Positions 1-64,000 of a stretch of DNA of 64,000 bases are shown piece by piece. The position numbers and the translations under genes are program-made. The first letter of the stretch is position 1, and each line of letters begins with the position of its first letter. This DNA is from Ulva prolifera (Eukaryota; Chlorophyta; Ulvophyceae; Ulvales; Ulvaceae), in the NCBI GenBank assembly GCA_023078555.1, contig CM041201.1, positions 3,417,713 through 3,481,712 of the forward strand. Reading direction: 5' to 3'. The notes under the pieces are model-generated. The model was not told where the DNA came from. It saw only the letters and a list, made by a program, of their open reading frames with translations, and ran no database searches.

Positions 1-2254
1 CAGCACGGAGTGACTCAAAGGCCACTCCGATCCTCCTCTCGATCATGCCATTACAGCGATGAGCGGCTGTGGGGGTCAAGCGGTGAGTGATGCCACGACG
101 CTGGAGGTAGAGCTTTAAGGCCGCGACCATAAACTCTCCCCCTTTGTCGGTGTGTAGGATGCGCACACCCGGTTCACCTGGCTTCACCACATTCACCCGA
201 ATGCGTTCGATAATATAAGAGATCATGGCCGCAGCCTCACTCTTTTTGCGCAGACCTACCACGAAAGTATAACGGGTAAAGGCACACATCACAAACAAAA
301 CATATTTCACACCACCAATTCCTACTGGAGAGACAGGACCAGCTAAATCGGCGTGCAGTTGCTCACCAGGCCACTTGGCCTGGCCCATGAGCGCACGATC
401 ATTGGCGGAAAACTTGCCCGCAGGCACCTTGCCAATTCTGCAGCCGTGACACCGATTCCCCAGTGGCTCGGAATCGACATCCAGATTCAAATGACCATAA
501 AATTCACTGTTGGACTGCATTCGTTTTAGGACCCAATTTGACTGGTGAAAAGACAAATGCGCTAGAAAAGCAGGTTCCAGCAAGTATGCATCATATGGAA
601 CCTCAGCTCCCCCAGCATTGGGTCGCTTCAGGTCAATGGCCGCAACCGCCATATGATGCCACTGCTGTTGATCCTCAATAACTGAGGTCGGAAGGCTCTG
701 GTTAGACCAGACTACCCCCCTATTGACAGGCGCACCGACGAGAATAGGTTTGGTCTCTATTGCCATTTTAAACGCAAAGACAGGGTGACCATCCACATCT
801 AGTTCCTGATATTTGGCATCGTCCTCTACGTCGGTGGCCATATCACCCAGACCAGGGACATACAAGACATTCCTACGCGTGTCTAAGAACATCTGCTCGT
901 GTCTAAGACCCATCGTGCTGAGCAGGTTGTACGGACATTCAGGAGCATAGTATACGCCAGGAATTTCCACATCCAGTGGATGCTTGTTCCCATGCTTGTC
1001 CACATAAGCACCCAGGTTCACCTGAATGGTTCCCCTGCCCATGATAGAAAGCTGCCCTGGTCCCGCGAGATTGGCAACTTTCTGACATGGGCCGTACTCA
1101 GTGAACATTTCCCGATTTCCTACTATATGCATGTCCGACCCACTATCAACAATGATGTTCCACGGCATGGACGCGTCCGGCTGTGGATACTTGGCAGGCA
1201 TTTCAATAGTGCAAACATCTCTGGCCGCAGCCTGTTTGCGTTGGGGGCAGTTCGCACGCAAGTGTCCCTTCTTCTTGCAGAAGAAACAGGTCCTGGTCTC
1301 CTCGCGAGGAGCCTGGCCAGCTGCGAGAGCAGCGACCACAGGACCGTCACCACGGGGCTGCTTGCGCCAGCCATGGCCTGGTTTGCCCGCGGGCGCCCCA
1401 GACCTAGCCTGCAGCGACCGCTGTTGTTTGAGCAAATCAGCATGCTCAGTTAAACGCGATATTATCACATGAGGGGAGGAGTGTTGAACTTCGCCGCGCA
1501 CAGCGTTGAACTCCTCCCCCACCTCTAACAGTTTCAATCGTAGCCATCGCTGGCCCACATCGGCACCTAGTGCCTCCAGTTGAGTGTAAACACTCATCAC
1601 TTCACCACAGTATGTCGCAACATCTTTATTGTGTTGTGATAAAGAATTAAACCGACTCCACAGTCTGTGGATTTCGGCTTCAGTGCTAGGTCTGTACTTG
1701 GCAGTCAAGTAAGACCATGCTTCACACAAGTGTGACATGCGATAGACAGTCGTCCTATCCGCGTCAGGCAAAGACATTAGGACCTGTGTCCTCGCCCTAG
1801 CATGAACACGCTGTTCGTCCGCAGACGGTGCGTGCTGCAACAAATGATCTAACTCGAACTGACCTAACCACAAAAAGACTTTCTGTTCGTACGCAACGAA
1901 ACTTTCAGTCTTGTAATTCCAATCAGGCAATTTCCCTTTAGTCAAATCAGGTTCGCTACGTCCCCGAGACGCGCGCAGCGCCTCGGTTAACGTCTCGAGT
2001 GATATGAGTGACTCAGTGTGACCAGGATCGTTCACAACATGAGAGGAAAAAGGCACCTACTGACTGCTCTGCCCAGTGTGGGAAGAGGGTGGTGGCCGGA
2101 CAATTCGGCCGCCCCGGAGCAACATACCCGCAGGCTGTTCTCCGTCAGGGAGCTGCTGGTCAGCGTCCCTGTCGACGAGAGGCTGCTGGTCAGCATCGTC
2201 ACGCCTCTCTTCGCGAAGAGAATTGGCGTTGGAGTTTGCGTTCGAGAGAGACAT
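1..2254 (-). pseudogene. gag-pol fragment of copia copy 1, disrupted
   Basis: Translation from the ATG at 2254 gives the same gag N-terminus as the complete copy. A CAG-to-TAG change stops it at 2057-2059, after about 65 codons. Further on, the CCHC zinc knuckle, the DSGSD protease motif and the start of the integrase can still be aligned, but only in short open pieces. By comparison with the sister copy it is a dead allele of the same family. The end within the window is artificial, because the coding region continues to the left. Confidence 0.85.
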
Positions 2255-2560
2255 CCTGCATCGGGACAGATGGTTGTTTGTCGCGCGCAGCAACTAACCA
2301 GTGGGATTGCTCGCAAGCAAACAGGTTGAGAAAACAAGCGAACGCGTTCGCTCTTCTCAGCGCTGATCATTAAAACAACCTTCTCGAATTGTGTCTAACA
2401 TCAATATACTACGAGAGAGCTAAATGATGCCTGCGCTTTTGACCGCAGTCTGAGCGCCGGCAGAACATTGGAATGCCCGCCGTGTCTGCGCACAGACATT
2501 GGCCAACGGCTTCCTGAACAAGACCATAAACAGACATAAACGCTAACATCATCGATACCA

Positions 2561-2908
2561 TGTCAGAAAAGCTATCGTTTGTACAGGTCAGGACGCGCAG
2601 TCCTTATTCAGGTCAGGTCAGTACAGCCAGCATCTCATACCTGCTGCGCACAGAGGTAGAACCGAGAGATGCTTAAGGGAAGTGCTAGTACCGGGAAACA
2701 GTAAAGAGAATGGTTACAGATCTCAGTGTGCACATGCTTATATGCACACTGAACACACAAGGTTACGGCGGGAAACCCTCACGGGATCTCTCTCACTACA
2801 TCGAGACAATCTCGGCTGGCGGCTTACCCCTGCACTGGATCCGCGGATCGTCCGTGCATGGGTGCACCTGTCACCACACTGCTGCCCGCAGGCTCATGCA
2901 TTGTGACA
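2561..2908 (-). repeat. 5' LTR of copia copy 1
   Basis: This 348-base direct repeat starts TGTCAGAAAAGC and ends TTGTGACA on the plus strand, so it has the TG...CA ends of LTRs. It is nearly identical to the LTRs at 3157-3504 and 9388-9735. No partner LTR is visible because the element leaves the window. Confidence 0.9.
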
Positions 2909-3156
2909 TCCGTACATTGGCATCACAAGATAACAGCACTGTAGTCACAACACACAATGATCATTATGATTCGCAATTTATGTATGTATGTCCAGGAAAC
3001 ACGGTTCCCTGCCAAACGGCCGCGTGTAGATTAATGGGACCGGCTAGCCAAGATGAAAGACGCAGTCACAGAGTCCGAGTAGCTGTGATTTATCTACATC
3101 AACGAAAGCATTTCGTAAGTGGGCTTGAGAAGCTTGAAATTAAATGTGCCCGTGGC
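2909..3156. other. Spacer between the two copia elements
   Basis: These 248 bases separate the 5' LTR of copia copy 1 from the 3' LTR of the complete copy. I see no gene or repeat in them. They end with GTGGC, the left target duplication of the complete copia element. Confidence 0.6.
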
Positions 3157-3504
3157 TGTCAGAAAAGCTATCGTTTGTACAGGTCAGGACGCGCAGTCCT
3201 TATTCAGGTCAGGTCAGTACAGCCAGCATCTCATACCTGCTGCGCACAGAGGTAGAACCGAGAGATGCTTAAGGGAAGTGCTAGTACCGGGAAACAGTGA
3301 AGAGAAAGGTTACAGATCTCAGTGTGCACGAGCTTATATGCACACTGAACACTCAAGGTTACGGCGGGAAACCCTCGCGGGATCTCTCTCACTACATCGA
3401 GACAATCTTGGCTGGCGGCTTACCCCTGCACTGGATCCGCGGATCGTCCGTGCATGGGTGCACCTGTCACCACACTGCTGCCCGCAGGCTCATGCATTGT
3501 GACA
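3157..3504 (-). repeat. 3' LTR of the complete copia element
   Basis: This 348-base LTR starts TGTCAGAAAAGC and ends GTGACA on the plus strand. It differs from the 5' LTR at 9388-9735 at a handful of bases, for example in the stretch around 3299-3351. The polypurine tract lies immediately beside it at 3505-3514. Confidence 0.95.
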
Positions 3505-3514
3505 CTCCCCCATA
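3505..3514 (-). other. Polypurine tract of the copia element
   Basis: The minus strand reads TATGGGGGAG directly against the 3' LTR. This is where the polypurine tract that primes plus-strand DNA synthesis should lie. Confidence 0.7.
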
Positions 3515-3521
3515 AACCCTG

Positions 3522-6500
3522 CTACGTCTCCACTAGCTGGAGTTTATTACGAACTTCTAGCAAAGCAGGTCCGGGCAGCACTTTAGTAAACACATCCGCT
3601 AACTGATCAACAGTGCCCACCCATGCTACCTTAAGTTCATCCATCTGGACATATTCCCGCACTCGCAAGTGCCGCACACGAATGTGCTTGGATCTGTCAG
3701 TGGACACAGCATTCACAGCCAATATATTGGCACTCTTATTGTCACCCCACAGAGTCGGCTTATGTGGGACGAGTTTCAGATCGAGAAGCAACTGCTTCAC
3801 CCACATTAACTCGTTGGCTGTTGCACTCATCGCAATGAGTTCAGCCTCTGTTGTATCCCCAGCCACTATACTCTGCTTCTTCGAACGCCAGAGAACACAG
3901 TTCCCATGCACCCGAATGACCATACCAGACACGCTTTTCAGATCGGCAGAGTTCGCAAAATCTGCATCTGAATAAGCCTCTAACAAACACCCGTGTCCCT
4001 CAGAGCCTACAAATTTTATTCCTAAGTTCTTTGTGAACTGCAGGTATCTCAGAACATGTTGCACGGCAGACCAATGTTCCTTCAGACTACTAGACATGTG
4101 CCGGGCCAGGGCATGTGCCACATAACTCAGGTCAGGTCGTGTCACTCCTGCAATATACTGGATACTTCCTACAGCACTCATGAACCTGGAATGCTCAGCA
4201 GCACTGGCTTTTTCCAGGTCAGGATGCTCTTTCGCACTCCTTAGTTGTTGCCGCGGCACTAAGGGAGTGGGAGACTTGCGACAGTCAGACATACTGTACT
4301 TTTCAAGCAAGTTGTGAATTTTGTTTCGTTGTGTCATGATGATTGTTTTGGCCTTCCGATCACGCATGATCTCTGTGCCAAGTGCCCATGCAAGTTCACC
4401 TAAGTCTCTGCCTTCGAATTTCGTGAGAATGATATCGACAAGTTCTTGCAGCCCCGCAGAGCTGCTAAAAACGAACAAGTCATCAACCCATAAGAAAATG
4501 AAGCAACGACCAGATGTTCTAACATACAGTCCGGGATCACTTTGTGCGCACACGAATCCCATCTCAGCTAAAACCTTTATTAAAGCTTTATGCCACTCGC
4601 GAGCAGCTTGCTTCAGGCCATACAAGGTTTTATGCAATCGCCATACATGTGCTGTCCCGTCAGTGAAGAACGGGGGCTGTTCAACGAACACTTCTTCTTC
4701 TAACTCACCATTCAGAAAAGCGCACTGAATGTCTATATGCCTAATCTCTAAATCTTCCTGAGCAGCAACTGACAGCAACACACGCAGTGTCGCATAACTA
4801 CCAACAGGAGACCAAGTCTCAAAGAAGTCAATCCCTTCTACTTGAGAAAAACCACGCGCTACATAACGCGCCTTATAGCGCTGAATCTCCCCCGCAGGCC
4901 CACGCTTAATCTTAAGCACCCATTTGCCCGAGATAGCCCGTTTGCCCGCAGGCAGATAGCACAACCCGAAGGTTCCGTGCTCACCCAGTGCATCTACCTC
5001 CTCCTGCATGGCACGCAGCCATGCATCCCTGTCAGCACTCGCGAGTGCTTCCTTCAAAGAAGGCATATCAGGGTCGGAGGGCTTCTGCTTCCTGGCGGCA
5101 GCTGCTCTGCGCGACCCACGACGCTGAGCATTCTGCTGCTCACCAGACTCCACATGCTGAGGCTTCAGGCCTGCTCAGGACACTCCACAGTCAGCCGCGG
5201 CTGATGTGTCCTGATCGCAAGCTGAAACATCAATAGCAGCTACAAATGTTTCACTACTAGCAATGTCAGAGCCCGCAGGCTCATGCATTTGTACAGCTGC
5301 TACATCCGCAGCCAATGGAACAAGGCGTCTGCGTACAAGAGGATTGATTTTAATACGAGGAAGGGCGGCTGGAATGGCCCTCACCTCGTCAGGCAAATCA
5401 ACCCCAACTGCGGCTGAGGGGTCCGGATCCTCTCCCCCTAATTCGGATCCGGTCTCCACCTCATCTGGCTCATCCTCCCAGAAGGGCCTCGGCGCCTCAG
5501 CTCCTCGCAAGGGCTAAGCAACTGCCCCCGCGCCAGATGCTGAGGCCGCTGCCGAATTACTCCCAGAGCGGACCCGCTGAGCCTCCAGATTCTGATGAGC
5601 CGCAGCTCTTTCATCATCTGAGACGGTGTAGTCCATGCGCTGTTCGTCATCGTCGTCATAGATGCCATGGCTGTCATCATCGGACGGATCCTCCATGTCG
5701 TCATCAGACGCACTGACAGACATGTTGATGGGGAGCGCAACTTCCACACCAGGGTCGTGCAACACAGCATTGCGCGTGACAACATACCGCGCGGTGCGAG
5801 AGGGCGTGGCGACAGGATGATGCACTTCGCCGTGAACACGAGGGGGAGCAGGGACGGCAGGGTGAGCAGCAGCTCTGGATATTGCACGCGTGCGGTGCAA
5901 AGCTGTTCTGGCTATTTCCGGCGTTGCCCTAGCAGGGTCACGCCGGATAATCTCCGCAGAGGAGCCAGCTCCAAATCGTGGAGAGTACGCAGTGGGATCA
6001 GGGTCAGGGGTGTCCTGCCGGAATGTCATTTCCATGACAGGAACCCTACCATGACCAGGGGGGGTGTGCAGCTGGTCACGCAGACGGCGCAGCACTCCCC
6101 CATCATACGTGTGCTCTGCCGCGAAAGGAGAAACATCGGCGTCAGTCACACGCTCACCCTCATTGTCCCCCTCGAAAGCAACCGTGTAGGAGTTCGCAAA
6201 CTCCTCAGGTTCTCTCTTGTCCACAACGGCGGACGCATCGTACTTGCGTACGTGCCGGATCATCTGATCCGCAGTGCACATCACTTGACGCACAACAAAC
6301 ACCCTACCCCCAGGAACATCCTGGGCGTACACACGTTGCATGCTGGGGCCTAACCCAGCCCCGACCCAGTATGCAGGCACACCCCGGGGGGACAACTTCC
6401 GCAGCTTGTCATCCCTAGGGTATGCATACACCTCAACCCCCCATGGACGCTGCTGCCGCAGCAGATCTTGGAACACCTCAACGGAGGTGTCTCTGAAAAA

Positions 6501-9080
6501 GGCCATGTAAGGAATGATATCCTTATCACAAGACCGCACTAAAAACTCATCTAATTCTGTCGTCGCAAGTAACTTGTACTTGCGTTTCTCCTCATCCCTC
6601 AAATTATCGCGCTCGGCCTTTTTCATGCGCTGTCCCTTCCCCAGGCTCTTCTCAGCTTCGTCAACGTCCGCAGACGCATTGACAGCATGCTGAGCTTTCA
6701 GGCCCTTGAGGATGCTCGCCAGTTTGTCATGGTACAATGCCGACGACGGCGTGAGATTGTGACCATGGACAACACTGGCGAGGCATTCTATCCACAGGAA
6801 CAGAGGCAGGCCGCTCGCGAGCAGCACAGCACGGAGTGACTCAAAGGCCACTCCGATCCTCCTCTCGATCATGCCATTACAGCGATGAGCGGCTGTGGGG
6901 GTCAAGCGGTGAGTAATGCCACGATGCTGGAGGTAGAGTTTTAAGGCCGCGACCATGAACTCTCCCCCTTTGTCGGTGTGTAGGATGCGCACACCCGGTT
7001 CACCTGGCTTCACCACATTTACCCGAATGCGCTCAATAATGTAAGAGATCATGGCCGCAGCCTCACTCTTTTTGCGCAGACCGACCACGAAAGTATAACG
7101 GGTAAAGGCACACATCACAAACAAAACATATTTCACACCACCAATTCCTACTGGAGAGACAGGACCAGCTAAATCGGCGTGCAGTTGCTCACCAGGCCAC
7201 TTGGCCTGACCCATGAGCTCACGATCATTGGCAGAGCACTTGCCCGCAGGCACTTTGCCAATTCTGCAGCCGTGACACCGATTCCCCAGTGGCTCGGAAT
7301 CGACATCCAAATTCAAATGACCATAAAATTCACTGTTAGACTGCATGCGTTTTAGAACCCAATTAGACTGATGAAAAGACAAATGTGCTAGAAAAGCAGG
7401 TTCCAGCAAGTATGCATCATATGGGACCTCAGCTCCCCCAGCATTGGGTCGCTTCAGGTCAATGGCCGCGACCGCCACATGATGCCACTGCTGTTGATCC
7501 TCAATAACTGAGGTCGGGCTGCTCTGGTTGGACCAGACTACCCCCCTATTGACGGGCGCACCGACGAGAATTGGTTTCGTATCTACTGCCATTTTAAAAG
7601 CAAAAACAAGATGACCGTCCACATCTAATTCCTGATACTTGACGTCATCTTCTACGTCGGTAGCCATATCACCCAGACCAGGAACATACAACACATTTCG
7701 ACGCGTGTCTAGGAACATCTGCTCATGTCTAAGACCCATCGTGCTGAGCAGGTTGTACGGACATTCAGGGGCATAGTAGACACCAGGGATTTCCACATCC
7801 AGCGGATGCTGGTTCCCATACTTGTCCACATAAGTACCCAGGTTCACCTGAATGGTTCCCCTGCCCATGATAGAAAGCTGCCCTGGTCCCGCGAGATTGG
7901 CAACTCTCTGACACGGGCCGTACTCAGTGAACATTTCCCGATTTCCTACTATATGCATGTCCGACCCACTATCAACAATGATGTTCCACGGAAGGGACGC
8001 GTCCGGCTGTGGATACTTGGCAGGCATTTCTATAGTGCAAACATCCTTGGCCGCAGCCTGTTTGCGTTGGGGGCAGTTTGCACGTAAATGTCCCTTCTTC
8101 TTGCAGAAGAAACAGGTCCTGGTCTCCTCGCGAGGAGCCTGGCCAGCTGCGAGAGCAGCGACCACAGGGCCATCACCACGGTGCTGCTTGCGCCAGCCAT
8201 GGCCTGGTTTGCCCGCGGGCACCCCAGACCTAGCCTGCAGCGACCGCTGTTGTTTGAGCAAATCAGCGTGCTCAGTCAAACGTGATATTATCACATGAGG
8301 GGAGGAGTGTAGAACTTCGCCGCGCACAGCGTTGAACTCCTCCCCCACCTCTAACAGTTTCAAACGTAGCCATCGCTGGCCCACATCGGCACCTAGTGCC
8401 TCCAGTTGAGTGTAAACACTCATCACATCACCACAATATGTCGCAACATCTTTATTGTTTTGTGACAAAGAATTAAACCGACTCCACAGTCTGTGGATTT
8501 CGGCTTCAGTGCTAGGTCTGTACTTGGCAGTCAAGTAAGACCATGCTTCACACAAATGTGACATGCGATAGACAGTCGTCCTATCCGCGTCAGGCAAAGA
8601 CATTAGGACCTGTGTCCTCGCCCTAGCATGAACACGCTGTTCGTCCGCAGACGGTGCGTGCTGCAACAAATGATCTAATTCGAATTGACCTAACCACAAA
8701 AAGACTTTCTGTTCGTACGCAACGAAACTTTCAGTCTTGTGATTCCACTCAGGCAATTTCCCTTTAGTCAAATCAGGTTCGCTACGTCCCCGAGACGCGC
8801 GCAGCGCCTCGGTTAACGTTTCGAGTGATATGAGTGACTCAGTGTGACCAGGATCGTTCACAACATGAGAGGAAAAAGGCACCTGCTGGCTGCTCTGCCC
8901 AGTGTGGGAAGAGGGTCGTGGCCGGACAATTCGTCCGCCCCGGAGCAACATACCCGCAGGCTGTTCTCCGTCAGGGAGCTGCTGGTCAGCGTCCCTGTCG
9001 ACGAGAGGCTGCTGGTCAGCATCGTCACGCCTCTCCTCGTGAGGAGAGTTGGCGTTGGAGTTGGCGTTCGAAAGAGACAT
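3522..9080 (-). pseudogene. Copia gag-pol polyprotein with two in-frame stop codons
   Basis: One reading frame of 1853 codons runs from the ATG at 9080 to the stop at 3522. It is broken only by TAG at 5514-5516 and TGA at 5175-5177, both in the linker between integrase and RT. Approximate residues are: gag to 320, CCHC zinc knuckle (CFFCKKKGHLRANC) at 321, protease DSGSD at 368, integrase with HADLAGP, HTDKGGEF near 700 and a downstream Asn/Glu motif, RT with AFLNGE near 1447 and VDD near 1530, and RNase H with YSDADFA near 1700. The RT box is WVDD rather than the usual YVDD. The product would copy and integrate the element. The two stops suggest recent inactivation; readthrough is possible but unsupported. 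The open frame extends upstream to a TTG at 9119, but 9080 is the first ATG. Confidence 0.93.
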
Positions 9081-9367
9081 CCTGCAATAGGACAGACGGT
9101 TGTTTGTCGCGCGCAGCAACTAACCGGTGGGATGGCTCGCAAGCCGACTGGTTGAGAAAATAAAACGAACGCGTTCGCTTTTCTCAGCGCTGATCATTAA
9201 AACAAACTTCTCGAATTGCGTCTAACAACAATACACTACGAGAAAGCTAAATGATGCCTGCGCTTTTGACCGCAGTCTGAGCGCCGGCAGAACATTGGAA
9301 TGCCCGCCGTGTCTGCGCACAGACATTGGCCAACGGCTTCCTGAACAAGACCATAAACAGACATAAA

Positions 9368-9387
9368 CGCTAACATCATCGATACCA
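9368..9387 (-). other. Primer-binding site of the copia element
   Basis: Immediately after the 5' LTR the minus strand reads TGGTATCGATGATG. The first seven bases match the TGGTATC start of the initiator-methionine tRNA site used by many copia elements. The match then breaks down, so the primer tRNA is uncertain. Confidence 0.6.
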
Positions 9388-9735
9388 TGTCAGAAAAGCT
9401 ATCGTTTGTACAGGTCAGGACGCGCAGTCCTTATTCAGGTCAGGTCAGTACAGCCAGCATCTCATACCTGCTGCGCACAGAGGTAGAACCGAGAGATGCT
9501 TAAGGGAAGTGCTAGTACCGGGAAACAGTAAAGAGAATGGTTACAGATCTCAGTGTGCACATGCTTATATGCACACTGAACACACAAGGTTACGGCGGGA
9601 AACCCTCACGGGATCTCTCTCACTACATCGAGACAATCTCGGCTGGCGGCTTACCCCTGCACTGGATCCGCGGATCGTCCGTGCATGGGTGCACCTGTCA
9701 CCACACTGCTGCCCGCAGGCTCATGCATTGTGACA
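9388..9735 (-). repeat. 5' LTR of the complete copia element
   Basis: This 348-base LTR has TG...CA ends on the plus strand. It should carry the element's promoter on the minus strand, but I could not identify a specific TATA box with confidence. It is followed on the plus side by the target duplication GTGGC at 9736-9740. Confidence 0.95.
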
Positions 9736-9740
9736 GTGGC

Positions 9741-10095
9741 ACATGTCATGCTCTCTCGTTTTGAACAGCAAAATGTGACAGCATTCATAAGAACCTTGCA
9801 CAAATATGGTTGGGGTACCCTCTCCTCAACATCACTCACTCCAATACATATAATATCAGCCTAATGTTCATCTCTGCTGCCTATTCAGGGCTTTTCATTA
9901 CCGTATCCTTACACACCAGCTCCTCCTGACCAAAGCCAAGCCCAAGACAATCCTTACAATAGGGACACAGTCAGGTGTCCTTATGACCGTTGTGCCGGCC
10001 TGGCCCCCCTCATAAGGACAGTGTTATTCACAAGGTGGCTGTAAGGACAACATAGTGCTGCCTCACCGTAATGCTCGCATATGGAATGAATAAGG
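9741..10095. other. Flank between the copia element and the LINE RT
   Basis: There is no gene here. On the minus strand, just after the LINE stop codon, the sequence CGGTGAGGCAGCAC is followed by TTGTCCTTACAG (about 10040-10075). This resembles the 3' end shared by the LINE copies elsewhere in the window. The rest contains several TAAGGACA-type repeats in both orientations (about 9975-10045). Confidence 0.45.
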
Positions 10096-11750
10096 TCAAC
10101 TCAGTGCTGTTAGTGCATGGCGCATCTGGGTCTCCTTTGCCACCTTCTTGCAGACCATGGCGTGGTCTGGTTCGGCGGCAACACCTGCACTGCATTTGCA
10201 CGGAGGGGGGGGGACGTCCGTCGGGACGCGGAATCGCAGGCGGTGCCACACCGCCAGGACAAACATGTCGTCGCCCATGGTGAGAACGCCGCCCGGCAGA
10301 GCGGAGAGGAAGGCGCCTGCAGGCCCCCCCGAAGCGCTCCTGAGCCACGCCGCTTCCCGCCTGCCGGCCGGCGTGTCGAGGTCGATGCCCTGTAGCACGA
10401 GTGAGGCCGCATGGTCCGCGACCGCGCGCCCCACCTCGCGCTGGGCCGCTAGCAGCTTGCCCGAGACGAACTCGTCCGGCAGGTCACGGGCATCCGCCTC
10501 CCACCCCAGCAGCTCATGCAGCTCGTCGAACAAGCCCTGCCAGCGCTGCAACAGGCTGCCCCAGCTGTGGCCGCGGAGGGGGCGGAGCAGGTCCGGGCAG
10601 CCGGCGAGGTTGCGCTCGGCCGTGCCGGCCCTCGACAGGAAAGCCGCGTCAGCGACGCTGTCCACCAGCATCGTCAGTCCGAGCCCGCCATGCCTGACAG
10701 GGGACATCAGCCGGTAAGCAAGCCGCCGCGTCTCAGCGTCAGTGGCCGAGTTGTCAGACGCGGCAGCAGCCTCCGCAACCTCCGGCGGCAGGCACAGGAT
10801 TGCGGCGGCACCGCGCCACACAGCAGCCTCCGCCCTGCGCATGTGCGGCTCGAGCACGGCATACGGCACCGTCCGCATCAGGTGCGTCATGCGCACACTC
10901 AGGGACACACGCAGCAAGAGGAACTGCGCCTGCACTGAGAGCGGGATGCGCACGAGGGTCTCGACGAGGCCCTCGACCTCGCGCGCCCGCGCGTCCAGCA
11001 CCTCGGCGACGTACTCCGGGGTGCCCAGCGGCGTGCCGACAGCCTTGAAGCCCGCGTGCAGATCCCGAATGCCGAGCTCTGCGGCCACGGCGGCCGCCGC
11101 CTCGGTGTCGGCGCTGTGGACGCCGCATTTTGCCGGGTTCACCTCAAGCCCAATGCTGCGCACGCCGTCAGCTTCCACGCACAGCCGCCGGAACACGGCA
11201 GCTCCAGCCGCGAGGTCGTCCGCAATGCTGATGTCGTCCAGGTACGCCACCACAGGTGCGCCGGCGCCTGACGCGTCGACGCGCTCCAAGACAGGCTGCA
11301 GGGTCAACGCAAACAGGAGGGGGCCCAGGGGGTCACCTTGGCGGACGCCACGTTGGCAGAGGACCGGCTCGACGTCCTCCGGAGCGCCCGCGATGTGCAG
11401 CGGGGTCCCGGCGCCGTACGCCCACTGCGTGAAGGGCAGCAGCGCCGGGGCACGCTCCTTCACGGCAGCGAACATGGCCGCGCGGTCGATGCAGTTGAAG
11501 GCGTTCTTCATGTCGACCGAGAACACCGAAGCGCCCTCGGCCAGAGCAGAAGACAGGCCGTGCACGACTGTCTCGGTCCCGCCCCGTGTGCCAACGCCGA
11601 CCTGCAGCGGCGCCAGGCTCTCTCCGATGCCGCGGCCGTACTCGCGCAGGGCGCACACTGCCGCGAACCGGTACCAGGTCTCCCCCACCGCGATCGGTCG
11701 CGTGCCACCGTCCGGCTTCTCCAGGCCGATGAGGAGCCCGTCCAGCAGGA
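10096..11750 (-). pseudogene. 5'-truncated LINE (non-LTR retrotransposon) reverse transcriptase
   Basis: About 550 open codons encode the RT part of a non-LTR retrotransposon. The start is inside the RT, at EKPDGGTRPIAVGE. It continues through MKNAFNCIDR, the QGDPLGPLLF box and the catalytic box YLDDI, then the thumb region. A C-terminal knuckle of CxC...H...C form (CKC...DHAMVC) follows, and the frame ends at MRHALTALS. Upstream RT and any endonuclease are missing. The C-terminal RGDILAFF-type domain seen in the fragment at 48.9-49.8 kb is also absent, so both ends are truncated. The upstream in-frame extension comes from the TTTAC-tailed repeat and is not protein. It is therefore an immobile fragment. 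Confidence 0.88.
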
Positions 11751-11768
11751 ACGTAAAGTACAGTAATC

Positions 11769-11854
11769 GAAAGTAAAGTAAAGTAAATCTGAATTTACTG
11801 AGCCGTATCCTATTGGACATTGTCAACTCCGAATTAATGGGACCACATATGCCG
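11769..11854 (-). repeat. TTTAC-tailed short repeat, copy 1
   Basis: On the minus strand this repeat starts near GGCATATGTGGTCCC, continues with TTAATTCGGAGTTG and ends in repeated TTTAC. The same unit recurs at 48045-48127 and 59650-59737, with shorter pieces at 24169-24215 and 58896-58925. The tandem TTTAC tail suggests the 3' end of a LINE or SINE. The truncated RT fragment begins directly after this tail. Confidence 0.75.
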
Positions 11855-11869
11855 AAGGGGTAAACCACC

Positions 11870-14800
11870 TGGAAACCCCCCTCAGACGACCGTACGCAAC
11901 TCGTGGTTGTGTTCCTGTGCCGTGCCTGCGGTGCTACATACTGTGGCAGTGCTGCCAGGAGAGCACCATTCGAGACTCCTCAGCTGCTGAACCATGGGTG
12001 CCTCAAGCACTGCAGCTGCCTAGTGTGTGCGGTCCAACCATCAACACCAAGGTCTTATTCGGCCTTGGCCACTGGTAGAGTCCCGTTGGTAAGTCCTGAG
12101 CTGTGTCGAGATCTGGAGATGGACCTAGAGCCCGCTTCTCAGATTTTCTGCTTCTGGAGCAGCAGAAGTTGCACTGTCAGGCCTTTTCAGAGGCACACTG
12201 GCCCAGCCCAGATAGTGGTGGGGGCAGCTGTGCTCACCCTCACAGCTATGATCAGTGTGCTGTAAGCTATGACGCTGCAGCTAGATGTGATGCCGGTGTC
12301 CACTACATACCCAAGCATAGCCAATGAGTTGGCTAGCTAGCATCCAGGTACTGGGCGGCAGCTGTTGCTCAGCCTGCAGCCTGACAAGTCTGAAAAACTG
12401 CAACAAGTCTGTACGGATCCGTATATGTACTGCGCTCCCACATATGCTCCAATATCTCAATGACTGTGGATGTCTCAAGATGTCTACTCATTGCATGCTG
12501 TTGCGGTCTGGTGTGCCTTGATTAATTAGTGAGCATTGTTGTGTTGTTTCAAACCCCCAGAGTCGCCAAGGTTGATAGCCTTGACAGTATGGCGTGGTGG
12601 CCCAATTGAAACCATTTTGTGCCAATTGAAACCATTGTGTGCTCAAGCTTGTGTATTCTGTGTTGCCATCGGACCCAGTTTTGAGGAACTGAACAGCATG
12701 GGCACGAAGCATGGGACGAGGTGCACTCTATCTTGTGTACTTCTGGACACACCACTGCAGCATGATGTCTAGTAGAACCACAACTTGTTCTTATTGATTG
12801 CTGAAGGTGTGGTGTGACGTCAGCATGAGCGAGAGGCATACATGAGCAGTGGAATCTTTCACAGCCTGTCCAAAGCTGGCCTGAAAAGGGGGCTGTGTCA
12901 GTTGACAGGGCGTCAACATGGTGCCCGTTGTCATAAAAGCTGACAAACACCCAGGTTTGCAGCCAAGACAGCCTGGGCTGTGAAGGCTGTACTCCCACAA
13001 GCAACTGCTTGCAATGGTTCGTTCGCACGCCCTGCACGAATCCACACTATTCATCAACGATCCATGATCGCTCAACATCCACGCAGCTGCACCATGTCTT
13101 CTATGTACCACACTGAGCGAGCAGCTGCTCTGTGTCTTGCCGACTAAGTGTATGACTTAATCGTGCATGAATGCAGGAGAGGCAAATTGGCAGCTCCAGG
13201 TGCCCCAAGCAGCCTGAGATAGGTAGATTGCACCAGTGCGCACAACTGTGGGGCAGCACCCGTAGTAGTAGCCCGTGCTCTCCGCAGGTGCTCCCTAGCA
13301 CGATCGGAGCTCAGCGGCGCCCCGATCACATGGCGCGCGGTCTGAAACCCCCGCGTGTACGGCACACGTACAGTCATTGCTGCTTCTGGCTCTCGCGGCC
13401 GGTCTCAGATCTGGAGAGTTTATCGATCTAATGTTGCCGACCGCTTGCTGAGTCTGCAATGCAGGACAAGTGTGACGCCGATTGCAAAGCTTTACACGCA
13501 ACATCTGATCCTACACAAAAGCGATGAATACGATGACAGTGCTTGAGAGGGGGAGCAGAGGTTACGAAATGGCCTGGCAAACTCTGATGAACCGCCCGAG
13601 CTCGGTCAAGCCCATGCAGCCGCGAGAGGCCTGAAGCCACACGGCCTCAGGACTTCAAACGGCCTGACGTGACCTACGTTTGCGATGCATTCGTCTCAAG
13701 TTCGCGATCAGGAGTATCTTGCAATGATAATCGATACTGGAAGCCAGATGGAGCTGCCGACAAGCCTGTACAATCTTGCATGGATCTTCCAAGCACACCC
13801 GTATAGCTCGCACGCTGTTCGTCAGATCTTTGTCAAGATCTGATAACTGGATGAGACATGAATCGGCTAAGATAAGAAGTGGTCTGGAGAAAGCTTGTCC
13901 GTTGTCGACACTACATCTCCTGACGCTGCCAGTGATGCTTTCCGATGCTACTGGGTGTCCACCGTCAGAAGACTTCCCCATGATCAGCTTTCTCGGTTTA
14001 CACAAGCATTCTTAGATGCGAAGCAGCTGCACAGTCTAGCAGACGTGTATCAGCCAGGAACATCGAGATTGATGACCACCTACGTTCCGTTGCCTAGCAT
14101 CGTGCTGTGCCCATCTGCACCATACAGAAGTAGATGTGGATGCTTCCGCGCACTCCTGCCTGGCCATGCCTGTAGGTATGCGGCCATCTCAGACACCAGT
14201 CCCCTCTCCCAAAGCCCTTGCAACACCAAACCAAATACTCCGCGTCCCTACACACCACCTGGGTGCGAATGCCACCTAGGTGCCTCATCAGTACAATTAG
14301 AAACCATTGAATCATGTGCGCTTGGCCAATGGACAAGATGCTCACATCCTGCCCGCACCATACGCCCACAAACACCATGGGCAGCACAGCAATGAGCACC
14401 TACCACATCGTGTGCCACACAAGCGCTGCCAGATCACTGCTCAGGCACACATGAATTTGAAACCAGGCATTCTAAAGGCCACATTCTGAGCAGGGGCCAA
14501 ATCGGGGCTGCTTCGATGTCCACCCTCGGAGTAGTCGAGGATGTGGGAGGCCATTCCTGGCGCCTACACTCGTGCCATGCAACGTGGTGCCATCAGCTCG
14601 GAATTGTGTGCCACTCCTCATGCTCAGCCCAGATGTCCACGCAGCATACAGATGCCTATGGTTGAGTCTACCCATTCACCGCACTGGATTTGAGGCATGC
14701 GTGCTGTGCACAATGCAGCTCATTCACATGTTGCCAAGCAGGCATCACACGTGGCTGCTTTGTTGGTGGTCTTTATTTTCTCTCAGGTATCACATGCGAG

Positions 14801-15838
14801 CTCGTCCTCCACTGCAGCCTCCCTGATGCTGAATCTCAGCACAACGTTGACGCAGCAGAGGACAGCAGAGGCTGCAGCGCTACCGCAACTCAACTGCAAA
14901 GACAGAACTCCCGCAGGCCTGCTATCTCACGGCTAGCAATCACCTGTGCATGGCCGGTGACAGACGCGCTATGAAAGGCAGATCTTGGCGAAACCACCGT
15001 ACGGTTCATCTACTCCATTCTGCCGACAGCATGTTGGACAAGCACGTGCTTGGGAGTGTGGCGATGCATGAGATATGGGTGCCACACGGTGGTGGCATCG
15101 GTCGTGTGTGCAACGGAACAGCCGCAAGGCGTGATTTGTGACAAAGAGCTGAGGGGGAATTTTAATAGCACCTGCTGCTCCTGGCCCCGCATCGACTCAG
15201 CGTTGGCCGCCAAGCTTCGCCCAGCGCTCACTGTCGGTTGATGGGGCATGTACAGCTATATGCCAACTCACGTGGCTGCCAGATCCCCACACAGTGGCAA
15301 AACTCTGCAGTGCTTGTGTTTGTGATGTCACGCATCCTGTTGGCATGCGCGACACATGATTGGCACATGAGCATGCAATAATGGCACCACAGTGGGCATG
15401 TGCGCAGTCTGACATGAACTACACTGGCAGTTGTGCTGTGACAGATTTGTGTGACAGAGATCTTGTGACAGTGTTTTGCTCCTCTAATGGGCGTGCCATG
15501 ATACCGATTCTTACAAGAAGTAACAGATCTTTTACATATGAACAAGTATTAGCATTTAGTAGGCATGCGAATTATATGTATGCTGGCTGAGCAATGCATG
15601 TGTCCACATCAGCACCTCCTTCTACGTCACAGCTCCTTGCATCAAGCTCAGCTACTAGCCTCACCACAACGTACCATAGACGAAGGGTACCGCGCTAGCC
15701 AACAGGCAAGATGGGCACACATGCATGATGAACGCAACCACTACAGGCCCCGCTGTTAACATCCCATCCGCATGCCACAGTGTGGGTGTCTGTACTCCAT
15801 TATCTGCCTGTACCTCGGTTGTTGCACACGCTCGGCGT
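11870..15838. other. About 4 kb without recognisable genes
   Basis: Open frames on both strands are short, overlapping and without recognisable domains or consistent splice signals. I saw no rRNA or tRNA. One short near-duplication of a CAATTGAAACCATT motif occurs at about 12600-12635. The stretch is best read as intergenic sequence or decayed repeats. Confidence 0.5.
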
Positions 15839-17639
15839 CTACCACTTCTTGCCGCCAAGCCCGAAAAGAACCTTGAAGTCGTCGGGCAGGTCCTGCAGGC
15901 CGTCGCCGGGGGCGCCCGTCGCGGGGAAGCCGCAGCGCTTGAGGCACGCCTGGTCCAGCGCAAAGGCGCCCTGTGGGCTGGCCTTGATGGAGTCTGCGCC
16001 GCTGGCGGCGATGGCGGCCGCGCCGGCCTCGCTGCCTGCGTTAAGGGCGGCCAGGGCGCCGATGACATTGAGCGCTCCGGGGTCGCTGCTGGTGAAGGAC
16101 TGCAGGAAGACGTTGGGGAAGCACTGGCTGTTGTGGTTGTGGTGCAGCAGGCCCATAGGCACGACAAACACCTCCCCAGGATTGACATCAAAGGTGATGT
16201 TCTGCGCTGCCCCGTTCTCCTGCGCGATGCCAGCGTCCATGATTCCTGCAACAACAGCCAGGCAGTCAGAGAAAGAGACCGTAGTGGGGTTTCAAGACGC
16301 CTGTACATGTAGCTACAGTAGTACAACTGTGTTCTATACAGGCATCATGTGGCTGTGTGAGTGACCATTGATTCAGAAGAGTGCTTTGCAATTGGCTGTG
16401 CTGATCTGACCCCGGTCACTCGTGTGCAACACATTTGTGTACTGGATATTCTCTATGTGGGCATGGATCCATGTCGTCCTCCGAAGGAGGTGCGGCATGC
16501 ATGCACGGGTTGCAGGGGCAGCGCACCGAAGATAACGGAGTAGAACTCGTTGGCGCGCTGGTGGACGTGGGGCAGCAGGATGCTGCAGGGCTTGAGGACG
16601 GTCAGGAACTGTGCCTCCCCGGGCTCGGCGAGGGTGGAGAGGAAGGGGTTGGTGGCCTTGGTGACGCGCTGCTGCAGCACCGCCTCGTTGTCCGTCACCG
16701 CCGTCACTGCCTGCACATGCAGCCGCCTGCCAGTGTGCACTGATCTGAATCCATGAGCATGTGCAAATGATGGTACATGCTCAGGTCAGGTCTATAGACC
16801 CTGAATGACATGGGAGCTGCACGCTGTACTAATTATTATAATCAATTGTAATACTCGGTCTGCATGACTGTGGAGCAATCACATCTACATGACTCTGGCA
16901 ACGGCCCAGGCACATTGCAGGCACATTGCATACGAGCCGTATATATACACATATATACACATACATATAGCAGTAAATCGTGTGCCCACACATCAACATG
17001 TAGGCGGGGTTCAGAACAGATCCTGCAGCTGGAGTTTCAAAATCGAACTCAGCTGGAGTGGCCTAGCCTCGCCCAAGAGTCTGAGATATACACATCTCAG
17101 CAGCTATTAAAAACACCATGGTGCAGGCAGCTAGCGCTATCATCATCCTGGCAGCAAAGTACCACCATGCCCAGTCAATCTCAGCTAGGCTATAGGCTAT
17201 AGCCAGTCCATAGAGCTCTATAGAGCTCTAGCATGCATTTCTAGATCCAGGCTAGATCTCAAAGCAATACATGTCGACGTCATGAGAACACTGAATACTG
17301 ATACTGAGCATAGCCAGGTTGTTCAAAATGTTGTGCAGTTGACAGATATGTCTAGGCTTCAATGGATCTCAGGATGCAGCACATCTGAAAGCATGTATCT
17401 CTTAAGAGATAAGTATAATTATACTTGATGAGATGCTTGGTGCTGCTGCACACCGGGTCTGAGAAGGAGAACTTGAAGGCCGAGTTATCCCCCTCCACCC
17501 CGAACTCCACACGCTGTGCTGCCTGCGGGATGCGGGCAGTCTCGAGCTGGTTGGGGGCTTCAACAGCTGCCTTGCCATGCATCTGGGCAGACACACCGCC
17601 CAGGGCGAGGGTCACCATCGCAACAGTCGAAAAAGCCAT
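15839..17639 (-). CDS. Germin-like cupin protein A (three exons)
   Basis: The exons are 17639-17454, 16710-16527 and 16245-15839, giving a 258-residue secreted protein. Introns of 743 and 281 bases begin GTGTGC and GTGCGC and end in CAG; splicing keeps phases 0 and 1. Residues 1-18 or so form a signal peptide (TLALGGVSA). The cupin barrel carries germin box 1 with His110, His112 and Glu117, and box 2 (GEVFVVPMGLLHHNHN) with His158, the four manganese ligands of germins. The usual Gly opening box 1 is Ser here (CSILLP). Germin relatives act extracellularly as oxalate oxidases, superoxide dismutases or binding proteins; the activity of this one is unknown. It is the inverted twin of the gene at 19419-21240; exon 3 differs at only about a dozen of some 135 residues. 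Confidence 0.9.
16936..16976. repeat. AT/CA-rich microsatellite in germin A intron 1
   Basis: A run of TATATACACATATATACACA-type repeats lies inside the first intron of the minus-strand germin gene. No function is visible. Confidence 0.6.
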
Positions 17640-19418
17640 CACAATACAGTACTGGTGTGGGATGTAGAGGTGGGTTGTAGATATTGCACTGCGGGCTAGC
17701 GCACACGGCGACTCCGGAAGTGACTGTCACGTGATTTGTAGTTACAAAAGAGTGAACGGGAGAAAACAAGTACTGAAACCGATGGCATGGCCTCATTTAT
17801 AGCTTTCACGCTCGTGCATGGCAGCAGGGATCCGTGGTGTTGCAAAACCAGTTGGTCTGGCCGACGTGCGAACTCGTCGTGCTCCGCGCTCATGCCTGCG
17901 AAGCTTCATCCAGGTTCCACAATGCATGGCAATGACATCTGCCGGGGTACCGCGAGAGCGGCCGCAGATGCATGCAGCGCCAGATGTCATGCATGGCCTA
18001 TGCCCGGGGAAGCTGGAGGAAGGTATCTCATTATGATGATCGCGATGCCACGGTCAAGATCAACCTAACACACCCGGCGGTTCCTGCGGTACTATAGTGT
18101 TGCAGAATAACTGTGAACGGTTCTGAAAATAAATGTCACAAGATTTTCTCTCGTTACAGCTAGCATCGACGCACACCTAGATCTCGAGCAGCACCGCATA
18201 AGGACCACTTAGTCCGCCAGAACTAGGATCTCATGCTCCGCGTTAATTTTAACACGCTTCCGAACGCGTCGCTGTCGTTATGGCTGACTGTATCATGCAT
18301 CCGTGGATAGCGCTTGCGCGTGCATGCATACGCAGCTGCTGCAGCGCACCTGTGCCCGGTGCGTCGCACACAGGTCAGCAAGCGGGCACATTTCGCGGAA
18401 ACGCTTACGCTCCACAGGTGCTAGCGTGCTTTCAGCATCTTCCCAATGCAGTGACGTCAGCGTACACTGTAGCGCGCATTGATAACATTAGTAGTCTGCA
18501 TGCGCATCAGCCTGCCCAGCTGCCCGCCGGCCGGGGCCCGCGGGGTAGGACCGTCCAAGTTGCTCGTGTCCGATTCTAGTCTCGCATACTACCTATGCAT
18601 CGCAATGCCGATGCGCTTACGTATCTCGAAACTTGTGTGACTAGTTCCTTTGCGACATGCCGTTATAAACGACAACGTTGCGCTGCCGTGCACGGCCGTG
18701 CCTTTGCCGGTGCATGCATATGATAGTCACCAGCTGCTCTTCGACGCACACATGGAATTCGCAGGCTGCGCCGAGCAGCCGCTCCCTTGAGCGCCACCTG
18801 CGCATGCCACTGCCACAGGCCGGCGCTGCGATGCTGATTCGAGATGTATATATGCAGAGCGGCGTGCGACATACGTATCATCATCTCAATTCCACCGGCA
18901 GTACGTACACCTCACCGTCTTCACCGCTGCAGTCTATCCGATAGGGGATTCCCGGGCCCGGCAGTGCACCTTCGACTTTGCCTCAGATTCTTGACGGGTT
19001 ATCCGCTTGCTGAACTTGAAGGTACAGCTCCCAGATTCTGCAGCTGCAATTCAAAGGTTCAGCACGTTCAATTGCAAGCAAAGCAGAGCCTGAGCACTGG
19101 CTATAGCTGGCTGTAGCCTGCCAGTGAAAGTCTGCACAGTGACGTTGCAACTGCACTACTGAAGCTTTGCTTGGTGATAGTGTTACTTAGTTTAGGCGCC
19201 TTCACTGTTCTGGACCTCCATAGAGACAGGAGTAGCTGGTCACATCGTCTGTACCTTCTAGCAGCCTTTGTTGTATAGATTTTCTGCTCTTCTCTCTGAG
19301 GTGTGCATAGCTGCCATGTCATCATGATGATGATGTCATCACTGACAATTATTCACAAAAAGTCCAAGCTTTGAGCATCTCTTGGTTGCCAAGTGATGAG
19401 ACGTAATGCTTGCAGACC
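17640..19418. promoter_or_regulatory. Shared intergenic region between the two divergent germin genes
   Basis: About 1.8 kb separates the two start codons, so both germin promoters must lie here. I see no convincing TATA box or symmetric regulatory block. A 45-base piece at 17740-17785 matches the ACAAAAGAGTGAACGGGAGA repeat found at 41.4 and 45.9 kb; it lies about 100 bases upstream of the germin A start. The remainder has no gene. Confidence 0.5.
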
Positions 19419-21240
19419 ATGGCTCTCTCCGCAATCGCCATCACTGCCCTTGCCCTAGGAGGTGTGTCTGCCTCAGCATCAAAGGCCAAGTACGAGGACA
19501 AGGCTGTGCTTGAAGCCCCCAACCAGCTCGAGACTGCCCGCATCCCGCAGGCAGCTCAGCGTGTGGAGTTTGGGGTGGAGGGGGATGAGTCAGCCTTCAA
19601 GTTCTCTTTCTCAGACCCGGTGCGCAGCAGCCAGTAGCAGGCACCATGGTACCACTAGCAGGCACCATGGTATGCGAATGCGACTGTCACGGTGTTGTGC
19701 ATGCTCTGACAATTGACAATTGCAAGGTCATTTGCAGCTATCCCATGTGCCATTCCTGTTCGATTGTTGAACGTCCTTGCAGGTCCTGTTTGATTGTAGA
19801 CAGTCCAGAGGCCTGCTAAACTGCTAGTGGGATCATATTATGATGGTATATGTGCTAGCTATCACTGGGTGAATTCACCAATGTTGACATGAATGTTGAC
19901 ATGAATTCACCATTGTTGACATGAACAATGTTGACATGAATTCACCAATGTTGACATGAACGGAGTGTGTACGTGGCCTGTGTGCCAGTGCATTCAACAG
20001 TGTTTAAGCCTCTGAGAACCGGTTCTGGCCAACATCATTGTGATTACATTAATGTGTACATTGACATTGCAACAGGTGGCCGCACGCTCCGCCCCGCCCC
20101 GCCTCCCTCCCTCCAGTGGCCGCCTCCAGATCAGAGTCACGATGCTTAAGCTTTGGCTGCTGCCTGGGTAGGGCCTGCTGTGCATCATGTCACATGCCAT
20201 GGCATGCCGGCACATGCTCGCTTCAAATCTCCATGATTCTGTTCTGTTTGCTTTGAGCCACTCCATGTCACATGTTACGGTATGGTTTAGATTAAGCACA
20301 GCATGTACATCCCTGTCACCAGCGGCGTGTGTGTGTGCAGGACGTGACGGCGGTGACGGACAACGCGGCGGTGCTGCAGCAGCGCGTCACCAAGGCCACC
20401 AACCCCTTCCTGTCCACCCTCGCCGAGCCCGGGGAGTCGCAGTTCCTGACCGTGCTCAAGCCCTGCGGCATTCTGCTGCCCCACGTGCACCAGCGTGCCA
20501 ACGAGTTCTACTCCGTCATCTTCGGTGCGCCGCCACCCGCCTTGGTGCTACTGCTGGTTCCTCGCGCATGCATGCTGCTACTGTGCTCCTCTATGCAAAC
20601 ATCATAGTGGTGCTGCACATGCAGAACTCGCGTGTATACAGTACTGCAAGCTGTGCAGGCTGTTGCAGTGTGGCTGCTTGTGTGAACGGTGGTTCGGATG
20701 AAATTCTCTAGATCTTGCTGAAATATTTATATTGTAATTGATTGTCTGCATTCGTTTCACTTCGTTTCATAACACACTGCAAGCTGTGCACATATGTATA
20801 CCTCAGCCTCTGACTGCCTGGCTGTTGTTGCAGGAATCATGGATGCCGGCATCTCACAGGAGAACGGGGCAGTGCAGGACATCACATTTGAGGTCGGGCC
20901 CGGGGAGGTGTTTGTCGTGCCGCAGGGCCTGCTGCACCACAACCACAACCGCCAGTGCTTCCCCAACGTCTTCCTGCAGTCCTTCACCAGCAGCGACCCC
21001 GGGGCGCTCAACGTCATCGGCGCCCTGGCCGCCCTCAACGAAGGCAGCGAGGCCGGCGCGGCCGCTATCGCCGCCAGCGGCGCAGACTCCATCAAGGCCA
21101 GCCCGCAGGGCGCCTTTGCCCTGGACCAGGCGTGCCTCAAGCACTGCGGCTTCCCCGCGACAGGCGCCCCCGGCGATGGCCTGAGCGACCTGCCTTACGA
21201 CTTCAAGGCCCTCTTCGGCCTTGGCGGCAAGAAGTGGTAG
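19419..21240 (+). CDS. Germin-like cupin protein B (three exons)
   Basis: The exons are 19419-19619, 20341-20524 and 20834-21240, giving a 263-residue protein. The introns of 721 and 309 bases start GTGCGC and end in CAG, and sit at the same codons as in germin A. A signal peptide (ALALGGVSASA) is followed by the cupin domain. Box 1 is GILLPHVHQRANEFYSVIFG with His115, His117 and Glu122. Box 2 is GEVFVVPQGLLHHNHN with His163. Both fit the germin consensus exactly. Cys109, a C-terminal ACLKHC motif and the GLGGKKW end are shared with germin A. The protein is probably exported and binds manganese; enzymatic activity cannot be read from the sequence. The ATG at 19419 was chosen because it opens the signal peptide. 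Confidence 0.92.
19866..19962 (+). repeat. Short tandem repeat in germin B intron 1
   Basis: Four imperfect copies of an AATTCACCAATGTTGACATG-type unit lie within intron 1 of germin B. The corresponding intron of germin A lacks them, so the expansion followed the duplication. Confidence 0.75.
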
Positions 21241-22478
21241 ACATCCACACATGTTGTATGTATGAACCTCAACAATTTCAACTCCACGTGGTGCACCAGA
21301 CTTTTCCAACAGGCCGAGAGGCCAGTTCTGCTTGAAGAATATGTTCAGGCTGCAGGGCCTGTGATGGCTGCATGTGTACGACCTCGAAGTGAGGCATCTT
21401 GCCCTTAATTAATATTGCTGTAGGTGGTGTTGGGGTGGCAGCTGAGCTCTGTGCAGCGAGCCGTGATGCTGTACGCTGTGATATGGATGATTGCTGTGCC
21501 TCCGATCCGGAGGGACAGCAAGGATGTTGAAATGTGGGGGAGTACAGCTTCCCATTTCTGCAGTGTGGAATCCGATTCAGTTGACCAGGGGCATAACCCT
21601 GTGCAAGCTGAGGGTGACCCTGCCAATGGGACTTGTCAGAGACATATTGCAATAAGTCTGAAGTGAAACTTCACTTTCTGTGATCAAGGTTTTCGGCGTG
21701 CTTTGGTGGATATGAACATAGGATATGTAATTGTCTGTGCACATCCAATGTGTACATCGGCATGCATATGTGAATGGTCCTGATCTGCATGCTGGAGACC
21801 AGGACCTCCTGCATGGACAAGGTTAACCATCGAGCACAACAACAAAGATGCCGAATGTGCTCACAATGCAAGTGCTGGCATGTACAAGATGCAATCATCA
21901 GCGTCCAGGACAATTCTGCGAGCACTGCAGCCGGGCTGATGTGTGCTATGACAGCATGATGTCACGTAGTTTTGAAAATGTGAAAGAGTTGGCAGACCGG
22001 GCAGGACAGCCTTCACCCTCATGGCTGTAGCATGCATCTCCCACAACACGCCCGTCCCGTTCAGCAACTACGGGCTTAGCGTCAAGGGTAGCCTACCCTG
22101 GGTAGGCACATGACTTCATTAATATGTATGCCACGCTTCCATTCTGCAACGCGCTCCGCGTTCATCTAGGACCTCTATATGGCCACTACAGCTGCTAAGT
22201 CTGTCCACAACACTCATCACGACGTGCACATGTCTGTGCTACCCTCTTCCTGTGAAGGCTGCACACGTCTTGAGATTGACTTCAGTCCAGTTCTGGGTCC
22301 TACGCCATATCAACCACAGCTCGTCATCGCTCCACCCTCTGCGTGTACCGCCGTCATGCATTGCCACCATGCGCACAGACAGCTCAATGAACCTTCCACC
22401 TGCTCCGTTCATAGCCCCCATAGCCCCGTGCAGGCTGAGCCTACCAGCATGCATAGTATGCATGCATGCACGGCATGG
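21241..22478. other. Intergenic region between germin B and the peroxidase 3' end
   Basis: The region lies between two convergent genes, so it must hold both 3' ends. I see no other gene. Frames are short, and no repeat was recognised. Confidence 0.5.
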
Positions 22479-25400
22479 CTACATGATGACTCCCAGCAAA
22501 GCTACCACAAGCCCTGCAGCCGCCCCACCCCGCATGCATGCAGCCCAGCTCAACTCCTCCCCTGCCACAGCCTGCCCCGCCGACGCCTCCTCCGTCACCG
22601 CATCCTCGGGTGAAGCTGCCTCCTCCCCCTGCGCCACCTGCTCCGGCCCCTCTGCTGGCACCTCCGCCGGCCCGTCCGCCGGCCCCTCTGCTGGCCCCTC
22701 TGCCGGCCCCTCCACCGGACGCTGCGCCGGCCCCTCTGCCGGGCCAACCGCCGCCTCCTCAGGCGCCAGCATATCAACACTCCCACCTCCCAGGGCTGGC
22801 GGCGCCGGCCCGAGCACACCTGTGGTGACTGGGCCAGAGAACTCTGGCACACAACCCGCCGTGATCTCTTCGATCCTGTACACCTCCTCTGGCAGGCTTG
22901 CATCCGAAACCATCGCGGACAGGTCGCACACATTGTACCCCTTGGTCACCATCTTGACCCATACAGCCACAAAGTCGGTCATGAAGAGGGTGTTGTTGGC
23001 CCCGTAGGCGCGCACGGCAGGCGCGGCCGGGGAGTCGCGGCAGGTGTCGTAGGTGCACAGGGGCTTCGTGGGGGTGCCGGGGGCGACCCCGCCGATGCCG
23101 CGGCCCGGCGGGGGGCTCGCGCCGCCGGAGGTCTCATTGAAGATGTCGAGGAGGAGGCACATGTCCGAGTTGAGCATCAGCTGCTGCCCGGTGACGGACG
23201 TCCTGGACGGTGGAGCAGCCGTTAATCTAGTGCGGGAAGGCAGCGCGGCCCTCACCACAAGCCATGTGGCGGGGGTGCCACGCATGTGAATGATTCTGAC
23301 AGGGCGTCATTGAAATATGTGTGAGCCCCCTCATGTGGGCTTGCGAGATGTGAGCTCTGCGGAAGGCCCGTCGAGGATGGCCCCAATTTGCGATGCATGT
23401 GGTTGTTTCCGGCGTGACGTCTTTACAATATTGACCACACATGCATAGATCACGTTTGTTTCTGTGGAGTTTGGAGGGTGATTCCAGTGCCCGGGTAAGT
23501 GGGTAGAAGCCAATTTTGCTGTTACAGAAGGTGTAAATTCAATTTTGACTGGGGCGGGTGACACTAGAACTGACTGTATGCAGATGATGATCTCGCCAAA
23601 AGCAGTGGAATTGAGGCACACTGATTCACGTGCAGTCGTTTCCAAAGCTCTTTCCAAGCGGAGCCTAGGGGCTCCGGATGGTGTTGTGTTGAGATGTGAG
23701 GTAGAGCGAGCGTAAATATTGACAAAGGGTGGTTACTGAGATATCAACGATCGATATAAGGCAGCGAACCAGCCACTCTGTTGGGCTAGTCTGCTGTATG
23801 TCGAGGGCATGCAGGGCCAGTCTCTATGACCACACTACATTCCTGACATGTTGCCCCTCTGGCCCACTTCATCGCACAGTCCGCCTATGGACGTATGATC
23901 GATGCCACATATGTCGGATTGCCAATAAACTTTCAATTGCATTCCCCCTTTCCCATGCATGTCCGCCATGCAATGCGGCCGGTGTACAAATGGCGGAGCT
24001 ACGCTGGACTGCCTCAGGATGCTGAAGCAAGCTGCGCCGCGCCGACACGTGCAAGCTCCGGACAGCGCAACCCTGAGTTCACACAGCGGATGCGTCAATG
24101 GCTGTCATGTACACGTCAGATGATCATCGTCATCAAGCGACGAGCAGTCCATGCAGATCGAGACATACGTCAATGTCCAATAGGATATCGCTCAATAAAC
24201 TCAGATGTACTTGACATAGGTGACTGGCAGCACCATTAGTAGTTATAGGTGCACATGTGGATGCATGCAGTGGATGTGTGTTCTGAAGACAGGACAGAGG
24301 CGCCGGTATACTGTAGCACCGCCAGCTGGCGGTGCTACTGGCGCCTCTGTCCTAGGGCAATGCACAAGCACACCCACGCACCCACGACAGCGGCTGCCGT
24401 CCCACATTGAGCCCGACCATGGCTTCCACAGCACGACGGCCGCACAGGTAGGTGTGGGTCTGTGGGTGGGGTGGGGGTTGGGGCGGCCCCCGGCAGTCGG
24501 GTGGCCCGGTGTGACAGTCCAGTGGTAGAGCGGTCTTATCACTGGACTGTCACACCCGGACGTGGCGGCCTCGGGCGGCCCCATGGCTGTGAGGCCACAT
24601 CCGGCTCAGCTTTGTCGTGTGGGGAGCGGCATTGGGGTGTGGGGCGCGGTGTTGGTGTGTTTAGGGCGCGCCCGGGCGGTGCGTGTAAGTGTGTTACAAG
24701 GACAAAGGCAGCAAGGCGGGCAGCACCGCGAAAGAAGCAAACAGACGAAGCAAACACACAGACACGCACGCACGCGACACCCACCACCGGCGGTGCGTGT
24801 AAGTGTGTGTCCGTGTGCGGGTGTGGGTCTGTGGCGCTCCAGGAGTCTACGTCATTTGGTGGGGGCGGTATGGGTCCTCTGTGCGTTGCGTGGGTGTGAC
24901 AGCAGCGATGGCACGGACGTGTTGGACCGAGTGGCTGGCTGTGTTGTTGATCTGCTTGCTGCGTTCGCGGTGCTGCCCACCTCGCCACCCGTGTCCTTGT
25001 AACACAGGTAGATTTGTGCAGGCGGACACGAGGATGCACATGCATGTACTGCATGTGTGCCTCTACGGCGGCGACAGGAGCACCAGGAACCAAGCTGCCG
25101 AGCTCCAAGCAGAGGATGCAGCACAGGCGCTTCAGCTGAGTGCGCAGCCCACGTAACCACCAGCACAGCAGCCGAGTTCACATGAGGCCACACAAACACA
25201 GCTAGCTGAAGGCAGCGGCTTCAACGAGGCAAGGGCAGACGTTCTGTGACTGCCGACACGCTCGGCATTCTGCGCCGGCATGTACGCATAGTGCAGCACC
25301 CTGCCCGGACCTACAATCATCATGAGCACCACATGTACAGAATGTCTGTGTATAGACATCAGCAGCGCCTCTACCACCGTGACGTGGTAGAGAGGGGGGG

Positions 25401-27347
25401 GGCGCACCACTGGTACACGGAGACGGGCGGAGGCAGCAGCTGCGCGCCCCAGCCCAGCTGGCCCTTCATCATGTCTGTGTAGAATGTGTTGTCCAGCGTG
25501 TTGACGGATATGGTCCACGCGCCGTCAAACCCAGAGCCTTCCGGGCTGCATGCATGTGCGACGTTGAGATTTTGATTCCTCTCAGGTGCTTGAACATGAC
25601 CTGGAGGGGCAGGCCTGGCGCACGAATGCCACAAGCTGCTCTGGCTGCTCATATGCATGTGCAACGCAATGCTGTGGCTACAGGGAGCACACCTGGCTAG
25701 TCCAAGGCTGTGCGCGCCGAGAATCGCCACTGTCTCGTTCTCGGTGAAGTTGAAAGTCTCCTGGAAGTACTCCATCGTCGGGGCAAAACCTGCACATGCA
25801 TGGGCTGCCCTGTTGCAGCAATGTGCATGATTCTGCACGTGTGCCAGTGGTCTCGGGCGTCAGCAGCTGCAAGGGACCGACAGCATCAGATCCGTGAGTT
25901 GCAAATGCTGTGCAGTACTCTGTTCCCATCTCTTTGCAAAGAGAAACAGAGAGCTCGGCCAGACGTGCGTTAAACACTGTCTGGGCTGTGTGTACTCATG
26001 ATAGCTGCATGCAGGTCAGCGCCCCTCAAGCATGGCATCAACGTCAGCTCCCAAAAGGGCCGCGCAGAAGCAATTGGTTCCCCACCCGTGCTCGAGGCGG
26101 CAGAGCACATCGGCGCTCCCGGCCCCGCCGTGCGCCGACTCGCCGCATGCATGCATGGTGCCCCAGCCACCTGTATCGCTCCGCCGGCCTCGACACGAAG
26201 CCCCCGGCCCATCCCTGACACACCACACACTGCGGCACTGGCATGTCGCCATACTGCAATGCGCAGAAAGCCCGCCGAGGCGTTCAATCATGTGGAATCG
26301 ATTGTGTGCATCCGGGACCGAGCATGAATTGTCAAACCCGAACAGTGCTGCCAATGCTTTGAACAATGCATCCTTCAGCACATAATTTATGTGCGCTTGC
26401 TGGGACCAGTGGATTGATTGTTACACAGACGTGCCGATTAATTAATATTTTACATGACATGGCGCTTCAGAGGAGAAGAATATATAGCTAGCTATAGCTA
26501 TAGGTACGCATGTAACACGAGCAAAGACGGTGAGGAAGAAAGCAGCATACCTGCACTTGCAGATGGGAACATGGCTTCAGGACTCTGCGCTGTGAAGCCA
26601 CTGCACGAGGGGGCATCGTCCCTCCCGAAGAAGAGTGGGACATGCGCCAGGTCCGGTCCATTGTACGACGTCTCCTCAACTGCCATACTACCAGCTGCTG
26701 CCCAGCAATCTGCCTTCCCAAGAGCATACTTGTCGCATATTGGCTGAAGCACCTCTATCATCTCTTGCAGGCCCGGGTTATTGCGCTGGTCTTGTGTGTC
26801 GATGCACCCGTCACACCTGGCGCTGGCACAGTCATGGAAGGCCAGCCGCACGAGTGATCGAAGCATGGGCGGACCTGCAACAGCATGCCGTGATGCAGCG
26901 GAACTGGTTCTACGCAGGCTCCGGCTGCTTGCTGTCGCTTGCGCCCTCCCTTGGCCAGGCCTGGCGAGGGAGCGTGGCGCTATAGTACTGCTGATTCAAC
27001 GCATGCCAACACGGCGAGGCCCTAGCGGCAGACAAGCACGAAGACGAGTTCATGCATTCCCTTGATACAAAGCGAGTGATGCAAGGCCGAGTATCAGATT
27101 GTATATGGGAGTGTGCGACTTGGTGAGCATGCCACGGCGAAGTCGCACCACCGCCGGATGTTCCTGGCCCGCCCTGATTGTTCACGAACGCTACGGTCAA
27201 GTCATCTCGAAATTGAAGCAGCTGATCTTCATTAAGCGCTCCCTGTGCTGCTGAACCGCGGAGGGCAGAAAGTGCGAACAGCGCAAGTGCCAACATCCGC
27301 CTCGCAAGTATACAGGACACCGGCAAGCACTTGTGCAGAGTAGCCAT
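22479..27347 (-). CDS. Secreted heme peroxidase with PAEG-repeat tail (five exons)
   Basis: The exons are 27347-27149, 26874-26551, 25789-25693, 25545-25408 and 23202-22479, giving 493 residues. Donors GTGCGA, GTATGC, GTGTGC and GTGCGC and CAG acceptors keep the frame. A signal peptide (LALALFALSALRGSAA) precedes the plant/fungal peroxidase domain. Distal Arg76 and His80 lie in VRLAFHDCA, and proximal His201 in AILGAHSLGLA. A later LNSDMCLLLD block with Asp266 and a C-terminal FMTDFVAVWVKM block complete the fold. Residues 406-439 are GPAEGP-type repeats, then an acidic stretch. The end, GGAAAGLVVALLGVIM, resembles a GPI-anchor signal. Such enzymes oxidise phenolic or other donors with hydrogen peroxide outside the cell. 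Starts at 27296 or 27368 are alternatives. The fourth intron is 2.2 kb and full of repeat insertions. Confidence 0.88.
24169..24215 (+). repeat. TTTAC-tail family fragment in peroxidase intron 4
   Basis: The sequence CAATGTCCAATAGGATATCG and the following AACTCAGATGTACTT align with the middle of the TTTAC-tailed repeat at 59650-59737. The tail itself has decayed. Confidence 0.6.
24291..24353. repeat. Near-perfect foldback (MITE-like hairpin)
   Basis: The left arm AGGACAGAGGCGCC...GTAGCACCGCCAG is mirrored by CTGGCGGTGCTAC...GGCGCCTCTGTCCT. There is one short bulge, and the two arms abut at AGCT. It would form a stem of about 27 base pairs in DNA or intron RNA. It lies inside the minus-strand peroxidase intron. 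Confidence 0.85.
24511..24553. repeat. 43-base foldback hairpin, family copy 1
   Basis: Perfect 14-base arms (GTGACAGTCCAGTG / CACTGGACTGTCAC) flank a 15-base loop GTAGAGCGGTCTTAT. Related hairpins lie at 31061-31103, 46494-46539 and 56451-56493. Confidence 0.85.
24693..24787 (-). repeat. Inverted LINE 3'-end fragment nested in the copy at 24440-25012
   Basis: On the minus strand this reads GTGTCGCGTGCG...GTTTGCTTC...TTTCGCGGTGCTGCCCGCC and ends CCTTTGTCCTTGTAAC. That nearly matches the end of the insertion at 50250-50344, in the opposite orientation. Confidence 0.75.
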
Positions 27348-28180
27348 TGACGATGATACGGGCACCATACTCGTGCTTGCGTGTGTTTCAATGCCGTGGA
27401 CCTCACGCTGTGGGCTTCCCACGCTCAGCACTGCAGTCGAAGTCGTTGAGCATGCGCAGCCGAGGCCTGCTTGCGTGAAATAGCCCCAATCGCAGATCAC
27501 TGTTGATCAAAGGAGCTTTCTAGATTCTCCCACTGCCCTGCAAGACAGGAATGTCGTAGATTCGCTGACACGCTATGCTACGTTTGCGCAAGCTTGTATG
27601 TTCATCATTTGCCCCGCCGCGCGTTCAAGCAAGGCTGTTCGAGCTCATGGATGGCCGCCGAACATGGCGAAGACGGCAGACGGCCTACCTCGGTGGAGCG
27701 GGGATGAATGAAGTTTCGCGTAAATTCATATGCCGCGCGTACAGGCGTCTCGCTCGACCGGTCAGCGTAGCTGTTCACGTCCACGTTAAAGCACGTTCAA
27801 TCAGAGCACGCTGATTCGGAAAAGGATCTTTCCTGTGTTTGTTTGCACCCGCATACTATTCTGTAAGTTGAACCAGAGCACGCATATATACAAGCCTGCA
27901 TGCATGCGTCAGTAGACAGCTCAGCGATCTTCGGTGAACGCCAAAAGCAGCCAATTGCAAGCAGCCCTCAGCATCTGCAGTGGACGCCAGCCTTACTGCG
28001 ATAGTGCAGAATATTAATGTTGACAGACAGGTCGGGCCTTGCCCAGTATTGTATTACCGTGCCTGGTACTGTATATATGATATCAGGCTAAAGAAACGCC
28101 AAGAATTCTTCAGACACTGTTGTATAAGACCACGAGATAACAACCGTCGGCGGCCTGGCGTCCTCCGATCTCAACCAATG
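27348..28180. other. Upstream region of the peroxidase gene
   Basis: This should contain the peroxidase promoter (minus strand). No clear TATA box or gene was found. A TGCATGCATGCG stretch and a TATATACA sequence lie near 27886-27907. Confidence 0.4.
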
Positions 28181-28189
28181 GCGCCCAGG

Positions 28190-29665
28190 CACCCTCCTCC
28201 GGATCCCCCCGAACACATTCCACCGTCCTCACAGCCTACGCTGACGCCACAGGAGTGCCCAGCGCGCGGGCCCCTTTGCTGCCCAGGCGACGCCCTACGC
28301 AACGCCAAAGCTGCAGGTGAGAAAACTCCATGGCTACAGGTGACACGGGGCCTCCGCACCCACTCCGATCGGGCTCCATCCAGCTACACTAGGAGCCGCA
28401 GGAGCCGCGGCAGTTGGCCCTGGCACAGGCCGCGCTGTCCGACGCTGTCCCCCGCTCGCGCGGCGCTCCACGGGGCAGACCTGCTCAGCAGGGCGGCATT
28501 CTTGCGCTCTGTCCAGGTGTGCCGGTAATGGGTGACGTGTGCATCACTCACGCGTGCTGGCCGCCTGAAACGGCAGTGCCGCGGCGCTCCACGTACGAGG
28601 GCGCCTCGGCAGAGGCCGCTGACGGACGCAAACTTGGCACACATGGCCGTGCCGCAGCGCGGGTGCCTTCACCCTGGATCCGCTGTCGCATGAGACACAC
28701 GGACGTGTAGGCCCGGCCGGCTTCAAATTTGCGACCCTCAACCGGCTTGCTGATGTGGCGGCATGGTCTGGCGCAGCCTCAAGTCGCCTGTTTCTCAAGG
28801 AGAACGTGCGCACGATTGTGATCTTACCACGACGATCTGCAGCCGTGCTGCCGCTTGCCAGATCTGCGCTGTAGCTCCGCTGATCGCACGTCACAGCGCT
28901 AGCGGGAAATGCAGATTTGGTGCGACTGACAGTCCCTTTCGACGATCTATCGCAGTGCACTGGCCATCTGGCCTGAGCGGCTGGCCGCTCCAGGGCTGCT
29001 CCAGGCCTCGGGACGCCAGCCCGGTCGGCGCGATCGCATCGATGTATCGAATCATATGGCTCCTCGATGACAACGGCCGGGTGGCTGTCCGCCTCGGCTC
29101 GGCACCAAAAGTGAAGGGTGGCTGTACAGCCTGCCAGTGGGGTATACCTATAGTTGTGGTGCTGCTATCGTGTGAACGGAGCGGTTTTGCACACGCTTCG
29201 GGGGAGACAGCCTTTGCGTTGGTGCGTCGGTGGTACCGCGGGTGCGGGGAGGGCGGGGGCTGGGGGCTGGTGGCTTGGGGGCTGGGGGGCTCCCTGCGGT
29301 CTAGTGGTACTAGTACTACTACACGTGGCCAAGCCGGGCTGCCTCGAGTTCGGCCGCCTCGGGCGCGGCTGCGACGCGGACCCACGCGTGTGGATGGGGT
29401 GGGATGTGCATGTTTCTGGGTGAGCGGGCGTGTTGGGCTTTCGCGGGGGCATGTTTCATTGTTGAGGGTCTCCGCGAGTCAGGGTGCGAGCGCGCGTGGA
29501 ACGTTTTGCAATTGGGTGCTGCCCGTGGAGTGCGTTGTGGGCAGCGGGGCTGGTGTGTCGCACTGTGTGGAGTGCCGGTGGGTGCTTGCGCGTGCAAGTT
29601 TGCGTGTGTGTGCGATTCCACTTGGATCCTGTGGTGCTACCTGCTTATCCGGCAATATCCTCGTA
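28190..29665 (+). mobile_element. Decayed LINE 3' portion
   Basis: A degraded version of the LINE C-terminal domain (GGILALCPGVPVMGDVCITH in one frame, about 28490-28550) matches RGDILAFFPGAPVIGDVCVTH at 48.9-49.8 kb. It has many frameshifts. A G/T-rich 3'-UTR-like stretch follows and ends near 29665 in TGGTGCTACCTGC...CCTCGTACGTAGCAC, a worn form of the family end. Confidence 0.6.
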
Positions 29666-29749
29666 CGTAGCACAGCTACAAATAGAACTTCTTGAATTCA
29701 AAGCCCCACACGCGCGCGTCAACACGTGAGCCCCCACGGGGCTCAGTAC

Positions 29750-30230
29750 GCTAGTGTTGGGCCGTGAGATCCAATCACATAGAGCAACTTCGAACACTTA
29801 AGGTCATAAACATGGCTCGTGTCTGGACTGCAGCCCTGACAATGCTGGAAGTCGATCCAACACGGCACTGCACCCCCAGGCACCCAGGCACCCGTTTCCA
29901 TGGACTGCAGCACCCGCCTCAGCAGGCCTGGGCGACGCCGAGCATCATCAACAACCAGCGACCGCAATGCGGCTGCGCAAGTCAAGCTTTGGCCTGTGCA
30001 GCCACGGCCCAGGGGGCAGCCGCGCCGCCATTGGGTGGGCCGCCATAGGCCAGCGCAACTCGTGCAGCGGCGTGAGCTCTCCGTCTGAGAGGCACAGGGG
30101 GGCCGCGCAGAGCAATTACCTTGTCCAGCAGCGTCCGGAGGGGCGTGCAAAGTGCATGCTGCGGCGCTGCAGGGCTAGAGCCTGGTGGGAAGAGCAGTCA
30201 GGAGACGTCCAAGATCAGCAGCATGGCGGC
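29750..30230. other. No recognisable gene
   Basis: Both strands hold only short overlapping frames without domains. The C-terminal LINE remnant at 30230-30420 begins directly after it. Confidence 0.35.
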
Positions 30231-30420
30231 CTTCGCCCTGGTCCCACACTTGCTTGAGACAGATGGACAGCTGTCCTAGGTCGGCTGGGCTGCATGCATT
30301 TCAGGTCCTCCACCGGCTTGCTGATGTGGCGGCAGCGCCCAACGCAGCCTCAACCTGACTCTTCCTCAGGCACGCAACGCTCGCCACGTCCGCGCTGCTT
30401 CCCCCTTTCGGGCATGCTGT
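30230..30420 (+). mobile_element. LINE C-terminal domain remnant
   Basis: The stretch CACCGGCTTGCTGATGTGGC aligns with the NRLADVAA segment of the LINE domain at 49.5 kb, with similar flanking bases. It is a short, broken relic. Confidence 0.45.
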
Positions 30421-31060
30421 CCGGGCGAGGTAATACTGAACATTCTTGTGGGCCTGCCGCGTCCACATGATCATGCGGCCCCCGATGACATCAGCCTGCA
30501 CCGCCTGGCCTGCGCGGCAGGCTGACATCATATTCTCTCTGCCCGCCTGGCACATTCCGTTGCCGGCCGCGACGGGATCTCAGGGTGTAACAAACTAGGT
30601 GTTTGTTAGAGGTGCGAGTACCTCTCGCTGCACAGGTGAGTGCTTTGACTAGCTTTGACCTCGTTTCGACGCCGCGGTCCGGGAATTCATGACACAGGGT
30701 CCGCAGGGGCCGCGGTGCTGCTATGCTTGATTGGACAGGGCACCCACCTTGAGCAGGGCCAGAGACTGGCACGTGTTCGGACGCCGGCGCGCCACCGCAC
30801 TCGGCATGCCCGCTGAGGGGCGCCCGTCGGCATGCGGCATGCCGCATGCGGTACCGGTGCACCATGGCGCGCGAGTGCAATGCCATGCAGCGACTACTTC
30901 TGCGTGCAGGCGTGAGCTTTTGGGGATAACACTGCGCATAGAACATGTTTGCGCGCGTCGGGAGCTGGGTGGAGATCTCGCCTTCCGCCCGTGCAGCGAG
31001 ATGGGTTGAAGGTGCGCCCATATGCTGGGGTGATGGTGCATGCGTCCATGTGGCGTGGTT

Positions 31061-31103
31061 GTGGCAAGCCAGTGGTATAGCGGCCATATCACTGGATTGC
31101 TAC
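31061..31103. repeat. 43-base foldback hairpin, family copy 2
   Basis: The arms GTGGCAAGCCAGTG and CACTGGATTGCTAC pair with two mismatches around the loop GTATAGCGGCCATAT. The same loop occurs in the 46.5-kb copy. Confidence 0.8.
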
Positions 31104-31320
31104 GGTGCACCACGTGGTGGATGGTTGGCGTTGGTGCACGGGCGCGTGCAGAAGGTAAACATGCGGGCCGCCTGGGAAGCGCCGGGCTCCAGCTGTGAGG
31201 CACGGTGCGTGTACAGGTGTTCTGCAAGGATCAAGGCGAGGAGGCAGGCCTGCCTCCCTAGGTAGCATAGGGGTGCACTGGGAATTGTAAACATTCTCCA
31301 CAACGGCAACGAAGAAGAGG

Positions 31321-31362
31321 CAGGCAGTACTAGTACTAGCATGCTAGTACTAGTACTGCCTG
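31321..31362. repeat. Perfect 42-base palindrome
   Basis: The half-site CAGGCAGTACTAGTACTAGCA is followed directly by its exact complement. It lies about 60 bases after a shorter palindrome, GGAGGCAGGCCTGCCTCC. Confidence 0.95.
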
Positions 31363-31589
31363 CAGTGTAGTGCTCCTGCAGGAGCAGCATTCAGCACATG
31401 ACCACGAAAAACAATATCTCACAATGAAGCCGTTGGGGGGGGCGAGGCGTGGCACCGCAGCTTGTGGTTCTGGGGGTGGCCGAGGGATCTTGCAATGCTC
31501 CGGGTTGGCGCTTGCCCGGAGCTGTGTCTGCGTTGGGTCGCTTCAGCTGTATTGCGTCGCGTTGCTACCGACGCATGCGTTTGTGACAT

Positions 31590-32116
31590 GGGCGTTTTGA
31601 TGCGTGATCACGGCGGGCGGACGAGTAGATTGGTTGAGGAAAGCTTGAGAGTTACGCAACAGAGCCGCTTGTTACCAAGACTTGTGGATGCTCGTAGTCG
31701 TCTTGTGCCCAGCCCACGTCGACGGCTGCGGCGGGCGCTGTCAACAACTTCGATCTGGCCTTCACGTCGTTCAGCACCTCAGATTATTATAATCGGAGCG
31801 ATGTAGGCGCTTCTAGCGTGACTGGCGGGTGATGGACATAGTTCGCTTGAGTGGGTTGAATGTTGCTTGACTTGTCTCTGCGCCAGGATATTTTCGTGTA
31901 CAGGGGGCAACGAGGCTTCGTGCTATTCCCTACTCACTATTGTTACATACTGGTGGGCTCGTTCAGGCGACATGTGGCTCGACACGGCGTAGTCTGCCTG
32001 TGGCAAGCTGCGAGCTCAGTCAGAAGATCAGCAGCGCCAACTACGATCCCATCGTGCTGTAGTGCACATGCCATACAATTTGTTATTCGTGTATAGCTTG
32101 TTGTTGGAGCTTCAAA
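31590..32116 (+). promoter_or_regulatory. Conserved upstream block of array unit 1
   Basis: It begins with a fossil LINE 3'-end-like stretch and GATCACGGCGGGCGGACGAG, which matches the block before unit 3 (42536-42575). It then carries the GTCGACGGC...GTCAACAA segment and GCTGCGAGCTCAG at 32007. The order of blocks is the same as upstream of units 2, 3, 4 and 6. Confidence 0.6.
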
Positions 32117-32127
32117 CACATATATAG
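32117..32127 (+). promoter_or_regulatory. TATA box of array unit 1
   Basis: CACATATATAG lies 140 bases before the ATG. The same word, at a similar distance, precedes units 2, 3, 5 and 6. Confidence 0.7.
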
Positions 32128-32256
32128 TCTCGTTTGGTGGTCTGCCCGATTAAACTGTGGTATCTCCTTGTGTGCATCGCCACTTGCAACCTGCCTGTCC
32201 ACAAGCCAAGCTCCCCCTGCTTCTGTATGCGCTCCAGCAGTACACATCGCGACATC

Positions 32257-32858
32257 ATGCGTGCTCCTGTTGCACCATTGGTGTGTGCATGCTACTTGTT
32301 CGCCCAGTGTGCAGTCACTGTGTGTGGCATGGATTGTTTCAATCCTGCAGACCCCATCGGAAACCGCCTCTACTACTGCACCATGCGCCTCTCTTCCACC
32401 GCAGACATCGCAGGCCATACTGTGGCCGCGGAGATCTTCAATCCATCGCAGGATCCCTATGAACTTGACGCTTATCTCGTTGACCAGCCTTTCCTTGGGA
32501 ATGACAGAGAGGTGTTCTTTCAGTTTGACGCAGCCGGCACTGAAACCTCCCCAGCGTGCCTGCACCTGGAGAAGGTCGAGCTCAGCATCAAAACGCCACA
32601 TATGTACGAGGAGATCGACAGAATCGTCCTGCGCTCCTTCAAAGGCGGAGATCCGGCCACACAGCGACTGCTGGGCGAACACATCGGTGCAACATCCAGC
32701 TTGCAACGTTCTTGTATGACTACGTAAACGGTCAGCCGGCTGGAGTACTGGACTACTACATTGGCTACGAGAGCGCGAGCGTGTTTGTTGATATCTCATG
32801 TGAAGGCCCGCAAACAACGGAGCAGTTTGCATTTGAGGTTGAACACGTGCACCCCTGA
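32257..32858 (+). pseudogene. Array unit 1: small secreted protein, subfamily A, frameshifted
   Basis: The frame opens with a signal peptide (MRAPVAPLVCACYLFAQCAV) and the mature start CFNPADPIGN. It continues through YYCTMRLS, SPACLHLEKVELSIKTP and IVLRSFKGGDPATQ to GEHIGA. A one-base indel near 32680-32700 then moves the conserved C-terminus (FLYDYVNG...ISCEGPQTTEQFAFEVEH) into another frame. Unshifted translation stops at 32727. Subfamily A has four conserved mature cysteines, and unit 5 is its closest relative here. I do not recognise the family; extracellular location follows from the signal peptide. The single indel could be a real mutation or an assembly error. Confidence 0.75.
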
Positions 32859-33440
32859 TGGCAGCACTCAGCACCTGAGTGGATGAGTGAGATGCACCTC
32901 GCACAGCGTTTGCTGTCCTAGTCGCCACTGTGCTTTAGAATTGCTCATGGTATATTAGTAGAGGGCGGTCACATATGCTTAGATTGAGACACGTGGTCTC
33001 CGTTCGCGCGATGTAGGTTGGCAGGCGGCCCGTTCAAAAGTGTTGGATTGTGAGTATAGACTGGTAGGATCGCGATGAGTGACATTCCGTGGACAGAGCA
33101 GCAGCAGCCTGATCAGCATGTACGGCTGACATGAGCGCAGTGTGTTCGAGAATGTTCCTGGGCAAGACATCAGCAGATACATGTGCAGATACATCAGCCA
33201 GCATGTAATTTGTAGCGCTCGACACGTTGACGCGGTGCTGCTCATTGCTGACAGCCCGTTCCCTGCTGCAGCCATATCTCTTTGTGGCTGGTTTTCCATG
33301 CTTTCTAGTGTGGTACGTTTCGCATCTATAGTCTGGTTGAACATGACCTATGGTATACGGTGGCCACAGGGAGCAGCCTTGCACTCAGCCCAGCTCTGGG
33401 ATAGGCATCCGTGTGTGTCAAGGGCACAGCCGGAGCGGTA
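32859..33440 (+). other. 3' flank of array unit 1
   Basis: It aligns with the 3' flanks of units 2, 3, 6 and 7. The conserved core is CATCAGCCAGCATGTAATTTGTAG at about 33190-33215, roughly 340 bases after the stop. It contains TGTAA, the usual chlorophyte polyadenylation signal. Confidence 0.55.
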
Positions 33441-34140
33441 GATTGCACCGCAGGAAGCTCACGCGCCAAAATGACATGCAATAGTGCACACACAAGCCAC
33501 CACCGCCACCCCACGCAGAACAACCTTCAGGCACAGCGGCCCGTCAATCCCACCCATGCCATATCGCCACCAGCATCACCGAAGTCCCAGCCGGCACACG
33601 TACACCCATTCCACACCACAGCGCGCTCCCAGAGACGCCTCCGCACGCGCGGCCTGGGGCCAGACACCGGCACACAGCCCCCCCCCCCCCCCCCCCCCCC
33701 CCCCCGCCGCGGCCTCCGACTGGCACAGAACATGCAGAGGGCTGCTCCGCACCCACACTGCGGCACGCGTCACAATCAAACCTCATCGGTGTACATCTGC
33801 TGAGCCGCCCCCACCGCGGAGCCACAGAGCCATGACGCCATGGCTCTAGAGATGCCACAGATCTGTGGCGACACGGACCGCGCGTCCCGGCGACGGACTC
33901 GTCGGATGAGGCGGGCTCACAAAAGGCCGGCCGTGCGCCAGGCAGCGGTGCAGGCCCGGGCGTCGGCCCGTCGCATGCGAAGCTGGGCGCATGGATGATA
34001 TCATTCATGCATATGCTATCAGTCATGACTGGCAGGCCCTGCAGGCACCACCAGAGCATCCTCGCCTTGGGGAGCTTTCATGATTTGAAGCACCCTGAAC
34101 CATGCGGCCGGTGGACTGCGGTCATCGCCCCAGGCCTGTG
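33441..34140. other. Repeat-rich stretch without genes, including a 28-base C run
   Basis: An uninterrupted run of 28 C occupies 33678-33705. The surrounding frames are short and overlap. No domain was recognised. Confidence 0.5.
33678..33705. repeat. 28-base homopolymer of C
   Basis: This is an uninterrupted poly-C (poly-G on the minus strand). Comparable G runs lie at 58753-58777 and 59079-59102. Exact lengths of such runs are unreliable in assemblies. Confidence 0.9.
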
Positions 34141-34214
34141 GCGTGGGCCGCAGCGGGTGGCTAGCCACCCGCTGACCCGGGCCAGCATGTCTAGCCACCC
34201 GCTGCGGCCCACGC
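34141..34214. repeat. Perfect 24-base inverted repeat
   Basis: The arm at 34141-34164 (GCGTGGGCCGCAGCGG...) is the exact complement of 34191-34214, with a 26-base loop that holds a partial third copy. A second palindrome, GGGCGAATATTCGCCC, lies at 34260-34275. Confidence 0.93.
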
Positions 34215-34275
34215 TGCACTGCATGACCTGGATCACCTGCAGACACGACGTGAATATTCAGGGCGAATATTCGCC

Positions 34276-35120
34276 CACGCGTGCGCATGCATGCGCGTGT
34301 CTTGGCAGAAGCCCAACAGGGATGGGAACCTCACATGCATTGCACGCATGTACCTCAGCACATCTCCACATGCTAGGTGTGCCTATGCCCCTGTACTCTG
34401 TCGTCGTTCAGTCGCAGTGCCCAGGCCGATCGTGCAAAGCACAGCGCCTGCATGCTCCGGATGCAGCATGCAATTCGTTATGCTACAGGCGCGGACAATG
34501 AAGTTGCCGTTCGACCGCCACGGCCAATGTTCCACCATGGAAACCAGGAGATGAACAAGTCAACGGGCTGTGTATGTAGGGCGTGCCATTGCGGCCGCAG
34601 CTTCCGCTGCACGAGCAGCGCGGCACGAGTGATCAGCGTCTAGATAGCGCGCTGCTTATGAACCGTGCAGCACGGAGGCGTGAGCGTCGTGCGTACTTGA
34701 TACGGGAGCTACGGACGCTCCAGCGGCTGTCCAGAGCGGGCGACAGTCCTGACACTAGAACAGATGTACATATGGCTCGTACGAGCTAGCCCGTTGTGAG
34801 ACAGGCGGGATGTTGAAGCGCCGCAGGCACCGCACAGCAGAACAGCGCAATATGCCGTGACATCACTAGCCCTGAGGCGTAAGAGTACCCTGAGTCGGGC
34901 CCCGGCGCACTGCAACCTACACTGCACTGCAGCCTTGAATATTAGTGCTCACTCCGCACTGAGGAGCTTGGGCGCACTGGCACAGCCTCCTCACAACATG
35001 CACATGGCAAACATGCGACTCGGAGCACCAGCGGGCCCGGAAGTGTGAGCCGTGGCACTCTGCAACGGCGCCGCAGTAGAAACAGCTGATCGGCGCAAGC
35101 ACGGGATGTACAGAGACGGT
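34276..35120. other. No recognisable gene
   Basis: Only short overlapping frames without domains are present. No clear repeat was identified apart from common GCATGCATG words. Confidence 0.4.
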
Positions 35121-35129
35121 TGCCACGCG

Positions 35130-35965
35130 GCGTGTGGGCGTTCGCCCTGGTCCCAGTAGCAGTGTTGCATGAGGCATGTGGTCGCGTTGGCCGGGCTGCG
35201 TTATGGCGTTTGCGTAAACGTTTGCGTACCTCAACAGGCTTGCGGCTGTGGCCGCAGGGACGGCCGCTGTCTCCAGACGGCTGTTCCCCGAGAACGCGAT
35301 GCATGCCCTGTCCATGACGCACTGCCATGTGGCCGCATGCCAAGCCTGTGCCGGTGCCGCGCTTATGGCACACCACAAGGAGCAGGGCAGTTTCAAACAA
35401 GTTGGGCGGTTGTCACATGTACAGTCCCACCGGACAATCTCTTGCCGCTCACACTCCATCTGACCCGAGCGGCAGGCTGCCAAACACATTCTTCAAGACC
35501 AAGTTGGTCCCGCAGGCATCGTCTCTCTTTGGCCTTTGCCATCGCAGTGTGCTGCATTGCCCAGCGCGCTGTGTGCTGTGTGCTGTGTGCTGTGTGCTGT
35601 GTGCTGTGTGGCTGCGCCTCACGATCGTCCGGCACATGTACAGCCCTGACGCGGCCTGTTGAACACGTTGCACGGGGAGAGCTGCAAGGCGGGTCTGCTA
35701 TACAGCTGAGGTATGTGGGAGGGGTGGGGGGTGTCTGGGGGGTGCCGCCGCGAGCAGGCAGGCGGCCCTGCTTGGCGGTCTCCTGTTCGGCCGCCTCGGG
35801 CAGGGGGTGGTGCCACTTGGGTGTCTTTGTTTGGGGAGGGGGGTGAGCAGGCCACACACATGGGTTTGCACATGTGGGCTGGTGAGTGTGTTGGGGCCTT
35901 GGTGCTTGTGTGCGTCAGTGTGGGCACACTGGGTCCTGCTTGGGCAGGCCTTTGTAATTTGCATT
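35130..35965 (+). mobile_element. Decayed LINE C-terminal domain and 3' UTR
   Basis: The stretch from 35130 aligns with the FTLVPLTHETYGRVGPAAFAFLN...GLTVPSDDLSPL region of the LINE domain at 49.5 kb (for example CCTGGTCCC and AACAGGCTTGCGGCTGTGGC), with many indels. A G/T-rich 3' UTR follows and ends near GGGCAGGCCTTTGTAA. Confidence 0.6.
35568..35613 (+). repeat. Seven-base microsatellite (GCTGTGT)n
   Basis: About six tandem copies of GCTGTGT lie inside the decayed LINE segment. Confidence 0.85.
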
Positions 35966-36740
35966 TCTGTGGGGGGGTACCTGGTCTGCAGAGGATGCTG
36001 GCTTTCGCTTGGCTGTGTTGTGCTGAGTCGATGAGACCGTGTTCCTGAGCTGTTCACTGTTCCTGGGGTGCTAGCTGCGATGTTGACCATGCAGTATTAG
36101 TCGCTCCGTGTGCATTTGCAACACATAGATTGACAATTACACATATGCATGTACCCTTCCACACTTGCATGCATATATGCACCCGACCCACCCTGCGGCT
36201 CCGTCCTGGAAACAGCTACCACACGCTCGCCCCGGGCAGCCAGACAATGGCAATGGCATGCATCACTGCCACCGCTGGACACAACGCGTGCTTCAGGCTT
36301 CCGCCCAACGGACCCCCGGGTGGGCCACCCAGCTGCTAGTCTGCGCGCCCCAGACCGTGCACAGACCCGCCAGAAGGCAGAGCCGCCCCTGCGTGGCACG
36401 CACACACCCCCGCCCATGCTGCGCGGCCTACCTGCGCGCCCCTCCTCCGCGGGCTCCCTGCGCGTCGTTCCTGCGCGGGCGTGCTGTGCTGTGCTGCGCC
36501 CACCCAATGTACCGCGGTGGCGCCTCAGCAAAGGCGGTGCAATTCGGCGCCGAGCGAAGCAGACACCCACCACAGTGTCAACCGAGCAGAGCTGCAAAGC
36601 CGAGCAGCAGATGCAGCAGAGGGGGTGCCCGAGACGTGGCGGCCCTCCGGTCAGGCCAGGTGGCGCCAGTGAGCGGCAAGACGTCGGCGGGACCTCACCT
36701 CCCGTCAATTTGTTGCAGCTGTACATATACATGTATATGT

Positions 36741-36860
36741 GTCAAAAGGGCAAAGGTAGCGTGGCAGGCGGCATCGCGAAAGCAGCGAGCATCGCAGAAA
36801 CACGAACCAGTCCGGCGCACCCACGCCACAGCCGTGACCAGCGCACGCAACATTCATTAC
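36741..36860 (-). repeat. Inverted LINE 3'-end fragment
   Basis: The minus strand ends in GCCTTTGCCC after a CGCGATGCCGCCTGCC stretch. This is a worn version of TTTCGCGGTGCTGCCCGCC...CCTTTGTCCTTGTAAC. It interrupts the block upstream of unit 2 relative to unit 4. Confidence 0.5.
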
Positions 36861-36869
36861 AGCGGTGTA

Positions 36870-37345
36870 GTGGCCAGCGGTGCTACCTGCCGTGCATGCT
36901 TCTCCAACTTTGTCCTTCGTACTCATGGTCATGGCAGGTGGAACTGATAGGAGGGAATTCAAAGCTCCGTAGCAGGACATGCTCGATTCACCTGCTGCGA
37001 ACAGTGGTGCCCGAGTTGCAGATGTTCACCGTCGTGCTGCATGCTTGCTATGTCAGCGGCCCCGGCTGGCGGTGTAAACAACCTGAAGCTGCCCGGAACA
37101 TTGCTCGGCAACGTAGAACATGTTTAGAGCATCGAGTCGCGCCTAGCGTGACTGGCGGACGACGGAGCAGGCGTGCTTGTGTAAACTGTAGCTTGTTTGT
37201 GTCACCCGGAAGCTGCTGGTACACAGAGGCCAACGAAGACTGCTGCATGTCTTCAATTTATAATGTATGAGACTGAGGGGACGAGACAGAGCCACTTGTG
37301 GCGCCAGCATGGCGCGCCTTACCAGAGGCGGGTTGCGAGCTCACG
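36870..37345 (+). promoter_or_regulatory. Conserved upstream block of array unit 2
   Basis: It starts with a fossil LINE end (GCGGTGCTACCTGCC...CTTTGTCCTTCGTAC) followed by TCATGGTCATGGCAGG. It then carries CAGCGGCCCCGGCTGGCGG, TTGTGTAAACTGTAGCTTG and GGGTTGCGAGCTCAC. Unit 4 has the same blocks at 45330-45800. The block is separated from its TATA box by the transposon at 37352-38927. Confidence 0.6.
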
Positions 37346-37351
37346 CAGGAG

Positions 37352-38927
37352 AGGGGGGTCGGCACTCAGTCCTCATGCACGTCCAATTGAACCGCGAGCA
37401 CCTCAGAAAGCTCTAGACAGCGCTGGGAACGTCTATAGACTCACAGCAACTTCATGAATGCTGCTGTATCTTTGTTTTGAGTCGCTGGGCGAAATCGACC
37501 TTTGGCCCGAAATCCGCGTGCATGGCTGGGCAAAAAGCCCCATTGTGCCCAGCGAGCACGAATTCGCGCCCAGCGATACTGGAAGCATGCCCAATGGCCT
37601 CACAACACCCTTAGTATGCCTCTAATGCATCCTGATGCGTTATAAATGGTCGGTCGTGTTGCTGCGGGCGGTACAGCGCATGCTCTGCCATGTTTGCTTC
37701 CCTGGGACGCCATCGACCGCGTCCCAGGAGCTGGCACGCACAGAGTAATTACCGGAGATATTTGAGATGTCTTTTTGGGTCTGGCGAGACTATTGCTTGC
37801 TCTCTGTCGGTCTGGGTGGGCAGATTGGCTGCTGCATTTTGTACTCCATAGTGCTGGGCGTTGTCAACAGTCAATCACGACAGGGCCAGGCATAGACTCT
37901 GCAGCACATAAGATTGGCACGTCCTGACAGCATATGTGACACTTTCTTTCCATCCAGGTTACGTGTGACGACCTTGTTGCATACATGTGTGACTCTGTAT
38001 CTCTCTGAGATACCACTGGAGAGTAGTGTATCGCCCTCTTCAGCAGATCAGGCACTGTTTAGGACCACGGCAGGCTATCTCTCGTAAAACTGTGCGTGGC
38101 TCTACTGCATGTTAGTGTGGACTCAGGCGCACAATGACGAGCCTACGCAAGCCTCCCATTTTGTAGAATGGTGCTTGCTTGCAGTCCATGCTGATGATAG
38201 GAATGTACATGTACATCCAACTTCATATTCTGATCGCTTTTGATGAACATTCCTGGTCGGTGGTGCTGCTGTCCCTGTGATCTAAAGGTGTACAAGGAGC
38301 ACTGCTATGCAGTGTAGCATGCCACATTGACTGATCCGGAGGTTCACGCAGTACTGTATGGACAGACATCAAATTAGTGGTGACAACAATACTGATTTAA
38401 GGTGAAGCTCACAACACTGGAGCTGCTGCGATGTTTTGAGTCTCTCTCTGCAACGAGCACCTCGTTCATGTGCTCTTTGTTCACCACACAAGACAGCTGC
38501 ATATTTGCTAATAGTTTGGTAAGCTCGCGGAAATAATGGTACTCGTTGGGATTCACCCCGCCAGTATGTTCGCCCGCCATGATGCTGGTCGGACGCGAAC
38601 ACCGCACGGTGACACAAGTGGAGTTGGCAGACAGTGGAACATCAGTGCATAACATGATAGTGTTTTTCGAGTGCTCTCTGCCCACTGATCACGATGGGCA
38701 TACGCTGGGCACCGTTTGAGGCCATCTGAGCCGTCGCTGGGCAAAACGGGGGGTTTGGTCCAAAAACCCCGGTTTCGCTGGGCGTTTTCACCTGTTTCGC
38801 CCAGACTACTTATAATCGATTCAAGAGGATACTCCGAGTCTATAGGACGTTTCCGCGCTGTCTGGAGCTTTCTGAGGTGCTCGCGGTTCAATTGGACGTG
38901 CATGAGGCCCGAGTGCCGACCCCCCTA
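37352..38927. mobile_element. Non-autonomous DNA transposon with about 88-base terminal inverted repeats
   Basis: The left end AGGGGGGTCGGCACTC and the following 70 bases reappear in reverse complement at 38830-38926 with a few mismatches. The element is flanked by GCAGGAG on both sides (37345-37351 and 38928-38934). Removing it and one copy of GCAGGAG restores the promoter block seen in units 4 and 5. Subterminal copies of CGCTGGGC in both orientations lie inside each end, as in elements whose transposase binds subterminal repeats. No transposase is recognisable; the largest internal frame is a 103-codon minus-strand ORF at 38374-38685. The 7-8 base duplication would suit a hAT-like element, but the superfamily is unproven. 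Confidence 0.85.
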
Positions 38928-39063
38928 GCAGGAGCTCAGCAACGCCGACAGCCATACGACGCGATCGTGCAGCACACCACAGCCATACCACGACGCGATC
39001 GTGCAGCACACCACAAGCCATACGACCTGCTGTCTGTTTGACCTTGCCCCTGGAAGTGTGGGT
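38928..39063 (+). promoter_or_regulatory. Promoter-proximal block of array unit 2
   Basis: AGCAGGAGCTCAGCAACGCC continues the block broken by the transposon. A CACGACGCGATCGTGCAGCA segment is then tandemly duplicated (about 38955-39010). Unit 4 has a single copy of this segment. Confidence 0.6.
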
Positions 39064-39074
39064 CACATATATAG
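39064..39074 (+). promoter_or_regulatory. TATA box of array unit 2
   Basis: CACATATATAG lies 153 bases before the ATG at 39217, as in the sister units. Confidence 0.7.
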
Positions 39075-39216
39075 GCTCTGTCGTCGGTCTGCTCACATGA
39101 TGTGCCTTACACTGGTGTGCTCTGTATGCATAATAACCAGCAACCTGCCTGTCCGCAGTCCAAGTCCACACTCCCCTTGCGCCCTCCTGGGCTTCATCAG
39201 TGCAATCTGAGACATC

Positions 39217-40163
39217 ATGCGGGCTCCTGTGGCCCTGTTGCTGCTTGCGTGCTACATGTTAGCCCAGTGTACAGCCTTCGTGTGGAGCCGAGGCTGCTTC
39301 AATCCTGAAGACTCGCACACCGCAAACATGCTGTTGCTTGGTGGGGTGGGGTTGGGTCTTGGGGCCAGGGTGGCCCCCGGCAATCGGGCGGCCATGATGG
39401 GCGGCCTCAGGCAGGTGTGTTGGGTTTGGCCCTGTCGTACGTGTTACAAGGACAAAGGCAGCAAGGGTTTGTGGGTGTGTGGGTGTGTGCTTGGCGGTCT
39501 ACGGGTCTGTGTCTTTTGCTGCGCCGGTTCTGGGTTTTTTTTTCTGGGCGTGGTGTCGCGTGCGTGGGTGTCTGTGTGTTTGCATCGTTTGTTTGCTTCT
39601 TTCGCGGTGATGCCCGCCTTGCTGCCTTTGTCGTTGTAACGCACCGCAGACAGGTCCTGCAGCTGTGCACTGCAGTTCTTCGGCACAGGCATGGAAGGCA
39701 AGGGCGTGTCCCTGAAGATCTTCAACCCTCTGCAAGGCGACATGGTGACCGCAGATACCCCCTTTGACCATAAGAAAGCAGCGGTCGAGTTCCTTGCACC
39801 CGTATGGATATCCACGACACTAGGCCGGTCTGCCCGCACCTGGACAAGATCGAGGTCACCTTCAAGGCTCCGGACGCCATCAGCTCAATCGGCATGCTTG
39901 TCCTGGACTCGTTCGAAGGCAAGGTGCCTGCCACCCAGGTCCCACTGGGCGAGTGCTTCACAATCGAGCAGCGTGAAGTGCGGCCCAGGATCCTCTGGAG
40001 ACGGCCCCAGACAATCAGCAGTGTGTATGGGGCTGTGTGGGCCGACCTCTGGTGTGCATTCAAGCCAGGCCGGCAGCCGGCCGGTTCTCGAGAGAACCTT
40101 GGAACTCCAGAGCAGATTGCCTGTGAGCAGCGGCCCGGAACAGAGCTCCAGAGTGGCTGCTAG
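39217..40163 (+). pseudogene. Array unit 2: small secreted protein, subfamily B, with insertion and frameshift
   Basis: A signal peptide (ALLLLACYMLAQCTAF) is followed by CFNPEDSHTA. A 317-base LINE fragment then interrupts the frame. Coding resumes at CSCALQFFGTGMEGKG and matches unit 6 closely. About eight extra bases (GTATGGAT, near 39807) shift the frame, and the remainder (ECFTIEQREVRP...SVYG...LWCAFKPGR...LQSGC) continues in the new frame to 40163. A donor-like G/GTGGGG at 39350 and acceptor CGCAG at 39649 could splice the insertion out in frame, adding about five residues. The downstream frameshift would still truncate the protein. Confidence 0.78.
39325..39641 (+). mobile_element. 5'-truncated LINE 3' end inserted in unit 2
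   Basis: It contains the G/T-rich block (GGTGGGGTGGGGTTGGG, GGCCCCCGGCAATCGGG) and ends CCTTTGTCGTTGTAAC. It is flanked by CACCGCA direct repeats (39318-39324 and 39642-39648). Removing it and one repeat restores the frame seen in unit 6. Its blocks align in order with the last 380 bases of the insertion in unit 5. Confidence 0.83.
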
Positions 40164-40700
40164 CCACTGGGTGAGATCACGCACGAGTATGATGACCTGA
40201 TTGGCATGATCGCCGTGGTGCCTCGTGGTCAGAAGTTGTCGTTGAACTATGTAGCTGTTAACGAATTCGTGCTGAGGGTGGACGTGTCCACTGGACACTG
40301 TCCAGGCGTCCATGGACACACTGTAGAGTGGCACACAGATGGGATGGGTGTGTGAGGATAGTTTGCAGAGATTCAGTGTGTGACAGCTTAATGGCAGGAG
40401 TAGCATGATCGTATTCAATCTAGAGCAGCCGATGTGAACTCGGTGATGTTGAGCAGGTGTGTGTCAGACACTAGCCGACTGATAAACTGTAGCGCGTGAC
40501 ACATTCATGCGGTTCTGCCTGCAACTGCTCACTGCTGAAAGCAAATCTCTTGATGCAGCCTGGCTCGCCAGCAGCATGCCAGGCTTGCCATCACCTGGGA
40601 CCATTCCACCAGCGCCAGTCCAATGCTGCCCACCCTCCGAGTTGCTCAGCGCAATGAGTCAGTACCACTGTGTCGCTCCATGCAAGATGTCCTGACTAGT
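40164..40700 (+). other. 3' flank of array unit 2
   Basis: It aligns with the other unit 3' flanks. A GATAAACTGTAGCGCGTGAC stretch lies at about 40480, and CACCAGCGCCAGTCCA-type sequence near 40610 resembles 59950. Confidence 0.45.
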
Positions 40701-41401
40701 ACTGTGTAAGTATCGAGCATGTAGCATGAGATAGGCCGCTGCTGCGTGGCCACGCTGGCACGAGATAATACGCGCAGGCCTCATGGTAGCAGACATCTCT
40801 GCACAGGTGCCTGGGGCAGCCACCAGAGCCTCCGATGTAGGCCGCCCGGCCCCGTGCTATGGTAAAAGCTTGAATAGCTGTACCCCGTGACGTAAGATTA
40901 TATACCTCAGAGTCTGCTGACGCATGGCAAAGGACACCTGATCATGAGCCTCAAACGCACCAGACTTGCGAATGTCCGGGGCAGCGAACTCTTCCGCGAC
41001 AGCGCCAGCTCTCTCGGGGTTCACGCACCTGTTTTGGATGTAGATCCACTGCCGCACTGCCGTGGCTGCGGTGCGCGGCGGCAGATCTCACACAGCACCC
41101 CAATCGCTGCCTCGCCTGCGCAGATAACGCCACTGTTCACGCTGACACGCTGCCCCACACAGACAATTGAAGCAGCTGCTGGGCATGCTCGGCAGGCGGG
41201 TCTGAGCCGTATGCTGCTTCTGTTGGTCTGCTGACCGCTATCACCCAGTGGCCTCCGCCGACTGGCTGTTCCCCTTCCCCGCCGCGTAGTTCGCTGGATC
41301 TCTGCATGGCGCGGGGTCGTTGTGGCAGGGCCTGTGCTGCCATGACGCGGCGCGGTGCAGGCTTTGGCGGGGGTGCTGGACGCGTACCGGCTGTCTGTTA
41401 C

Positions 41402-41493
41402 AAAAGAGTGAACGGGAGAAGACAAACCCCGAAGCCGAATCTCATCCGAAGCAACAGCAACACACACATAGGCACATAACCACACCGGCTGCA
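41402..41493 (-). mobile_element. Short reverse LINE-end insertion with 12-base target duplication
   Basis: The core AAAAGAGTGAACGGGAGAA is shared with the insertion at 45912-46010. GCTGTCTGTTAC flanks it on both sides (41390-41401 and 41494-41505). On the minus strand it ends CTCCCGTTCACTCTTTTGTAAC-like, similar to the longer LINE ends. Confidence 0.75.
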
Positions 41494-42399
41494 GCTGTCT
41501 GTTACTGGGGAGGGCTGCGCGGCGGGCTTCGAATTCCTGCTGCTGCGTGCACGGTGTTCAGGGTGGACCCGGACTCGGGGCCTGGGGCTCCTGCTGCAGT
41601 GGGCTTGCCCGGCCGTGCGGACCGATCCGAGCCGCCTTGGGCGCTGTGTGGCAGGTGACGCTGCGTGTGCGGGAGCATGCGAGTTTGAGTGGGTGTGTTT
41701 CAAGATTCGAGGCGAGCAGGCGGGCAGGAACGACGTGCGGCACACGCACAGGAACACCCACACATATGTTAACACACCCACGCCACAGCCAGAATCTCCC
41801 GCGGGCAACTGCGCAAGACTGCCATCATCCAAAGCAACTCACGCCCCGCACATGTTCCTGTACAGGAAGGACGGTCGCCGACGGGCGCAAGCGACATGCA
41901 GCCGGGCTCTCAGGCATGTGAGCTCATCTGCAGCTAGCACCGAAGAGTAGACGATGAATGCGACGGAAGAACTTCTCACGAATCCGCTCCCCGTACTCAC
42001 GTCCCACGTGATGGTACAGCGCTGGGACCACTTCGTAGCGGGAGTGCATGACCCCCTGATGGTACCCGTCGGCGCGGCCAAATTTGCTCAAGCCGTGGAG
42101 CCTAGCCGTGGAAGGCTTGCATGCAGACGTGTGTGTACACGTAGACACGGAGACCCAGGACCAGCAGGATCGGCTTATCATGCCCCGCATCACAGTGCAG
42201 TCTTGGGCACGTCGATGAGTGTGGGCACCATGCCCAATGGCGCTCAAGAGGCAGGCACACACATTCCGCGTCCGCCGGCCGGCCGTATACTACGTAGCCA
42301 TGCATTGGTGCTGCAGCTGTCGGGGAAGCTCGAGGATCCGGGCTCGGCGGCGGGTTTTCAGGCAGCTGTGTGTTGTCACTTGTTGGATTTGACGAACCT

Positions 42400-42534
42400 C
42401 GGGGTTGTTTTTGTGCTCCATGTCAGCGCATGCCTGTGTTGCTTCTGTGCGGATCCGCACATCGATCTGGGTCTTGTTTGGTTTGTTTCGGCTGTGTCGT
42501 TGCTACCTGCCCCGCCGACTGTGGCCTTGTAATA
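42400..42534 (+). repeat. Fossil LINE 3' end at the upstream edge of unit 3
   Basis: The stretch GTTGCTACCTGCCCCGCCG...GGCCTTGTAATAC matches the family 3' end. ATGATCATGGCAGGCGG follows directly, as in units 2 and 4. Confidence 0.6.
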
Positions 42535-42535
42535 C

Positions 42536-43032
42536 ATGATCATGGCAGGCGGCCGAGTGGATCTGTTCGGGGAGCCTTTGGACCTTCGCGAGGAAATGGT
42601 ATCCACAGTTGCTGCCAAGCCTGGTGCCTGCCTTGCGGGTGATCACAGTGGATTTGCGCCCGGCCAATGTCGACGGCCCCTGCGACCATATCCACACCCC
42701 AACGATGCCCACATGCCGCTCAGCATACTCCTATAAACCTATTTGCAGCAGTGCGACGCAGGGGCGCGTAGCGCGAGTAGCGGACGATGGCGCACGCACG
42801 CTTGAGGGCGTTGCTGCTGGTGTTTTCTCCTCGGGACTCGCTAGCCTATAGATATGATGCCTGAAATTACTAATTATGGGACTAGGAAGTCGAGACAGGG
42901 CCATGTGTGGCGTCAGCATGGCGTAATTTGCCGGACACGGGCGCGACGTCGATCAGAAGCTCGAAAACTATGGTGCGGTCGTGCAGAACGTCGCATGTCG
43001 CACAACCCGCTGTCAATCTGGAGCTCTGAGAT
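42536..43032 (+). promoter_or_regulatory. Conserved upstream block of array unit 3
   Basis: The blocks shared with other units are ATGATCATGGCAGGCGG, AATGTCGACGGCCCC, TGTGTGGCGTCAGCATGGCG and a worn GCTCGAAAAC version of the GAGCTC element. Confidence 0.55.
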
Positions 43033-43042
43033 ACATATATAG
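43033..43042 (+). promoter_or_regulatory. TATA box of array unit 3
   Basis: ACATATATAG lies 147 bases after position 43042, counted to the ATG at 43189, as in the sister units. Confidence 0.7.
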
Positions 43043-43188
43043 TCTGTGAGGATGGTGTGCTCACATGATCTGTGTTACCTAGGTGTGCCTTGTGCCTCTG
43101 TACATACCCACTACAGCAATCTGCCTGTCCGAAATCCAAGCCCACATCCCCATGCTCTTAGCTACGCTTCAGCAGCACATCTAAAGAC

Positions 43189-43815
43189 ATGATGCGCTCT
43201 CATCTTGCATCATTTGTGCTTGCCTGCTACGTAGTTGCCCAGTGTGCAGTCTTTGTGCGGGGCAGAGGCTGTTTCGGTACTGGTCCTCAGCACTCACGCT
43301 TAGCAGACATTGGACTCCGCTGCGCATTACAGTTCTTCGCCACAGGCATGGAGGGCAAAAATGTGTCCCTGGCGATCTCCGACCCCGAAGACGGCACCAT
43401 CATAACTGACGATGCTCCTTTTGATGAGGAGAAAGCAGTGATAGAGTTTTATGCTCGTATCCACTCGGGTCCACTTTCTGGTGCTGGCCGTACGACCTGC
43501 TTGCACGTTGAAAGAATCGCAGTTATCTTCAACGCGCCGTATCACATCGATTCGATCGACAAGCTTTTCCTGGACTCATTCGAGGGCGAGTATCCAGCCA
43601 CTCAAGAACCCCTGGGCCAGTGTTTCACCATTGAGCAGCGGGAAGTGCGGCGCCGGGGCTGGCAACAGGAGATCGTTTCCAGTGTGTACGGCACCGTCTA
43701 CACTGACCTATGGTGTGCAACTGTCCATAGCCGGTCAGGTCGGCGTGGCACACCTGAGCAGATCGCGTTTGAGCAGCGGCCCAGAAAAGGGCTGGCCCTC
43801 CAGAGTGGCTGCTAG
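43189..43815 (+). CDS. Array unit 3: small secreted six-cysteine protein, subfamily B (intact)
   Basis: The single exon encodes 208 residues. Two ATGs are adjacent (43189 and 43192); the second corresponds to the start in sister units. A signal peptide (SFVLACYVVAQCAVFVRG) is followed by a mature domain with six conserved cysteines, in GCFG, RCALQFF, TCLHVERI, QCFTIEQREVR, YTDLWC and the C-terminal LQSGC. It shares the blocks FATGMEGK, DSFEG..PATQEPLG and TPEQIAFEQ with units 2 and 6. An extra nine or so residues after ARIHS distinguish it from unit 6. No known domain is recognised. The regular cysteines suggest a disulfide-stabilised extracellular protein. This and unit 6 are the only uninterrupted members. 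Confidence 0.82.
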   Translation: MMRSHLASFVLACYVVAQCAVFVRGRGCFGTGPQHSRLADIGLRCALQFFATGMEGKNVSLAISDPEDGTIITDDAPFDEEKAVIEFYARIHSGPLSGAGRTTCLHVERIAVIFNAPYHIDSIDKLFLDSFEGEYPATQEPLGQCFTIEQREVRRRGWQQEIVSSVYGTVYTDLWCATVHSRSGRRGTPEQIAFEQRPRKGLALQSGC

Positions 43816-44440
43816 CACCCGGGTGGAACACAAACATACGATAGCTGTCGATGACTACTTGTCATAAGTACAGTGGTGTAGTATGGTCTGGATGCATCGC
43901 TTTTTGTTTTTGGTGTGGTTCACTGGTGTGGCATGGTTCGGGTTCGTGTAGGTCCGGGTTCGTGTAGGTCCCCTGGCAGCCAATCATGCTGAGAATAAGA
44001 CGTGTGGCCTTTCTCTGAGAATAATATGTGTGGCCTTTCTCTCTGAGAATAATATGGGTGGCCTTGTGGCCTGTATGCCTGCACTGTAGAGTAGCACGAG
44101 GGCAAGAGAAAGGTGTTTGAGTTTTAGTAGGTATGCAGGATCGCGATGATCGACAATTCAACAGAATGAACAGCACTAGCATGAGCAGCTGCTGTGGACT
44201 GTGTGATATTTAATTGAGGAAGTGCTGGTGCAGGGCATATGATACCAGCGAGCTTGTAAGCGGCAGCTGCTGCAATATTGGTGCCTGACACATTGATGCT
44301 GTCTTGCCGCCAGCACACAGCCAGCACACATTCATTACACATTCGCACACATTCATTACACATTCATTCACGCTCCCAGCATATCTCTTGTTGCAGCGTT
44401 GCTGGCCAGCAGCATGCCTGACAATCTCGCAGAGTTTCAC
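43816..44440 (+). other. 3' flank of array unit 3 with tandem repeats
   Basis: The flank contains tandem repeats at 43983-44062 and 44310-44375 and a conserved CCAGCGAGCTTGTAAGC near 44247, the counterpart of the TGTAA-containing block of the other units. Confidence 0.5.
43983..44062 (+). repeat. Threefold tandem repeat of about 27 bases
   Basis: The unit CTGAGAATAATATGTGTGG with CCTTTCTCT is repeated three times with small changes. Confidence 0.85.
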
Positions 44441-45329
44441 CCACGCCAGTCCTGCAGTGGTAGCTCTTTCTCCATCCCTTGGCGTTGCGGTACTCAGTGT
44501 CCTCAGGCGCGTTGCCTATATGTGGTGCACAGTGCTCACTCAGATTCCCGGCACTGAGGGCGGCCGCAACTGAACAGGGAGAAGTAACTGCTGACATAAT
44601 GAACCCCCCACATGTCGCAACAGCTGCCGTGGCAGGACTGAGCGCAGGCGGCGTCCGCAACAGCCTTCTCCACCTTTTACGCGGCCCTGCCTGTGCCACT
44701 GGTGGGCCCCGCGTGCAGAGTCAAAGCAAGACCTTCAAAGCATGCACGGACACCAAGATCATGCTTTCGCTACGCTTGGCTGGTCTCCAAAGGGCCGTCT
44801 GACTGGCTCCACGGCTCCGGCGGCTAAGGCGGCCGCGGCCAGCACTAATATCGATGCTAGCTCCGCCCGCCAAGCTCAGCATACAAACACATATTTTCTC
44901 CAAGTAGAGGGTGCCACGTTATATGGTGTCTGTGATGGGTCACCCTCCATCGTCCCTGAGCAGCACGCATGCACCCCCGCCAAATTTCCAAAGGTGCGTG
45001 GTCTTACTGTGCACTCATACAGCGCGCTCTCCCTGCGCCTGGTTTTGTGGGCTTACTGTGTGCGGCCCGCCCATTTCACCGCCATGCATGGCACGGTGGG
45101 GCGCCGTGCACGCATGCTACAGGCGGGACAATCCGGCACCGGGTGCATCAGTCACCCACAACATCGCCAGCCAGTCAGACACACGGCCACAGATCTAGAG
45201 TTGAGCAGGAGAGACGAACAACAGGGCCGGCTACACGTGGCCGCTCGAGCCGATCAGCCCAGACAGCCAGTGGGCGGCAAGAGGTCGCGGGACCGGGCAG
45301 CAACTCCCGTCAGGTCGGCACAACTGCGG
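44441..45329. other. Region between units 3 and 4
   Basis: A 430-codon frame crosses 44742-46034, but it runs through the unit 4 promoter and an insertion and has no domain, so it is not accepted as a gene. Parts near 45200-45330 (GCCAGTGGGCGGCAAGA) resemble 36660-36700 upstream of unit 2. Confidence 0.45.
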
Positions 45330-45900
45330 AGTAGCTTGCGGTGCTGTGTGCCGAACATGCTTCTCGGGCTTTCTCCTTGTGGCTCATGGTCGTGGCCGGC
45401 AACACGGAGCTCCGGAGTACGAGCCGGCCGTTACGTGTACACTGTACAGCCGCAGCGACTGGGCTTGCGCCCGAGTTGCAGACGTTCACCACGGTGTCGC
45501 GCGCCGGCAATATCAACGGCCCCAGCGGGCGGTATCAACAACCTGGTGCTGCCCGCCATGCAGCTCATGATCAGCAGCGTTGAAATTGTGGAGCAGTCCA
45601 GTGTAGGCGTGCCTGGCTCGACTGGCAGACGATGGAGCAAGCGCGCTTGTGTAAACTGTAGCTTGCTTCGTTCCCTCGGAAGTTTCGGGTGTGCAGAGAC
45701 CAACGAGGGGCGCTGCATGTCTGAAAGCACGGGAACGAGGGGATCTGTGGCGCTAGCATGGCGTAACGTGCCGGAGGCGGGCTGCGAGCTCAAGCAGGAG
45801 CTCAGCAACGCTGACCACGATGTGCTCGTGCAGCACACCACAAGCCACACGACCTGCTGTCTGTCCAAAGCCTGCTCCTGGAGGCATACGTCACATACAC
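45330..45900 (+). promoter_or_regulatory. Conserved upstream block and TATA region of array unit 4
   Basis: A fossil LINE-end-like GCGGTGCTGTGTGCC...CTTTCTCCTTGTGGC is followed by TCATGGTCGTGGC. Then come AATATCAACGGCCCC, TTGTGTAAACTGTAGCTTG, GTGGCGCTAGCATGGCG and GGGCTGCGAGCTCAAGCAGG. A weak TATA-like CACATACAC lies just before the insertion at 45912. Confidence 0.6.
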
Positions 45901-45911
45901 AAGCTCTGCTG

Positions 45912-46010
45912 TGTTTACAAAAGAGTGAACGGGAGAATACAAACACCAAAACCGAATCTCATCCGAATCAACAGCAACACATACACACACGATCACACTA
46001 CATCCGCACC
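45912..46010 (-). mobile_element. Short reverse LINE-end insertion beside the unit 4 TATA box
   Basis: This 99-base element is flanked by CAAGCTCTGCTG (45900-45911 and 46011-46022). The body shares AAAAGAGTGAACGGGAGAA and CCGAATCTCATCCGAA with the element at 41402-41493. It separates the TATA-like sequence from the transcription start region of unit 4. Confidence 0.82.
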
Positions 46011-46175
46011 CAAGCTCTGCTGGTGGTCTGCTGACATGATTTGCCTCAGTCGCAGTGTTCCAGTCACACTCGTGTGCTCTGTACGTCGGCACCAGCAACC
46101 TGCCTGTGCGTACGTAATACAAGCCCACACTCGCCTCACCTCCTTCTGGGCGTCAGCAGTGCAATCTGAGGCATC

Positions 46176-46310
46176 ATGCGTGCTCCTGTTGTGCTATCGT
46201 TACTTGCCTGCTACTTGTCGGCCCACTTCGCAGCCTTCAACATGGCTGGGGCTGCTATATCTCCTGAAGACTTCGGTCGGGCTTACAACGTCATGGACCA
46301 TCGATGATAT
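46176..46310 (+). pseudogene. Array unit 4: stub with signal peptide only
   Basis: The ATG at 46176 opens a typical family signal peptide (MRAPVVLSLLACYLSAHFAAF), but the mature part diverges at once and stops after about 44 codons. A faint resemblance to the PACLHLEK segment follows near 46340. The 5' leader is well conserved with units 2 and 6. Together with the promoter insertion, this marks a dead copy. Confidence 0.7.
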
Positions 46311-46493
46311 CTACAGTTCCGGGCTGGACCGGCCTCCTGCGGCATGCACATCATCAAGGCAGCAGGAACGGCGCAGATCTGTGTATCGGCTCCATATCCA
46401 CATTCCCTGGTGTGTGTGACAGAGTCATTGAGGGCGGCAGCACCAGCAGGGCCACACACAAGCACACCAAAGCCACCAATCACCATGGACACT

Positions 46494-46539
46494 GTGGCAA
46501 GGGTCCGGTGGTATAGCGGCCATATCACTGGATTGCCAC
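46494..46539. repeat. Foldback hairpin, family copy 3
   Basis: The loop GTATAGCGGCCATAT is identical to the copy at 31061. The right arm CACTGGATTGCCAC is intact and the left arm has several changes and an insertion. Confidence 0.7.
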
Positions 46540-46834
46540 AGACACCGACCCGGCTGCCGCTTCCGACCACAGCAAGATGGCCCCGCACCTGCGCCAGCAC
46601 GCGCCCCGTGGTGTGTGGCAGTAGTCCTGCCGCAGTACACGCCTCGGTGTTGCCATTGACCTCGAGACAGCGCTGCCAGAGGCTGCTGACCAGACAGTGC
46701 GCAGCGATTTCAAATGCAACTGTCGGAAGCATGTCGGCCTTCACCCAGATCCCATTGCGTGACGCGTACTGACAAGTCGGTCTGGCTGCGTGCACCGGAG
46801 GTGCAGTTCTCCCGACGGCTCGCTGATGCGGGGG

Positions 46835-47080
46835 CAGACCCCGGCACAGCCTCAAGAGGACTCGTCTTCCGAATCCGAGTCGAGCATGCGATGTGGGCTG
46901 TGTCCATGAAGCGATGCCGCGCAGCCGCTCGCCACCCGGCTGCGCTTCAGCCCCCGTCGCCACGTCATCCGGGCAAGGCCGCTGACTGAAAACTCTGATC
47001 GGCCTCACGCATCCATCTGGTGGCGTCATCCTGCGCCCTCTGGCTGGAGCGGCAGGCTGACGTTGTCCTCCCGCCGGGAA
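46835..47080 (+). mobile_element. LINE C-terminal domain relic
   Basis: Sequence such as CGGCTCGCTGATGCGG and a CATCCGGGCAAGGCCG stretch aligns in order with the RLADVAA...HAGKAV region of the LINE at 49.5-49.7 kb. It is fully degraded. Confidence 0.4.
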
Positions 47081-48044
47081 CTGTCCATCGCCGACTGCGG
47101 CGGAGCCTCAGGGCCCCCACGGCGCCGTGGCGCGCACGCGCACTGGGTCGGGTGCCCAGCGTGTTCCCAGTCTAACAGTACAACCCACGCGTAGGCAAGT
47201 GCCGTACTTCAGTAAGGCCTCGGAAGTAGGCCTGAGCGGAGTCGGGGAGGCGTGCGTGCTCGGACTCGCGTCGGCGGTCGTGCAGCGTGCGGCGGCGCGG
47301 TTGGGGGCAAGGATCGTCCCCGCACAGGTGCGTGTGGGGTGTCAGGGATGCATGAGGTTGCACATGGAGCATGTCAACGCTCCTTGGGAGCTGGGTGGAC
47401 ATGACCTGGGCCTGCGCCGCGCTTTCAGCGAGATAGGGGTGCGTCCGTGTGGCGTGGACAACGGCTGGCATTGACGCATCAACATTGCATCAGCATGCAT
47501 GCGCAAATGCACATGGCACCAGAGATCTACGTCCCGCCGGCCGGCCCGGGGTTCCCGCTGAAACGATCGTTTAAACTTTTTGCCGAGCAATCCGCCCACG
47601 GGCCCGAGGCAGCGGTGTCGCCCGCTGGAACCACGGGCTGTCAGAAAAGACGTCAGCTGGACAAGGGGCTGTCAGAGACTCTCGGAAGATGTCTCGGGAA
47701 ATGACTCGAAAGATGTCAGCTGGAAATGGCACAGCCTCGGCGCGTGGTGGTACCTCTCGATTTAAACAAATGCAGCGGGATATGCCCCCATGGAAAAACC
47801 CCAAGTAGAGCACTGCACAGCACACACATATTACTTGTCTGGGAAGTGCCGGGCTCCAGCAGTGAGGCACGGTGCATGTGTACACATGTTCTGCAAGGGC
47901 CAAGGCGAGGAGTGCCTGAGCTTTCAGGTTTAAACTAAATTTGTGCACATGTCCGCTGCATGTGCGCACATGTCCTGCAAGGATATGCATTTGCGACTGC
48001 TGCAAGGACAAGGTAGCACCGCAGGAATATCGCGCCCAAGAAGA

Positions 48045-48127
48045 CGGCATTCGTGGTCCCGTTAATTCGGAGTTGTCAACGACCTTTCAGGATACGGCTC
48101 GGTAAGTTTAAGTTTACTTTACTTTAC
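48045..48127 (+). repeat. TTTAC-tailed short repeat, copy in the unit 5 upstream region
   Basis: It starts GGCATTCGTGGTCCCGTTAA and ends TTTACTTTACTTTACAC, matching the copies at 11769-11854 (reverse) and 59650-59737. Confidence 0.8.
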
Positions 48128-48269
48128 ACGACGAGTGAAGCCTGCATGTGCGACCAAGCCTCCGCAGCCTGCACCTCGTTTGCAGACAAAAAAAGCCGTG
48201 GGAGAGGGTGTTGTGCAGCACCACAGCCCGTGGTTTCGAGATATCTGCGGGCTGGATATCTCAGGGCTG

Positions 48270-48436
48270 GATACAGGCCGACGTGTGGCTTCAGCACGCC
48301 GTAAACTGTTTGCCAGAGGCGGGCTGCGAGCTCAGTCAGGAGCTCAGCAACGCCAACTACGATCCCCTCGTGCCGTAGTTCACATGCCATGCGATCTGAT
48401 ATTCGTCTAAGGCTTGTTTGTGAAGTGTCCTTCCCA
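48270..48436 (+). promoter_or_regulatory. Promoter-proximal block of array unit 5
   Basis: The region carries GTGTGGCTTCAGCACGCCG, GAGGCGGGCTGCGAGCTCAG and CAGGAGCTCAGCAACGCC, in the same order as in units 1, 4 and 6. The more distal blocks are missing, replaced by the TTTAC-tailed repeat. Confidence 0.65.
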
Positions 48437-48447
48437 CACATATATAC
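48437..48447 (+). promoter_or_regulatory. TATA box of array unit 5
   Basis: CACATATATAC lies 135 bases before the ATG at 48572. Confidence 0.7.
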
Positions 48448-48571
48448 CCTGTTGTAGTGGCCTGCCCATATGATCGATCTGTGTGTTGCCATTAGCGACC
48501 TGCCACTCCACAGGTCCAGCCAACCCTCGCCTTGCCTCTTGCTGCACTTCAGCAGTAGACTTTGAAACATT

Positions 48572-50543
48572 ATGCGTGCTCCTGTCGCACCACTGGTGAC
48601 TGCATGCTACTTGTTGGCCCAATGTGCAGTCCTTGTTCACGGTGCTTGTTTCAATCCTGGAGACCCCGTCGGAAACGGTGTATACTACTGCACCATGCAA
48701 CTCTCTGGAGACAGGGACATGGACGGCCAGCGCGTGTCCCTGGTGGACACCTCTGATCCTCTGACGGGCGACTATGACCCTGCACCATTTGAGCGTCAGC
48801 AGGTGGAGCTTGAGTTTCATGCGCCCGGCCGCGGCACGGACTCCTACCCTGCTTGCCAGCACCTGGAAGAGATCGAGCTTACATTCTTCACATACTTGTA
48901 CGAAGAGACTGACAGAATTGTCCTGCGCTCGTTTGAAGACAGGACCCGGTCGCGCCCGCTCCTCCTCATGGCGCCCAGGCCCCGTCCCCCACCATCCCGC
49001 AGCCTGCTCCAGCATGCCCCGACAGCGCGACGCCGTCCCCCGCGGCCGACCACGCCGCAAACTCCCCCGCCCCCGCCGCGGTCGCGCCCGCTCTCTCCCA
49101 TGGCGCCCAGGCACCCTCTTCCCTCACGTACGCGGCTGTCCTTGCGTCCTCCTGTGCTGCCACAACGGCGACCGGTGCCGACGCCCCCGCTGGTGCGGCC
49201 GCCCCCCACACCGCGCAGGCGGTGCCGCAAGCACCGCAGCGGTCGGTCCAAGCACCAGCTGCCCCGTCGCCGGCTGTGCCCCGGTCCCGCAGACCCGCAC
49301 AGCGGGGCGACATCCTCGCGTTCTTCCCGGGCGCGCCGGTCATCGGCGACGTGTGCGTCACCCACCCGCTGGCTTCCTCGAACGTCAGCGCCGCGGCGCT
49401 CCGCGACGGTGCCTCGGCAGAGGCTGCCGACCGGCGCAAACGCGAAAAGTACGGCCGGGCCGGCGCGGGCGCGTTCACGCTGGTCCCGCTGACGCATGAG
49501 ACGTACGGCCGTGTTGGCCCGGCCGCCTTTGCATTCCTCAACAGGCTTGCTGATGTGGCTGCAGGGTCTGGCGCGGCCTCTCGGCGGCGTTTCCTGGAGA
49601 ACGCAATGCGCGATCTCTCGACGACGCTCTGTCGTGCAGTGGCGCGCCAGGTGCGCGCCGCAGCTCCGCTGATGGCACGTCACGCGGGCAAGGCAGTTTT
49701 GGCGGGACTCACAGTCCCATCTGATGACCTCTCGCCGCTTACAGGCCATCCGGCCTGAGCGGTGGGGTGCCCCTTGGGCGCCCCGTCCGCTTGACGCCAC
49801 CGACCTGTGGCCTCTGACTCCAGCTAAGCCGGGTCTGGTGGGTGTGCGGGATGCCTTCGTTGGCATGTGCAGGGCCTGCGGAGACGGCTTGGGCGATGCA
49901 TTGTCCTGGGTGCGGTGCGGCGTGGGCCGGCGAGGCTGCGCGGCGGTGTGCCGGGCTGGCGTGGTGTGCTGTGGCTCGGTGGGGTGGGGGCGGGTCTTGG
50001 GGCCAGGGCGGCCCCCGGCAATCGGGCGGCCATGATGGGCGGCCTCAGGCGGCAGTGTGTTGGGTTTGGCCCTGTCGTACGGCGGCGGGCGTTGTGGTGC
50101 TGGTGGTTGTGATGTTGTGTGTCGGCCGTGGGGTTTGTGCGTGCGTGTGTGGGTTTGGGTTTGTGGGTGTGTGGGTGTGTGCTTGGCGGTCTACGGATCT
50201 GTGTCATCTTCGCCGGTGCTGGGGGTTTTTTTTCTGGGCGTGGTGGGTGTCGCGTGCGTGGGTGTCTGTGTGTTTGCTTCGTCTGTTTGCTTCGAAAGAA
50301 TTCTTTCGCGGTGCTGCCCGCCTTGCTGCCTTTGTCCTTGTAACACAGGAACCGGCCACCCAGGACCCGTTGGGCAGCACCGTTACTGTGAGGCGTATCT
50401 TGACAAAGAGTACTTACGATGATTACGGCAACTACGGCAGTTTCGGATACTACACCGATTATGGGGATCTATTCATCGGGATCTCGTGTGAATTTGAAGG
50501 TTCACAAACAACAGAGCAGATCGCCTTTACTGTAGACCATTGA
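48572..50543 (+). pseudogene. Array unit 5: small secreted protein, subfamily A, split by a 1.4-kb insertion
   Basis: The first part (48572-48938) encodes a signal peptide (MRAPVAPLVTACYLLAQCAV) and CFNPGDPVGN, YYCTMQLS, PACQHLEEIELTF and RIVLRSFE. A LINE fragment of about 1.4 kb follows. Coding resumes at 50349 with EPATQDPLGS, then DDYGNYGSFGYYTDYG and the conserved end ISCEFEGSQTTEQIAFTVDH. The subfamily A cysteines are present. The insertion ends in ACACAG, which looks like a splice acceptor, but no good donor restores the frame, so the gene is probably broken. Confidence 0.78.
48945..50344 (+). mobile_element. 5'-truncated LINE with C-terminal domain and 3' UTR
   Basis: An open frame to 49758 gives an Ala/Pro-rich linker, then RGDILAFFPGAPVIGDVCVTHP, FTLVPLTHETYGRVG, FLNRLADVAAGSG, AMRDLSTTLCRAVARQ and GLTVPSDDLSPLTGHPA. 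This is the C-terminal domain that follows the RT and zinc knuckle in LINEs of this kind (known to me from algal relatives). The G/T-rich 3' UTR ends CCTTTGTCCTTGTAAC. The insertion is bounded by ACAGGA repeats (48939-48944 and 50345-50350). It is the longest copy here and defines the family 3' end. Confidence 0.8.
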
Positions 50544-53500
50544 TGCTAGCAGCTGAGTAAACTGGTGGAGGGGCATCTCTTACACCATGTTGCTGACCTG
50601 CTTGGCGCCGTGTTTTCAGGCTGTTTCGAAAATAGGCAATTTTTCGTCTTGCGGTTGAGATGTCTGAAGGCCTCTATATGCACTGGTAGGTTGGTGAGAG
50701 GTCCATTTGAGGGTGTGAGAACGGCGTCCTAGGGCCACGACGAGTGACCGCTTGCTTCTTTTCAGCGGATTGAGCAGCAGCCACAGTGGTTTCTCCAGGC
50801 TGGACTCCAGGCTGCACTGCCACAGTGACTGAAGGAGTGATTGGGTAACGATGCTGTCTCCAGTCAGGTACTTTGCACTCATCCTGGCTCTCCCATCACC
50901 CATGTGGATGCTAGAGGAGTGCCTGGATCACCATGCTTCCGAGCGGAACACCTATTTGTCCGACCCGAGCTCACCGGAGTTGCAGTGGCTACAGGAGGTC
51001 CTTTACACTGGGCCCTGAACCCACAGCTGCCACATGTGTACCACAGACAACAGGAGGTAGCACAGCAGGACAGTAGCTAACCAAGATAAACAGGGACATA
51101 CAAGCCCACGCCGCAAACCGGCACACAACATCAGCCAGACGCAGCCCTTCCACCTCACCAATACAGCTCTACAATTCCAACCTGCACGCATGCATGCACC
51201 CATCTCCACACGCCCACACACCACGGCACACTCGCACGGCCAGAGAGAACTCCAGCGCACGCGTGGCTGGGGCGGACATACACCGACACACAACACCGCC
51301 CGGCTGCCGCCTGGGCTTAGACAGCGCAGCAAACTCCCCCATGGTGCACCCCCACACAGCACAGCACAGCACAGCACAGCACGGCCGCCCACACCGCGCA
51401 ACGCGCAACACACCAACGCCTCCACTTTACAGCTCCCCCATGCCGTTGACCCGCCTCCAGCGCCGCGGCACCGGAGGGTCGTGACAGTGTCGGGGCGCGT
51501 GCGGCACGGCGATGACTGAGGCACGTGCGCACAACGGCCCCCGCTAGGTAGAGCCGCAGAGCTGGGCGGCGGGCTGAGGCGTCCGGACAGCAGCCGGGTG
51601 CGCGAGAGGCCGGGCGCATCATCTTGATAGGTGGAACGCACGTCCGAAGGGTACCGCTGCAGCCTCGCCTCCTGGAGCTGGAGCATCCGGAAGGACTCGG
51701 CTTCGTACACTGCCGTCATCGACTCGGACACTATAGGGTGACCGGTACCATGTCTACCCACTCGCTGCAGCCGCCTCCAGCCTGCAGGATCTGGAACACC
51801 CGCAGAAACGCCCTCTCGACGCCACGTGTGCGTGTGGCTCGTCAGAGTCACAACAGCTGCCGCCAGCCTCCGGGTGGTATTTGTATATGCATTATGCGCA
51901 TGCGTGTGCTTCAGCAGATGCGCCTCGCCGGCTGCTGGCAAGGACACGTAGCCACCTTGCTAGATGGCAGCGGCATGCCATGGTATGCTGCGGTCCGGCC
52001 CGGCTGTTCGGCGTAGGTCTCAGGGTGATGTACTGTGAGGTGGCTGGGCACTCACCAGCACAGCGCACAGCACACATGCATACGTGTGCAGGCGCGGGCA
52101 GACAAGCCCCAACAGAGTGAGTTCTCTAGCAGCAGCAACGAGAAGGTCGCTAGCTGGCACTCGGACGTCGCCTGAGGCAGTGCATGCATTAGTGCACAGG
52201 CGGATTGACTGCTGTTGAAGCCTGAACGTACTACTAGTAGCAGGCTTGCAGGAGGGGAGAGTGGACTGGAGAGCTGGAATTGTGCAGGGGGGGTCTCTCT
52301 GGAACTGCAGGCAGGAACAGAGGCGCAGTAGGGGGCTTCCAGGGCGCTTGAGGAGAGGGCAGCTGCGCACGAGGGGGGGGGCTGCATGCAGTAGGTGCTA
52401 GTGGTGCCGATTGCGAGGGCGGAGGCAACGGGTGGCCACGCTGGTGCCCCAGACGATGATGCCAATGCAGCGGCAGCGACAAAGACATCGTCACAGCTGC
52501 GCCGGATCCTCTACTTACAGTAAATGAGAAGGAAGGCGTTCTGGGAGAGCTAGGGGGTCGGAGATGCCACCGCCGGCTGCGGGGTTGCTTGCGGTGGCTG
52601 AGGCGGCGACACAGGTGACACATCAGGAGCACTAGTGATTGGGCTGGTGGGCGGCAGCGGTGCTGCCTACAGAAGAGCAGATCACAGCAAAGGGCACGCC
52701 GGATCCGCGAGGTCGATCGTGATGGGGGTTGCTGTTAAGTAGCCGTAGTATTTATCTCTGTCAGGCTGACTCGCTTCGCATGCCGTGTTGGCATTTGTAG
52801 CTGCAGCAGCAGTAGGCCTGATCTCTTGTGGTACGGCAGCATGCATGGCTTCAAGCGGAAAGTTTCCGCCGTCACCGCACACGCTGGCGCCGCAGACGCC
52901 CTCGACACTCGAGCGGCCATACAAACAGCCGATAATCAATCAATCAACCGCTTGCGTGGCCGAGGATGTATGATGTAAAAGCACGTGTTACGGCCACGAG
53001 AGTGTATACTCGGAGTTCTTTTGATGGAGGCTCTCGCTCGGCTTGGATATCCGGTGCACACCGACTTTTGGACACCGCAGCCATCGCAGGCACACGTGCA
53101 CGGTTGCCGGCGGTTCTTGGAGGCGGATTCTGAGTGGCCATGGGGGTCCGCAGCGGCGGAAGGCTCGGCAAGGGGTAGGAGGGGCGGCCGGCCGCTCTGG
53201 CAAGGTGCATTCACCAGCCTTCAGACGTCCGTCGCCGACATCTGCCGTCGACGAGATATTTTGGCGTTGGTCCGGGGGCGGCAGCGACGCGAGCAGCTGG
53301 TCAGGATGTCATACATGTTTGGAGGTGCAGGCAGAGCAGGACAGCAACTTGAAGTGCGCCCGGCCGCGTCCAGCGGCATCCAGAGGCGCGTAGTCCCGAA
53401 TTTGTGCGGCCATGCTTTCTTGGCTTCTGCTGTATAATCGCCAATGGCGGCGGCGCCCTGCAAGAGGACCTTCGCACGCGGGCGCGCCTGCATGCGCGGG

Positions 53501-54230
53501 CGCGGCAAAACGAAGCCCACGCTGCCGGTGACATGGGCAAAGTCCACGAGAAGGACGCCGTGCTGCGCATTTTTCTGCGATCGCGCAGCAGCGCCACAGC
53601 CCGTGTGGGCGCGGAAAGCCGCGCTGTGGCCAGAACTTGGGGCCAGGCTGCTGTATGCGGATGTGGAGCAGCGGGTGTGAGACGCCGCAACGGCGTTGGG
53701 TACGTCGGTGGGAACTGCAATCCACCATCAACTGTGTCTGGCAGTGCTTGAGCAATTGGAGGCCTCCGCGGCGTTGCTAGTGGCCATGCACCAGCGCCCC
53801 GAAGGGCACCCTGCCGGCTGTGGGGGAGGCCTGCTGTGTTGCAATCATGATCGGCAGGTGTGGACATGAACGCCTGCAGATGTGGCGGGAGAGGTCGCAT
53901 GCACTGGCTTGGCAAGCTGGAACAGCTGACGGTGCGGTGCTTGCGTACTGGTAACATTATACAGTACTGAACTTTCACATGTACTGCAGTGACTCCATGT
54001 ACATGTACAACGTAGTGCAGTGACGGCAGCAGCTTGCATATGCAGCCCTCTCGATCTTTTTGAGTCTACAGCCGTTTGATGATCCTGTTGTGGTTCCCGT
54101 GGTGCTGCCTGCCTCTCCGACTTTACAGTTGGACGAATTATGGCCCTTCAGCACGGCCCATACTCCTTACTTTCAGGTGATGCGTGGTCCATCATTGATA
54201 ATGCCGTATTCCGCGTAGCGCGTTCAACAG
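50544..54230. other. Region between units 5 and 6 without accepted genes
   Basis: Long overlapping frames occur at 51003-51947 (minus) and 52985-53751 (plus, several frames) but show no domain or consistent splicing. The ORF piece around 53640-53860 has helix-like composition and an in-frame TGA. A (ACAGC)5 repeat lies at 51356-51380. Confidence 0.4.
51356..51380 (+). repeat. (ACAGC)5 microsatellite
   Basis: Five tandem ACAGC units. Confidence 0.9.
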
Positions 54231-54235
54231 TTTGC

Positions 54236-54330
54236 TATTTTACCAGACCCCAGGCGATCAGGCAGGCAACACCGCGAAAATAGCAAACAGCCGAAGCAGG
54301 ACAAGCCCGCACAACGCACCCAAGCCACAG
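54236..54330 (-). repeat. Worn inverted LINE 3'-end fragment
   Basis: GGCAGGCAACACCGCGAAAA followed by AGCAAACAGCCGAAGCA is the reverse complement of the TTTGCTTC...TTTCGCGGTGCTGCC section of the family end. The terminal CCTTTGTCCTTGTAAC is lost. Confidence 0.55.
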
Positions 54331-54479
54331 CCAAGCTGCAGCGGCCCTCACAGACGAAGCACCCGTCACCGAGCGTGGCCTGTGGAGCGGCTGCTATAGT
54401 AATGGTGGAGGTGACGTGCACCTTGTCGCATTGATCTGGATCAGCGCAAGCCTGTGTTCTGGTTTGGTCTCCTCCAGCT

Positions 54480-55075
54480 GTTTCGTCACCTGCGGTGATA
54501 ACCGCCTCACCTGCCTGTCCGAGTTCGTCCGTGCGATGCATGATCATCGCAGGAGAACTATCAGACCAGTCTAGGCCCGTCGAGGGACATTCGAACCTCC
54601 GAGGTGAGAGGTGGTCAGTACAAGGACTGCGAGACCAGGTGCCCGCCTGCTTGCAGATGTGCACAGCCGTGTCGCGCCCAGTCAACGGCCCTGGCGGGCG
54701 ATTGCAGCAGTATGAAGTTGCCTGGAAGGTCTCTCACCGCCTCAAAGGAGGCATGTCATTGCGACGAAGGCGCGTTGAGCGCGACTGGCAGGCAATGCCA
54801 CGCACACGCTTGTATGGGTTGTGCCTTGCTTCTTCTCCTTCTGAAATGCTGGTGTATAGAAGCCGACGGGCTCTGAAACATGTCTTCGGTTACTGAGTAA
54901 TCCGGCGGGCGGTCCAGACAGGGCGGTCAGGACGTGTGGCCTGAGCACAGTGTAATTCGCCCGAGGCGGGCTGCGAGCTCAAACACGAGCTCAGCAACGC
55001 TGACCACGATGTGCATCTTTTCACAGGCCACATAGTCCACAGTCAAATCACAGGTCGCCCCTGAAGCCTGCAGCC
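54480..55075 (+). promoter_or_regulatory. Conserved upstream block of array unit 6
   Basis: The blocks are TGCATGATCATCGCAGGAG, AGTCAACGGCCCTGGCGGGCG, GTGTGGCCTGAGCACAG and GAGGCGGGCTGCGAGCTCAA followed by GAGCTCAGCAACGCTGACC. Their order matches units 2 and 4. Confidence 0.65.
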
Positions 55076-55086
55076 CACATATACAG
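55076..55086 (+). promoter_or_regulatory. TATA box of array unit 6
   Basis: CACATATACAG lies 138 bases before the ATG at 55214. Confidence 0.65.
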
Positions 55087-55213
55087 TCTCCGTGGTCGGT
55101 GCTCATATCATCTGTGCTTCTGTTCATCAGCAACAGCAACCTGCCAGTCCGCAAGTCAAGCCCACCTCCCACCCCATTTTTTGCTTCGCTGCAGCAGTCC
55201 GTTTGCAGACACC

Positions 55214-55807
55214 ATGCGCGCTTCCGTTGCACCATGGGTGCTCGCTTGCTCCATCTTTGCCCAGTGTGCAGCTGTTGTGTGGGGCAGCAACTGCTTCAAT
55301 CCTGCACACGGACACGTCGCAGACGGGTCCTTCAGCTGCGCATTGCAGTTCTTCGCCACAGGCATGGAAGGCAAGAGCGTGTCCCTGAAGATCTTCAACC
55401 CTCTGCAAGGTGACATGGTGACCTCAACTGTTCCCTTTGACCATGAGAAGGCTGTGGTGGAGTTCGACGCACCCATCCATAACACTCTGCCTGCCTGCTT
55501 GCACCTGGAGAAAATCGAGGTCACCTTCAAGGCTCCATACGTCATCGATTCCATCGACAAGCTCGTCCTCAACTCGTTTGAAGGCGAGAAGCCGGCCACT
55601 CAGGAGCCGCTGGGCGAGTGCTTCACGATTGAGCAGCGGGAAGTGCGGCCCGGGGGCTGGGGGCCGCCCCGGACGATCACCAGCGTGTATGGCACGGTGT
55701 ACACCGACCTGTGGTGTGCATTCAAGCCCGGCCGATACCCACATGACCTCGGCGAACCGCAGCAGATTGCCTTCAAGCAGCACAGCTACCTCCAGAGTGG
55801 CTGCTAG
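55214..55807 (+). CDS. Array unit 6: small secreted six-cysteine protein, subfamily B (intact)
   Basis: The single exon encodes 197 residues. Residues 1-24 form a signal peptide (VLACSIFAQCAAVVWG). The mature chain has cysteines at 27, 42, 95, 136, 168 and 197, the last being the C-terminal residue. Blocks in order are FNPAHGHVADG, CALQFFATGMEGKSVSLKIF, DHEKAVVEFDAP, PACLHLEKIEVTFKAPY, LNSFEGEKPATQEPLGECF, TIEQREVRPGGWGPP, SVYGTVYTDLWCAFKPGR and LQSGC. No known domain is recognised. It is the best-preserved member and the reference for the family. The start was fixed by homology of the signal peptide; an upstream in-frame TTG at 55181 is not used. Confidence 0.85.
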   Translation: MRASVAPWVLACSIFAQCAAVVWGSNCFNPAHGHVADGSFSCALQFFATGMEGKSVSLKIFNPLQGDMVTSTVPFDHEKAVVEFDAPIHNTLPACLHLEKIEVTFKAPYVIDSIDKLVLNSFEGEKPATQEPLGECFTIEQREVRPGGWGPPRTITSVYGTVYTDLWCAFKPGRYPHDLGEPQQIAFKQHSYLQSGC

Positions 55808-56450
55808 ATCACGAGCGGGTGGTGAGCGGCTTCTCTCACAGCATCGTGCTGTGACTGGATGCGACCGCGGTTTACAATCAAGTAGGCAGCTGCGCTGAGA
55901 CGGAGTTGGGCGGTTGAGGTCCGATTAAGGGCTGCAGACTGATAGAAGGACCATTCGGGTTCAATTGTACCAGGTATAGATTTGTTGGGCTGCGGTAAGT
56001 GATATTGGACTAGAGTAGAGCAGCACTGGCATGAGCAGCATAGTATAGCTGATGGCGATGCAGCACTGCTGCAGAAGCTCTGGCACAAGACATCAGCCAG
56101 CTTGTAAACTGTAGTGTGTGTTACATCGATGCGGCGTGGCCTGCAACTGTTCGCTCTTGACAGCATATATCATACCAAATGCCCTATGTCATAGCGTGGC
56201 GCCTTTGCTTGCCGGCATCCTTGCTGGGGTTCCATGCAGTCTTAAGCGTTGACAATTCAGACACCCTGCAGCATCTTTGGTGCAGCCATCCTGAAAACAG
56301 ACCTGAATATTCTGACTTGTTCTACCTGGTCCGGCAATTCACCACTGGTCACATGCACCCTCTACCCGTCCGCCGGCATCAGTCCACTGCTGACAGCTTC
56401 TACGCCTCGAGTTTGAAACGTTCATATGTAGCAAAAGACAGTACCATGTT
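55808..56450 (+). other. 3' flank of array unit 6
   Basis: It contains CATCAGCCAGCTTGTAAACT near 56090, 290 bases after the stop, with the TGTAA motif. The whole stretch aligns with the 3' flanks of units 1, 2, 3 and 7 and again with 56860-57240. Confidence 0.6.
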
Positions 56451-56493
56451 GTGGCAATCCAGTGATATGGCCGCTACACCACTGGATTGCCAC
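56451..56493. repeat. 43-base foldback hairpin, family copy 4
   Basis: Perfect arms GTGGCAATCCAGTG / CACTGGATTGCCAC flank a loop ATATGGCCGCTACAC, which is the family loop read from the other strand. Confidence 0.9.
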
Positions 56494-56859
56494 ACATGTG
56501 CACTGTACATCGTTGCATGCATGTGTGCCATGCATTCCCCAGGCTGAGAGACCAAAGGCCCACAGCGCGCCAAGGGACGTAAAGGCAGCAATGCTTGAAG
56601 CCGTGCTCTGACATTTCATCGTTGATTACACCAAATTCACATACAGAGCGGTCTACAGACCCACTATCATCACCACTATCATCACCGTCAGTTGAATGAT
56701 GTGCATGTTCTGAATACAGAATGGCCGGCCTCACTGGCCAAGATTGTGTGGCAAACAATTGTTTCAATCCAGTGACATGACCAGCAGCTGCACAGTGCGC
56801 ATGTCACGACGTGCCAGAGTGCCGTGGCCTGCAGGCGGCGGCCGTTTCACAACTCTTGC

Positions 56860-57610
56860 AACATGTGGAGGATTGCCACAGGATCGACAGCTGTGTTAGT
56901 GATGCAGTACAGCTGTGATGCAGCACTGCTGCCGAAGCTCTGGCACAAGACATCAGCCAGCTTGTGAGTTTGAGTGTCTGCCATGTCTATGCGGCCTTTC
57001 CTAGGAAAGCTGCGATTGTTCGCTCTTGACAGCATATGTCCCAAGGTCACCTTGCCGGCAGACTGACCAGGGTTATATGCAGTGTGGAGGCGCCTTGCAA
57101 CAGCTTTGGCGCCGCCACCCTGGAAACGTACTCTAATTCTCTAGTTTCGGTCTATCTGGTCTGACGATCCAACACTGGCAGCATGCATCCCGTGCATGTC
57201 CACAAGCACTAGCCCACTGCTGACAGCTTTTGCTCCTCGACCTTGCAATGTCCACACCCTGTTGTAGACGGTACCTTGTGCACTGTTCTATGATGTGTGC
57301 TGTTCAATCCCCAGTCCTGGGAACTGGTGGCCCACGACCCGTCACGGCAATTGAGGCAGCAACTTGAATGCATGAGGTGAATCTCAGACCGGCTGATGTA
57401 TCAAAAGCTTCAATTCGATGGGACATCGGATCATGCGCATTCAAATGTTCAAAGTCAACCAACCGGCTCACTGCGATGGCGCCACACTGCCCTCCAAACT
57501 TTGGGTGATGTGGAAAGGCCAGGGGGCCACGGTGTTGCTGGCAGCTACACTGCCTTGACGACGGTGATCCGAGGGTTGAAAAGGCATCGACGAAGGAGGT
57601 CAGATAGTTG
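56860..57610 (+). other. Orphan 3'-flank copy without its gene
   Basis: The sequence from GATGCAGCACTGCTGC through CATCAGCCAGCTTGTGAG to about 57600 repeats the 3' flank of unit 6 and the region after unit 7 (59770-60300; for example CCGGCTCACTGC and GGCGCCACACTGCC). No family coding sequence precedes it. Confidence 0.6.
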
Positions 57611-57809
57611 AGCATATGATCATATGTTGCACGTGGTGAGCACCATATGATGGTGATGGTGCTGCCCGACATGCCGAGCCATGCATGTGCCGAAGCTGTA
57701 GACCGCCGGCACAGCCCCTCTCGACATGATAATGTCCCTGCGGGTCTGCATGCAGCACCGCTTCCACACAGGCCATGCAACACAGGCCGGGGCGCTCTCG
57801 TCTGTGTTG

Positions 57810-57893
57810 CGTGCCGGTGGTTGCGTGGGTGTGTGGTGCCCTTGTTTGTGTCCTGCGGTGCCTCCTGGCTCTCTGGATATGTCGTTGCAACAC
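57810..57893 (+). repeat. Worn LINE 3' end
   Basis: GGTTGCGTGGGTGTGTGG, then TGCGGTGCCTCCTGGC and TCGTTGCAACAC follow the order of the family 3' end. Confidence 0.5.
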
Positions 57894-58229
57894 ATGCGAC
57901 AGGTCCGCGACATGTCCAAGCTGAGACCACGTCAGCATGTGGTGCGTAGTACAATAGAAGGCCCGTCTGCATGTTTGCGTGCCTGCAGCGGCCGGGGCCT
58001 GAGATGCAAACCACCAGGCCAAACCTGCTGGCCTGGTGCCGTGAGAGTCCGTGCTCTGACAGTGAGTCGTTGTTTACACTACACTCGCATGCAGAAGGGT
58101 TGGGTGGCCCGCCCCGTTGGCCCGCACCGCATTGCACCAGGAGCGAGGCGGTGCCCAAGCAGGTTTCCCCACCCCCTGGAAATGCCATCGACAATTGTCC
58201 TGTGTGCTCAGCGGAGCCGGGCATCCAGG

Positions 58230-58385
58230 AGCCAGAGGCCACCGGTCGTCCGCACGAAGCGCGCGGAGACCTCGCGAGGGGCGGCCTGCAGCTCAGGCCA
58301 GACGGTCTGTGAGTGGCGAGAGGTCATCGGACGGGACTGTGAGGCCCACCCAAACTGCCTTGCCCGCTCTAGGTTGTGACATAAG
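58230..58385 (-). mobile_element. LINE C-terminal domain fragment, minus strand
   Basis: On the minus strand it encodes GKAVWVGLTVPSDDLSPLT, almost identical to GKAVLAGLTVPSDDLSPLT at 49.69-49.74 kb, followed by a stop. Confidence 0.7.
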
Positions 58386-58489
58386 GATGCAGCCCGTCTG
58401 AGCGACATACACGTGTATAGACACACGCAGCAGCTTTACAGGCGTGCACTGAACTCACAGCAGGCCGCCTGACTATAGCAGGGACACCG

Positions 58490-58735
58490 CGATCGCGTCA
58501 AGTCCACCCTCACGCTCAGAGTGTGCACCGATTAAGGTGGGGCAGGCTAGCGCCATGAATGCAACAGGCTGAGCGTGCGTAACTTGCAGGCGTGAGGTCG
58601 AAAAGAAAATTTCCACATGATCCCAAATGTGGTCACAGGTGGCTGCAAATGCCACGTGACTGTACAGCCCGGATATTGCAGCATGACACACCTCCTCCCC
58701 GAACACCTGAAAAGTTGACCAGAGTTGCATCATTG
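58490..58735 (-). other. Duplicated minus-strand segment, copy 1 (possible exon pair)
   Basis: A GAGGAG/GTGTGT donor-like site and a TTTGCAG acceptor precede a frame ATCDHIWDHVEIFF...LACP...DAIAVSLL. The segment at 60880-61150 has the same layout and a related frame. No domain was recognised. Confidence 0.3.
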
Positions 58736-58752
58736 GCTGGGAAGAGGTGCTC

Positions 58753-58777
58753 GGGGGGGGGGGGGGGGGGGGGGGGG
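58753..58777. repeat. 25-base homopolymer of G
   Basis: An uninterrupted G run near the junction of decayed repeats. Confidence 0.9.
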
Positions 58778-58895
58778 AGGGCGGCGCCGCGGGGATGTAG
58801 CGCTGGCGGCCGGAGCGATTGTCATGTCGTGACGGGGCACGCTGGGGCATCGCGGCGGCAAAGCACCAGCACCGCGTCATCATGACGGCCACCGG

Positions 58896-58925
58896 TAACA
58901 CAATCAAGATTTACTTTACTTTACA
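58896..58925 (+). repeat. TTTAC-tail fragment
   Basis: AATCAAGATTTACTTTACTTTACAC is the tail of the TTTAC-tailed repeat family; the upstream part is missing. Confidence 0.6.
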
Positions 58926-59078
58926 CGCGCTGCAACCTGCACTACCGGCAGGCCGCCAGCCTGCAGGTGCGCCGGCGGCTTCATGCACCTCCACGCGCTT
59001 CCGCAGCGCTCGTGCGGCTGCTGAGTGTGGAGCGTCCATAGTTTTCTGCTACTTGTGTCGCGACCTCGACGTGCGGAT

Positions 59079-59102
59079 GGGGGGGGGGGGGGGGGGGGGG
59101 GG
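59079..59102. repeat. 24-base homopolymer of G
   Basis: An uninterrupted G run directly upstream of a half-hairpin (GTGATAGCGGCTATGG) related to the 43-base foldback family. Confidence 0.9.
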
Positions 59103-59265
59103 TGCACAACTGTGATAGCGGCTATGGCACTGAATCGCCACAATGCACCTAAGCCACAGCCTGCAGCCCTCACGCGCACAGAAACAACCACCCGTCACGG
59201 AGCGCATTCTGTGGGGCGGCAGCTACAGCAGCTGTCGAGTCATTGGGGGGTCTCTCGTGTCCGAA

Positions 59266-59428
59266 CCAGTGCATGCCTATGGTATCTCTGTACACAGCTG
59301 GGCCTGTTTTGATCTGGTTAAGCTGTGGCGTCAGGTGACGAGACATAGACGCTGCAGTGGCGCGCGAACCTTGCGAACCTGAGCAGCTTGCCTTCGAGCA
59401 GCTGAGCGACCTCAAGGGTGGGTGCTAG
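59266..59428 (+). pseudogene. Array unit 7: 3' remnant of subfamily B gene
   Basis: Only the last 55 or so codons remain. Pieces such as AYGISVHSWACF (compare VYGTVYTDLWCAF) and EPEQLAFEQLSDLKGGC with a stop at 59428 align with the unit 6 C-terminus. The downstream 550 bases continue to match the unit 6 3' flank. The 5' part has been replaced by repeat-derived sequence. Confidence 0.65.
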
Positions 59429-59649
59429 AGCACGATCCCTCTCACAAAATCGTGGTGTGAGTAGAGGTGACCGTGATTTGTCAATGTTCAAGTAGGAAAT
59501 AGCTTACGCAGCTATGCTGAGACCGAGATGTGTGGTTGTGTATGCATGTACGCGCTGTATACGCAGATCGGTAGATGGAACATGCCGGGGGGTGTGAGTA
59601 CAGCTCTTTCGGGCTGCAATGAGTGACAGTGGACTGCACCAGAGCAGCA

Positions 59650-59737
59650 CGGCATATGTGGTCCCGTTAATTCGGAGTTGTCAATGTCCAATAGGATACG
59701 GCTCAGTCAATTCAGATCTACTTTACTTTACTTTACT
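59650..59737 (+). mobile_element. TTTAC-tailed short repeat in the 3' flank of unit 7
   Basis: It runs from GGCATATGTGGTCCCGTTAA to repeated TTTAC. The flank of unit 6 lacks it at the corresponding place (GAGCAGCAC / TGGCATGAGC), so its limits are given by the empty site. Confidence 0.82.
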
Positions 59738-60300
59738 GGCATGAGCAGCATGACGCAGCTCATGCCGATGCAGTGCCTTTGCAGAAGTGCTAGCGCAAGA
59801 CATCAGCCAGCTTGTAATTTGTAGTGTCGGGCACGCGACGCGGGCCTTGCCTGCAACTGCATGTTCACTCCTGCCAGCATATACAAAGTGTCAGCAGTGC
59901 TTGCCGGCAGCCTTACTGGGCGGAAATGCACCCCGTGCCTGTCCGCCAGCGCCAGTCCACTGCTGACACCTTGTGCTCCTTAACTTAACTATGCAACATG
60001 CAGCATTCAGTGAGGATATCACGCTGCTGCGTGCTGCGCTACAAGGAGGAAGGTGCATGCTGTGTGCGGTGCGTGCCCCAGGCAGCTGGTGACCCACAGC
60101 TTGCCAGGGAGCGTGGAGGCAGGAACGCATGCTCCTCATGTCTCATGCAAATGTGGCGACAGATTAGGTGCATCTGGATGATCCATATGACTCAACCGGC
60201 TCACTGCCACGGCGCCACACTGCCTTCACATGTGAGAGGGCTGCCGCAGCGCGCGGGGGAGTTGCTTGCAGCTGCCCTGCCTTGCGCCCGGTGACCTGAA
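59738..60300 (+). other. 3' flank of array unit 7
   Basis: It contains CATCAGCCAGCTTGTAATTT near 59800 and further matches to 56860-57610. No gene is present. Confidence 0.55.
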
Positions 60301-62160
60301 CATCGACATGTCACCGACAGAGTGGACATAAATCGTTGGGAAAATGGTGGTGCGAAGCCTGCAGTGAGGCTCCACTGATGCTGCAGCACTGCAGGCCAAG
60401 ACTGAACTCAGCAGCTGCCCTCGGCCCGGGGCCTATGTCTGGTCTCCAAACACGTACTGCACTCTATGACAGCTGCGGAACTTCAAGGTGTGTTGACAAT
60501 ACGCTTCAGGCGGTAGGCTTTAGGCTCAGTATGGCAATTTGATATGATTGATATTCCATGGTGTACTGCATGGCCGCACTCAGCACTGCCAGCTGTCACT
60601 CACAGGCAGTTGTGCAGCACACGTGCATGCATATGCAGGCCCAGAGACATGCCGGCTAGCCTCTGAAGTGAGCTTTTCTATTGCCCTCAGACCTCGGACA
60701 TCTATTCAGGCAGTGCCACAAGGGTGCGGGCAGTCCGAACTCAGGCCGAGCCAAATCTTGAACAGCTCACACGTTGCAGATCCAAAAAGTCAAGCAATCG
60801 ATGCATTATGGCAGTACAGGTAGCTGCTACATTTGCAAAAGTGGCAGTCGTGTAGGCATACTGTGATGTAGCAGGCCTGGGCAGTTCGCCTGTACACGTG
60901 TATGATCACCGCCACTGCATCGCTGTCATGGTCACGGAAGCAGAGCGCCCTGCTTCCGGCGTGGCAAGCCAACTCCGGCATCTTGAAGCGGTAATCGTGC
61001 ACAGACGTGCGCGGACGTGAAGCCCCGGATACGATGTCCACGTGATCACAGATGTGGCCACGAGTGGCTGCATGGGCCATGACCCGTTTTCAAGGGGTGG
61101 CGCACCTCCTCGAGGATCCCCAGACATCTGACAGCGGCCACCAGAGCTGCCTGTGCCTGGGAAGCAGCCCCCCTCACGGAGGCTACACCGGTAGGCCCAG
61201 CCGGCGGTGCCCTCAAACGCGTCCAGCGGTGCCGTGTGCGCCGCGCGTGTAGAAGCCGAGGTCAGCTAGGCAGTGCATCGGGTAGCGCCAGAACACCGCC
61301 GGAAGGTGTGGTATCAGCATGGAGCATCTGCACAACATCAACACCTTGGTGAGACCGGTCGGCGCGAGCCGGCCATACACAAGGGGGGGAGGGGGGTGGC
61401 GTTCCTCGACGGCTGTGCCATATCGGCCATATCTCGGGAGCATTGGCATCTACCCAGGTGGTCGCCTGTGGCTACGAGCGCCGTGACACAGGAGCGCCAC
61501 CGCGTGCAGGTGCGGAACGCTCACAATCAGGTGCATCATATGCGGGGGGAGCCACCTGGGGAGCCGGGTGTGTGTGCTCACGCAGTGCACATGTACATAT
61601 GCAGGGGGCCTCGCACTTCAATCATGCGTCCACACGCGTCCAATGTGATGATGCTTAAGCGCACAATTGTGCGGCGCACTCTGAATTAAGTGCACACAGC
61701 ATTCTGCAATGATTATCACGGGTAGCGCACCCACAGATTGGCATGACGACACCCATCACGACGGCGCCGAGAGCAGATCCAGGCAGCGGGTGAGGCATTG
61801 CGGCGGCGATGGTCATGGCCAGGGCCTCCGCCTGCAGCAGCACCATGCTTCAGGCTCACATGCACTGGTGTCCATCATATCGCAGCTTGGCACTGCTCGA
61901 GCGTAAGCATGAGAACAGATCCAGTGAGGCTCGCGCCCTGTGTGAGCACCATGGCCACTGCTGGGCGACCGTCCCCAGCCCGAGCAATTGTTCTAGAGCG
62001 ACAGTGTCATTTCATTGATGACGCCGAGCTTGATACTGCGGCACCATCCGCGGCCGTCCGCAGTCAGCAACACTGACCCGTACGCCCGGCCGCATGGCGG
62101 CGCCATCGGGGCCGCTCCACAAGGGGACGGCCAGAGCAGCAACAGTAACACGGCCACGAT
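60301..62160. other. No accepted gene
   Basis: The only notable element is the duplicated minus-strand segment at 60880-61150. Other frames are short. Confidence 0.4.
60880..61150 (-). other. Duplicated minus-strand segment, copy 2 (possible exon pair)
   Basis: A CGAGGAG/GTGCGC donor-like site and CATGCAG acceptor precede ATRGHICDHVDIV...MPELACH...DAVAVI. It shares splice-site positions and scattered residues with 58490-58735, but the function is unknown. Confidence 0.3.
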
Positions 62161-62164
62161 GATG

Positions 62165-62890
62165 CCTCACCGACAGTGACCTTGTCACTGAGATCACACA
62201 CATGACTTGCAACACCCTCGCCATTCCGCTCTGTGGTGCACACCCCTATCAGTCAGGACCAGCCTCCTGCTGTGTGATGTTGGCCTCATCTGCGGTGCCT
62301 TGACGGGGAGGTGGGCCCGAGGGCACTGCAAGGCTGCTGCTGCCAACTAACTGTCCTGTTGCAGCTGACGGCACCTGCGGCACCGGCTTGGACGCGGTGT
62401 CCAACGACTTCGACTTCTCCATCTGCGTCGACCCCGCCGCCCCCTCCATGCGGAGAACCCGGGTAGCCCTGCTGCTCTGGTGTCAACATCCCCCTTTTCA
62501 ACAGCGGCTGTGACATGGGTAACAACTGCAACACTGTCAGCACAGGCGGGGCTGACGCGCGTGTCTGTGAGACCTGTGGTGCCACCGGCGCAGACCGCGT
62601 CTTGTCTAACACTCCCGGCGTGGAGTGCTCGTCTGGGAACACTTGCACTGGAGGCTTCTTCGATGTCGGAAGGCCTGAGGGGGCGCTGTGTGTGCCGTGC
62701 GGCTCTCTGGGGCAGCCATGCTGACCCCCCCCCCCCCGTTACCGGCCCTAGAGAGCCGCATTGCGGAGACGGTCTTGAGTGTGGCCCCAGCCAGGAGTGT
62801 AGCAGCGGGGTTCATCCCGACGCCTCCCCTACAACCTCCCCCCAATTCTGCGCTAATACCTGCCTGTCCGGCTTTGTCCTTGTAGCCCGC
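62165..62890 (+). pseudogene. Cysteine-rich protein gene, partial and frameshifted
   Basis: A first exon candidate ends at 62271 (TCNTLAIPLCG...GPASC). A second begins at 62365 after TTGCAG (DGTCGTGLDAVSNDFDFSICVD). After a frameshift near 62465-62500 the frame continues GCDMGNNCNTV, VCETCGATGADR, GVECSSGNTCTGG and PCGSLGQPC. A 13-base C run at 62725-62737 then shifts the frame into HCGDGLECGPSQECSSG and FCANTC. The regular cysteine spacing, with CGSLGQPC and GLECGPSQEC modules, resembles extracellular cysteine-rich repeat proteins. Start, exon limits and 5' part are unresolved. It may be a pseudogene or suffer from assembly errors in the C run. Confidence 0.5.
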
Positions 62891-62899
62891 CCACGCCCA

Positions 62900-63311
62900 C
62901 ACTATGCAAATGTACTTGCTGTGGTGTGGTCCGGGCTCCAGGCAATACGGGCTGCGCGGCGGTTCAACTGCTGTGCTGCGGTTGCATCGGGGCGGCCGGG
63001 TTGAGGGCAGGTGCTGCCCACACTCGGGAGGCCCGGCTGCGCAGCGTCGGGTGGGGCGGCCTGCGCCGGGGCGGGCGTGTGCGTGTTTCTGTGTGGGGGG
63101 TTCTCTATGTGGGGGCGCTGGTGGGTGTGCTGGAGGTGGTGCGGTCAGGGTGTGCGCGGATGGAGGCGTCGGTGTTGGTGTCGGTGTGTGGCCGTGAGGG
63201 CACTTTGCAATTGTAACGCGCGTGGGTGCGTTGGGCTGGGGCCATAGTCATGTTCTGGTAATGCTCGCTATTTCTGCACTGCTGCCCGCCTCGCCACCTC
63301 GGTCCTTGTGG
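62900..63311 (+). mobile_element. LINE 3'-end-like segment
   Basis: A G/T-rich stretch (CTGCGCGGCGGTTC, GTGTGCGTGTTTCTGTGTGG) ends ACTGCTGCCCGCCTCGCCAC followed by GGTCCTTGTGGCACGC, a worn version of the family 3' end. Confidence 0.6.
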
Positions 63312-63777
63312 CACGCACGCATAACCGTGTTCACAGCCACAGCTATGCATACCAACCAAAAGCACACCCATGTACACGACTTGATTCTACTAACATCCAA
63401 ACACACGCACACACTCAAGCACTCAAAGCCGCACGCGCTTGCTGCTGTGGGTGCTTGCTCTGCCGATCGCTGAGACGTCCTGCCTGTGGCATGGTGTCCA
63501 CGCGCCGCGACGCTGGTGGACGGAGTGTGCTGCGCGGCACGGGTTGGGACTGTGTTCAGAGGTGGCGCTGCCTTGTTGCGAGCGTGCAGGAGGGGGGTCA
63601 AGCATAGGTGTGGGGGCTTAGATCCTGGGTCAGGGTCCGGTTGCACGTTTGGTGGGTGGCGGCGATGCTTGTCGGTATCTGGACACCCAGGCCACGCGTG
63701 TGAACGAGGCAATGTCGCAGTGCACGCTTGAGATGGGTGCATGCGGGTGTGTAACACTGTTGCTTCCATTACGTCAC

Positions 63778-63900
63778 CAGGCTCGAGGAGTTCTGCCTTA
63801 CTGCGACCTGATCTATGACATGGAAGCGTCTGTGCGCCCCCCTTACATCAGGCGATACTTCTGCTGCGCTACCTCCTGCTCCCTCACCGCTGTCCTCTAA
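63778..63900 (+). CDS. Possible terminal exon of the cysteine-rich gene
   Basis: After a CGTCACCAG acceptor-like site, the frame ARGVLPYCDLIYDMEASVRP continues with YFCCATSCSLTAVL and a stop at 63900. The clustered cysteines fit the gene at 62165-62890. The link across the intervening LINE segment is inference. Confidence 0.3.
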   Translation, partial: QARGVLPYCDLIYDMEASVRPPYIRRYFCCATSCSLTAVL

Positions 63901-64000
63901 ATTCACATTCACCGTCAACAGCACCTAACATAACTGCGTCCAAGGCGGCCAACCCACCACGTGACAACCCGGCCCGGGCTTCTGAAGCAGAGAGTTGCAG

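Follow-up and report, generated by a model that had tools for sequence, protein, structure and literature searches.

A tandem array of putatively exported protein genes with open and broken copies in the green alga Ulva prolifera

Organization of the array

We analysed a stretch of 64,000 nucleotides from Ulva prolifera, hereafter the window, in which one gene family is represented by seven copies, all on the plus strand, between 31.68 and 59.98 kb. Searches with units 3 and 6 by tblastn, together with three-frame reading, revealed parts of one protein family at seven places, as the original prediction, made from the sequence without database searches, had claimed; the match of unit 6 to unit 3 (tblastn, E 7.8e-70) is far above chance. 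The limits of the array were set by blastn, with queries taken from the coding sequence and both flanks of units 3 and 6 and of a distant copy, run against the window plus 10 kb on each side, and the span first proposed, 31590-61150, is corrected accordingly. Three-frame reading and blastn also confirmed that units 3 and 6 are the only intact ones, the other five of the seven being broken. The signal peptide, leader, promoter and 3' flank had been said to be shared by all seven units. We found the upstream block, leader and 3' flank in common wherever those parts remain, but not all features are common to all seven, because the signal peptide is missing from unit 7 and the mature part from unit 4.

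31681-59980, plus strand: whole array of seven units, as delimited by blastn
32257-32679, plus strand: unit 1, subfamily A, broken; coding sequence, then another frame at 32703-32858 (tblastn, three-frame reading)
39217-40163, plus strand: unit 2, subfamily B, broken, in pieces 39217-39328, 39640-39804 and 39810-40163
43192-43815, plus strand: unit 3, subfamily B, intact; frame in a single exon, mature part with six cysteines
45464-46272, plus strand: unit 4, upstream block and signal peptide (46176-46272) only
48265-50543, plus strand: unit 5, subfamily A, upstream block and coding sequence at 48572-48938 and 50349-50543
55214-55807, plus strand: unit 6, subfamily B, intact; 197-aa frame in a single exon, mature part with six cysteines
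59375-59980, plus strand: unit 7, 3' end only, with the last 17 codons and stop (59375-59428) followed by the 3' flank

Unit 3 measures 208 aa when the ATG at 43189 is counted. Outside the window, an eighth copy of the family lies on the minus strand at C6:256680-257315, 3.2 Mb away on the same chromosome. Its frame is open, but it has GTG at the start position where the other copies have ATG, and it carries the same flanks as the array units (blastn). No further copy came up in whole-genome searches, which did not recover the very small units 4 and 7 either.

Putative control sites and insertions in the repeated module

A TATA-like site and a TGTAA 3' site form part of the repeated module. 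TGTAA sites are typical of green algae. We take the TATA-like site to be the probable promoter and TGTAA the probable 3' signal.

31681-32256, plus strand: unit 1 upstream block, TATA-like CATATATA at -138
42590-43191, plus strand: unit 3 upstream block, CATATATA at -158
54580-55213, plus strand: unit 6 upstream block, CATATACA at -136
44255-44259, plus strand: TGTAA of unit 3, in conserved 3' context
56103-56107, plus strand: TGTAA of unit 6, in conserved 3' context
36859-37351, plus strand: distal part of the unit 2 upstream block, separated from the rest by an inserted element
56917-57279, plus strand: partial duplicate of the unit 6 3' flank, lacking coding sequence (blastn)

The stretch at 36859-37351 was considered as a further unit and rejected. 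The upstream block of the distant copy matches 36990-37351 and then resumes at 38929, past an inverted-repeat element; because of this continuation beyond the insertion, the stretch belongs to unit 2. The partial duplicate of the unit 6 3' flank consists of pieces 83 and 68 per cent identical to that flank. A dispersed repeat may account for part of it, matches to other parts of the flank being present near the distant copy too. The idea that the conserved upstream block holds a second gene or exon was ruled out by eye, the translated matches listed there running through stops, in several frames and on both strands.

Units 2 and 5 carry insertions.

37352-38926, strand not assigned: 1575-bp (1.6-kb) inserted element upstream of unit 2, bounded by terminal inverted repeats
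39329-39642, plus strand: 5'-truncated LINE end inside unit 2
48950-50344, plus strand: 5'-truncated LINE inside unit 5

The terminal inverted repeats of the 1575-bp element are alike at 92 of 108 bases, and its longest stop-to-stop frame is 123 codons. In unit 2, damage consists of the LINE insertion, flanked by a target-site duplication (39319-39328 and 39643-39652, 9 of 10 bases alike), and of a frame change near 39.80 kb. The coding sequence of unit 5 is split by a LINE, again between duplicated target-site bases (48939-48949 and 50345-50355, 10 of 11 alike). This second insert has at least 51 matches in the genome, at least 40 of which are no shorter than 800 bases (counting the copy in the window, with 40 of 1335 candidates scored), and the insert in unit 2 is related to it. 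Introns were ruled out as the source of the gaps in the two units by these related, repetitive inserts with their short, near-perfect flanking duplications. The broken frames of the array owe their loss to LINE insertion, to frame breaks and to truncation.

Features of the encoded proteins

A short basic start followed by a strongly hydrophobic core is present in all six of the units that have an N-terminus. In unit 6 the core has a Kyte-Doolittle mean of 2.01 over 12 residues.

55214-55285, plus strand: unit 6, predicted signal peptide (residues 1-24) with hydrophobic core; cleavage point set by eye

These signal-like N-termini support the earlier view that the proteins are secreted, and we infer that the family is probably exported. 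The division into two subfamilies was likewise borne out by cysteine counts and three-frame reading. Units 3 and 6, of subfamily B, were predicted to have six mature cysteines and an LQSGC end, and do; the distant copy has six as well and ends in LESGC. For subfamily A, four cysteines and a TTEQIAF end had been described, and units 1 and 5 have three cysteines before the break and one in the C-terminal piece, with the ends TTEQIAFTVDH and TTEQFAFEVEHVHP. Subfamily A lacks both cysteine 4 and cysteine 6 of subfamily B. This joint absence, seen in two broken A copies, suggests that the two pair, and so predicts a disulphide bond between them in subfamily B.

Relationship to known families

The original prediction could assign the proteins to no known family, and our searches agree. 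No significant match to the family was found in Pfam, NCBIfam, PHROGs, PADLOC or PDB sequences. Using hmmscan against Pfam at E up to 10, no family was reported for any of four proteins or nine alignment rows, a setting at which the HMMER filters still drop most weak matches, and the sole PHROGs row was at chance level (E 0.42). Among IMG/VR and GTDB genomes, 52 viral and 29 prokaryotic stretches matched our search patterns, none of which was upheld by tblastn; remote relatives there could be missed because the patterns were short. Six family peptides searched as literature text gave no match, which, covering printed text only, says little on novelty, and none of the publications listed by literature searches dealt with the family. 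On the basis of these collections of prokaryotes, viruses and curated families, the family appears narrowly distributed.

We considered whether the proteins could be far-diverged relatives of the pherophorin domain (PF12499, DUF3707), with a part in the extracellular matrix or in sexual induction. Pherophorins of volvocine green algae are likewise an exported algal multigene family. Their N- and C-terminal domains are given average lengths of 170 and 155 residues, with a proline-rich (hydroxyproline-rich) spacer between the two (PMC9818292), to be compared with a single exported domain of about 175-185 residues here. Units 3 and 6, however, have neither a proline-rich spacer nor a second domain, and the family gave no match to the profile in the Pfam search above. 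In the whole genome PF12499 gave no matches at E <= 1; the profile was equally silent in 14 of 14 control genomes, so that absence is not implied. The order of some motifs resembles that of what we take to be the pherophorin consensus, which is a lead and not a test. We regard this relationship as unlikely.

The structure prediction that had been proposed as a check was run and points to an all-beta fold. In both AlphaFold2 models, which rest on nine alignment rows and are of middling confidence (pLDDT 63 and 70, the better model having a pTM of 0.68), the mature protein is all-beta, and Foldseek searches with the models returned no match at E <= 0.001. In the first search, 24 of the 50 listed rows were lipoxygenases or pancreatic-type lipases and 7 were C2-domain proteins (best E 0.014), the aligned portion presumably being the PLAT or C2 part of each. 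Pancreatic lipases recurred in 5 of the 50 rows listed by the second search, made with the other model. The mature domain might then be a diverged PLAT/LH2 or C2-type beta sandwich binding a lipid or a protein partner, like the secreted PLAT proteins of plants. The rows listed in the first search, however, had TM-scores of at most 0.41 and rmsd of at least 7.8 Å, and about half of the 50 rows of the second were antibody chains. A predicted all-beta domain is a point of likeness to PLAT/LH2 (PF01477) and plant ATS3 (PF06232), as are the weak Foldseek rows among proteins bearing PLAT or C2 domains. With hmmscan neither profile matched the proteins or alignment rows, and ATS3 had no match in the whole genome at E <= 10. 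The genome has PLAT exons of its own (6 matches, 5 of them over the cut-off), and the array is not among them. Comparison by hhalign with five PLAT stretches gave a probability of 0.3 per cent (E 0.2), with thin profiles on both sides and no positive control. Membership in PLAT is not supported, and a fold of this kind is, in our estimate, improbable.

Less probable still is a lectin-like carbohydrate-binding protein comparable to UPL1, the N-acetylglucosamine-binding lectin of Ulva pertusa. Its published description gives a 203-residue precursor, a 1084-bp cDNA, no similarity to known lectins and a mature protein beginning at residue 54 (PMC7024344). Our proteins are similar in precursor size (197-208 residues) and in approximate predicted transcript length (about 1 kb from the TATA-like site to TGTAA), but their predicted cut lies near residue 24, the comparison being with the published description. 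As to the genus, the GC content of the genome resembles that of a published U. prolifera assembly (55.57 per cent; PMC9584216), but the U. prolifera actin primer sites have 2 of 20 and 4 of 20 mismatches here.

Selection on the open frames

We assayed selection on the three open frames, those of units 3, 6 and the distant copy. Across three methods and three pairs, dN/dS ranges from 0.17 to 0.36, well short of the value near 1 for the intact units that had been named as counting against the original prediction. By NG86, the three pairs give dN/dS of 0.34, 0.29 and 0.32 at a synonymous divergence of 0.85-1.06, a rough figure because it is near saturation. When the same substitutions were placed at random, the observed protein identity was never reached (0 of 1000 trials for each of the three pairs). 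Purifying selection thus acts on all three open frames. The sense frame alone is stop-free in all three copies, and in 3 of 3 pairs its amino-acid identity is the highest. An antisense gene was ruled out: the nearest antisense frame comes close (0.598 versus 0.615 for the sense frame, units 3 and 6), yet it has stops. That the whole family is dead, its open frames being recent relics with decay still to come, is hardly credible: only two of the seven array copies are unbroken and GTG has replaced the usual ATG in the distant copy, but three frames stay open at such synonymous divergence and low dN/dS, with protein identity far above that of random placement.

Discussion

Arrays of secreted protein genes in birth-and-death evolution arise by tandem duplication, lose genes to mobile elements and retain a few intact copies under selection. 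The same is seen here: tandem duplicates that include broken copies, one escaped copy, insertions, and surviving copies on which gene-averaged selection, over three sequences, is purifying. The birth-and-death cluster proposed from the sequence is thus supported. We give a probability of about 0.5 to the reading that this is a small, narrowly distributed family of exported, disulphide-stabilised, extracellular proteins in birth-and-death evolution in a photosynthetic alga. That the organism is photosynthetic follows from 38 matches to chlorophyll a/b-binding proteins in its genome, and an actin gene as well as the TGTAA sites agree with a green alga; neither an rRNA gene nor a RuBisCO large subunit was recovered.

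Under this birth-and-death reading, each gene would be a single exon inside a DNA module with its own TATA-like promoter and TGTAA 3' signal; because the module carries its control sites, a duplicate would arrive with them. The product would bear a signal peptide, probably cleaved near residue 24, and would leave the cell as a single all-beta domain of about 175-185 residues, stabilised by disulphides and most likely acting outside the cell, in the wall or matrix. Its biochemical role can be guessed at as binding, whether to a polymer of the wall, to a partner protein or to some foreign surface. Only tentatively do we go further and propose a lineage-restricted family of disulphide-stabilised extracellular beta domains, having no homologue outside the algal clade, binding wall, gamete or microbe, and turning over in copy number through tandem duplication and LINE insertion.

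To the original prediction, the present analysis adds the eighth copy, purifying selection, the LINE and inverted-repeat insertions, the putative control sites of the module and the all-beta model. The general phenomenon is already well known, and the interest of the family hinges on the function of its proteins. With their shared leaders and 3' sites, the paralogues lend themselves to tests of which bases are important for control. The history of duplication and death is legible in this family, in eight module copies, two with identifiable retroelement insertions, and three selected open frames.

The array and its distant copy

Seven plus-strand units of the secreted-protein family had been predicted in the window, and seven places were indeed found by tblastn with the intact proteins and by reading of the frames, all on the plus strand between 32.2 and 59.4 kb (window C6:3417713-3481712; genome of 88.9 Mb in 44 contigs). 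By comparing unit pieces with the window and 10 kb on each side, we established that the array extends over 31681-59980; the array itself therefore stands, and the limits first proposed for it (31590..61150) do not, no unit piece having a match in the 10 kb flanking either side of the window. Only two units, 3 and 6, are intact, as had been claimed; the other five are broken or truncated.

Members of the family

Unit 1, plus strand, subfamily A: frame change near 32.69 kb
Unit 2, plus strand, subfamily B: interrupted, frame change near 39.80 kb
Unit 3, plus strand, subfamily B: intact single-exon frame, 208 aa
Unit 4, plus strand: signal peptide is all that remains of the coding part
Unit 5, plus strand, subfamily A: interrupted
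Unit 6, plus strand, subfamily B: intact single-exon frame, 197 aa
Unit 7, plus strand: last 17 codons are all that remains of the coding part
Distant copy (eighth member, same contig, outside the window), C6:256680-257315, minus strand, subfamily B: coding part, found by whole-genome search

Three family proteins compared with the whole genome gave 8, 8 and 7 matching stretches, all in the array or at one further place on C6, that of the distant copy; the same searches missed units 4 and 7, and fragments that small, or remote paralogues, could escape detection. In this genome the chlorophyll a/b-binding family has 38 matches, and the coding sequence of the actin gene is spread over several frames, as with introns; the host is accordingly a photosynthetic eukaryote, and most probably a green alga. 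The distant copy comprises 211 open codons, shares about 60-63 per cent identity with units 3 and 6, and starts with GTG at the usual place of the ATG, an in-frame ATG lying 78 bp upstream. The blocks that flank the coding part upstream and downstream are both present there, so duplication at the DNA level, rather than a messenger copy, gave rise to it.

How copies broke

Two units were interrupted by LINE sequence. In unit 5 the insert is LINE sequence of 1.4 kb (48950-50344), and in unit 2 it is 0.3 kb of a related LINE 3' end (39329-39642). Both inserts lie between short duplications with a single mismatch, 11 bp long in unit 5 and 10 bp long in unit 2. The LINE 3' part has at least 51 matches in the genome, at least 40 of them of 800 bases or more, the window's own counted, these being lower bounds with 40 scored out of 1335 candidates; the best other genomic match among those listed is 96 per cent identical. 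In a longer genomic copy a reverse-transcriptase-like frame, recognised by eye, precedes the same tail, whose frame has no Pfam match. The upstream block of unit 2 also holds a 1575-bp element with 108-bp terminal inverted repeats. Units 1, 4 and 7 are frame-broken or truncated, and no insertion was identified in their coding part. A 71-bp stretch between units 2 and 3 (41398-41468) is repeated at 92 per cent identity within the unit 4 leader (45915-45985); it is a fragment of a dispersed element.

Selection on the open frames

The comparison of units 3 and 6 that had been proposed as a check gave, by NG86, dN 0.294 and dS 0.870, a ratio well off 1; values were 0.305 and 1.058 for unit 3 and the distant copy and 0.275 and 0.853 for unit 6 and the distant copy, dS being rough as synonymous divergence is near saturation. 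With YN00 and LWL85, dN/dS ranged from 0.17 to 0.36 over the three pairs. Changes are most numerous at third codon positions (84/179, 91/194 and 83/175), and with the same substitutions redistributed at random, none of the 1000 trials run per pair attained the protein identity observed. Compared with unit 6, the two coding segments of the broken unit 2 have NG86 ratios of 0.51 and 0.34, as would be expected of a functional past followed by some time as a relic. The birth-and-death reading of the original prediction is thus borne out: broken duplicates, two with LINE inserts, lie beside open copies under selection.

Putative control sites of the module

Compared copy with copy, the upstream blocks align over segments 38 to 541 bp long, with identities of 59-84 per cent. 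A TATA-like site, CATATATA, stands at aligned positions before the ATG in unit 1 (-138), unit 2 (-151), unit 3 (-158) and unit 5 (-133), and reads CATATACA in unit 6 (-136). A good match is found in five of the seven copies, the exceptions being unit 4, which has CATACACAAG at the aligned position and a separate match at -196 within an inserted stretch, and the distant copy (TATACTTG, -142). Downstream, TGTAA, the usual polyadenylation signal of green algae, lies in one conserved context 346 (unit 1), 440 (unit 3), 296 (unit 6) and 307 bp (distant copy) past the stop, and about 385 bp past it, again in conserved context, in unit 7. It is kept in five of the seven copies having a 3' flank, all three open copies among them, against a background of about 0.35 per 650 bases on the same strand of the window; unit 2 has GATAAA at this position and unit 5 no TGTAA within 650 bp. 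A signal peptide and flanks common to all seven units had been claimed; this fails for the signal peptide of truncated unit 7, and unit 4 lacks the mature part.

Subfamilies and predicted fold

All three complete members of subfamily B have six mature cysteines and subfamily A has four, adding three ahead of the break to one more in the separate C-terminal piece, in agreement with the original counts. Units 1 and 5 cluster with support of 0.997 in the leader plus signal DNA tree and 0.999 in the mature protein tree, and unit 4 clusters with unit 2 (0.942). The branching order within B has little support; subfamily A thus appears as a clear clade, a status that the trees do not lend to B. Subfamily A, of which only two broken copies are known, lacks cysteine 4 together with cysteine 6; this suggests that the two are bonded in B.

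The family had been left unassigned, and remains so after searches of Pfam, NCBIfam and PADLOC, which matched no family, and of PDB sequences, which gave nothing below E 1; the sole PHROGs row was at chance level (E 0.42). Pattern scans of IMG/VR and GTDB genomes returned 52 and 29 stretches, among which tblastn confirmed no relative. AlphaFold2 models built on nine alignment rows are all-beta for unit 6 with its signal peptide (pLDDT 63, pTM 0.61) and all-beta with one short helix for mature unit 3 (pLDDT 70, pTM 0.68). Neither has a Foldseek match in the PDB at E <= 0.001, nor does the unit 6 model among viral models. Of the 50 rows listed for unit 6, 24 are lipoxygenases or lipases and 7 are C2-domain entries, whereas about half of those listed for unit 3 are antibody chains; only a beta-sandwich type can therefore be safely stated of the predicted fold. 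Set against a thin profile of five PLAT stretches, the family's own thin profile scored a probability of 0.3 per cent.

Surroundings of the array

The window also carries two cupin-type genes, a haem peroxidase, a Copia-type element and a further reverse-transcriptase frame. Germin-type cupins and such haem peroxidases are often extracellular. The germin-like cupin genes, closely similar and in opposite orientation (15842-16291, minus; 20773-21237, plus), form a second duplicated gene family within the window. The peroxidase gene (25374-27506, minus) spans two or more exons (PF00141, E 7.9e-12 and 8.8e-8), and the frame 26910-27506 has a signal-like start. In the Copia-type retrotransposon (2561-9744, minus; repeated ends 2561-2908 and 9388-9744), the frame 5517-9119 scores above the cut-off for Pol_BBD and just below those for rve, gag and zinc-knuckle; a second copy, matching it at 95 per cent identity along 3.7 kb, lies within 10 kb left of the window. 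The reverse-transcriptase frame (10099-11979, minus; RVT_1, E 5.6e-11) lies in the window's most GC-rich stretch (0.665). The frame 22482-23306 (minus) has repeated PAEGPAEGPA-type residues, a hydrophobic C-terminal end and no Pfam match. PLAT-domain stretches stand in a row at C6:4799029-4806088 (minus), on the same chromosome as the array, and are perhaps exons of one multi-PLAT gene.

Meaning of the family

Beyond the original prediction, we report the escaped copy, what broke two of the units, the test of selection, the putative control sites and a failed fold assignment. Secreted families in turnover are a familiar phenomenon; the present one matches no named family in the libraries searched. 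Judging from its N-terminus, the signal peptide would send the protein out of the cell, where disulphides and a beta sandwich, as the cysteines and models suggest, may stabilise it. Other single-domain beta proteins that are exported offer an analogy, and from it we guess that the family might have a binding role in the wall or matrix.
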